41,666 bases of DNA. Source: an uncultured Bacteroidales bacterium (GTDB lineage Bacteria > Bacteroidota > Bacteroidia > Bacteroidales > Bacteroidaceae). Within the stretch, counting starts at the first letter, position 1; each line of letters opens with the position of its first letter. This document shows, piece by piece, positions 1 to 41,666 of this stretch. The notes below the pieces were generated by a model. The model searched no databases and was not told where the DNA came from. It was given only the letters and a program-made list of their open reading frames with translations. The translations under genes and the position numbers were made by a program. The stretch is from positions 1 through 41,666 of the forward strand of contig CADAGO010000021.1 of the NCBI GenBank assembly GCA_902787555.1, in the 5' to 3' direction.

Positions 1-1078
1 GGGAGAAATCTGGCAGAATGCCTTCACAGGGTGCACAGGCTTGAAGGACATCTACAGCTATTCCGACATACCTCCAGCTGCAGATGAGATGGCATTCGAC
101 GACAGCAGCTACGATGCCGACCTGCATGTGCCGGCTGCTTCATTGGAAGCGTATCAGTCAACCGCTCCTTGGTGCTATTTCAAACGCATTATTCCACACG
201 AGGAATCAACCTACGGCGGCATCATCTGCCAGTATGAATACAATACCACCGACATGACGGCGACGCTGGTTAAGGTCACCGTCTCAAATAATACACACGA
301 AGGCAAGCTGGTGATACCAGCAGAACTTGAAGCAGACGGAAAGATATATAAGGTGACATCGATCGCCCAAAATGCTTTGTTGGTTGTCTCGGAAAATTTT
401 AAAGGCTTTACTTCCATCGAGATACCAAATACTGTCCGCTCGATAGGTCCCAATACCATCTTTATTACAGAACCACTTAAAACCATCAGGATTATGGGTG
501 ATATGGAAGAAATACGTGAACAGGCATTTAAAGGTGGCATTTATGCTGTAGGCGGCCATCTCTTAATCTGTTCGCTGAATGATTTCTACTGCTATTCATC
601 GTTCGTTCCCAAACTCAGTCCGCTTGCTTTCAATGGACAGGTCTCACGTTTCAAGTCCGATGACGACATAGCTGTGGTTGATTATTATGGGGCCCCATAC
701 TATTTGCCGCGATATTACAAGTACAATTGGAGCGATACCGAGGGTACGCATAATGAAACCATATACCAATACTATATGATAGAACATGCCACTTTGCATG
801 TGCCAGCCGAACTGTTCGAAAGCTACAAGCAGACCTTCCCTTGGAACATGTTCGGCAACATCGTAGCACTCACGGAGGAGGAAATGGCAGATGGAATTGA
901 TGAAATCGTAAATGGTAAATGGACAAATAGTAAATCAATCTACAACCTCCAAGGTCAGCGAATTGGACCTTCTAAATCCTCCTTAAAGGAGGACTTCATG
1001 TCATCCCCCTCTAAGGGGGACAGGAGAGGGTCTAAGGGAATTTATATTGTGGATGGGAAGAAGGTTTTTGTGAGATAA
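1..1078 (+). CDS. BspA-like leucine-rich-repeat surface protein, 5' truncated by the window edge
   Basis: The reading frame is already open at base 2 (GEIWQNAFTGCTGLKDIYSY...), so this is the C-terminal ~358 residues of a longer secreted protein. Phrases such as FTGCTGLKDIY, VTSIAQNALL, FTSIEIPNTVRSIG and IREQAFKGG are typical of the LRR_5/BspA family, and two LHVPA..LE.Y..T.PW segments are the usual ends of LRR blocks. The extreme C-terminus (YNLQGQRI ... KGIYIVDGKKVFVR) is the short tail found on many Prevotella secreted proteins. Such proteins are usually surface adhesins or binding proteins; the ligand cannot be read from sequence. The tail is split by about 20 unusual residues (GPSKSSLKEDFMSSPSKGDR...) encoded by an intergenic-type repeat, described separately. 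Signal peptide and promoter lie outside the window. Confidence 0.85.
   Translation, partial: GEIWQNAFTGCTGLKDIYSYSDIPPAADEMAFDDSSYDADLHVPAASLEAYQSTAPWCYFKRIIPHEESTYGGIICQYEYNTTDMTATLVKVTVSNNTHEGKLVIPAELEADGKIYKVTSIAQNALLVVSENFKGFTSIEIPNTVRSIGPNTIFITEPLKTIRIMGDMEEIREQAFKGGIYAVGGHLLICSLNDFYCYSSFVPKLSPLAFNGQVSRFKSDDDIAVVDYYGAPYYLPRYYKYNWSDTEGTHNETIYQYYMIEHATLHVPAELFESYKQTFPWNMFGNIVALTEEEMADGIDEIVNGKWTNSKSIYNLQGQRIGPSKSSLKEDFMSSPSKGDRRGSKGIYIVDGKKVFVR
977..1036 (+). repeat. CT/GA-rich inverted-repeat element inside the LRR coding sequence
   Basis: Two hairpin motifs lie in tandem: TCCTCCTT-A-AAGGAGGA (977-993) and TCCCCCT-CTA-AGGGGGA (1004-1020), followed by GGAGAGGGTCT. Read on the minus strand, this gives AGACCCTCTCC then TCCCCCTTAGAGGGGGA, the same order of blocks as the intergenic copies at 4287-4320 and 13770-13803. 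Here it is translated in frame between NLQGQRI and KGIYIVDGKK. Confidence 0.75.
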
Positions 1079-1080
1079 AG

Positions 1081-1110
1081 CCCCTCCTCTTAACCCCCCG
1101 AGGGGGGAGG
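1081..1110. repeat. CT/GA-rich inverted repeat downstream of the LRR gene
   Basis: CCCCCC (1094-1099), GA, GGGGGG (1102-1107), with outer CCTCC/GGAGG. It starts two bases after the LRR stop codon and could act as a transcript-end hairpin, though no T-run follows. It belongs to the dispersed family also seen at 3707, 4287, 8970, 12507 and 13770. Confidence 0.6.
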
Positions 1111-1141
1111 TAAAGGTTTTGGTTATAGGTTATTGAATTTC

Positions 1142-1169
1142 GTTTACTGTTTACAGTTTACCGTTTATT
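1142..1169. repeat. Heptanucleotide tandem array, 4 units (GTTTACN)
   Basis: Four contiguous 7-bp units: GTTTACT, GTTTACA, GTTTACC, GTTTATT. The array lies between the LRR gene and the rhuM promoter. It is one of several period-7 arrays in this window whose unit sequences differ. Confidence 0.8.
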
Positions 1170-1198
1170 GTGTATAGAAGAGTTTTTTTGATGAATAG

Positions 1199-1230
1199 TT
1201 TGGTGGATTCATGAAAATGTTGTAATTTTG
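1199..1230 (+). promoter_or_regulatory. Bacteroidetes-type promoter for the RhuM-family gene
   Basis: TTTG at 1199-1202 and TAATTTTG at 1223-1230 (consensus TAnnTTTG), separated by 20 bp, close to the usual -33/-7 spacing. The rhuM ATG is 26 bp beyond the -7 box. Confidence 0.7.
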
Positions 1231-1256
1231 CAGAGGAAATCATATCCTAAAGATAT

Positions 1257-2252
1257 ATGACGAAAGAAACGGATCATAATATTAGCGAAATAGTCATCTA
1301 CCAATCGGACGATGGGAAAGTGCAATTAGATGTACGCCTGGAGGACAAGACAGTGTGGCTGACCATAGATCAGATGGCAGAATTGTTTGGTAAGGCCCGC
1401 TCTACTGTCAACGAACATATTCTTAATGCATTTGCTGAAGGAGAGATAGAAGAGGCTAAGACAATGAGAAAAATCGGAAATCCCGATTTTTCTGCCAAGC
1501 CCACCAATTATTACAACCTTGATGTTATCATTAGTGTGGGCTATCGTGTGAAGTCGAAGCAAGGTACACGTTTTCGTCAGTGGGCTACAGAACGTCTCGC
1601 CGAATATATCGTGAAGGGCTTTACGATGGACGATGAAAGATTGAAGAATCTGGGTGGAGGCAACTACTGGAAAGAGTTGTTAGATAGAATCCGAGACATC
1701 CGTTCGTCGGAAAAGGTGATGTACCGTCAGGTACTCGATCTCTATGCCACTAGTGTGGACTACGACCCAAGAACGGATGCATCAAAACTATTCTTCAAGA
1801 TGGTTCAGAACAAGTTGCATTATGCAGCACATGGACATACTGCTGCTGAGGTGATTTATGACAGAGCGAATGCAGACCAACCTTTCATGGGACTGACATC
1901 ATTCAAAGGAGAATTGCCAGGAATCAATGACATCAAGATTGCTAAAAACTACCTGACAGCCGATGAATTGAAAATCCTGAATAATCTCGTTTCTGGATAC
2001 TTCGATTTTGCCGAAATGCAGGCACTGCGTCATCGTCCGATGTACATGGAGGACTACGTGCGACAATTAGATAGTATTCTTTCTGCAAACGGTGAAGAAC
2101 TGCTAATCGGTGCAGGCTCGGTTACGCATGAGAAGGCAATTGAGAAAGCTCTTACTGAGTATCGTAAGTATCAGGTAAAGACGCTCTCGCCAGTAGAACA
2201 AGCCTATATTGAATCTATCAAGATGATAGAGAATAAAGCTAAAGCAAAGTAG
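1257..2252 (+). CDS. rhuM: RhuM-family protein (virulence RhuM family)
   Basis: A 331-residue protein at the full length of the RhuM family. An N-terminal helix-turn-helix-like segment (VWLTIDQMAELFGKARSTVN, about 33-52) is followed by the family signature YYNLDVIISVGYRVKS (85-100) and GTRFRQWATERL (103-114). The C-terminal half has KLHYAAHGHTAAEVIYDRA, typical of this family. RhuM was named from a Salmonella pathogenicity island; homologs are scattered on islands and near restriction systems, and the biochemical role is unknown. The start is the ATG at 1257, 26 bp after a good TAnnTTTG box, so the gene is probably transcribed on its own. It sits between two copies of a surface-protein C-terminal tail (946-1078 and 2446-2528), in a region with broken genes, which fits an acquired accessory gene. 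The gene itself looks intact. Confidence 0.85.
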   Translation: MTKETDHNISEIVIYQSDDGKVQLDVRLEDKTVWLTIDQMAELFGKARSTVNEHILNAFAEGEIEEAKTMRKIGNPDFSAKPTNYYNLDVIISVGYRVKSKQGTRFRQWATERLAEYIVKGFTMDDERLKNLGGGNYWKELLDRIRDIRSSEKVMYRQVLDLYATSVDYDPRTDASKLFFKMVQNKLHYAAHGHTAAEVIYDRANADQPFMGLTSFKGELPGINDIKIAKNYLTADELKILNNLVSGYFDFAEMQALRHRPMYMEDYVRQLDSILSANGEELLIGAGSVTHEKAIEKALTEYRKYQVKTLSPVEQAYIESIKMIENKAKAK

Positions 2253-2294
2253 AAAACAGCTCTGCAAGTATCCACATCGGATTGTCGTAATGAT

Positions 2295-2528
2295 ATGAAC
2301 AAAAGCAATGTTTATGTTGGATCTTTACGTGCTTTTATTCAAGTTAGAATATGGAACCATGGAGAAAAGATGCCATTCGTGATTCATACCAATTCTTCAT
2401 CAATATCGACAGCGTTAGCTCCATTGTCAGAGAACCAAAGGAATAACTTCAACCTACAGGGTCAGCGCATCAATGGGTTGCTGAAAGGACTGAATATCGT
2501 GGATGGGAAGAAAGTTGTCGTCAAATGA
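2295..2528 (+). pseudogene. Remnant of a secreted protein: C-terminal tail only
   Basis: The last ~26 residues (FNLQGQRINGLLKGLNIVDG, then KKVVVK) match the C-terminal tail of the LRR protein at 1-1078. The preceding ~50 residues show no recognisable LRR, signal peptide or domain. The simplest reading is the 3' stub of a second secreted/LRR-type gene whose body was lost. It also shows what the tail looks like without the 20-residue insertion present in the upstream gene. It could be a small expressed protein, but it has no signal sequence or clear promoter. Confidence 0.6.
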
Positions 2529-2530
2529 CA

Positions 2531-2594
2531 ATGTAAAAATTATAAAATGTAAAAATGTAAAAATGAAAGAATGTAAAAATGTAAAAATGAAAGG
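2531..2594. repeat. 8-bp tandem array (ATGTAAAA), 8 units
   Basis: Eight contiguous 8-bp units beginning three bases after the remnant's stop codon: ATGTAAAA, ATTATAAA, ATGTAAAA x2, ATGAAAGA, ATGTAAAA x2, ATGAAAGG. A shorter related stretch recurs at about 2618-2640. Confidence 0.8.
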
Positions 2595-2655
2595 TTAATG
2601 GTTATAGGTCAAGGACAATGTAAAAATTATAAAATGAAAGTTTTTCGGAGGAGGA

Positions 2656-2710
2656 AGATAATAAGGAGATAATAAGGAGATAATAAGGAGATAATAAGGA
2701 GATAATAAGG
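2656..2710. repeat. 11-bp tandem array (AGATAATAAGG), 5 exact units
   Basis: Five identical 11-bp units followed by a partial AGATAAGGG. Eleven bases is near one DNA helical turn. The array lies in gene-free DNA between the secreted-protein remnant and the broken ATPase gene. A second, unrelated 11-bp array is at 13335-13411. Confidence 0.9.
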
Positions 2711-2982
2711 AGATAAGGGAAAGATAACGGGGGGGATTTGCTTAAATTACGCACGAAACGATGATTTTATGCCCCCATTTCGAGAAAAAGTAGTATCTTA
2801 AATACAGTCTTATTGATTTCTCCAGTTATGTACATCTCGGTAAAATATAACATTCAACTGAACATAAAATGACATACCGAAGTTGAATTTCGTTAATAAA
2901 TCAGCGGAATTTAAGTATTTCATTAACTTTCCGCTTGTTTTCTCCCGAAAAAGTATTATCTTTTTGGCGTGAATAAAAATTA
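2711..2982. other. Gene-free stretch upstream of the ATPase pseudogene
   Basis: No coding signal was found. Two similar blocks occur about 165 bp apart: GAGAAAAAGTAGTATCTT near 2782 and CCGAAAAAGTATTATCTT near 2946. The second lies just ahead of the ATPase pseudogene start and ends in a TATCTTTTTG string, an imperfect TAnnTTTG box. The first may be a decayed duplicate of the same promoter. Confidence 0.4.
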
Positions 2983-3398
2983 ATGGATGCCATGCTAATA
3001 GGTCGAGAAAAAGAAAAACAAGTATTACAGAATGCTCTCTACGAAGAGTACTCGCAATTCGTTGCCGTATATGGAAGGCGTCGTGTCGGTAAGACTTTTC
3101 TTATCAGAGAAACCTTTGAGAATCGATTCGTTTCCAATTTACCGGTGCTGCAAATTTGACTGCAAGAAAGCAGTTGGTGCGTTTCCGTCGTGCGCTCAAA
3201 GAACATGGGCAGAAAGATACTCCGGAACTAACCAATTGGGGCGATGCACTTGCCCGCAAACGAAATGTGTTCCAGAATGTAACTGGCACAAAGAAAGCCA
3301 TTCATTCCATCATGGTCACCACTGATGGCCTAACTCGGAATGAATACTGGGGAGACATTCAGGCAGAAATACAACTAGACGATTTATACGAACTATAA
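2983..3398 (+). pseudogene. Broken AAA-type ATPase gene (frameshift plus internal deletion)
   Basis: Frame 1 begins at ATG 2983 (MDAMLIGREKEKQVLQNALY) and contains the P-loop VYGRRRVGKTFLIRETF before a stop at 3157-3159. Near 3140 the homologous reading moves to the +1 frame (FTGAANLTARKQLVRFRRAL). That frame jumps within a few dozen residues from an N-terminal segment (LTNWGDALARKR) to a typical C-terminal end (GLTRNEYWGDIQAEIQLDDL). Intact members of this ATP-binding family, common and mobile-like in Bacteroidales, are roughly 450-500 residues, so about 300 residues are missing. The gene cannot make a working ATPase. The family assignment is from recall of this group's N- and C-terminal motifs. 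Confidence 0.75.
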
Positions 3399-3441
3399 AA
3401 AACGATTGATTTGCTATATTCGAGAGGTTCGCATCTCTTGT

Positions 3442-3675
3442 TTAATAGCTCAGGGTCTTACCCTCGTTCCACTGCGGCAACAGCAGTCCGTGTACGTCGG
3501 TACAGTGTTCATAGATCCATTGGCGGCGTTCGGCCGTGATGGTGTTCCACCACTGTGAACAGGCGGGGTAGTGTACTTCGGCATTCTCGTCGCCGTCCTT
3601 ACGTGCTGCTTTCGTAGCGATGCGCTCTTTTTGTGTGATGGTGAGCGATGACCACCATTTGTTCAAGTCTTCCAT
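3442..3675 (-). CDS. Small conserved protein of unknown function (77 aa)
   Basis: MEDLNKWWSSLTITQKERIA... is rich in Trp and charged residues and has no signal peptide, membrane segment or recognised domain. The two WW pairs (positions 7-8 and 42-43, each followed by ..LT or .TIT) suggest two similar halves: NKWWSSLTITQKERIATKAA and SQWWNTITAERRQWIYEHC. It follows the nitroreductase gene on the same strand by 61 bp, with a CT/GA-rich repeat between them, so co-transcription is possible. Codon use is ordinary, and I believe it is real, but no function is assigned. Confidence 0.6.
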   Translation of the reverse strand: MEDLNKWWSSLTITQKERIATKAARKDGDENAEVHYPACSQWWNTITAERRQWIYEHCTDVHGLLLPQWNEGKTLSY

Positions 3676-3706
3676 ATTCTAATTATTTAGACCACTTCTG
3701 TCTTTC

Positions 3707-3736
3707 AGACATCTCCCCCCTCTATGGGGAGGGTCT
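3707..3736. repeat. CT/GA-rich inverted-repeat element
   Basis: AGAC, then CTCCCC (3713-3718), then GGGGAG (3726-3731), then GTCT. The core CCCCTCTATGGGGAGG is identical to the copy at 13785-13800. It lies between the nitroreductase and the small downstream gene and touches the nitroreductase stop. Confidence 0.7.
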
Positions 3737-4234
3737 TTACATCACTATTGCATCTATATTCTTTCTTACTTTCTCCTTTGGTTCGTCGGCCGCATAGCCG
3801 ATAGGAATGAGCACTGCTACTTCTTCGTTCGCAGGAATATCGAACAGACGGCTGCATAGCTCCACGTCGAAATTGCATACCCAACAGGTTCCGAGACCCT
3901 GCTCGGCAGCAGCGAGGCATAGGTGTTCCACCGCGATGGCAACGTCGATATTACCGTGGTGCTTTCCGTCGGAACGGACCCACTCCTCATTGTGCAGCAC
4001 CGAAGCTATGATGTAGGTAGGAGCGGTAGCAAACCACTCTCGGTTGTAACACTGACAGAGTCGTTGGCGGTCGGCATCGCTTTCCACCACCCGAAACCGC
4101 CATGGTTGACGGTTGACTGCTGATGGTGACATGCGGACACATTCCATCACATACTCTATCTTTTCTTTCTCTACAGCCCGCTCCTGATAGCTGCGGCAGC
4201 TGTAGCGTTGTTTCGTTAAATCTAAAAATCTCAT
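3737..4234 (-). CDS. Nitroreductase-family FMN oxidoreductase
   Basis: 165 residues, at the short end for the nitroreductase fold. RYSCRSY at 10-16 is the usual FMN-phosphate-binding start (R..R.Y). SPSAVNRQPWRF (36-47) is the substrate/FMN loop, and AAEQGLGTCWVCNF (109-122) with the IPIGYAADEP segment near the end completes the FMN site. Members reduce nitro compounds, quinones or related substrates with NAD(P)H as homodimers in the cytoplasm; the physiological substrate cannot be inferred. The ATG at 4234 gives the family-typical start MRFLDL. The flanks are CT/GA repeat elements, and no clear promoter was seen. Confidence 0.85.
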   Translation of the reverse strand: MRFLDLTKQRYSCRSYQERAVEKEKIEYVMECVRMSPSAVNRQPWRFRVVESDADRQRLCQCYNREWFATAPTYIIASVLHNEEWVRSDGKHHGNIDVAIAVEHLCLAAAEQGLGTCWVCNFDVELCSRLFDIPANEEVAVLIPIGYAADEPKEKVRKNIDAIVM

Positions 4235-4286
4235 AAGCTATTATTAAGACCCCACTACCACGAGCGTTAACGTCCTTTGGTAACAA

Positions 4287-4320
4287 CTCTCCCCATAAAG
4301 GGGGAGCGGGGAGGGGGTCT
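4287..4320. repeat. CT/GA-rich inverted-repeat element
   Basis: CTCCCC (4289-4294), ATAAAG, GGGGAG (4301-4306), then CGGGGAGGGGGTCTG. The minus strand reads CAGACCCCCTCCCCG followed by CTCCCCCTTTATGGGGAG, aligning with the plus-strand copy at 13770-13803. It lies between the GH43 stop and the nitroreductase start. Confidence 0.7.
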
Positions 4321-4323
4321 GTC

Positions 4324-5688
4324 TTATTTATACACTTTCCATTCCCATATACCCTTGATGCCTTCGTTGATGCTCACGCGCAGATAGCGGTAACGCTTGC
4401 TGATGTTATCGACGTGTGGCGAACATTTCTCTAATCCGTGCACAGCGATGCGCTCCCATTTCAGTCCGTCGCGCGACCCCTCAAGTTGGTATGCATGCCC
4501 TGCAGTCGGACGTACGAATGCAATCTCGCTACGCCCAATTTTCACTGCCTTACCCAGGTCGATCATCATCGTCGCACCGTTATCTGAATCGGCTGCCATC
4601 CATCGTGAACCATTCTGATTATCTATAGCAAACTCCGGGACAAACTGCTCTGTACGCTGGCAACGCTGGTCCTTATTCGGACGAATCCTTCTATCGGGCA
4701 TTTCCGATGATGCCGATACTGACTCCACCTGCAGCTGACCGGGCTTCGCATTCTTATGCAGATAGCCCACGCCGTTGAGGTCGACTTTTACCTGACGGAT
4801 GGTTCCATCGTCGTTGAATTCCATACGGTTGACATACGTCTGCCGGTTTGTCCCACCGCGCCCGTACTCAAGAAAAGCCAGGTAGAAATCATCGGTACCG
4901 TTGACGTTAAACACGCATCCGTGACCCGGACCGAACACACCAGTCTCGATGTTGGTGGTACACACCAGGTCTTTCTCGGGTGTAATCCAAGGTCCCAATG
5001 GTGACGTGCGGCTCATCTGATAGTAGTATTCGTAGCTTTCGCTTCCTCCGATGGTGTAGAGATAATAGTACATGCCTTTCCGCTTGAATATGATCGGTCC
5101 TTCCGAGTATTCCGTGCGCCGTGTGCGGATAGTCTGGTACATCGTGTCGATAGTTGCCATGTCGGGTTTCAGGCGAACTACATTACGACTCCCCCAAAAC
5201 GCGTAGGGTGTACCATCGTCGTCAATGAGGATTTCGGTGTCGATAGCGTGCACGTTGTCACGCTCCCACAGACGATTTTCCACCGTAAAAGCATCGCCTT
5301 TCATCAGATGGAAAGGACCGTCGGGTGAGTCAGCAACTGCCGGGTACATGTAGCCGTTGACGGTGGGGTAGATGTACCACTTACCACGGAATGAGACAGC
5401 CTTGCTCGGTGCCCAGTATTTTTCAGTGTATGCCTGTGGGAAATAGGTACCCTCGAAACTCCAGTTGACGAAGTCGCGCGACTTCCAAACTACGGGCGGA
5501 CCCGATGTCTCAAGTCCGCGTCCATATCCGTCGGTCGTCGCATAGCAGTAGAATGTCCCGTCGATTTCTACGATACTCGCATCCGCAATCATGTCGGGTA
5601 CGAGTGCATTGCCAAACGGATTCGTCTGCGCCATAGTGCTAAGTCCATGCAGGCAATATAAGGCAAGTAATAGTTTTTTTAGGTTCAT
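4324..5688 (-). CDS. Secreted glycoside hydrolase family 43 protein with C-terminal F5/8 type C domain
   Basis: The start chosen is ATG 5688, which gives a good signal peptide (MNLKKLLLALYCLHGLSTMA, cleavage before QTNP); the upstream in-frame GTG would bury it. Residues ~22-310 form a five-bladed GH43 domain. The likely base is D36 (PDMIADASIV), the pKa-modulating Asp is D150 (HAIDTEIL), and the catalytic acid is E196 (YSEGPIIF); the FGPGHGC loop is also present. Residues ~345-454 are an F5/8-type carbohydrate-binding domain (EFAIDNQNGSRWMA, MMIDLGK, KRYRYLRVSI). GH43 enzymes act on arabinose- or xylose-containing glycans; the exact linkage is not readable. No SusC/SusD pair or regulator is adjacent in the window, so it is not in an obvious polysaccharide-utilisation locus. 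Confidence 0.88.
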   Translation of the reverse strand: MNLKKLLLALYCLHGLSTMAQTNPFGNALVPDMIADASIVEIDGTFYCYATTDGYGRGLETSGPPVVWKSRDFVNWSFEGTYFPQAYTEKYWAPSKAVSFRGKWYIYPTVNGYMYPAVADSPDGPFHLMKGDAFTVENRLWERDNVHAIDTEILIDDDGTPYAFWGSRNVVRLKPDMATIDTMYQTIRTRRTEYSEGPIIFKRKGMYYYLYTIGGSESYEYYYQMSRTSPLGPWITPEKDLVCTTNIETGVFGPGHGCVFNVNGTDDFYLAFLEYGRGGTNRQTYVNRMEFNDDGTIRQVKVDLNGVGYLHKNAKPGQLQVESVSASSEMPDRRIRPNKDQRCQRTEQFVPEFAIDNQNGSRWMAADSDNGATMMIDLGKAVKIGRSEIAFVRPTAGHAYQLEGSRDGLKWERIAVHGLEKCSPHVDNISKRYRYLRVSINEGIKGIWEWKVYK

Positions 5689-5770
5689 ATACGGAAAAGG
5701 GTCTCTTCTAAAAAAGAATCCCCTCACACCTTATTATATATAGGAGGAGGGGATTAAAACGTGTATGAAA

Positions 5771-6781
5771 TTATTTGTTGAGTGCGAGAGCAACGTTTAC
5801 TGCGCATGCAACGGTCGCTCCGACCATTGGGTTGTTACCCATACCCAGGAAGCCCATCATCTCAACGTGTGCAGGAACGGATGAAGAACCGGCGAACTGA
5901 GCATCTGAGTGCATACGTCCGAGGGTGTCAGTCATACCGTAGGATGCAGGACCCGCTGCCATGTTGTCGGGGTGAAGCGTACGGCCTGTACCACCGCCTG
6001 ATGCAACAGAGAAATATGGTTTGCCAGCGAGCACGCGCTCCTTCTTGTATGTACCTGCAACTGGGTGCTGGAAACGAGTTGGGTTGGTTGAGTTACCTGT
6101 GATGCTGACATCAACGTCTTCCATCCACATGATAGCAACACCTTCGCGAACATCGTCAGCGCCATAGCAGTTCACCTTAGCACGAGGACCGTCGCTGTAA
6201 GGAATGCGCTTTACAACGTCAACCTTACCAGTGTAGTAATCGAACTTAGTCTGTACGTAAGTGAATCCGTTGATACGGCTGATAATCATTGCAGCATCCT
6301 TACCGAGACCGTTGAGGATGACACGCAATGGGTTCTTGCGTACTTTGTTGGCCATCTCAGCAATCTTGATAGCGCCTTCAGCAGCTGCAAAACTCTCGTG
6401 ACCTGCAAGGAATGCGAAGCACTGAGTCTCTTCGCGCAGCAGACGTGCAGCAAGGTTACCATGTCCGAGACCTACTTTACGGTCATCAGCAACTGAGCCT
6501 GGAATGCAGAAAGCCTGCAGACCGATACCGATTGCCTCGGCTGCATCAGCAGCGTTCTTGCAACCTTTCTTGATAGCGATTGCGCAACCACAAACGTATG
6601 CCCACTTTGCATTCTCGAAGCAAATCATCTGTGTTTCTTCACATGTCTTATAGGGATCGAGACCTGCCTTCTCGCAGATTTCGTTTGCTTCTTCAATCGA
6701 AGCAATGCCGTTCTCGTTCAAAGCAGCGAGAATCTGCTTCATACGACGGTCTTGTGATTCAAATTTCACTTCTCTTATCAT
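5771..6781 (-). CDS. GGGtGRT protein (uncharacterised family)
   Basis: 336 residues. The name-giving motif GGGTGRT is at 262-268, followed by a conserved-looking tail (HPDNMAAGPASYGMTDTLGR, GNNPMVGATVACAVNVAL). Ten cysteines (36, 47, 54, 64, 66, 74, 92, 121, 205, 326) include a CGC at 64-66, suggestive of metal or Fe-S chemistry. There is no signal peptide or clear membrane span. The family is known mainly as a conserved domain of strict anaerobes with no established function. It lies 104 bp downstream of a NifU-like gene on the same strand, so the two probably act together; delivery of an Fe-S cluster to this protein is an inference. Confidence 0.8.
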   Translation of the reverse strand: MIREVKFESQDRRMKQILAALNENGIASIEEANEICEKAGLDPYKTCEETQMICFENAKWAYVCGCAIAIKKGCKNAADAAEAIGIGLQAFCIPGSVADDRKVGLGHGNLAARLLREETQCFAFLAGHESFAAAEGAIKIAEMANKVRKNPLRVILNGLGKDAAMIISRINGFTYVQTKFDYYTGKVDVVKRIPYSDGPRAKVNCYGADDVREGVAIMWMEDVDVSITGNSTNPTRFQHPVAGTYKKERVLAGKPYFSVASGGGTGRTLHPDNMAAGPASYGMTDTLGRMHSDAQFAGSSSVPAHVEMMGFLGMGNNPMVGATVACAVNVALALNK

Positions 6782-6885
6782 AGTCTTATTTACTATTTGA
6801 CGATTTAACTATTTACAATTTCTATTATTTAGTCATTCATTATTTTATGATTGGGCAATAGAAAATTGTCCAATTGTAAATGAGA

Positions 6886-7587
6886 CTATTCTTTACGTGG
6901 GTCGATAGATTTAACTGCGCCTTGTTCTGGTTTTGTGCGGCCATAGGTACCAGTTACACTCTTGAGAGCTTCGTCAGCAGGAACGCCTTTCTTTACGGCA
7001 TCCATGAACTTACCCATGTGAACAAATTCGTATCCGCATACTTGATTGTCGCTGTCGAGATACATCTTCGTGATGTAGCCTTCAGTCAGCTGCAAGTAAC
7101 GAGTACCCTTTGCCTTCGTTCCGTAGAGGGTACCACACTGTGATACGAGACCCTTTCCAAGGTCCTCCAAACCTGCACCAATCACGAGACCACCTTCTGA
7201 GAACGCACTCTGAGTACGTCCGTAAACAATCTGAAGGAAGAGTTCGCGCATTGCAGTGTTGATAGCATCGCAAACGAGGTCGGTATTGAGTGCTTCAAGA
7301 ATCGTCTTACCAGGAAGAATCTCTGATGCCATAGCAGCAGAGTGAGTCATACCTGAACAACCGATGGTCTCAACGAGACATTCCTCGATGATTCCATCCT
7401 TAACATTAAGACTCAGTTTGCAGCAGCCCTGCTGAGGGGCACACCAACCAATACCGTGTGTCATACCAGAGATATCCTTAATCTCCTTTGCCTGAATCCA
7501 TTTTCCTTCCTCAGGAATTGGAGCAGGTCCGTGATTAGGACCTTTGGCTACACAGCACATTTCTTGTACTTCTTTTGAATAAACCAT
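6886..7587 (-). CDS. NifU/IscU-like iron-sulfur scaffold-type protein partnered with GGGtGRT
   Basis: 233 residues. The central segment TIGCSGMTHSAAMASEILPG (75-94) with KTILEAL resembles the GC.xAxxSS.....GKT/S..EA region of IscU/NifU scaffolds, with C77 in the place of their second cysteine. GIGWCAPQQGCCKLSL (45-60) resembles the region of the first cysteine. Further cysteines at 11, 12, 70, 106, 151 and 184 exceed the normal three, so this is not a standard IscU. The C-terminal ~80 residues (GTRYLQLTEGYITKMYLD...) are extra. Start is ATG 7587, about 57 bp after a TATCTTTG box. The consistent neighbour is the GGGtGRT gene. Cluster assembly is a family-level inference. Confidence 0.75.
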   Translation of the reverse strand: MVYSKEVQEMCCVAKGPNHGPAPIPEEGKWIQAKEIKDISGMTHGIGWCAPQQGCCKLSLNVKDGIIEECLVETIGCSGMTHSAAMASEILPGKTILEALNTDLVCDAINTAMRELFLQIVYGRTQSAFSEGGLVIGAGLEDLGKGLVSQCGTLYGTKAKGTRYLQLTEGYITKMYLDSDNQVCGYEFVHMGKFMDAVKKGVPADEALKSVTGTYGRTKPEQGAVKSIDPRKE

Positions 7588-7644
7588 AATAAAACTAAAT
7601 TTGTTATATAACTAATAGCTGTTAATATATATCGAAATCTTTTG

Positions 7645-7652
7645 CAAAGATA
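7645..7652 (-). promoter_or_regulatory. -7 box (TATCTTTG) for the NifU-like/GGGtGRT operon
   Basis: CAAAGATA on the plus strand, TATCTTTG read toward the NifU-like gene. No TTTG -33 box is at the right distance; that position is occupied by the 7-bp array at 7660-7687. Confidence 0.65.
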
Positions 7653-7659
7653 CAAATAA

Positions 7660-7687
7660 ATTTATAATTTATAATGTATAATTTATA
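7660..7687. repeat. Heptanucleotide tandem array, 4 units (ATTTATA)
   Basis: ATTTATA, ATTTATA, ATGTATA, ATTTATA without interruption. It lies directly upstream of the minus-strand TATCTTTG at 7645-7652, between this operon and the 3' end of the MacB-like permease gene. Confidence 0.8.
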
Positions 7688-7707
7688 ATATTTTTAATTT
7701 TTCTTGC

Positions 7708-8922
7708 TTATTCATGTCGTATAGCATCGATTGGGTCCATGTTTGCTGCTTTGCGGGCAGGGATATAGCCGAATAGCACACCGATAACTACACACACACC
7801 GAACGACAGAAAGATAGACCACGCAGGTACGATGCTGGGCATTCCCATTTTCGGCAGCAGACTTGATGCTCCGACCCCCAACAGTACACCGAAGATACCT
7901 CCTGTCAGACTGATGAGAATAGACTCAATCAAGAACTGAACGCTGATGACGAAGCCTGTAGCACCCACTGCCATACGCAGACCAATCTCTTTCGTACGCT
8001 CTGTCACACTCACAAGCATGATGTTCATGATACCGATACCGGCAATCAACAGCGAGAATCCTGCTGCGATACCCAGAATCATCGTCACAGTATCCATTGT
8101 GTTCGACATCGTCTCCATCATCTCGGCTTGAGAACGGATGTTGAAGTCGTCAACCGCACCATCTTTTATTTTATGTGAGCGACGCAGTATCTGGGTCAGC
8201 TCTTCGATGGCATGATCAGACATCTCTTCCGTGATGGCTGAGCAGACGATAGACCCATAGTAGGTCTGGGCAGAGATACGTTTCATCACACAGGTATAAG
8301 GTGCGACAATCACGTTGTCTTGGTCCATTCCCCAACTGTTGTATCCTTTCGACTTCAGTACGCCTATCACCTTCATTGGGATGGACTTGAAGCGGATGTT
8401 CTTGCCGATAGGGTCAGCACCGTTGAACAATTCGTCGACGATGGTTTTACCCACTACGCACACTTTGGCCGACTTACGGATATCTTCCTCTGTGAAGAAA
8501 TCTCCGTCTTGAATGTCCCATTGCCTGATTTTCAGGTAGTCGGTCGATTCGCCGTAAATCGTGGAAGTCGTGTTGTTGTTTCCATAAATCACCTGTCCGC
8601 TTGATGACACTTCAGGCGATACATAGGTCACATATTTCTTCTCGTTCATGATGGCTTCGAGGTCTGCAGGCTTCAGGGTCTGCATTTGAGACGGGTCACG
8701 ACGCACACCACCACGCATATCAGCACCCGGGCGAATGGTCAGCAGGTTCGTGCCCTGCTTGGCCAACTCCTCACGGATACTTTCTTTCGAGCCTTGACCG
8801 ATACTCATCATCGTGATGACTGCTCCCACACCGATGATGATACCCAGCATACTGAGAAACGAACGCAGTTTGTTGCTCGCCACAGCTCGCAGTGATACCT
8901 TAAATAAGTTCTGTATATTCAT
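7708..8922 (-). CDS. MacB-type ABC transporter permease
   Basis: 404 residues with the MacB/FtsX layout. An N-terminal segment LRSFLSMLGIIIGVGAVITM spans the membrane near residues 18-40. A ~230-residue periplasmic domain follows, then three C-terminal spans near 278-305 (ILGIAAGFSLLIAGIGIMNI), 328-358 and 368-390. The motif VTERTKEIGLRMAVGAT follows the second span as in the family. MacB proteins are mechanotransmission ABC exporters that work with a periplasmic adaptor and an outer-membrane channel. In E. coli MacB the ATPase is fused; here it is the separate upstream gene, as is usual in Bacteroidetes. It is the last gene of a four-gene efflux operon, 87 bp after the ATPase gene. Substrate unknown. 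Confidence 0.9.
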   Translation of the reverse strand: MNIQNLFKVSLRAVASNKLRSFLSMLGIIIGVGAVITMMSIGQGSKESIREELAKQGTNLLTIRPGADMRGGVRRDPSQMQTLKPADLEAIMNEKKYVTYVSPEVSSSGQVIYGNNNTTSTIYGESTDYLKIRQWDIQDGDFFTEEDIRKSAKVCVVGKTIVDELFNGADPIGKNIRFKSIPMKVIGVLKSKGYNSWGMDQDNVIVAPYTCVMKRISAQTYYGSIVCSAITEEMSDHAIEELTQILRRSHKIKDGAVDDFNIRSQAEMMETMSNTMDTVTMILGIAAGFSLLIAGIGIMNIMLVSVTERTKEIGLRMAVGATGFVISVQFLIESILISLTGGIFGVLLGVGASSLLPKMGMPSIVPAWSIFLSFGVCVVIGVLFGYIPARKAANMDPIDAIRHE

Positions 8923-8969
8923 TATCTATAAACTCTAAACTTTTAATTCTTCGCTCTCCACTCTTTCCT

Positions 8970-9006
8970 GGCTCCCTCCCTTTGAGGGGAGGGCGGGGAG
9001 AGGGGC
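8970..9006. repeat. CT/GA-rich inverted-repeat element inside the efflux operon
   Basis: CCCTCCC (8974-8980), TTTGA, then GGGAGGG (8987-8993), then CGGGGAGAGGGGC. The minus strand reads GCCCCTCTCCCCG followed by CCCTCCCCTCAAAGGGAGGG, parallel to the copy at 4287-4320. It fills most of the 87-bp gap between ATPase and permease genes. A transcript hairpin here could alter the ATPase:permease expression ratio (inference). Confidence 0.7.
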
Positions 9007-9009
9007 ATT

Positions 9010-9765
9010 TTAATCATCCGCTTTTGGTAACGCAGCCAAAGCTTCAGCAGCAGATTTGATGTTATTGTTAATTGTATCCTCACGTATCTTACCATCGCGC
9101 AGGTAGATATTCCGTGATGAATACTCTGCAATCTCAGGGTTGTGCGTCACGAAGATGATGGTATGTCCTTGCTTGTATAGCTCTTGGAACAGTACCAGCA
9201 CTTCGAACGAAGTACGGGTGTCGAGGTTACCTGTTGCTTCGTCTGCCAATAATACGGCAGGATCATTCACCAATGCTCTTGCAATAGCAACACGCTGCAT
9301 CTGACCACCCGACATCTGGTTTGACTTGTGATACAGACGGTCACCCAGTCCTACTGCTTCTAATGCCTTGATGGCAGCTTCTTTACGTTGCTTCGAATTA
9401 TACTTGCTGTTGTACATCAACGGCAGTTCTACATTCTCTACTGCAGTCGTGTTTGCCAGCAGGTTGTAGTTCTGAAAGATGAACCCGATTTTCTTATTGC
9501 GCAGATGAGCACGCTGGCTTTTCGACATCTTTCTCACAGGTACACCATCCAGATAATACTCTCCCGACGTAGGGGTGTCGAGGCAGCCTAACTGGTTCAG
9601 AAGGGTAGACTTACCCGAACCTGATGTGCCTTGTATGGTGACAAACTCGCCTTCGTGAATCTTGAACGATACGCCACGAAGGGCTTTCACCACTTCCGAT
9701 CCCACGTGAAAGTAGCGCTTCACGTTTTCGAGTTCGATAACGACCTTGCTATTCTCTTCTTTCAT
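9010..9765 (-). CDS. MacB/LolD-type ABC transporter ATP-binding protein
   Basis: 251 residues from ATG 9765; a longer in-frame start lies inside the Gly-rich 3' end of the adaptor gene and encodes a low-complexity EQEQEQ stretch, so it was rejected. Walker A GTSGSGKS is at 46-53, Q-loop FIFQNYN near 96-101, signature MSGGQMQRVAIARAL at 151-165, Walker B VLLADEATGNLD at 171-182, and the switch His sits in FVTHNPEIA. Closest in type to LolD/MacB lipoprotein and macrolide exporter ATPases. It is 22 bp after the adaptor gene and 87 bp before the permease gene, so the three are one operon. Confidence 0.92.
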   Translation of the reverse strand: MKEENSKVVIELENVKRYFHVGSEVVKALRGVSFKIHEGEFVTIQGTSGSGKSTLLNQLGCLDTPTSGEYYLDGVPVRKMSKSQRAHLRNKKIGFIFQNYNLLANTTAVENVELPLMYNSKYNSKQRKEAAIKALEAVGLGDRLYHKSNQMSGGQMQRVAIARALVNDPAVLLADEATGNLDTRTSFEVLVLFQELYKQGHTIIFVTHNPEIAEYSSRNIYLRDGKIREDTINNNIKSAAEALAALPKADD

Positions 9766-9787
9766 GGTCACTCTGTTTTTGTGTGAT

Positions 9788-11065
9788 TTATCGGCCTCCA
9801 CCCATTGGACGACCACCTCCTGCAGCTCCGGTACCTGGACGGCCTGCTCCTGCTCCTGCTCCTGCACCAGCAGCACCAGCACCTGGACGGCCTTGTCCTG
9901 CAGCACCGGCACCTTGACGGTTGTTGTTTCTGTTACGTCCTGGCATGAATGGGTTGGTTGGAGCCTCTTCTATTTCTTCCTCAGGCATTACAAACTCGGT
10001 GATGATTTCCGTTCCTTCCTTGATGCCTGAAAGTACTTCTGTGTAAGTTCCGTTTGTGCGTCCTACCTGAATAGGAATGGCTTTGAACACCTTTCCTTCT
10101 TGTACCCATACCTTTGTTGGGCCTTCACAGTCCTCAATCTTCTCGTCGTCTTGCAATAACAGTTCGTTTGGTGCAAATCGCAATGCCTTAGCAGGTACCG
10201 ACATAATATCGTGCATCTCCATCGTATAGATGGTCACGTTGGCAGTCAGACCTGGTTTCAGCTTCAGTGATTCGTTGGGGGCAGAGATGACAACCTCGTA
10301 AGTAACCACATTGCTCTCAGTGGTAGCTTGCTGACGTACTTGTGTGACTGCGCCTTCGAATGTGTCGTCAGGATAGGTATCTACGGTGAACATCACACGC
10401 TGACCTTCCTTTACTCCACCTATGTCGGCTTCGTCAATCTTTGCAATCACTCGCATGTTTGTCAGGTCCTGAGCGATGATGAACAGGGTAGGGGTGGTCA
10501 TCGCCGACGCAACGGTCTGACCCTCTTCCACCTCACGGCTCAGCACGATACCGTCGATAGGTGAGGTAATGGTGGCATAGCCCAGGTTCGTTTGTGCTTT
10601 CTGTACACTCATTCGCTGTACTGCCACTTGCTGCAGTGCCTGCTCATAGCTCAGACGAGCACTCTCGTAGTCGTTTGTACTCACCAGTCCTTTCTCGTAT
10701 AGTGTCTTGTAACGATTGTAGTTTGAAGTCTGATAGTTCAGGTTACTCTCATAGTTCGACAGGTTGCTTTTTGCTGAAGCCAGTTCGCTCAGCAGGTTTG
10801 TCTTGTCCAGTTCGGCAATCACATCGCCCTTGTGCACCTCACTGTTGTAGTCCACATAGATTCTGTCGATGATACCCGATACTTGTGTACCTACTTCCAC
10901 CTGCGTTACTGGTTCAATAGTTCCTGTAGCGGTGATACTGGTTGAAAGGTCGTGTTTTGCCACTACGTCTGTATTGTATGTCACCTTGGCTTCCTTGGAA
11001 CAACTTGCAAAGGTGAAACCTACGATAGCAACAAGTGCTGCTAATTTGATCATTGATTTGTTCAT
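9788..11065 (-). CDS. MacA-type periplasmic adaptor (HlyD/RND membrane-fusion) lipoprotein with Gly/Ala-rich tail
   Basis: 425 residues from ATG 11065, which begins a lipoprotein signal (MNKSMIKLAALVAIVGFTFASC, lipid-modified C22). The lipoyl/barrel segment GTIEPVTQVEVGTQVSGIID, a helical hairpin (~75-150) and the second lipoyl half (QTNLGYATITSPIDGIVL) follow, then the beta-barrel and membrane-proximal domains to ~375. It bridges the MacB-type pump to the TolC-like channel. The last ~50 residues are low complexity: NRNNNRQGAGAAGQGRPGAG..., ending RPMGGGR. They are coded by hexamer-like GCAGGA repeats that could slip. The outer-membrane protein at 37108-40317 ends in a similar Gly/Pro/Met/Arg tail. 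Confidence 0.9.
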   Translation of the reverse strand: MNKSMIKLAALVAIVGFTFASCSKEAKVTYNTDVVAKHDLSTSITATGTIEPVTQVEVGTQVSGIIDRIYVDYNSEVHKGDVIAELDKTNLLSELASAKSNLSNYESNLNYQTSNYNRYKTLYEKGLVSTNDYESARLSYEQALQQVAVQRMSVQKAQTNLGYATITSPIDGIVLSREVEEGQTVASAMTTPTLFIIAQDLTNMRVIAKIDEADIGGVKEGQRVMFTVDTYPDDTFEGAVTQVRQQATTESNVVTYEVVISAPNESLKLKPGLTANVTIYTMEMHDIMSVPAKALRFAPNELLLQDDEKIEDCEGPTKVWVQEGKVFKAIPIQVGRTNGTYTEVLSGIKEGTEIITEFVMPEEEIEEAPTNPFMPGRNRNNNRQGAGAAGQGRPGAGAAGAGAGAGAGRPGTGAAGGGRPMGGGR

Positions 11066-11122
11066 ATTGTTATTCTTTATACTTTCACTAAACTCTTCTT
11101 TCTTCACTCTTTGCAAAACTCC

Positions 11123-12460
11123 TTAGAGTTTGATTGCCTCCCCTTGATAAAATCTCAGCATTGCCAGATTGTACAACGTGGTGTACTTGCTTTGCAACAA
11201 CTGCTGTTCTGCCTGCAGCAAGTTCGTCTTGCCCGATGTCAGTTCGATGATGTTCTTCAGGCCCAGTCTGAATTGTTCGCTCACCAGGTCGTAGCTCTCT
11301 TGCATACTTTGCACGTTCGTCTTAGCATAGATATACTGCTGCTGAGCGGTGTAGGCATTCAGCCAATAGTTCTCGATTGTGCTGTACAATGTCTTCTGCG
11401 CATCCTGCAACTGCAACTCACTGTTGTACTGTGTCAGTCGGGCTTTTCTTACGTTTGTCAGATTCTGCTTCTGGTCGAAGATAGGCACTTGAACCGATAC
11501 TCCGAGAGAGTTGCTCAAGTTTGTCTTCACCTGCTTGAAGAATGCAGTGTGGATGCCGCTCGAGTTGCTTGTTCCCATGCTGGCATTCAGGTTTACAGTA
11601 GGCAGATATCCGGCTTTTGCTATTTCGATAGCCAAATCGCTTGCCTCCATATTCAGCTTGCTGCTCTTGATTTCCGGGCGGTTAGCAAGTGCTGCGTTAT
11701 ATACCGTAGCCTTGTCGGGGATAGGAGCTAACACCGCTGCTTCCGACACATTGTTTGCCACAACATTGAATTCCTGCGAATCCATCAGTTCCAACAACTG
11801 CTTCAATTGCATCTTGTTGTTCTCTAACTGCGATTTGCTGTTCACAATGTTATACTCGTCCTGCGACACTTGAGCCTCTAATTGCACGAGGTCAACCTTT
11901 GCAAGGCTTCCCACTTCTACCATCACCTTGGCACGGTCGCGCTGCTGCTGAGAGGCTTTCAGGATTTCCTCGTTCACCTTTACTGCCTCAGTCTGATACA
12001 GAATCTGCACATACAGCTGTGTGATTTGCTCCTGAATCGAGTTTGCTGTGCGCTCAGTGTCTAATTCCGACATAGCTTGCGTGTACTCGTTGCGCTTGAT
12101 GGTTTTTGTGTTTCTTCCACCGTTCCACACCGTCACGCTTGCGTTCAATCCGTAACTACCATTATACGAGGTTGTGTTTCTCGTGGTAGTCATGGTACCA
12201 TTGGTAAGGTTGATGGTCGATTCACTGAAGGGTCGCCAAGAACCGTTTTGGTTAGTACTGAACGACAGTGAAGGGAACAATGCCGCTTTCGACTGTTTTA
12301 CGTCCAGTTCATTCTGAGCATTGGTCAGCCTACTCTGTTTCAGCTGAATATTGTTTTCCAATGCATAATCAATACATTCCTGGAGTGTCCACTGACGCTG
12401 AGCCAACACCCCCGTGCTGCCCAGACAAACTCCAAGAACTACAAAAACCAGTTTTCTCAT
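11123..12460 (-). CDS. TolC-family outer membrane efflux protein
   Basis: 445 residues with a signal peptide (MRKLVFVVLGVCLGSTGVLA, cleavage before QRQW). The first mature residues WTLQECIDYALENNIQLKQS are the usual start of the OEP fold. Two internally similar halves follow, each with long heptad-rich helices (e.g. AKVMVEVGSLAKVDLVQLEA and EQFRLGLKNIIELTSGKTNL), as expected for a trimeric alpha-barrel channel. It is the first gene of the operon; the adaptor follows by 57 bp. No clear TAnnTTTG box was found in the ~70 bp between its start and rnpB. Confidence 0.92.
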   Translation of the reverse strand: MRKLVFVVLGVCLGSTGVLAQRQWTLQECIDYALENNIQLKQSRLTNAQNELDVKQSKAALFPSLSFSTNQNGSWRPFSESTINLTNGTMTTTRNTTSYNGSYGLNASVTVWNGGRNTKTIKRNEYTQAMSELDTERTANSIQEQITQLYVQILYQTEAVKVNEEILKASQQQRDRAKVMVEVGSLAKVDLVQLEAQVSQDEYNIVNSKSQLENNKMQLKQLLELMDSQEFNVVANNVSEAAVLAPIPDKATVYNAALANRPEIKSSKLNMEASDLAIEIAKAGYLPTVNLNASMGTSNSSGIHTAFFKQVKTNLSNSLGVSVQVPIFDQKQNLTNVRKARLTQYNSELQLQDAQKTLYSTIENYWLNAYTAQQQYIYAKTNVQSMQESYDLVSEQFRLGLKNIIELTSGKTNLLQAEQQLLQSKYTTLYNLAMLRFYQGEAIKL

Positions 12461-12506
12461 TACTTTATCTATCTATTACTATAATCCTTCGCCTTATTTT
12501 GTGTAA

Positions 12507-12523
12507 GCTCCCTCCGAGGGAGC
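12507..12523. repeat. CT/GA-rich perfect hairpin between rnpB and the efflux operon
   Basis: GCTCCCT-CCG-AGGGAGC, a 7-bp perfect stem with a 3-base loop, 15 bp past the rnpB 3' end. It could help end rnpB transcription or insulate the downstream operon, but no T-run follows on the minus strand. Confidence 0.55.
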
Positions 12524-12538
12524 GAGTCTTAGTAAAAA

Positions 12539-13002
12539 GAAAGCAGCCAGCCTATAAGCCGGGTTCTGTCATCACGCACGCGTGATGGTCTGTCATTTAT
12601 CCCAGTTGAGTGTCACCACACAACTTTAGCGTTCTACCCTGTAGCTCGGGCGAGCAACCCTCAAGCGCTACTATACATGAACTTGCAGCTTCCAAGATGC
12701 ACAGCCGGTATGTCGCCACACCGCTGGTAGGCTCTTACCCCACCTTCTCACCCTTACCCTCTTAATTCGTGAAGCGTTTAGCGGTTAGCGTTTAGCGTTT
12801 AGCGATCGTACTTTCTCTTCACTCTCCACTCTTCACTCTCCACTTTAAGAAGGCGGTTGTTTTCTTCTGCATTACTCAACCCTCGCGGACTGCTTCTATA
12901 TTAGGAAGTGGAATGCTCTGTGCTGCCCGGACTTTCCTCCCACGTTACCGATGTATGCATGCATACCAGCGTAAGTCAGCGACAGACCGTCCGACTGCTT
13001 TC
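12539..13002 (-). ncRNA. rnpB: RNase P RNA (class A) with repeat-filled P12
   Basis: The minus strand contains the conserved blocks in order: GGAGGAAAGTCCGGGC near the 5' end, an ACAACCGCC block, GGGTAAGGGTGAGAAGGTG with GGTAAGAGCCTACC, and the 3' block ACAGAACCCGGCTTATAGGC. The ends pair as P1 (GAAAGCAG with CTGCTTTC), which sets the limits, and TTTTT follows the 3' end. About 464 nt is long because the region equivalent to the variable P12 helix holds ~100 nt of tandem repeats. The base of that helix still pairs (CCTTCTTAA with TTAAGAGGG). The RNA is the catalytic subunit that trims tRNA 5' ends; a tRNA-Lys gene lies 555 bp upstream on the same strand. Confidence 0.95.
12774..12842. repeat. 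Two heptanucleotide arrays inside rnpB P12
   Basis: Array one is four 7-bp units at 12774-12801: GCGTTTA, GCGGTTA, GCGTTTA, GCGTTTA. Array two is four at 12815-12842: CTCTTCA, CTCTCCA, CTCTTCA, CTCTCCA. They are separated by 13 bp. In the RNA they form the two sides of the extended P12 region. Confidence 0.85.
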
Positions 13003-13008
13003 ATTCTG

Positions 13009-13040
13009 CAAAATTAGTAATAATTTTGTACAGCACAATA
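13009..13040 (-). promoter_or_regulatory. rnpB promoter
   Basis: Minus strand TATTGT (plus 13035-13040), 18 bp, TAATTTTG (plus 13009-13016), then 6 bp to the first base of P1 at 13002. The same TATTGT-N18-TAnnTTTG layout precedes tRNA-Lys. Confidence 0.75.
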
Positions 13041-13524
13041 GAAAACACCTTCTTTTTATGTTTTTTTAGCGAAAAGAAACCGTGATAAAACAAAAAAGAG
13101 GGTAATCCCCCCTAATCATATTCTATGATTATTTCAGTTTCGCAAATTCAACAGAGGAAGTTATCGCGATCTTTGACCGCTTAGAAGTTATCATTTTGTT
13201 CGGACTTATCGCTTCGCTCGAAGTTATATGTTTCGCATAATTAACTCGCTTTCGTTCGTGGAAATAAAGTTTTTCCTGATAAAAAACGTACCTTTGTGTC
13301 GTAAAAAAAACAGCAGGCAGCTTGCTCCCGAGTGCCGAGCACCTACCGAGCACCTACCGAGCACTTACCGAGCACTTACCGAGCACTTACCGAGCACTTA
13401 CCGAGCACTTACCGAGGTCTAACAAATCCTCCATAAGGCTTCGGTACAATCTCGTGAAATTGGCAGGAAGGCTGTCTTGAAAACCGCGTGTTCCTGTCTT
13501 ACCCTTTATTACGATTTGCTGCCA
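13041..13524. other. Gene-free stretch with an orphan promoter box, 11-bp array and a tRNA-like fragment
   Basis: No convincing gene. Small possible ORFs lack family features. A plus-strand TACCTTTG at 13289-13296 has no good -33 box and points into the 11-bp array at 13335-13411. At 13464-13496 a plus-strand stem (CAGGAA/TTCCTG) encloses a segment resembling a tRNA anticodon arm. A minus-strand stretch at 13130-13250 has an open frame (…KITSKRSKIAITSSVEFAKLK-like end) but is too short and unsupported to call. Confidence 0.4.
13335..13411. repeat. 11-bp tandem array (CCGAGCACYTA), 7 units
   Basis: Seven contiguous 11-bp units: CCGAGCACCTA twice, then CCGAGCACTTA five times, with decayed half-units at both ends (CCGAGTG before, CCGAGGTCTA after). 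It is GC-richer than its AT-rich surroundings. It begins 38 bp downstream of a TACCTTTG box. Confidence 0.9.
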
Positions 13525-13525
13525 A

Positions 13526-13551
13526 ACAAAAAAGGCGGAATAATCCGCCTT
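13526..13551 (-). terminator. Rho-independent terminator of tRNA-Lys
   Basis: On the minus strand an AAGGCGGA/TCCGCCTT stem (plus 13532-13539 and 13544-13551) with a 4-base loop is followed by a T-rich tract (TTTTTTGTTTG sense). It starts 6 bp after the tRNA 3' end. Confidence 0.85.
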
Positions 13552-13557
13552 CCTGTG

Positions 13558-13630
13558 TGACCCGCTTGGGGCTCGAACCCAAGACCCCCACATTAAAAGT
13601 GTGATGCTCTACCTACTGAGCTAGCGAGTC
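13558..13630 (-). tRNA. tRNA-Lys (anticodon UUU)
   Basis: The 73-nt cloverleaf reads GACTCGC at the 5' acceptor, pairing with GCGGGTC, discriminator A. The D-arm is GCTCAGTAGGTAGAGC, the anticodon loop is CTTTTAA (UUU), and the T-arm holds TTCGAGC. The 3' CCA is not encoded, which is normal in this phylum. It has its own promoter and terminator. Confidence 0.95.
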
Positions 13631-13694
13631 TAACCTTATCAGCTTGCGAGTGCTTTTTGCAGACTTTTAACCCTGCTTTTCTCGTAAGCGGCTG

Positions 13695-13726
13695 CAAAGT
13701 TAGTAAGTTTTTTTGGTTTGACAATA
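13695..13726 (-). promoter_or_regulatory. tRNA-Lys promoter
   Basis: Minus strand TATTGT (plus 13721-13726), 18 bp, TAACTTTG (plus 13695-13702). The -33 sequence and spacer length are identical to the rnpB promoter. The box ends ~64 bp before the mature tRNA 5' end, implying a leader that RNase P would remove. Confidence 0.7.
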
Positions 13727-13747
13727 ACTTTTTCAAAAAAAAACACG

Positions 13748-13755
13748 TATCTTTG
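13748..13755 (+). promoter_or_regulatory. -7 box (TATCTTTG) for the M48 peptidase gene
   Basis: TATCTTTG followed by CAAAA, a strong match to the Bacteroidetes -7 box. The start codon is at 13978, so the transcript would carry a ~215-nt leader made mostly of repeats (a CT/GA element and a 14-unit heptad array). It lies back-to-back with the tRNA-Lys promoter. Confidence 0.6.
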
Positions 13756-13769
13756 CAAAAAATTACGCA

Positions 13770-13803
13770 GACCCCCTCTATCTCCCCCTCTATGGGGAGG
13801 AGG
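13770..13803. repeat. CT/GA-rich inverted-repeat element in the M48 leader
   Basis: CAGACCCCCTCTAT, then CTCCCC (13782-13787) and GGGGAG (13794-13799). This is the clearest plus-strand copy of the dispersed element, and its hairpin would lie within the leader of the M48 transcript. Confidence 0.7.
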
Positions 13804-13874
13804 AAAATGTAAAAATGTGGTTTCCGTTATCGTTTTCGTAGAGGGTCTTTCGACAGGCTCAAGATGTCTCTAAT

Positions 13875-13972
13875 GTCTAAAGTCTAAAGTCTAATGTCTA
13901 AGGTCTAAAGTCTAAAGTCTAAAGTCTAAAGTCTAAAGTCTAAGGTCTAAAGTCTAAGGTCTAAAGTCTAAA
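13875..13972. repeat. Heptanucleotide tandem array, 14 units (GTCTAAN)
   Basis: GTCTAA recurs at exactly 7-bp steps from 13875 to 13966, 14 times without a break. The seventh base is A, T or G (mostly A). Only AAAAA separates it from the ATG of the M48 gene, so it fills the translation-initiation region of that mRNA. Confidence 0.95.
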
Positions 13973-13977
13973 AAAAT

Positions 13978-15201
13978 ATGTACTGGTTAGTAATTATCAT
14001 TCAAATAGGTGAGTATCTGTTCGATTTGTTGTTGGATCTGCTGAATATCAAAGCATCGCATCGTCCGATTCCCCGTGTGTTGGAAGGAATGTATGATGAT
14101 GAGGCATACGCGCGTCAGCAGGCTTATTTCCGTATTAATAAAAAGGTGGGGTTCGTTACAGGTTTTGTGACGACTGCGTTATCGGTAGGTCTATTCGCTT
14201 TCGGTGCGTACGGATGGTTTGACGGGGTGGTGCGCGAGGCAACCGATTCCGACATTTGGCGCACGTTGCTTTTCTTCGGTTTCTTCGGAGCAATCAGCTG
14301 GCTGGTATCGCTACCTTTCGACATATACGATACGTTTGTGGTGGAGCAACGGTTTGGTTTCAATAGAGTAACTCCTCGTCTTTTTGTGCTTGACACATTG
14401 AAGAGCCTGGCGCTGAACATTGTGTTGAGTGGTGGTCTGCTGGCCTTGGCGGTATGGATTTACCAACTTACACCTCAATATTTCTGGCTTCTGGCTTGGG
14501 GTGTACTGACGCTGATCATGTTGTTTTTTCAGTATTTCTATTCGGTGTTGTTGGTGCCTTTGTTCAACAAGCAGACGCCGCTACCTGCAGGGGAACTGCG
14601 TGATGCTATCGAGGCATTTGCTGCGAAGGTTGACTTCAGGCTAAAGAACATATACGTGATTGACGGTTCGAAGCGGAGCACGCATTCAAATGCTTATTTC
14701 ACGGGATGGGGGCGCCAGAAGCGGGTGGTACTCTACGACACACTGATGGAACAACTGACAACTGAGGAGATTGTGGGTGTATTGGCACACGAGATAGGAC
14801 ACTACAAGCATCGTCATATCATTCAGTCGCTTTTGATAGGTATCGTGACCTCACTGGTGACGCTCTATCTGTTTGGTTTGGTCATCGATAGTACTGCTAT
14901 AGCTATGGCTGCAGGGAGTACAGAACCTTCGTTTTATGTGAATCTGACGGTATTTTCACTGATTTATTCCCCGCTGACGATGTTGCTGGGTATTGTAGGT
15001 AATGTGCGGTCACGCCACAACGAGCGCCAGGCTGACGCGTTTGCACGTCGGCACGGGGTAGGAACCTTTGAGGCTGATGCATTGAAAAAAATGTCGGCGA
15101 AGAGTCTGTCGAACCTCACCCCACATCCTTTTGTGGTGTTTGTGTGTTATTCTCATCCAACGTTGGAAAGTAGGGTGACTATGCTGGGGGAAAGTTCGTA
15201 A
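13978..15201 (+). CDS. M48-family membrane zinc metallopeptidase (Ste24/CAAX protease type)
   Basis: 407 residues. The zinc motif HEIGH is at 271-275 (VLAHEIGHYKHRH), and the third ligand is probably E349 in RHNERQADAFARRHG. About seven membrane spans are visible (near 1-22, 58-80, 96-118, 141-163, 166-196, 281-302, 320-342), with the catalytic site between spans, as in eukaryotic Ste24/ZMPSTE24. SNAYFTGWG...VVLYDTL just before the active site is a strong family marker. Bacterial members are membrane proteases of unclear substrate; there is no evidence here for prenylated CAAX proteins. ATG 13978 is chosen because MYWLVIIIQIGEYLF starts the first span. Its leader contains the 14-unit heptad array and no recognisable ribosome-binding site. 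Confidence 0.9.
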   Translation: MYWLVIIIQIGEYLFDLLLDLLNIKASHRPIPRVLEGMYDDEAYARQQAYFRINKKVGFVTGFVTTALSVGLFAFGAYGWFDGVVREATDSDIWRTLLFFGFFGAISWLVSLPFDIYDTFVVEQRFGFNRVTPRLFVLDTLKSLALNIVLSGGLLALAVWIYQLTPQYFWLLAWGVLTLIMLFFQYFYSVLLVPLFNKQTPLPAGELRDAIEAFAAKVDFRLKNIYVIDGSKRSTHSNAYFTGWGRQKRVVLYDTLMEQLTTEEIVGVLAHEIGHYKHRHIIQSLLIGIVTSLVTLYLFGLVIDSTAIAMAAGSTEPSFYVNLTVFSLIYSPLTMLLGIVGNVRSRHNERQADAFARRHGVGTFEADALKKMSAKSLSNLTPHPFVVFVCYSHPTLESRVTMLGESS

Positions 15202-15224
15202 TGATTACAACAATAACTTCTCTA

Positions 15225-15812
15225 TCACAATGACTTTTTGATGCGTGAGAGTGCCATCATATAGGAAGTGTTGTTGTTTTTGAGCACCATTTCATCATTG
15301 GTCAACTCATGGATTTGGGTTTCTTTCTGACTGAGTTGTGACTTAATGAGTGGCTGAATAACCGCTGTGTCGGAATACTCCTTCATGATGTTGACATAGT
15401 AGTCGGCATCAAAGTTGGGCATGGGACGCATAGCGTATCCTTTGACGAACTCATAGGTGCACGATTCTCCTGTCAAGATGAGATTATCATCTTTTACTTT
15501 CCACGTACCCTGATAGTCCGTTTTGTATTCTAGTATGATAGTGTTGGTGAAACCATATTCCCCAAGCGTCAGTTCATAGTATATTTCAAATTCGCCCGAT
15601 TCGTGCTCGGTGTGGTCTTCATTGAATACATCGATACTTTCGAGTAACCAGGTCATGTAGGTTGGTGGGAGCTGTTGGGTTGAGTCGGATTTGATGTTGT
15701 CGGAGTAACTGGACGAATATGCCCATTTGCCTATGATTTTGTTTTCTATGGCCGACGGTCCGCACGAAACGACAAGCAGTGTGGCAATGAATATGAATGC
15801 AAACTGTTTCAT
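15225..15812 (-). CDS. Lipocalin-like lipoprotein of unknown function
   Basis: 195 residues with a lipoprotein signal (MKQFAFIFIATLLVVSC, lipid-modified C17). IIGKWAYSSSY near the start and YQGTWKVKDDNLILTGESCT in the middle are the paired G.W segments of small lipocalin-like/DUF-type beta-barrel lipoproteins of Bacteroidetes. No catalytic motif is seen. It converges on the M48 gene with only 23 bp between the stop codons and has its own -7 box at 15844-15851. Outer-membrane or periplasmic location is inferred. Confidence 0.75.
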   Translation of the reverse strand: MKQFAFIFIATLLVVSCGPSAIENKIIGKWAYSSSYSDNIKSDSTQQLPPTYMTWLLESIDVFNEDHTEHESGEFEIYYELTLGEYGFTNTIILEYKTDYQGTWKVKDDNLILTGESCTYEFVKGYAMRPMPNFDADYYVNIMKEYSDTAVIQPLIKSQLSQKETQIHELTNDEMVLKNNNTSYMMALSRIKKSL

Positions 15813-15843
15813 AATTGTGGTATGTGGATTGATGATTCGACTG

Positions 15844-15851
15844 CAAAGATA
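15844..15851 (-). promoter_or_regulatory. -7 box (TATCTTTG) for the lipocalin-like lipoprotein
   Basis: Plus-strand CAAAGATA, 31 bp upstream of the gene's start. The -33 position is occupied by the 7-bp array at 15861-15888 rather than by TTTG. Confidence 0.65.
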
Positions 15852-15860
15852 GTGTTTTTA

Positions 15861-15888
15861 ATTCATAATTCATAATTCCTCATGCATA
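15861..15888. repeat. Heptanucleotide array, 2 exact plus 2 degenerate units (ATTCATA)
   Basis: ATTCATA, ATTCATA, ATTCCTC, ATGCATA. The reverse complement unit (TATGAAT) is the same heptad, by circular permutation, as the ATGAATT pair at 32961-32974. Both sit just upstream of a TATCTTTG box. Confidence 0.6.
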
Positions 15889-15946
15889 ATTTGATGTTTT
15901 GGACTGTTTTTTTACGAAAAAAACTATTCGTTTTTCAAGGTTTTTG

Positions 15947-15954
15947 TAAATTTG
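15947..15954 (+). promoter_or_regulatory. -7 box (TAAATTTG) for the DUF4348-like lipoprotein
   Basis: TAAATTTG with CAG following. The start codon begins only 14 bp after the box, so the mRNA leader would be about 8 nt or less. Confidence 0.65.
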
Positions 15955-15968
15955 CAGTCGTTTTCAAT

Positions 15969-16757
15969 ATGAAACGTTTGTTTGGCATATTATTGATACT
16001 ATGTAGCATGTGTAGCATGTTGCTTGTTTCATGTCGGTTCGGCTCGAATGAGTCGGACGAGGATGTCGCAAACGATTCTTTGTCGGTTGATACACTCGGA
16101 TTGGAAGAGTTGGATTTGTTTGAGGAGGAGGTAGTTCCGAAGGCTGCCGATGAAGTGTTTGATGACTTTTTGTTTACATACGTTTCAAATGCATCGTTCC
16201 GGAAACAACGCACTAAGGGTTCGGAGTCGCTTGATATGGACGATGATGATGCTGTTGTGATGATTTACGAGCGTGAGAACGATTTGGAACTACAGAAAGA
16301 CACAACTTTGCAGCAAGTGATATTAGAGAAGATCAACTGGGACATCAATACGCTCCGTCATTATCAGTTCAGCAAGAATCAAGGTCAATGGTTCCTCTCA
16401 TCGGAGCAAGATGCTGATATCTCTGATGTGCCCAATGCCAGTTTCCTGGTGTTCCTAAAGGATTTTCTCACCGACTCGCTCTATCGTCACGAATCGATTG
16501 ACCTTCCTCTGCTGATGAAGTACTATTCGGAGGAGGACGACGGAATGGTGGAGGCAGAGTTGTCGTTCGAGGAGTGGAACGAGATTTTTAACGACCTACC
16601 CAGATTGGACGATTATATGTATAACGTAGACTATGGTCAATCGCTTATCAGTAGTAATCGCAAGTCGCTCCTGTTGAAGGGAATGAGCAATGGGTTGTTC
16701 ATGAAGTTTCATTTCGGCTTCTCCGAAGGAAGATGGAGGCTGATAGAAGTAGAGTAG
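15969..16757 (+). CDS. DUF4348-like lipoprotein
   Basis: 262 residues from ATG 15969, giving a lipoprotein signal (MKRLFGILLILCSMCSMLLV, then SC, lipid-modified C22). A longer in-frame start at 15882 runs through the promoter and was rejected. The mature protein is acidic, with runs such as SNESDEDVANDSLSVD and DMDDDDAVVMIYERENDLE. The domain from about residue 55 (ADEVFDDFLFTYVSNASFRK) to the end (FGFSEGRWRLIEVE) matches the DUF4348 pattern as I recall it; function is unknown. It lies 128 bp ahead of murB on the same strand with heptad arrays between, so read-through into murB is possible. Confidence 0.72.
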   Translation: MKRLFGILLILCSMCSMLLVSCRFGSNESDEDVANDSLSVDTLGLEELDLFEEEVVPKAADEVFDDFLFTYVSNASFRKQRTKGSESLDMDDDDAVVMIYERENDLELQKDTTLQQVILEKINWDINTLRHYQFSKNQGQWFLSSEQDADISDVPNASFLVFLKDFLTDSLYRHESIDLPLLMKYYSEEDDGMVEAELSFEEWNEIFNDLPRLDDYMYNVDYGQSLISSNRKSLLLKGMSNGLFMKFHFGFSEGRWRLIEVE

Positions 16758-16762
16758 GATAT

Positions 16763-16797
16763 AAAGTTGATAGTGTAAAGTTGAAAGTGTAAAGTCA
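16763..16797. repeat. Heptanucleotide tandem array, 5 units (AAAGTNN)
   Basis: AAAGTTG, ATAGTGT, AAAGTTG, AAAGTGT, AAAGTCA, contiguous, starting 5 bp after the DUF4348-like gene stop. Confidence 0.8.
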
Positions 16798-16833
16798 GTT
16801 GAAACGTTCATAGTAGAGAGTAAATTTACTTCT

Positions 16834-16881
16834 AAACTTTAAAATCTGCCTTTAAACTATAAACTATAAACATTAAACTTT
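16834..16881. repeat. Heptanucleotide array (AAACTAT) abutting the murB start
   Basis: AAACTTT and AAAATCT at 16834-16847, a 6-bp interruption, then four contiguous units AAACTAT, AAACTAT, AAACATT, AAACTTT at 16854-16881. The murB ATG follows at 16886. Confidence 0.75.
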
Positions 16882-16885
16882 AATA

Positions 16886-17869
16886 ATGTATAGGAAGATA
16901 CAAAATACATTTGGAATAGATGTTCAAGCTGATAGGGTGCTGGAATACAGCACAGAAGCTGAGTTGCGTACCATTGTACCTGTGTTGGCGGGCGATTCTG
17001 TGTTGCATATAGGTGCGGGAAGCAATCTGCTGTTTACACGCGATTTCAAGGGTACGGTACTACATAGTGGAATCCGTCTTGTTGAGCCAGTACAGGAGGA
17101 CGCAAATCACGTATGGGTAAAGGTAGGAGCAGGCATTGTGTGGGATGATTTTGTGGCATACACCATCGCTCGTGGGTGGAGTGGGGCAGAGAACCTTTCG
17201 CTGATACCCGGTGAGGTGGGTGCGAGTGCTGTACAGAACATCGGTGCATACGGAGTTGAGGCAAAGGATTTGATTGAGTGGGTAGATTGTATCAGTCTCA
17301 CAGACGGGTCTTCACGCCGCTTTTCGGTAGGAGAGTGCCAGTATGGCTATCGCACCAGCATCTTTAAGACCGACCTCAAAGGGCAGTACGCTGTGACCTA
17401 TGTCACCTATCGACTTACGAAGCAGTTTATACCCCATCTTGATTATGGAAACCTCCGCAGTCTGTTGGCAGACAAACCGGAACTGAAAGCGGCAGATGTG
17501 CGTCGTGCAATCATTGATATCCGTCGCGCAAAATTGCCGGATCCCAAGCAGTTGGGTAATGCAGGATCTTTTTTCATGAATCCTGTGGTGAGCCGTATGA
17601 AATTCGACGACCTGAATGCTCTATACCCCCAGATGCCGCATTATGAAGTGGAAAATGGGGTAAAGATACCGGCTGGATGGCTTATTGAGCAATGTGGCTG
17701 GAAGGGACGTTCGCTCGGACAGGCAGGAGTGTACGAAAAGCAGGCACTTATCCTTGTGAATCATGGTGGAGCTACGGGAGCCGACATCTTGCGGCTATGT
17801 CACACCATTCAGCACGATGTTGCTGAGCGGTTCGATATCATCATCCAACCCGAAGTGAATATATTATGA
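16886..17869 (+). CDS. murB: UDP-N-acetylmuramate dehydrogenase
   Basis: 327 residues. Cytoplasmic flavoenzyme that reduces UDP-GlcNAc-enolpyruvate to UDP-MurNAc with NADPH in peptidoglycan synthesis. FAD-binding motifs are GAGSNLLF (43-50) and SLIPGEVGASAVQNIGAYG (105-123). Active-site residues are R156 (YRTSIFK), S228 in GNAGSFFMNP and E323 in the C-terminal QPEVNIL. Length and motifs fit the E. coli-type (type I) enzyme. It overlaps the next gene by 4 bp (ATGA), indicating translational coupling. Confidence 0.96.
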   Translation: MYRKIQNTFGIDVQADRVLEYSTEAELRTIVPVLAGDSVLHIGAGSNLLFTRDFKGTVLHSGIRLVEPVQEDANHVWVKVGAGIVWDDFVAYTIARGWSGAENLSLIPGEVGASAVQNIGAYGVEAKDLIEWVDCISLTDGSSRRFSVGECQYGYRTSIFKTDLKGQYAVTYVTYRLTKQFIPHLDYGNLRSLLADKPELKAADVRRAIIDIRRAKLPDPKQLGNAGSFFMNPVVSRMKFDDLNALYPQMPHYEVENGVKIPAGWLIEQCGWKGRSLGQAGVYEKQALILVNHGGATGADILRLCHTIQHDVAERFDIIIQPEVNIL

Positions 17870-18666
17870 GACTCACGATATTAGGAAGCGGAACCAGTAA
17901 TGGGGTTCCTCAGATAGGGTGCCTTTGTACCACATGTAGGAGTACCGATCCACGCGACAAACGTTTGCGTTGTTCTTCGCTCATTGAACATGAAGGGACT
18001 ACTATCCTCATTGATTGCGGTCCCGATTTCCGTCAACAGATGTTGGCTTTGCCCCAGTTCCCTAAGATTGATGCCATTTTCCTTACCCATGAGCACTATG
18101 ACCATGTGGGTGGCATTGATGATATCCGTCCTGGTATTCTCTTTGGAGACGTTGAGATATATGCAGAAGACCTTGTGGCAGAACATCTCATGGATCGCAT
18201 CCCATATTGTTTCACTCCGCCCGAAAGACGTTATCCAGGAGTTCCTGCCATCACTCTTGAGCACATGGAGCCACATCATGCAGTGCATGTGGGGAGCCTT
18301 ACCGTGATTCCTCTTCGAGTGATGCATGGGAAATTGCCAATCGTAGGATTTCGTATAGGGGGACTTGCTTATATCACCGATATGAAGACCATGCCTGATG
18401 AAGAGTGGGCATACCTTCAAGGGGTTGATACACTCATTGTGAATGCCTTGCATTATAGATTCCATCCAGCCCATCAGACTGTGACAGAAGCCATCGCATT
18501 TGCTCAGCGAGTAGGAGCGAAACAAACCTACTTCATCCACATGAGCCATTTCGTGTTGCCACATGCTGAAGCAGAACAGATGCTGCCCCCCAACATCCAT
18601 TATGCCTACGATGGAATGACAATAGAAATACCGACAAATGTAGGAGATTCCAAAAAATGTGATTAG
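17866..18666 (+). CDS. MBL-fold metallo-hydrolase (PhnP-like)
   Basis: 266 residues. The metal motif HEHYDH is at 75-80 in FLTHEHYDHVGGIDDIRP. Further expected ligands are the His in LRVMHGKLP (~155), the Asp in YITDMKTM and the His in YFIHMSH near the end. The N-terminal GSGTSNGVPQIGCLCTTC with its cysteine cluster is typical of PhnP-like phosphodiesterases, which cleave cyclic phosphodiesters. There is no phn operon here, so the substrate is unknown. It overlaps murB by 4 bp at its start and the convergent nuclease gene by 4 bp at its stop. Confidence 0.88.
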   Translation: MRLTILGSGTSNGVPQIGCLCTTCRSTDPRDKRLRCSSLIEHEGTTILIDCGPDFRQQMLALPQFPKIDAIFLTHEHYDHVGGIDDIRPGILFGDVEIYAEDLVAEHLMDRIPYCFTPPERRYPGVPAITLEHMEPHHAVHVGSLTVIPLRVMHGKLPIVGFRIGGLAYITDMKTMPDEEWAYLQGVDTLIVNALHYRFHPAHQTVTEAIAFAQRVGAKQTYFIHMSHFVLPHAEAEQMLPPNIHYAYDGMTIEIPTNVGDSKKCD

Positions 18667-19559
18667 AACCAGATTTTCTTCAGTGTTTCCACATCCTCGC
18701 CCTCGATGGCGTCTTCCTTTAGGTTAGGCAAGTTGTGGAAAAAGTCGATGCCTGTCTTCTTTTCCAAATCATCAATATTGACAGCCTTATCGCGCACCAC
18801 ACTCAGTGGCGCGTATTTGTTTCCTGAATAGCCATAATCTTTGTGTTCAACCCAGAAACCGATAGCGCTGTAGTTTCCCGCCTTGAAGCGGAGAAGTGCT
18901 ATGTAGTAGTAACGAGGTACTACGATGGATTTACCATTGCTGCTGGAGACAGTTCCCTGTGTTTGGTCTATGGTTCCTCCCTTGACAACATAGAGGGTGT
19001 CTGCAAAACTGGCGTCTCGGCCAATCCCTTGTACATATTGCTCATAGGCAGTCCAGTAATTGCCGTTGAAATCATACTGCATGGGAGACATATTTGTCAT
19101 GTAGAAAGTCTGCTGGTTAGCTTCTTTGCTGTACTGACGGTCGTAAGAGGCACAAAGGTGGCCTCGTGTATATCTACTGAAAGCACCATATCCCACTTGG
19201 TATTTCTTCGGGAGCTTGGGATCATCTGCCCATGCATTGGTACGTCCGCTTCCTAAATCGCGCGTCAAACCGTCGAAGCGAAATGCAATCCAGCGTGAAT
19301 GGTTCTTAGCAGGATTGTATTCGAGGCAGTAAGTCATGACTGAATCATTACCTATCTTGATGCTGTGCTGGATGAACAGATTGTCGCCTCCTGCGAGTTT
19401 GGGTACTTCAAGGCGTGACTCATATTTGCCGAGTTTCACGCCCGAAAAGATGACGTTGGTGCCTTCTTCTTTACTGCAAGAGGAAAAGACCATGCAGATC
19501 GTGGCAAAAGACACAAGGTATGGGACAAGATTGAAGAATGAAGTTTTTGTTGTTACCAT
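18663..19559 (-). CDS. DNA/RNA non-specific endonuclease (NUC1 type), lipoprotein
   Basis: 298 residues with a lipoprotein signal (lipobox VFSSC, C28). The active-site motif RGHLCAS (132-138, catalytic H134) replaces the commoner DRGH with TRGH. TNMSPM (155-160, metal-binding Asn) and N..YW..YEQ (167-174) complete the bba-metal centre of NucA/Serratia-type nucleases. An outer-membrane-anchored nuclease could digest extracellular DNA as a nutrient (inference). It is the last gene of a six-gene minus-strand run, 18 bp after ettA, and its stop codon overlaps that of the MBL gene. Confidence 0.87.
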   Translation of the reverse strand: MVTTKTSFFNLVPYLVSFATICMVFSSCSKEEGTNVIFSGVKLGKYESRLEVPKLAGGDNLFIQHSIKIGNDSVMTYCLEYNPAKNHSRWIAFRFDGLTRDLGSGRTNAWADDPKLPKKYQVGYGAFSRYTRGHLCASYDRQYSKEANQQTFYMTNMSPMQYDFNGNYWTAYEQYVQGIGRDASFADTLYVVKGGTIDQTQGTVSSSNGKSIVVPRYYYIALLRFKAGNYSAIGFWVEHKDYGYSGNKYAPLSVVRDKAVNIDDLEKKTGIDFFHNLPNLKEDAIEGEDVETLKKIWF

Positions 19560-19577
19560 GTTAAAGGTTTTGTAGGG

Positions 19578-21278
19578 TTAGTCGTCCATAAGTTTGCGAT
19601 AACGGATACGTTTAGGTTCTTCGAGTCCTAAACGTTTGGCTTTGTTGGCCTCATAGTCGGTGTATGAACCTTCGAACCAGAAGACTTCTCCATCACCTTC
19701 AAATGCAAGAATATGAGTACAGATGCGGTCGAGGAACCAGCGATCATGGCTGATGATGACAGCGCATCCGGCAAATGAGTCGAGACCTTCCTCGAGGGCA
19801 CGAAGGGTATTGACATCAATATCGTTGGTAGGCTCATCGAGCAGGAGTACATTGCCTTCTTGTTTGAGGGCTATGGCGAGTTGCAAACGGTTACGTTCTC
19901 CACCAGAGAGTACCCCACAGAGTTTCTCTTGATCAGCTCCGTTGAAATTAAAGCGGCTGAGGTAGGCACGTACGTTAATGTCACGTCCACCCATGCGGAT
20001 GGTCTCATTGCCTTGACTTACTACTTGATAGACACTCTTATCGGGGATGATGTCCTGATGTTGTTGGTCAACATAGCTGAGTCGGACAGTCTCACCCACA
20101 TTGAACTGCCCAGCATCGACTTGTTCAAGTCCCATGATGAGACGGAACAATGTGGTTTTTCCCATACCGTTAGGACCTATGACGCCTACAATCCCGTTGG
20201 GTGGAAGATTGAAATTGAGGTCGCGGAACAGGGTCTTATCGCCGAATGCTTTGGCCACATGGACAGCTTCGATTACTTTGTTGCCGAGACGCGGTCCATT
20301 AGGGATGAAAATCTCGAGTTTCTGCTCACGCTCTTTCTGGTCTTCGTTGAGCAGTCGGTCATAGGAATTCAGACGTGCCTTTCCCTTTGCTTGACGTGCC
20401 TTTGGTGCCATTCGTACCCATTCCAATTCACGTTCGAGTGTTTTACGTCGTTTGCTCTCAGTCTTTTCTTCCTGTGCCATACGGAGTGATTTCTGTTCGA
20501 GCCACGATGAGTAGTTCCCTTTCCAAGGAATACCTTCTCCTCGATCGAGTTCAAGAATCCATTCGCTGACATCGTCAAGGAAATAGCGGTCGTGGGTGAC
20601 CGCAATCACCGTTCCTTCATATTGCTGAAGATGCTGTTCTAACCAATCGATGCTCTCAGCGTCAAGGTGGTTGGTCGGCTCGTCGAGGAGGAGAACATCA
20701 GGTTTTTGAAGTAAGAGCCGGCATAGTGCTACACGACGACGTTCACCACCCGAAAGATTGGTAACGGCCCAATCGCCTGGAGGACAACGCAAGGCATCCA
20801 TTGCGCGCTCGAGTTTGCTGTCCATGTTCCATGCATCGGTGGAATCAATGATATCCTGTAGCTCAGCCTGACGGGTCATGAGTTGATCCATCTTGTCGGG
20901 ATCTTCGTAAAATTCGGGTAAACCGAATTTCACGTTTATTTCGTCATACTCCTTCAGGGTATCATATACATGCTGCACCCCTTCCATCACGTTTTCCTTG
21001 ACAGTCTTGGTAGCATCGAGCTGAGGATCCTGTGGCAGATAACCGACGGTGTAGCCAGGACTCCATACGACATTGCCCTGATACTGTTGATCAATACCTG
21101 CGATGATTTTCATGAGGGTGGATTTACCTGCTCCATTGAGACCGATGATACCTATCTTGGCTCCATAGAAGAAGGAGAGATAGATATTTTTGAGAACTTG
21201 CTTTTGGTTCTGCTGAATGGTCTTTGAAACGCCGACCATCGAGAAGATGATTTTCTTGTCGTCAGTTGTTGTGGCCAT
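19578..21278 (-). CDS. ettA: ABC-F translational throttle protein EttA
   Basis: 566 residues from ATG 21278 (MATTTDDKK); the longer frame reaches into the end of nadE and was rejected. Two ABC domains: Walker A GLNGAGKS (46-53) and GPNGMGKT (near 366-373), signatures LSGGERRRVALCRLLL and LSGGERNRLQLAIALK, and Walker B segments VLLLDEPTNHLD and VLLLDEPTNDID. The linker region KARLNSYDRLLNEDQKEREQ and IPNGPRLG is characteristic of EttA rather than other ABC-F members. EttA binds the ribosomal E site and gates entry into elongation according to ATP/ADP. It lies 29 bp after nadE. Confidence 0.93.
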   Translation of the reverse strand: MATTTDDKKIIFSMVGVSKTIQQNQKQVLKNIYLSFFYGAKIGIIGLNGAGKSTLMKIIAGIDQQYQGNVVWSPGYTVGYLPQDPQLDATKTVKENVMEGVQHVYDTLKEYDEINVKFGLPEFYEDPDKMDQLMTRQAELQDIIDSTDAWNMDSKLERAMDALRCPPGDWAVTNLSGGERRRVALCRLLLQKPDVLLLDEPTNHLDAESIDWLEQHLQQYEGTVIAVTHDRYFLDDVSEWILELDRGEGIPWKGNYSSWLEQKSLRMAQEEKTESKRRKTLERELEWVRMAPKARQAKGKARLNSYDRLLNEDQKEREQKLEIFIPNGPRLGNKVIEAVHVAKAFGDKTLFRDLNFNLPPNGIVGVIGPNGMGKTTLFRLIMGLEQVDAGQFNVGETVRLSYVDQQHQDIIPDKSVYQVVSQGNETIRMGGRDINVRAYLSRFNFNGADQEKLCGVLSGGERNRLQLAIALKQEGNVLLLDEPTNDIDVNTLRALEEGLDSFAGCAVIISHDRWFLDRICTHILAFEGDGEVFWFEGSYTDYEANKAKRLGLEEPKRIRYRKLMDD

Positions 21279-21307
21279 ATTATGATTGTTGTAATGGTTG
21301 AAAGTAA

Positions 21308-23263
21308 CTATGAGAAGAGAGGGAGTGCTGATGAAACCTCGTCGAGGTTCTTGAGCCATTCAGCAGCAATAGCGTCGCTTGGCATGCGCCAGTCGCCACG
21401 TGGGCTGAGACTCACACTTCCGACTTTTGGTCCGTCGGGAACACAAGAACGCTTGAATTGCTGGCTGAAGAAGCGGCGGATAAACGTGTGCAACCATTTC
21501 ATGATGGTTTCGTCATCGTAGATGCCACGAAAAGCCTGTTGTGCAAGGAAGTTGATTTTTGCAGGTGTGAATGCATTGCGCATGAAGTGGTAGAGGAAAA
21601 AGTCATGTAACTCGTAAGGGCCAACGAGGTCTTCTGTCTTCTGTTTGATTTGTCCGTTTTCATCAGCGGGGATGAGTTCTGGACTAATGGGTGTATCGAC
21701 GATATCGAGTAGTGTCGCCTTGGATGATTCATCCACACTGGTTTGTGCAACCCATTTGACGAGATGGCGTACAAGTGTTTTGGGAATAGAACAATTGACA
21801 CCATAGTTGGACATGTGGTCTCCGTTGTAGGTAGCCCATCCGAGTGCGAGTTCCGAGAGATCACCTGTTCCGACAACGATGCCTCCTTCTTGATTGGCAA
21901 CATCCATGAGAATCTGTGTGCGCTCGCGAGCCTGACTGTTTTCGTAGGTCACGTCGTGAATATTGAGATCATGACCGATATCGTTGAAATGCTGAATACA
22001 TGCTTCGCGGATTGATATTTCGCGCAGAGTGACTCCAAGTGAGCGCATAAGTGAGAGGGCATTGTTGTAAGTGCGGTCAGTGGTTCCGAATCCTGGCATT
22101 GTGATGGCAATGATGTCTTTGCGGCTTCGTCCTAATTTGTCCATAGTCTTGGCTGCCACAAGCAGAGCAAGGGTGGAGTCGAGTCCGCCAGAAATACCGA
22201 TAACAAGGGTCTTGGCATTGATGTGGTCGATACGCTTAGCCAGTCCTGCTACCTGAATGGCAAATATTTCGTCACACCGCTGATCAAGCAGGTCTCCCTT
22301 CGGGACAAACGGACTTGGGTCGATAGGGCGGATGAGGGTGGGCTTGGTGTCCCATGCATCATAAGCAACAGCCTCGATGATGGTAGGTTGCTGTGCATTG
22401 GCCATCAATTGATTGTCTGCAAAAGTAGTGTTGGCCTGACGTGCTGAACGCAGGTATTCAACATCGATTTCAGAGATGATAAGCTGTTCTTTCATGTTGA
22501 ACCGACGGCCTTCTGCAATCAGTTTGCCGTTTTCATATATCATGCCGTTTCCTGCAAAGACAAGGTCTTGTGATGATTCTCCAAAACCGCAAGAGGAATA
22601 AACATAGCCGCTGATGCAACGTGCTGATTGCTGTGCAATGAGGCTGCAAAGATACTGATGCTTGCTGACTACTTCATCTGTAGCAGAGAGGTTGAAGATA
22701 ATGTCTGCGCCTTGGAGAGCAAGGGTGGAACTTGGAGGAATTGGTGCCCAAAGGTCTTCACAGATTTCGATGCCAAATGCGCAGTTAGCAGTGCGGAACT
22801 GTAGGTGTGGGGACACAGGTACTGATTGCGCACAAATAGTCACTGTAGTGTTAAGGGTGGCTCCTGATGCAAACCAACGTTTCTCGTAGAATTCACGATA
22901 GTTTGGAATGAATGACTTGGGTACAATGCCAAGAATCTTTCCTTTTTGGATGACAGCTGCGGCATTCAAGAGGGTAGAGTTGATGCGGACAGGCAGTCCG
23001 ACGATGATAATGATGTTGAACGACCGGGTGACGTCGAGCAGACGAAACAGTGCGTTCTCGCAACTCTCCAACAGCTGTTGCTGGAGAAAAAGGTCGGCAC
23101 AGGTATAGCCTGTGATTGCGAGTTCAGGGAAACAGATGATTTCCACTCCTTTTCCATCAGCTTGAGCAACAAGGCTCTCAATCTGATTTGTATTCCATGT
23201 GCAGTCGCTCACTTTGACTTGTGGTATAGCTGCTGCAACCTTGATAAATCCGTAGTTACCCAT
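21308..23263 (-). CDS. nadE: Glutamine-dependent NAD+ synthetase
   Basis: 651 residues, two domains. The N-terminal nitrilase-type amidase has the triad E47 (FPELAITGY), K116 (IVPKSFIPNY) and C168 (FGIEICEDLW), which frees ammonia from glutamine. The C-terminal synthetase has the PP-loop GISGGLDS (356-363) and TGDLSELALGWATYNGDH, adenylating and amidating nicotinic acid adenine dinucleotide. It is cytoplasmic. Starting residues MGNYGFIKVAAAIPQVKVSD fit the family start. It lies 22 bp after the tamB-like gene and 29 bp before ettA. Confidence 0.95.
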   Translation of the reverse strand: MGNYGFIKVAAAIPQVKVSDCTWNTNQIESLVAQADGKGVEIICFPELAITGYTCADLFLQQQLLESCENALFRLLDVTRSFNIIIIVGLPVRINSTLLNAAAVIQKGKILGIVPKSFIPNYREFYEKRWFASGATLNTTVTICAQSVPVSPHLQFRTANCAFGIEICEDLWAPIPPSSTLALQGADIIFNLSATDEVVSKHQYLCSLIAQQSARCISGYVYSSCGFGESSQDLVFAGNGMIYENGKLIAEGRRFNMKEQLIISEIDVEYLRSARQANTTFADNQLMANAQQPTIIEAVAYDAWDTKPTLIRPIDPSPFVPKGDLLDQRCDEIFAIQVAGLAKRIDHINAKTLVIGISGGLDSTLALLVAAKTMDKLGRSRKDIIAITMPGFGTTDRTYNNALSLMRSLGVTLREISIREACIQHFNDIGHDLNIHDVTYENSQARERTQILMDVANQEGGIVVGTGDLSELALGWATYNGDHMSNYGVNCSIPKTLVRHLVKWVAQTSVDESSKATLLDIVDTPISPELIPADENGQIKQKTEDLVGPYELHDFFLYHFMRNAFTPAKINFLAQQAFRGIYDDETIMKWLHTFIRRFFSQQFKRSCVPDGPKVGSVSLSPRGDWRMPSDAIAAEWLKNLDEVSSALPLFS

Positions 23264-23285
23264 TTTATTCTTTATTTAAGATTGA

Positions 23286-26200
23286 CTATTTACTGTTTTT
23301 TTCTTTTTCTTCTTTCATTTTCTTTCGGAACAACGCCTTCCATGAGTCGAAGTCACGCTGGTAGGTGATGCCGATTCCCTGCGTGTTAAGCGTGGTCTTG
23401 GTAAAATAGCGGTCGTTAGTTTGGTTGTAAGCCTTGATGAAGGTCTTCCCGTTCTTTGTGAGTCGCCATTTTACATCGAAGTCACCAATGAAGTTAGCGG
23501 TATTGGTAAGGGCATTGTCACGATAGCCAAAGTTGCCGTTGATGAGCAGGCGGTCATCGAGCAATCTGCCAGATAGGATACCTTCTACATCGAGGTCGTT
23601 CCATCCTTTCTCCCCCGTTGACAGACCTGTTCCGAAGTTCCATTTGCTGTCTTGCCCAATTACGTTGGAGAGCATTTGGTTGATTTGTCCTGAGATGGTG
23701 GATGATAACAGGGTGTTGACAGCTTGGTTTGAACCGGATTCTCCTGCAGCTCGTGCATATTCATTGGAATAGAAGCGTCCGAGCCCCAGCAAGTAAATCA
23801 TCTGCATATTCATCTCGTCTTCTGTGCTGATGAGACTCTTTACCAATTGGCGCGTCTCATCGTTTACGTTTGGCAATTGAATGTCGAATCCGAAGTTCAT
23901 GTTGCCCAGCTTGCCAGTGATGTCGAGAACACAAACCACTTTTACCTTGTTGTTCGACCCGATGGAATAGCCAGCTGTGATGTCTTGCAGCGGTACGGCA
24001 TTGAGGATGTGGTGGCAGATAAGGTGGATGTTGGCATCGAATGGATTGCCGTTAAATTCCACATTGCTGCCTTGCTGCAGGTCCAAATCGCGGAAGATGA
24101 TGTCTTGCAGGTACAGGCGATAGCGTCCTCCTTCGATCTGATAGATACCGTTGAGTGAGAACGGACTCTTGTTATGATAGTGTGCGAGCAGGGTTCCTGA
24201 ACCATAGGTTGACATATAGCCGTCTTCCACATTGTCCATGCGGAGCTTAATTTCACAGTCAGGGTTGACATGGATGCTGATGTCCATGAAGATATCACCC
24301 TGATACTCGAACTTGTCGGCAGTTTCGTTTGTATCTTCTTCCCATTCCTCTTCATTTGCATCGTTGAAAAGTAGGTATCTCTTAGGCTCTTCTTCACGAG
24401 GAGTAACATCGCGGAATTCGACAAAGCTACCCGTATTGATAGCATCGGGAGTAGCAGCATCGTAGGCGAACACACTGCCTCGTGTAGGAGTTACATCTGC
24501 AGTCATACGTAACGGATGCCCGTCAGAGCCGTGAATCTCTAAAGACGCATCCGCAAAGACAGTTGCATAGAACTTATCTGAGTTGAATTCATGCTCGTCG
24601 TAAATGGTGAGGTTGCGTGTATTGATGAGGAAATCGTACTTGAAGTTCTTCATGTTCTTATGTGCCAGAGTACCATTGACGATACCTGTGTTTCCTTGAT
24701 TGTCTGTCAGACGAATATCATTGAACTGGAATACATAAGGACGCAGACGGAGCGTATCAGATGGGTTGATATGATACTGTACATTCGTAGCTCGCAAGGT
24801 CATCGCTACGTCGGCATTGATGTCGCCTACGAGGTTCACATCGTCCAATGGACCGATGACATGCAGCACACCGTTCGTTCGCCCATTGATGTTGCTGAAT
24901 GTAGACGATAGGAAGCCATTGAGAAACTCGGCATTGGTATCGTGTGTGGTTATTTTGAGATCCATGTCATTCTGACTTGGAGCGATAAATCCTTCTACAT
25001 CGGTGGTGCGGCTTAGGTTTTTGTAGAAGTCGGTGATATGCCCATTAACCCGCATACCCTTGATGGCGCTGTCCCAATAAGCCTGAATGTGACCAGTCCC
25101 CAACCGTCCCTCTTGCAGGTGCATATTGTTGACTGTGAGGTTGGCATTCAAGTGGATATCGTCGTATATGTTACTGATTTGTGCACGTCCGGAGGCTTGT
25201 CCCTGAAAGCGTACGGCATCAAAGTCGACGATATCTGTAATGTAAGCCACTTCGATGTTGTTGAGATCAACGATGAGTGAGTCCGACATCCTTTCTGAAA
25301 TTGCACCATTGAGTACAATGGATTGTGTCTCATTAAACATCTTCACATCCGAGCATGTGAGACGATTGTCATAGTACCTAAGACTAGATGGTGCAACCTG
25401 CCATACGGTGTCGTTCACGGTCAGTTGGGATTTGTGGATGCTGACGTCTGCGTTTACTTTTCCCTGAATGTCAGAGAAGGTAGTTGTTGCATAGACCGTT
25501 CCGTTGGTCATGTTGTTTTTTTTGTCCTCCCAGTTGATGAAGGTTTCTAAATTGTCGTCTTTTGCGTCAGCGGTCAGCAGATAATTCATCACACTGCCAC
25601 CTTGGCGCTGACGGGTATTGAGTGAGGCGCTTATCATGCGATGTGAGTTTGTACACAGTACATGCGTATCAACATACACATTGTCATTTTTACTAATACG
25701 AGGGGCTTCAATATCAACCATCATGGTGTCGGCTATCGCGTCGATATAGCCTTTGATATTGATGGGTTGCTCAATGATATAATCGGTCTCAATGAAGTGC
25801 TTCAGGAAGTCCGACTCAGTCAGAGTAGCATCGAAGACAAAGCGGTTGTTGTTGTCGGGCTTGTGCTGTACTAACGAAGGAAGATGGGTTGCCACTTGGT
25901 TCATGAAAGCGTCAACGACACCGTCGAGCTCAATCTGGCCATATAGGTGAGCTTCCGCAAAATCGGTGTTGATATCGATGGACTTATCTGCTTTGTCCTG
26001 ACTGATGTTCAAGTTGACATGTTCCAGACTGAATGTATTTTCCTTTTCTTGGATCAGAAGATTGTTGATGTTGATATTGCCTAACAACGTATTCAGATTG
26101 TTTCCAAGGATGTCGACATCTGCAGTCATACTGAGTGTCTGGCCTTCCATCCCTTTGATGAGGTTCAGCGTGTGCGGACTGAGGTGATGTACATTCAGCG

Positions 26201-27746
26201 TTCCTGCCAAGTGGTTGTTGCGTTCGTCATATGAACCGTCAAGGTCGAATCGTGCTAGTTCGTCGGCACTCTTTATCACTCCTTTGGTGATTCCGTTCTT
26301 TCGGGTAGCATCGATTGAGATGTTGTTGTATCGGTGACCATTGTATTCTAGCGCATTGATATTGCCTTGAATAGTCCCTTCTGGAACTTGATTGATGAGC
26401 TGTCCATTCATTGTTAGGTCAAAGGATGTCAGTCCTAAATCCGTACTCTCCGTTAATTGGCCTATGTTGATATCGTTGCCTATCGCATGAGCCTTGAATG
26501 CCTTTCCGTCTGTTAAGTCGAGGTTCACTCGTGCATCTCCTGCATCACTGACTAACGTGCCGTCGACCGTCAGTTGCCCTGCTATTTTGTCGATGGTGCC
26601 TCGATAGTCAACGTGTCCAAGGTGGTCAATGATGGCAGGCATCGGGGTGTTTGAAGAAAATAGCTGATAGATTTGGGCTTTCGCATCGTTGTCTATCGAC
26701 AGACGCTGTACCTCTGCGTGGATGTCCTTTTCAGCTCCTTGCAGATTGCTGATGGACCCATTGAACTGTACTATTAGATTTTGTGGGAGTGTTTGCATTG
26801 TCAGCCGCTCTACATCAATACACTCTTGTGTTCCTTTGAGTTTGGCACTGAGGTGGATAGGGGTAGTGAGGTGCTCAAATCGTGGAAGCAAACTTTTGAA
26901 GTCGGCTGGCATGATGTCAGCAGACTGGATTTCTGTAGCAAACTGAAACGACTTATCCTTTTCGTAGTTTTCATACGATGCTGAGAGTGTGTCTATCCGT
27001 AGCGACGATTGAGGTGTCTCCATCTGGAATTCAGTCAAACGTCCTTGTTTCTTGTTAGCTTCCACTTGTGCCTTTAAACCTTTCAGTTCCAGTCCGCTAT
27101 GGTTTTCGATACCGTTCAGTCGTTTGATGGTTATGTTCAGACTGTCTTGGCTCAGTGCACGCAGCGACATGGTGGCATCCAGATGGTCAATGTCGAGATG
27201 GTTGGGGTCGAGAGTCGCTTGTTGTGCCTCGCTCGCTACGTCGTAGGTTACATGACCCCTGCGCATAATGAAAGAGTTGATACGTACGTCAATGGGGTTC
27301 GATTCCTCATCGTCCGATGAGAACGCATCAATCAGAAACTGTAAGTTCGTGTTGTCTTCCGGGGTTGCTTTCCTGATGTGTAAGGTTGGACCGAACAACT
27401 GTGCGTTTGACACACGTACTTTGCCCTGTGTCAGGGCAACAAGGTCAATCTTGACCGATGTGCGGTCAATACTGATAAGGTGTTGTTGGGATTGATCGGC
27501 AATGTATACATCGTCTAATATCAGGCGGTTCAGAAGTCCCAGTTTTACCTTCCCTATACGTACTTCCGTTCCGATTTGTTCCGACAAAAAATTAGCTACC
27601 CAACCTCCGATCGCTTGTTGGATACTTGGAATGTTGACCAGTATGATGAGGCATAAATAAAGAATAAGTATGCCACCAATCACACCTCTGCTTATTTGCT
27701 TAACTTTCTTGATAAAGCAATCATCTTTATTGCTGCGACGGCACAT
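23286..27746 (-). CDS. TamB-family translocation/assembly module protein
   Basis: 1486 residues. A short basic N-terminus and one membrane anchor ([20 protein letters not shown], 21-40) precede a long periplasmic repetitive beta region (AsmA-like). The C-terminal ~400 residues carry the TamB/DUF490 domain ([32 protein letters not shown]). Proteins of this type bridge inner and outer membranes and serve outer-membrane protein assembly or phospholipid transport. No TamA partner is in the window. The ATG start overlaps the 3' end of ribH by 55 bp. No later start fits well, because the basic residues before the anchor would be lost; a GTG at the anchor itself is the only nearby alternative. Confidence 0.88.
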
Positions 27747-28183
27747 TCGTCACCTTTGTTGCCCATCTTCCCGCCACATCGGTCGAGTGCCTGTTGCATG
27801 TCGTTGGTGGTGATGAGACCATAGATGATAGGTTTGGACTGTGTAGCGTTCAGGCGTGCCAGTCCGTATGTGGTGCCTTCACAGATATAATCGAAATGTG
27901 GAGTGTCGCCACGAATCACGCAACCGATAGCAATGACGCCGTCGACCTCTGTCTGCACCATCAGTTGAGAACCATGAATCAATTCGAAACTGCCAGGCAC
28001 TGTCTCAACCACGATGTCGCACTCTGCCACACCATGTTTCATTAGGGTCGTTCGCGCACCGTCAAGCAACGCTCCTGTGATGTTGTCGTTCCATTCGCTA
28101 ACTACGATACCAACTCTCATGCCCTTTGCATTGGGAACGCTGTTGATATCGTAGTCAGATAGGTTATGGTTTTTTGTCGCCAT
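27692..28183 (-). CDS. ribH: 6,7-dimethyl-8-ribityllumazine synthase
   Basis: 163 residues. Condenses 5-amino-6-ribitylamino-uracil with 3,4-dihydroxy-2-butanone 4-phosphate in riboflavin synthesis. Family motifs are [16 protein letters not shown] (28-43), [12 protein letters not shown] (62-73) and the phosphate-binding/active loop [13 protein letters not shown] (89-101), with H96 as catalytic His. Other rib genes are not adjacent. It follows the TPR protein gene by 59 bp and overlaps the tamB-like gene. Confidence 0.95.
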
Positions 28184-28242
28184 AATTCTAGTTTTTAGGC
28201 CTTTGCCCCTAATCCTTGGACAGTAAGCCGTAAGCTAAAGTG

Positions 28243-28926
28243 TTACTTACTTACTCTTTCAATATACTTGTCGATCTCGCCACTACTTGTAAGTGAAGAG
28301 CGGAAGTACTTGTCCTTGATTTCTTTGTAAAGTTCAAGTGCCTTGTCAGGGTTGCCCAGTTCTTCATATACCTCACCGGCCTGAAGCAGGAAGATAGGAC
28401 TAACTGCGTCGTTATTGGCAGCCTTGGCAGCTTTCACAAGCATTTCAGCACCTTTTTGGTTGTCACCTTTCTTTACATAGCAGTTACCGAGTGCGGCAAT
28501 TGCACTTGGAGAAATCATCTGATCGTCCTGAGGGTTGAAAGATTCGAGCATCTTGATAGCCTCGTCTACCTTGTCCATGTTTGCATAGCACAGACCTGCA
28601 TAAGCTTTAGCGAGGTTGGCAGTAGAAGTGCCGCTATACTCGTCGATAATCTTCAGGAAACCCTTTTCTTTCACACCGTCGCCGTTCAGAGCTTGCTCGT
28701 ACTGTTCCATACCGAATGCAGTCTGGCTGGCAGCGATTGCTTCGTTAGCCTCTGCAGTCTGGTTCGACATGTAGTGACGATATATGAAAATACCAGAAAC
28801 TACGATAACCACTACTGCAAGGATTGCGAGAATTAGTTTGAGATGCTTTTCAATGAAAGCCTCTGATTTGCTCAGTTGCACATCAAGTCCGATTACGTCG
28901 TTTGATGCTTTTTTGTTTTTTGCCAT
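28243..28926 (-). CDS. Membrane-anchored tetratricopeptide-repeat protein
   Basis: 227 residues. A lysine-rich start (MAKNKKASND) and one membrane span (LILAILAVVVIVVSGIFIYR, 31-50) precede TPR units: AKAYAGLCYANMDKVDEAIK, ALGNCYVKKGDNQKGAEMLV and LQAGEVYEELGNPDKALELY. The architecture is like the YfgM-type periplasmic chaperone anchors, but sequence identity to YfgM is not evident. It has its own -7 box and is the promoter-proximal gene of the minus-strand run that continues through ribH. Confidence 0.82.
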   Translation of the reverse strand: MAKNKKASNDVIGLDVQLSKSEAFIEKHLKLILAILAVVVIVVSGIFIYRHYMSNQTAEANEAIAASQTAFGMEQYEQALNGDGVKEKGFLKIIDEYSGTSTANLAKAYAGLCYANMDKVDEAIKMLESFNPQDDQMISPSAIAALGNCYVKKGDNQKGAEMLVKAAKAANNDAVSPIFLLQAGEVYEELGNPDKALELYKEIKDKYFRSSLTSSGEIDKYIERVSK

Positions 28927-28993
28927 TTTCTTTTATGATTTTTAATTTTTAAATAGTTGCATCGTTTCTATTGGGGTCTACCCAATTAGCGTG

Positions 28994-29001
28994 CAAAATT
29001 A
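28994..29001 (-). promoter_or_regulatory. -7 box (TAATTTTG) for the TPR-ribH-tamB run
   Basis: Plus-strand CAAAATTA preceded by GTG; TAATTTTG reads toward the TPR gene, 67 bp upstream of its ATG. No clear -33 match was seen. Confidence 0.55.
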
Positions 29002-29130
29002 CTACTTTTTCATGAATTGAAGAAATAAATAGTGGAAAAAACACCATTTTCCCTCTTAAATGTGCCATTATCACCCTGTTTTTTATTTCCCTGCGGAGGG
29101 CTAACGGACGAAGATGGGATATAATTCTCT

Positions 29131-29187
29131 CACTGCACTCCAACACTTGCTAGAGTACAGTGCAACAATTGTTAGAGTGTAGTCGTG
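29131..29187. promoter_or_regulatory. Operator-like cluster of direct and inverted repeats between divergent genes
   Basis: CACTGCACTC (29131-29140) is the inverted match, with one mismatch, of GAGTACAGTG (29153-29162), and GAGTGTAGT recurs at 29175-29183. Two imperfect ~20-bp direct repeats contain AACACTTGCTAGAGTACAGT and AACAATTGTTAGAGTGTAGT; the second begins with the perfect palindrome AACAATTGTT. The 445-bp gap between the divergent TPR and T9SS-type genes otherwise holds AT-rich DNA and two promoter boxes. Confidence 0.5.
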
Positions 29188-29330
29188 CATTTTTTTGCTC
29201 CTATGGTTGCAAATGTGTGCTATAGTGCAGATTGTTTTCAATTTAATTGTTTTTCCATGCAATAATATCAAAAAAAAATAGTTTATATTAAAAATGAATA
29301 AAAAAATAATGGTGGACGGATTTTTTATTG

Positions 29331-29338
29331 TATCTTTG
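29331..29338 (+). promoter_or_regulatory. -7 box (TATCTTTG) for the T9SS-type protein and uvrA
   Basis: TATCTTTG followed by CAAAA. It lies inside the longest possible reading frame (from 29294), which shows that the real start is downstream, at 29372 or 29387. Confidence 0.65.
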
Positions 29339-29371
29339 CAAAAAGATATCGTCAGATATAGAATACAGCTT

Positions 29372-30121
29372 ATGGGTCAAAGAATAATGAAAAGATGTAG
29401 TAGTTTAACACGGGTATGGTTGAGTGTCTTCGCATTCGTCTTCTTGGGAATGTCGGCTTTTGCGCAGACAGCTTATCCTACTATTGCATATACGGTTACT
29501 GAAACGGTGAATAATGAGATAAGTACAACTGATGTGGAGATGAATCCAGGTGATGACCAGGTGGCAAATGCTCCGCTGACCATCAAGATGTTTGCGAATC
29601 TTGATGAAAATGTGGGTTGGGAATCAAAATGTGAATGGAAAATTTATGACCCAAAGGATGGTGAGTCGAAACCTCTCCTGAACCGTTTCGAGGAAAACAC
29701 AACCTATACGCTGGAGAAGGCTGGCGCATACAACATTAAGTTCTATGTGACTTTCTCAAAGGCTGACGAAGAGGATTTTGAGTACGAATCGGATGTTTTC
29801 AAGATTACGATTACAGAATCCCAATTATCATGTCCAGATGGTTTCTCTCCTAATGGTGACGGAAAGAACGATGTGTTTTATGTGAAACATCAGTCGATTG
29901 TGAAGATGAGGGGCGTGATAGCTAATCGTTGGGGACAGAAGGTGTATAGTTTTGACCTTTCAAATGTAGATAAGGGTTGGGACGGCCGACAGAACAATGG
30001 TAGTATAGTGAAGGACGGTGTCTACTTCCTGAGTCTACAAGCAGAAGGAAGTGATGGCGTGAAATACAATATCAGGAAAGCGGTGAATGTGTTGAAGGGA
30101 TTCAGGGAATATGATGAATGA
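29372..30121 (+). CDS. Secreted protein with gliding-motility-type (T9SS type B) C-terminal domain
   Basis: About 249 residues. The starts considered are ATG 29372 (used) or 29387; both give a signal peptide ending LSVFAFVFLGMSAFA before QTAYPT. The middle region (e.g. CEWKIYDPKDGE, EKAGAYNIKFYVTFSKADEE) resembles a PKD/Ig-like beta domain. The C-terminus, CPDGFSPNGDGKNDVFYVKH with NRWGQKVYS, GWDGRQNNG and VKDGVYFLSL, is the CHU_C/gliding-motility-associated domain that serves as a type IX secretion signal. It is therefore probably exported by T9SS and surface-attached; the role is unknown. Its last 11 bp overlap the start of uvrA, an unusual pairing of a surface protein with DNA repair. Confidence 0.82.
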   Translation: MGQRIMKRCSSLTRVWLSVFAFVFLGMSAFAQTAYPTIAYTVTETVNNEISTTDVEMNPGDDQVANAPLTIKMFANLDENVGWESKCEWKIYDPKDGESKPLLNRFEENTTYTLEKAGAYNIKFYVTFSKADEEDFEYESDVFKITITESQLSCPDGFSPNGDGKNDVFYVKHQSIVKMRGVIANRWGQKVYSFDLSNVDKGWDGRQNNGSIVKDGVYFLSLQAEGSDGVKYNIRKAVNVLKGFREYDE

Positions 30122-32918
30122 ATGGATTGAGGTGTATGGCGCTAAGGTGCATAACCTGAAAAATGTCGATGTAAGAATCCCTCGCAACAGCCTTACCGTT
30201 ATCACAGGATTGAGTGGTAGTGGTAAATCGAGTCTGGCATTCGACACTATCTTTGCTGAGGGTCAGCGACGTTATATCGAGACGTTCTCGGCATATGTAC
30301 GTAACTTCCTTGGCGGCATGCAGCGGCCAGAGGTCGATAAGATTACGGGGTTGAGTCCGGTAATCAGCATTGAACAGAAAACTACTAGCAAGAATCCACG
30401 CAGTACGGTGGGCACAGTGACAGAGGTGTACGACTACCTCCGTCTTTTGTTTGCACGCGCTGCTGATGCCTACAGCCATGTAACTGGTGAGAAGATGGTG
30501 AAATATACGGATGAGCAGATTCTAGACCTCATCCTTTCGCACTATGCAGGCTGTCGCATCTATATCCTTGCCCCTGTAGTCAGGAGTCGTAAGGGACATT
30601 ATCGTGAGTTGTTTGAGAGCCTGATGAAGAAGGGGTATCTGCATGTGCGCATTGATGGTGAAGTGGTGGAGATGAGGTCAGGAATGCATGTGGATCGCTA
30701 CAAGAACCATAATATAGAAGTAGTGGTTGACCGTTTGGCGGTTAACGAAAAGGATGCAGACAGGCTCGCTAAAAGTGTAGCTACTGCCATGAATTTAGGC
30801 GAAGGATTAATCATGATTCTCGAGAAAGATTCAGGCGAGTTGAAACATTATTCGCGCCGTCTGATGTGTCCTACGACAGGTATCAGTTACCATGACCCTG
30901 CTCCCAATAACTTCTCATTTAATTCACCCCAGGGTGCGTGCCCTTGCTGTAAAGGATTGGGATATATCAGTCTGATTGACCGCGATAAAATCATCCCCGA
31001 CAAGACCCTCTCTGTTTATGATGGCGCTTTGGCTCCGTTGGGCAAGTATAAGAATACCATGATTTTTATGCAGATTCAGGGTGTACTAGACCACTATGAG
31101 CAAAGCATTCATACACCAGTGGAGCAACTGCCGGAAGAAGTTGTTCACGATCTGATTTTCGGCTGCAACGAACGTATCCGTATCCCAGCAGCAATGATTC
31201 ATCAGACCAACGATCTGTATACTTCGTACGAAGGACTGGCGCGCTACATCAACCAATTGCGTGATAGTGAAATGTCGGCTCAGGCACAACGTTGGGCTGA
31301 TTCGTTCGATAGTATCACAACCTGTCCTGAGTGTGGTGGCTCTCGCCTTAATCAAGAGGCGATGAGCTTTCGGTTTGCAGGAAAGAACATCTACGAGTTG
31401 TCTTGTATGGATCTCAAGGACTTGTACGAGTGGCTTGGAGGAGTGAATGAACAGCTTTCGAATAAACAACAGAAAATAGCCGCTGAGATATTAAAGGAGA
31501 TTCGCAACCGCTTGCAATTCCTGCTTGATGTGGGTCTTGACTATCTGTCGCTTAATCGTAGCACCATGAGTCTGTCGGGTGGTGAGAGTCAGCGTATCCG
31601 TCTGGCTACGCAGATAGGTGCCAAACTCGTGAATGTGTTGTATATCCTCGACGAACCTAGTATAGGTCTGCATCAGCGAGACAACCAGCGACTGATCAAT
31701 TCGCTCAAAATGCTGCGCGATGAAGGAAATACTGTCATCGTAGTGGAGCACGACAAAGACATGATGCTTGCTGCCGACTACATCATCGATATGGGACCGC
31801 TTGCAGGACGCAAGGGTGGGGAAGTGATGTTCCAGGGTACGCCCGAGGAACTAATGAAGACAGATACATTGACAGCAAAGTATCTAAGAGATGAGGGTGA
31901 ATATGCTGCGCGAGTCCATTGTGCAGATCAAGACGCTTCTGCTTTTATAAGGTTGAATGGCTGTCACGGCAACAACCTGAAGAATGTGTCTGTGTCCTTC
32001 CCACTACGTAAGTTGATTTGTATTACCGGTGTCAGCGGAAGTGGAAAGTCAACCCTCATCAATGATACCCTGCAGCCCATTCTCAGTCAGCATCTTTATC
32101 GTTCGCTTAGGGAACCGTTGGCCTACGATTCCGTAGAAGGATTGGAATATATCAATAAGGTGGTGACGGTCGACCAATCGCCTATCGGACGTACACCCCG
32201 TAGCAATCCGGCGACTTATACAGGTGTGTTCAGCGATATCCGTGACCTGTTTGTAAAACTTCCAGAGGCTGTGTTGAGAGGCTACAAACCCGGGCGATTC
32301 TCTTTTAATGTGTCGGGTGGTCGTTGTGAGGCCTGTGGAGGAAATGGGTACAAAACTATCGCAATGAATTTCCTGCCCGATGTATTGTCTCCTTGTGAGG
32401 TGTGTCATGGGAAACGTTATAATCGTGAGACCTGTGAGGTGAAGTTTAAAGGAAAGTCGATAGCAGATGTACTCGATATGACCATCAATCATGCCGTAGA
32501 GTTTTTTGAGAATCAACCACACATCCTCAATAAGATCAAGGTGATACAGGATGTGGGATTGGGGTATATCAAACTGGGTCAGCCTTCGACTACCTTATCA
32601 GGCGGAGAGAGCCAGCGTGTGAAGCTGGCTACCGAACTGAGTAGAAAAGATACAGGCAACACGCTCTATATTCTCGACGAACCAACCACAGGATTGCATT
32701 CCGAAGACATCAAGGCGCTGATGGCTGTTCTCTATCGGTTGGTAGAGAAGGGTAATACCGTCATCGTTATTGAACATAACCTGGAAGTTATCAACCAGGC
32801 AGACTACATCATCGATATGGGTCCGGAAGGTGGTAAAGATGGTGGACGAATCGTCGCACAAGGAACGCTTGATGATGTACGCGCGTCCCGACAAGGATAT
32901 ACTTGGCAGTTTTTGTAG
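30111..32918 (+). CDS. uvrA: Excinuclease ABC subunit UvrA
   Basis: 935 residues, normal length. First ATPase: Walker A GLSGSGKSSLAFDTI (33-47) and signature LSGGESQRIRLATQIG (~488). Second: GVSGSGKSTLINDTL (~640) and LSGGESQRVKLATELS (~830) with ILDEPTTGLH. Zinc modules CPTTGIS...CPCCKGLG and CPECGGSRL lie in the first half, and CEACGGNGY...CEVCHGKRYN (~740-768) in the second. UvrA dimers find bulky DNA lesions and load UvrB. The start is the ATGATG at 30111, inside the preceding gene. A 7-bp hairpin follows the stop. Confidence 0.97.
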   Translation: MMNEWIEVYGAKVHNLKNVDVRIPRNSLTVITGLSGSGKSSLAFDTIFAEGQRRYIETFSAYVRNFLGGMQRPEVDKITGLSPVISIEQKTTSKNPRSTVGTVTEVYDYLRLLFARAADAYSHVTGEKMVKYTDEQILDLILSHYAGCRIYILAPVVRSRKGHYRELFESLMKKGYLHVRIDGEVVEMRSGMHVDRYKNHNIEVVVDRLAVNEKDADRLAKSVATAMNLGEGLIMILEKDSGELKHYSRRLMCPTTGISYHDPAPNNFSFNSPQGACPCCKGLGYISLIDRDKIIPDKTLSVYDGALAPLGKYKNTMIFMQIQGVLDHYEQSIHTPVEQLPEEVVHDLIFGCNERIRIPAAMIHQTNDLYTSYEGLARYINQLRDSEMSAQAQRWADSFDSITTCPECGGSRLNQEAMSFRFAGKNIYELSCMDLKDLYEWLGGVNEQLSNKQQKIAAEILKEIRNRLQFLLDVGLDYLSLNRSTMSLSGGESQRIRLATQIGAKLVNVLYILDEPSIGLHQRDNQRLINSLKMLRDEGNTVIVVEHDKDMMLAADYIIDMGPLAGRKGGEVMFQGTPEELMKTDTLTAKYLRDEGEYAARVHCADQDASAFIRLNGCHGNNLKNVSVSFPLRKLICITGVSGSGKSTLINDTLQPILSQHLYRSLREPLAYDSVEGLEYINKVVTVDQSPIGRTPRSNPATYTGVFSDIRDLFVKLPEAVLRGYKPGRFSFNVSGGRCEACGGNGYKTIAMNFLPDVLSPCEVCHGKRYNRETCEVKFKGKSIADVLDMTINHAVEFFENQPHILNKIKVIQDVGLGYIKLGQPSTTLSGGESQRVKLATELSRKDTGNTLYILDEPTTGLHSEDIKALMAVLYRLVEKGNTVIVIEHNLEVINQADYIIDMGPEGGKDGGRIVAQGTLDDVRASRQGYTWQFL

Positions 32919-32943
32919 TTTTTTTGCCTTCATATTGCAAATA

Positions 32944-32962
32944 ATCATGCTTTTTGCATGAT
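32944..32962 (+). terminator. Hairpin after uvrA
   Basis: ATCATGC-TTTTT-GCATGAT, a perfect 7-bp stem with a 5-base loop, 26 bp past the uvrA stop. No T-run follows, so it is a weak candidate terminator; it is followed directly by a heptad pair and the ispE -7 box. Confidence 0.4.
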
Positions 32963-32988
32963 GAATTATGAATTATTTCTTATCTTTG
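32961..32988 (+). promoter_or_regulatory. ispE -7 box (TATCTTTG) preceded by a heptad pair
   Basis: TATCTTTG at 32981-32988. ATGAATT, ATGAATT occupy 32961-32974, where a -33 TTTG would be expected. Confidence 0.65.
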
Positions 32989-33015
32989 CAAAGTCAATAA
33001 AAAAAAAATTCGCTT

Positions 33016-35926
<2,911 letters not shown>

Positions 35927-35942
35927 TATGTCATAGATTTTT

Positions 35943-35984
35943 CGTACCTTTGCGGCTGAAAACTAAAATGGCGGCAAAGGTACG
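35943..35984. promoter_or_regulatory. Inverted repeat carrying mirror-image -7 boxes upstream of dapA
   Basis: CGTACCTTTGC (35943-35953) and its exact reverse complement GCAAAGGTACG (35974-35984) are separated by 20 bp. The left arm contains the plus-strand box TACCTTTG toward dapA (ATG at 36018). The right arm carries the same box on the minus strand, pointing into the 3' end of ligA. Confidence 0.65.
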
Positions 35985-36017
35985 TTTGTTTTTTGACGTC
36001 ATCACAACAACAACATC

Positions 36018-36911
36018 ATGGCACATAATAAATTCAGAGGATTAGGTATCGCACTCGTTACTCCTTTCACGAAGAGTGGGGCGGTAGACTATGACTCACT
36101 ACGACACATACTTGATTATCAGTTAGGAAACGGCATCGATTTTCTCTGTATCCTTGCCACAACAGGTGAAACCCCTTGCTTAACGGCTGGGGAAAAGCAG
36201 AAAATCAAAGAGATTGTCATTGAAAAAGTCAAAGGAACCATTCCTATCCTGATGGGTTGCGGAGGAAATAACACTTCCGAAATCGTCCGTACCCTACAGA
36301 CAGAAGACTTTACGGGTATTGATGGCATTCTCAGCGTTTGTCCTTACTACAACAAACCGTCGCAGGAAGGACTCTACCAGCATTTCAAAACTATTGCGAA
36401 TGCAACCACACTTCCTGTTGTACTGTATAATGTGCCTGGTCGTGTGGGTGTGAATATGACTGCAGAAACGACCCTCCGTCTTGCCAACGATTGCAGTAAC
36501 ATCGTAGCCATCAAGGAAGCAAGTGGTAACTTCACACAGATTGACGATATCATCAAGAACAAACCTTCTCACTTCGAGGTCATCTCAGGTGACGATGGTA
36601 TCACCTTCCCGTTAATTACTTTAGGTGCTGTTGGTGTTATCAGTGTGATTGGAAACGCTTTGCCAAATGAGTTCGGACGTATGGTTCGCCTGGCGCTCAG
36701 CGGCAACTATTCCGATGCTCTGACCATCCATCACAAGTTCACCGAGTTGTTCAAGCTCCTTTTCGTGGATGGAAATCCTGCTGGAGTGAAAGCAATGATG
36801 AATAGTATGGGACTTCTGGAGAACGAACTTCGACTTCCATTGGTGCCTGCACGTCTCACCACATTCGGCGAAATCAGTGCAATCGTTAAAGAACTCAATA
36901 TTAAATATTAA
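36018..36911 (+). CDS. dapA: 4-hydroxy-tetrahydrodipicolinate synthase
   Basis: 297 residues, class I aldolase (TIM barrel). TTGETP (48-53) binds pyruvate, Y137 is in VVLYNVPGRVG (134-144), and the Schiff-base lysine K166 is in VAIKEASGNF. It condenses pyruvate with aspartate semialdehyde, the first step specific to lysine/diaminopimelate synthesis. No lysine-riboswitch-like leader is visible; the ~60-nt leader holds only half of the inverted repeat. A hairpin cluster lies 27 bp after the stop. Confidence 0.96.
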   Translation: MAHNKFRGLGIALVTPFTKSGAVDYDSLRHILDYQLGNGIDFLCILATTGETPCLTAGEKQKIKEIVIEKVKGTIPILMGCGGNNTSEIVRTLQTEDFTGIDGILSVCPYYNKPSQEGLYQHFKTIANATTLPVVLYNVPGRVGVNMTAETTLRLANDCSNIVAIKEASGNFTQIDDIIKNKPSHFEVISGDDGITFPLITLGAVGVISVIGNALPNEFGRMVRLALSGNYSDALTIHHKFTELFKLLFVDGNPAGVKAMMNSMGLLENELRLPLVPARLTTFGEISAIVKELNIKY

Positions 36912-36938
36912 CCCTCCTTCTTTTTATAATAAGGTACG

Positions 36939-36970
36939 AGTCTCATAGGGTAAGCAAGCCTTATGAGACT
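36939..36970 (+). terminator. Hairpin after dapA, with a second palindrome downstream
   Basis: AGTCTCATAGGG pairs with CCTTATGAGACT (one G-U pair, 8-base loop), followed by TGTTGTCTTATGG, only moderately T-rich. TCTCATAGG recurs at 36987-36995, leading into the perfect palindrome CCTTATAAGG (36996-37005). Probably the dapA transcript end. Confidence 0.6.
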
Positions 36971-37024
36971 TGTTGTCTTATGGTAATCTCATAGGCCTTA
37001 TAAGGTGTTATGATACTAAGGGCA

Positions 37025-37057
37025 TAAAAACAAGAGACCCGCTTCCCAAGAAGCAGG
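37025..37057 (-). terminator. Rho-independent terminator of the outer-membrane barrel gene
   Basis: Minus-strand CCTGCTTC-TTGG-GAAGCGGG (plus 37038-37057) is followed by TCTCTTGTTTTTA. It is 50 bp beyond the stop codon of the convergent 1069-residue gene. Confidence 0.85.
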
Positions 37058-37107
37058 CCCCCCTCAATTAGGTAATTATTAATTCTAGGCTAGTTAGTCT
37101 TCGTTTT

Positions 37108-40100
37108 TTAGAATCGTCCGCCACCTGGCATTCCTGCTGGACGTCCGCCACCTGCTGGCATTCCTGCACCTGCTGGCATAGCTGCTGGAGTTCCTGCCAT
37201 AGGCATGTTAGCCTGACGAGCTGCACGCTGCTGACGCAATTCACGACGTCCTGATGCACTTCCGAAGAAGTTGAATCGGTAGATGAAGTGTGCCATTAAG
37301 TAGCTGTTGACTGTCTGCGTCCAAGTATCTGTGCGGCCGTTTGCAGTGATGTTGCGGTTGAAGTTCTTACGGTTGTTCAAGATATCGTATGCCTGGAGGC
37401 TGATGGTAGCAGCACGTCCTTTGAGGAAGCGGTAGCTTACCTGTGCGTTCCATACCAACTCGTTAGAGTTTGCTTCCTTTGAAGCGTAACCACGACGGCT
37501 GCTCATGCTGATGTTGGTTGAATAACCAATTCCGTTGTTGAAGTTACCGCTTGATTCAACACCATAGCTGAAGTTGAAGGTGTTAGGACTGTTCACTTCC
37601 ATGTATTTGTTCTCCTGGTGAGTGTAGTTGATGTTACCGCTGATACCGATGTCCCAATAGTCCTGACGGTAGTTCAAACGGATGTTCTCACTCAAGTTGA
37701 GGCTGTTGGTCTTGTTCTTCAAGTCATCATACTGGTAGATTGGTCTTCCTTGATCGTTGTATCCGAGGATGATTGCATTTCCTTTGTCGTCCTTAGCCTG
37801 ACGAGAAAGGTAGCTGACTCGGTTGTTGTAACTTGATTGTGTTTGGGTATTCAACATCAGTCGTTCGTTTGCGAACAGAGGAGTATTGAAGCCGAAACTC
37901 AAACTTGTATTCCAGTTACCGTTGATGTTCATAGGCATTGTTACTGAGTTACCTGTCTGTGCATCATACTGGGTACGGCTACTTGTACTGTTAGATGTCA
38001 TGCTGAACGATGCGTTCACGTTGTAGCTCTGCATGGTAGCAGTTACGTAGTTGTTCCAGCCGAGTGAGAAGTTGTGGCTGAATGAGTTCTTCAACTCTGG
38101 GTTACCCATGCGGATGTTCATTGGGTTACTGTCATCCACAATGTTGATCATGTCCGTGATGCTTGGCTGACTCATGTTCATGCGGTATGAGAAGTTCAGC
38201 TGGTTCTGACGGTTGAATCTGTAACGGAACTGGAGTGATGGAGAGATGCGGAAGAAGTGACGAGTTGTATCGATAGGTACACCCATGTAGTTCTGCTCCA
38301 AGTGCTGGCTCTGTGGTACCATCTGCACACCGATTGATGAGGTGATGAAGTTAGAGTTCCAACGTACCTGAATATTGATGTTATGGTTGGTGTCAATATT
38401 CTTGTTGTGGTTGGTCAGATCGTCGCTCAAATACAACTCTTGGTCACCATTCAAGTACCAGTCGGGAAGCATACCGAGATTTGCTAACAATGAGTCGCCG
38501 ATGATAGCCCACTGTTCAGCCCACGGAGTATAAACTTGTCTCTTGTACCATTCTGTTGTTGGTTGTGCAGTAACTGGGTTGAAAGTTGTTCTTGAATCAT
38601 AGATGAAGTTACCCATATTGTCCTTCACATATTTGTTGATCAGGTCGTATGTGTCGCTCATGTTCTTGCGGTAGTTATAGCTGAAGCTATAGCTGGTCTG
38701 CAGGATGAGGTTCGTTGCAATCGGTTCGCTGTAAGAAATACCTGCGCTGAAACTTCTGGTGGTATTTGGTGACAGACGGTAGCGGAATTGCGGGCGTACA
38801 CTGTCAAGACCTGTTACATGACTCTTTACCTGGAAGTAGTGAGCGTCCGATACGTTGAAGTTACTACCATCGCTTGTGTTGTAGTTGAAGCTACCGTTGA
38901 ACGTGAGGTTACGGTTACGAGTTGCAAATCGGCGGCTGAGGGTCATGTTAGCACTTACCTGCTTGTTGTCGCTGAATGAGAGTGAAGATGACTTATTGCT
39001 ATTGATACGAATTGTATTAGGAATCATTGCATCCTGTTCAAATTCGTTCTCAACACCTGCGATTGAATATGGGTCGGCATTGAATTGGTTATTGTTGCCG
39101 CCGCTGGCTGAGAATGAGTTACCGAAACCTAATACAGGACGAATTAGGAATGTGGTGAGTGAGTCGAGCTGCAACTCGATACGGAACTCAGCATTTGCAT
39201 TATCGCTGTGGTTACGGCTGTCGCTCAGACGGTTTGAGTAAGTGGTAACTTTATTACCTGTGAAGTTATCCACACGGTAGTTCTCAGAAGATGACTTGCT
39301 GGTGTTCTCGCTCTTGCTGGCGTTGTAACGGATGTTACCACCGATCTCATACTTTCTGTCCTTAGAAGCTACGGCATTGATACCGACCTGACCGCTGCGA
39401 CGCTTACCGCCGCCACCGCCGCCTCCTCCACGGCCCATACCCATACCACCACCTCCGTTGGAGTTGACGTTACCGATGATAGATGCCTGGAAGTTATCGT
39501 CGATGAAGCGGTTCAAGTTGATACGGTTTGAATACTGGTCTTCTGTACCATAGCCAAGGTCGAAGTTACCGAACCAACCTCTGTTCATACCTTTCTTCAC
39601 GGTAAGGTCGATCACAGTTTCTTCGTTACCGTCAGCAATACCTGACAGACGCTCTTGGTCAGATGCACGGTCGTATGTCTTGATTTTGTCTACGATTTCT
39701 GTTGGGATGTTCTTCATCGCCATATCCTTATCGTTCGAGAAGAACTCCTTACCGTTTACGAGGATACGGCTGATGGTCTTACCGTTAATCTTGATGGTAC
39801 CGTCGCTGCTTACTTCTGCACCAGGGAGCTTCTTCACGAGGTCCTCGAGCACAGAGCCTTCAGGCACCTTGAATGCATCGGCGTTGAATATCAGGGTATC
39901 TTCCTTTACCTCCATCTGAGGCAGGGCTGCTGTGACCACGGCTCCTTCAATCAGGATGGTGTTCGGAATCAGCAGGGTAGTACCCACGTTGTGAATCGTC
40001 TCTGCATTTCTTACGGTAATCTTACGAGTAAAGTTGTGGTAGCCCAGGTATGAAATCTTTACGATATACGTACCTTCCTCCACATTTTTGATGGTGTAAC

Positions 40101-40317
40101 CACCAAGTGTGTTAGTAACACCTCCGGCAACCATCTTCGTGGTGTCTTCCGACATAATCTGAATGGTTGCACGCACCAAAGCCTCTCCGTCTTCGGAGTC
40201 TTTTACGAAACCTGTCACGTTAGCTTTAGTCTTTTTTGTTGTTTTGGTTGCGGTTTGAGCTGTTGCTGTCAAGCCTGCGAAAACTACTAATAAAGCAATC
40301 GAAAGTAATTTTTTCAT
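37108..40317 (-). CDS. Outer-membrane beta-barrel protein with carboxypeptidase-regulatory N-domain (TonB-receptor-like)
   Basis: 1069 residues with a signal peptide (MKKLLSIALLVVFAGLTATA). Residues ~33-115 are a carboxypeptidase-regulatory-like beta-sandwich (VTGFVKDSEDGEALVRATIQ). Next is a plug-like domain (LEDLVKKLPGAEVSSDGTIK, INGKTISRILVNGKEFFSND). The rest is a long barrel of alternating aromatic strands (outer-membrane beta-barrel family 3 type). There is no SusD partner next to it, so it is not a typical SusC. Oddities are a Gly-rich run near 284-302 (SNGGGGMGMGRGGGGGGGGK) and a low-complexity C-terminus (MPAGAGMPAGGGRPAGMPGG, GRF), which replaces the aromatic-ended last strand usual for barrels. 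Export of proteins or peptides, or nutrient uptake, are both possible. Confidence 0.85.
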   Translation of the reverse strand: MKKLLSIALLVVFAGLTATAQTATKTTKKTKANVTGFVKDSEDGEALVRATIQIMSEDTTKMVAGGVTNTLGGYTIKNVEEGTYIVKISYLGYHNFTRKITVRNAETIHNVGTTLLIPNTILIEGAVVTAALPQMEVKEDTLIFNADAFKVPEGSVLEDLVKKLPGAEVSSDGTIKINGKTISRILVNGKEFFSNDKDMAMKNIPTEIVDKIKTYDRASDQERLSGIADGNEETVIDLTVKKGMNRGWFGNFDLGYGTEDQYSNRINLNRFIDDNFQASIIGNVNSNGGGGMGMGRGGGGGGGGKRRSGQVGINAVASKDRKYEIGGNIRYNASKSENTSKSSSENYRVDNFTGNKVTTYSNRLSDSRNHSDNANAEFRIELQLDSLTTFLIRPVLGFGNSFSASGGNNNQFNADPYSIAGVENEFEQDAMIPNTIRINSNKSSSLSFSDNKQVSANMTLSRRFATRNRNLTFNGSFNYNTSDGSNFNVSDAHYFQVKSHVTGLDSVRPQFRYRLSPNTTRSFSAGISYSEPIATNLILQTSYSFSYNYRKNMSDTYDLINKYVKDNMGNFIYDSRTTFNPVTAQPTTEWYKRQVYTPWAEQWAIIGDSLLANLGMLPDWYLNGDQELYLSDDLTNHNKNIDTNHNINIQVRWNSNFITSSIGVQMVPQSQHLEQNYMGVPIDTTRHFFRISPSLQFRYRFNRQNQLNFSYRMNMSQPSITDMINIVDDSNPMNIRMGNPELKNSFSHNFSLGWNNYVTATMQSYNVNASFSMTSNSTSSRTQYDAQTGNSVTMPMNINGNWNTSLSFGFNTPLFANERLMLNTQTQSSYNNRVSYLSRQAKDDKGNAIILGYNDQGRPIYQYDDLKNKTNSLNLSENIRLNYRQDYWDIGISGNINYTHQENKYMEVNSPNTFNFSYGVESSGNFNNGIGYSTNISMSSRRGYASKEANSNELVWNAQVSYRFLKGRAATISLQAYDILNNRKNFNRNITANGRTDTWTQTVNSYLMAHFIYRFNFFGSASGRRELRQQRAARQANMPMAGTPAAMPAGAGMPAGGGRPAGMPGGGRF

Positions 40318-40442
40318 CTGTTATAAAATTTATTTCGCTATTATGACCATCGAAAATTAAAAAGGTTTAATGTTTTTGCAGAAAACTTAAATGCATTTTT
40401 AAACTTTCTTTATAAAATAATATAGGTATCAATTATTATTAC

Positions 40443-40450
40443 TACCTTTG
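40443..40450 (+). promoter_or_regulatory. -7 box (TACCTTTG) for glnN
   Basis: TACCTTTG followed by CAAG, 34 bp ahead of the ATG. AAGGA at 40478-40482 lies 2 bp before the ATG, too close to be a standard ribosome-binding site. No good -33 box is seen in the AT-rich DNA upstream. Confidence 0.6.
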
Positions 40451-40484
40451 CAAGCAATTATAAAGATGAAGTTTGTAAAGGAAA

Positions 40485-41666
40485 ATGAGTAAACTGAGAT
40501 TTGATGTCGTACAGGATGCGTTCAAAAAGAAAGCACTTCCTGTTGAAGCTCCGACCGAGCGCCCTTCAAAATATTTTGGAGAGTTGGTGTTCAATCGTGA
40601 CAAAATGCGCCGCTATCTGGATGTGGCTACCTATAACGATCTGATTGACTGTATCGACAACGGTCATCCACTTCCTCGTACTACCGCCGACAAGGTGGCT
40701 GAAGGTATGAAGACCTGGGCCATGGAGCACCATGTCACCCATGTCACCCATTGGTTCCAACCGCTGACCGAGGGCACTGCAGAAAAGCACGATGCCTTCA
40801 TGGAGTACGACCAGAAGGGAGGTATGATTGAGCAGTTCGACGGTAAGTCGCTCAGTCAGCAGGAGCCTGATGCCAGTTCGTTCCCGAGCGGAGGCATCCG
40901 TGCCACGTTCGAGGCTCGAGGCTATACGGCATGGGACCCTACATCGCCCGTATTCATTCAGGACGATACGCTCTGTATTCCAACGGTCTTCATCTCTTAT
41001 ACAGGTGAGGCCCTCGACTATAAGACCCCGCTGAAGAAGTCGCTCAAGGCTGTGAGCGATGCTGCTGTGCAGGTTTGCCGGCTGTTCGACCCCAAGGTGA
41101 AGAAAGTTTTCGCCTATCTGGGTTGGGAGCAGGAGTACTTCCTTGTTGATGAAGACCTCTATGCCGCCCGTCCCGACCTCATGCTCACAGGTCGCACACT
41201 GATGGGACATGAGTCATCGAAGAACCAGCAGCTGGACGACCACTACTTCGGTGCCATCCCTTTACGTGTGATGGAGTTTATGAAAGAGGTGGAGATTGAG
41301 GGCTATCGTCACGGCATTCCTTTGAAGACGCGCCACAATGAGGTGGCACCTAACCAGTTCGAGCTGGCACCTATCTATGGTGAAGCCAACCTGTCGAACG
41401 ACCAGAACCAGATGATCATGAACCTCATGCAGCAGATTGCCCGTAAGCACGGATTCGTGCTCCTGCTCCACGAGAAACCCTTTGCAGGCATCAACGGAAG
41501 CGGCAAGCATAATAACTGGTCATTAGGCACCGATACAGGTACGTTGCTTCTTGCTCCAGGTAAGGACGCGATGGGCAACCTGCAGTTCGTCACCTTCTTC
41601 GTGAACGTGCTCGTAGCAGTCCAGAAGCACAACGCCCTGCTGAAAGCCTCTATCGCCACAGCAACC
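40485..41666 (+). CDS. glnN: Glutamine synthetase type III, 3' truncated by the window edge
   Basis: 394 residues are visible with no stop; family members are about 700-730 residues. MSKLRFDVVQDAFKKKALPV is the usual start. The GSIII-specific segments KYFGELVFNRDKMRRYL, FPSGGIRATFEARGYTAWDP and YLGWEQEYFLVDE are present. Catalytic-core motifs are TRHNEVAPNQFELAPIYGEA and HEKPFAGINGSGKHNNWSLG. It makes glutamine from glutamate, ammonia and ATP; GSIII is the common form in Bacteroidetes. It diverges from the outer-membrane gene at 37108-40317, with a 167-bp gap. Confidence 0.95.
   Translation, partial: MSKLRFDVVQDAFKKKALPVEAPTERPSKYFGELVFNRDKMRRYLDVATYNDLIDCIDNGHPLPRTTADKVAEGMKTWAMEHHVTHVTHWFQPLTEGTAEKHDAFMEYDQKGGMIEQFDGKSLSQQEPDASSFPSGGIRATFEARGYTAWDPTSPVFIQDDTLCIPTVFISYTGEALDYKTPLKKSLKAVSDAAVQVCRLFDPKVKKVFAYLGWEQEYFLVDEDLYAARPDLMLTGRTLMGHESSKNQQLDDHYFGAIPLRVMEFMKEVEIEGYRHGIPLKTRHNEVAPNQFELAPIYGEANLSNDQNQMIMNLMQQIARKHGFVLLLHEKPFAGINGSGKHNNWSLGTDTGTLLLAPGKDAMGNLQFVTFFVNVLVAVQKHNALLKASIATAT

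Follow-up and report, generated by a model that had tools for sequence, protein, structure and literature searches.

Heptanucleotide tandem arrays in a Bacteroidaceae genus and their position at putative promoters

Tandem arrays of the window

The window considered here, that is, the whole stretch of 41,666 nucleotides analysed (contig CADAGO010000021.1 of assembly GCA_902787555.1), carries a series of short heptameric tandem arrays in and around its genes. A GTTTACN array (1142-1171, plus strand) precedes, by about 50 bp, a -7 box match that has an ordinary TTTGG upstream, and is undocked in the sense defined below. On the minus strand, a leader array of mixed 7- and 8-mers with AGTAAAT words in sense orientation (6788-6826) lies next to the GGGtGRT gene (5771-6781), 6 bp from its start, and an AATTTAT array (7659-7689) ends 6 bp upstream of the -7 box match TATCTTTG (7645-7652), itself upstream of the gene at 6886-7587. 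A comparable arrangement recurs on the same strand at 15859-15891, where an array of the ATTCATA family ends 7 bp upstream of a second TATCTTTG match (15844-15851) preceding the gene at 15225-15812, and on the plus strand, where a short ATGAATT repeat (32961-32976; ATTCATA family on the promoter sense) is found just upstream of a third match to TATCTTTG (32981-32988), in front of a GHMP-kinase-like gene (33016-33846). Three more arrays lie on the plus strand: a GTCTARN array of 14.9 copies (13869-13972) that separates the start codon of an M48 protease gene (13978-15201) from a predicted promoter, a 14-mer array composed of two related heptamers (16762-16795) directly 3′ of the stop codon of the gene at 15969-16757, and a sense-oriented AAACTAT array (16853-16883) that stops 2 bp short of the murB start codon.

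Two further arrays lie inside an RNA gene. Specifically, the class A RNase P RNA gene (12539-12998, minus strand, 213.9 bits) contains, in the loop insertion of P12, a heptamer array reading CGCTAAA in RNA sense (12773-12804, minus strand) and another reading GTGGAGA/GTGAAGA (12815-12844, minus strand). Among the 13 genomes of the genus that have the gene, the source genome included, such arrays are present in the source genome (G000) and in the closest relative found (G010, whose murB is 89% identical), with differing units; none was seen by eye in the 11 others (G014 included) or in 20 further family members, and G001, G002, G005 and G008 gave no match to the gene. The P12 inserts with arrays are predicted to fold as hairpins more stable than those of shuffled sequences (z scores of -2.95 and -4.20). 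Heptamers in RNase P RNA are already known: STRR heptamers were reportedly described by Vioque in 1997 in the cyanobacterial gene, the likeness lying in the presence of short tandem repeats inside the gene, here in the P12 loop, and the phylum being a different one.

The nine heptamer arrays listed in the initial annotation, all of those above except the leader at 6788, are real, eight being clear in TRF and the ninth, at 32961, having 2.3 copies. In 1000 dinucleotide shuffles per local region, six of the nine were never equalled; the array at 7659 was equalled in 1 shuffle, the repeat at 32961 in 4 and the array at 16762, when scored at lag 7 only, in 29. In the whole window, nine exact lag-7 runs of at least 9 were found against 0.2 on average in 10 shuffles. 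The list was incomplete, since further arrays (other periods) lie at 2530-2593, 2656-2716, 6788-6826 and 13335-13416.

Period, unit families and variation between species

The period scan of intergenic DNA proposed at the outset covered 423.6 kb of this assembly, of which 44.6 kb are intergenic, and counted exact runs of at least 10. Period 7 gives the highest intergenic peak, with 32 runs against 0.1 expected, and periods 5, 6, 10, 12 and 13 give 1, 0, 0, 1 and 0 runs, respectively. Other peaks occur at periods 11 (20 runs), 8 (9 runs) and 9 (6 runs), the harmonics 14, 21 and 22 being likewise high, and the coding DNA of the sample contains 9 runs at period 7 and 10 at period 9. The period is not fixed at 7, as had been supposed, since 8, 11 and 22 are enriched too and 7- and 8-mers are mixed inside arrays. 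The intergenic excess of period 7 is present in the samples of G000, G010, G013, G004, G033 and G026, and no period-7 run was found in the intergenic samples (8-16 kb, GC 0.30-0.34) of three genomes of the same family, G021, G036 and G017. As these relatives are similarly AT-rich, base composition is ruled out as the cause, and the period-7 class stands as a real, intergenic one for which AT-richness is insufficient to account.

The units are AT-rich (25% GC) and numerous, with 23 of them among the 31 collapsed arrays in the first sample of G000. The view that units change from site to site without being copies is right as to their number and wrong as to their being specific to a locus, since families recur across loci and species. 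Identical-unit pairs number 11 against 0.9 expected, the highest null value in 2000 draws being 8. In particular, members of the ATTCATA, AGTAAAT and GTCTAAA families turn up repeatedly, both at numerous loci and outside the species: with at most 2 mismatches, three copies of ATTCATA are found in 25 of 61 genomes and three copies of GTCTAAA in 6 of 61, overlapping GTCTAAA matches numbering 36 in G000, 19 in G010, 16 in G014, 7 in G007, 98 in G013 and 193 in G033. The distribution of families is patchy, G033 belonging to another genus and several genomes of the same genus having few or none. For the AGTAAAT family, a reversed-pattern control is invalid because the backward pattern resembles itself when R is G. 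The presence of stop codons in all frames was considered as a shared constraint on the units and rejected, 20 of the 23 holding a stop on either strand against a shuffled-unit mean of 18.9.

Differences between species emerge from 43 intergenic regions mapped between G000 and G010 (one assembly per species), 10 of which have arrays in one or both. G010 is without the (GTCTAAA)14 array at 13869-13972 and without a region of 11-mers at 13111-13524; the array at 7659 and those at 16762 and 16853 are identical in the two genomes, inside near-identical tracts. One array (C5:42259) differs by exactly one 15-mer, and one keeps its place and register while its units switch from ATTCATA to ATTTATA type.

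Position at putative promoters and start codons

The position of arrays relative to promoters was absent from the earlier reading. Here, matches to the Bacteroidetes motif TAnnTTTG were taken as -7 boxes, the promoters so defined being putative, and an array was called docked when it ends 0-9 bp upstream of such a box. In the samples of four genomes of the genus (G000, G010, G013 and G004), 53 of 190 period-7/8 arrays (about 28%) are docked against 8.6 expected, and 13 altered motifs give 0-5 docked arrays each. Taken by genome, the docked arrays are 26 of 89 in G000 (4.0 expected), 15 of 60 in G010 (3.3), 4 of 33 in G013 (0.6) and 5 of 8 in G004 (0.8). The peak is sharp: for 147 period-7/8 arrays of G000 and G010, 44 box gaps fall at 0-9 bp, with 7.7 expected, and each of the two 5-bp bins that follow holds 2. 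Arrays of period 11, 22 or 33 in the same two genomes are undocked (2 against 2.5 expected). Docked arrays are about 4-5 units long, and at its docked sites G004 has a unit of its own, CTGCATT. Outside the genus, docking was found in 0 of 13 arrays of G033 and 0 of 3 of G026. ATTCATA as a universal promoter element is likewise rejected, since it docks at none of the loci from five other genera (22 after duplicates among the 30 fetched were collapsed). The same units are undocked in other genera, so a general explanation of period 7 cannot lie in docking.

A promoter was termed heptad when its lag-7 identity between -45 and -5 from the box is at least 0.55, which holds for 78 of the 337 putative promoters of the four genomes; at the same cut-off, the harmonic 14 yields 57 promoters and the remaining lags between 4 and 13 yield 0-10. 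Elsewhere, heptad promoters amount to 1 of 77 in three array-poor relatives and 0 of 42 in G033 and G026 together. Lag-7 identity is raised at other positions too, namely between -90 and -50 (33 of 275) and upstream of start codons (56 of 697), and less so between +8 and +48 (8 of 161).

Within heptad promoters, A and T pairs occur every 7 bp, largely in register with the -7 box, the T pairs lying at -7/-8, -14/-15, -21/-22, -28/-29 and -35/-36 from it. Outside the ATTCATA family, the register of 45 promoters reaches 3.41 bits, where 2000 nulls average 2.22 and peak at 2.71. Docked promoters of one family are perhaps copies and therefore not independent; when each unit cluster is represented once (11-15 representatives), the register is only suggestive, at 3.43 against 2.45 bits, a value that nulls reach in 4% of cases on average and in 25% at worst. 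Ordinary promoters of the genus have a TTG at -23/-22 from the box. Among the 78 heptad promoters, 11 have a TTG between -24 and -19, whereas 90 of the 161 clearly non-heptad (low-lag) promoters do (Fisher p 3e-10); the 98 promoters with intermediate lag-7 are excluded from this comparison. Such a TTG is infrequent in the three array-poor relatives too (19 of 77).

When the promoters of 157 genes were compared between G000 and G010, 28 had a recognisable box in both genomes: 8 are heptad in both, 11 in neither and 3 in a single genome, the promoter of the second being clearly non-heptad; 6 are intermediate. One of the 8 shared heptad promoters (C4:33380) has unrelated units, of CTAAACT type in G000 and AATTATG in G010.

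Start codons are approached by one family. Of 19 AGTAAAT-family arrays, 16 lie at most 15 bp from a start, all 16 in sense orientation (7.1 expected); the number becomes 14 after correction, the start calls at C25:21555 and C3:89768 being ATG triplets inside the array, and these two arrays sit upstream of a -7 box. In a search of further species, 16 of the 29 AGTAAAT loci fetched lie at most 30 bp upstream of a start and 2 inside an ORF, 3 of the 29 coming from G000 or G010. Moreover, two leaders at unrelated genes have 39 bp in common with one mismatch, and two arrays share 32 identical bp; these two pairs score 35 and 32, against 10-22 for the top-scoring pair when 30 sets of 13 upstream regions were drawn at random. 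A start- or stop-codon niche for all arrays is not supported, the pooled arrays being without enrichment near either.

Published heptamers and possible origins

The initial annotation knew of no description of such repeats for this group, which does not hold for heptamers generally, since a bacterial excess (PMC4692102) and TAACTGA repeats in five Bacteroidetes (PMC4679880) are published. According to the available text of PMC4692102, an excess of heptameric SSRs in bacteria was reported in 2007, with slippage proposed as its cause. The arrays described here share with those SSRs the excess of tandem heptamers over neighbouring periods, which is already known, and an intergenic position, which the SSRs have in the cases detailed in that source, and differ in that the available text mentions no promoter docking or register, whereas several unit families with position niches are found here. 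In the same source, the GGGNATC heptamers of Xanthomonas and Nostoc are likewise intergenic and variable between related species, but they are G-rich and G-quadruplex forming, the present units being AT-rich. The TAACTGA direct repeats of Beggiatoaceae, Cyanobacteria and five Bacteroidetes, as presented in the accessible part of PMC4679880, are also dispersed intergenic heptamers with a patchy distribution between lineages, often lie just upstream of start codons in sense orientation and show 7-nt indels between strains. They consist, however, of one fixed unit where many are used here, and docking at -7 boxes is not described in that part of the paper; TAACTGA is missing from the period-7 unit list drawn up for the G000 and G010 samples. 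As for forward placement next to starts, the AGTAAAT words are mostly so placed and the pooled arrays are not.

As regards promoters, the Bacteroidetes primary sigma factor is associated with a -7 TAnnTTTG and a -33 TTTG, the latter being hard to define in the phylum (PMC7366714, available text). The putative promoters have the same -7 box, which is present by construction of the set, and the heptad ones differ in being mostly without the -33 TTG and having a phased array instead. No report of heptamer arrays docked at -7 boxes was found in the open-licence PMC literature, nor was anything on heptamers found among the papers listed there on promoter propagation.

In the reading that we favour, to which we attach about even confidence, heptamers would derive from slippage and from copying between sites, and those in register would be kept at promoters of the genus as expression elements. 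Replication slippage or unequal recombination would create arrays and alter their length in whole-unit steps, and short multi-unit strings might be copied from one site to another. Many arrays would then be retained as expression elements, namely those docked at -7 boxes and, as a second set, the AGTAAAT words that form sense leaders at start codons. An in-register heptad may stand in for the contact that RNA polymerase makes at -33; a step of 7 bp would preserve the spacing of the T blocks, and promoters would therefore tolerate 7-bp slippage better than other indels, the promoter register acting as a putative filter that retains 7-bp steps in this genus. Since heptamers are abundant and undocked in G033 and G026, docking is not the general cause and a generic slippage bias is still needed. 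A shared generating mechanism or constraint had been suspected from the window alone: a constraint is visible at putative promoters, in docking and register, and a copying enzyme was not found, the Y1 transposase being the sole candidate tested. A bolder proposal, which we advance tentatively and with less than even confidence, is that of a second promoter architecture, in which a position-read heptad array of interchangeable units would replace the -33 box at about a quarter of promoters and could be swapped for unrelated units without loss of function.

The strongest alternative, although rather unlikely in our estimation, is neutral slippage only, whereby 7-bp units are favoured and arrays persist where they are harmless, docking and leaders being by-products of compact intergenic regions and of the copying of promoter or leader stretches. 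A neutral process would suit the over-representation of heptamers and the polymerase-footprint hypothesis already published (PMC4692102, in the text available), the stop-codon content of the units, which is what base composition predicts, the lack of start or stop enrichment among the pooled arrays and the undocked arrays of two other genera. It accounts poorly, however, for a 0-9 bp peak that is sharp and specific to the true -7 motif, for the recurrence of docking with a different unit in G004 and for array lengths concentrated at 28-34 bp (67 of 105), even though the score cut-off trims short arrays.

Distinctly less probable is an operator or regulon, in which a DNA- or RNA-binding protein would recognise the arrays, which would spread by serving as its binding sites, a proposal made earlier for TAACTGA. 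The sense orientation of the AGTAAAT leaders, mostly adjoining start codons, is in line with this, TAACTGA being similarly placed elsewhere (accessible part of PMC4679880). Nevertheless, the docked arrays have many unrelated units, even at one promoter in two species, and therefore fit poorly to one sequence-specific protein; moreover, the downstream genes look unrelated by eye (one searched).

Least probable of all, and very improbable in itself, is a mobile element whose transposase, for example of REP-like Y1 type, would move arrays together with the hairpin-like string embedded in GTCTARN arrays at many loci: two window arrays or their surroundings are indeed missing from G010, but the sites read show no target-site duplication, and Y1_Tnp has 0 matches in G000 (82% complete, so that absence is not proof) and 0 in the array-rich G001, G006, G014, G015, G016 and G022, with 33 of 61 genomes having one. 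The Y1 transposase as mover, and with it REP/RAYT membership, is not supported in G000; a search for plasmid relatives of uvrA gave no match.

If the favoured reading of slippage, copying and retention at promoters is true, promoter contacts every 7 bp would act, in this genus at least, as a functional filter on 7-bp steps, and the Bacteroidetes phylum would possess an extra promoter class. It would also mean that regulatory DNA can be conserved in period and position rather than in letters, and alignment-based searches would miss such cases. Arrays were considered as recombination borders as well; some of the jumps in identity between G000 and G010 lie near arrays and others away from them.

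Differences between the genome and its sister species

Over positions 6847-11089 of the window, identity with the sister species G010, the nearest relative seen, is 97.6%, against about 80-88% in the flanking stretches, and this sequence contrast suggests a recent exchange between the two species. The array L016/L017 (contig C23, 65776-65883), located between divergent promoters, adopts the AATTATG orientation in the window's own genome and the ATTTATA orientation in G010, perhaps following an inversion or a replacement. Closer to the start of the window, a RhuM-family gene (1257-2252) matches PF13310.

Strings and arrays near the GTCTARN repeats

A hairpin-like string, TTTCGACAGGCTCAAGATG, is found at window positions 13840-13870 and at loci L002, L004, L005 and L006. 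At numerous loci it lies inside or adjoins GTCTARN arrays, in one instance as three tandem copies spaced by 38 bp. At 13768-13801, a C-rich/G-rich string near CCCCCTCTATGGGGAGG has about 10 further occurrences elsewhere in the genome.

Positions 13335-13416 are occupied by an array of the 11-mer CCGAGCACTTA, and similar sequence is present at numerous sites of the same genome. In particular, the 11-mer region (13111-13530), used as query, gave 23 matches in its own genome, most of them within the array part, and G010 lacks the entire region.

Tandem 22-mers

A second common class of intergenic repeats is represented by tandem 22-mers, as at L020 (contig C5 of the window's own genome, 23823-23959), L027 (C15, 36733) and L015 (C23, 20537). 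Several contain an internal palindrome, and one 72-bp copy occurs again on contig C25.
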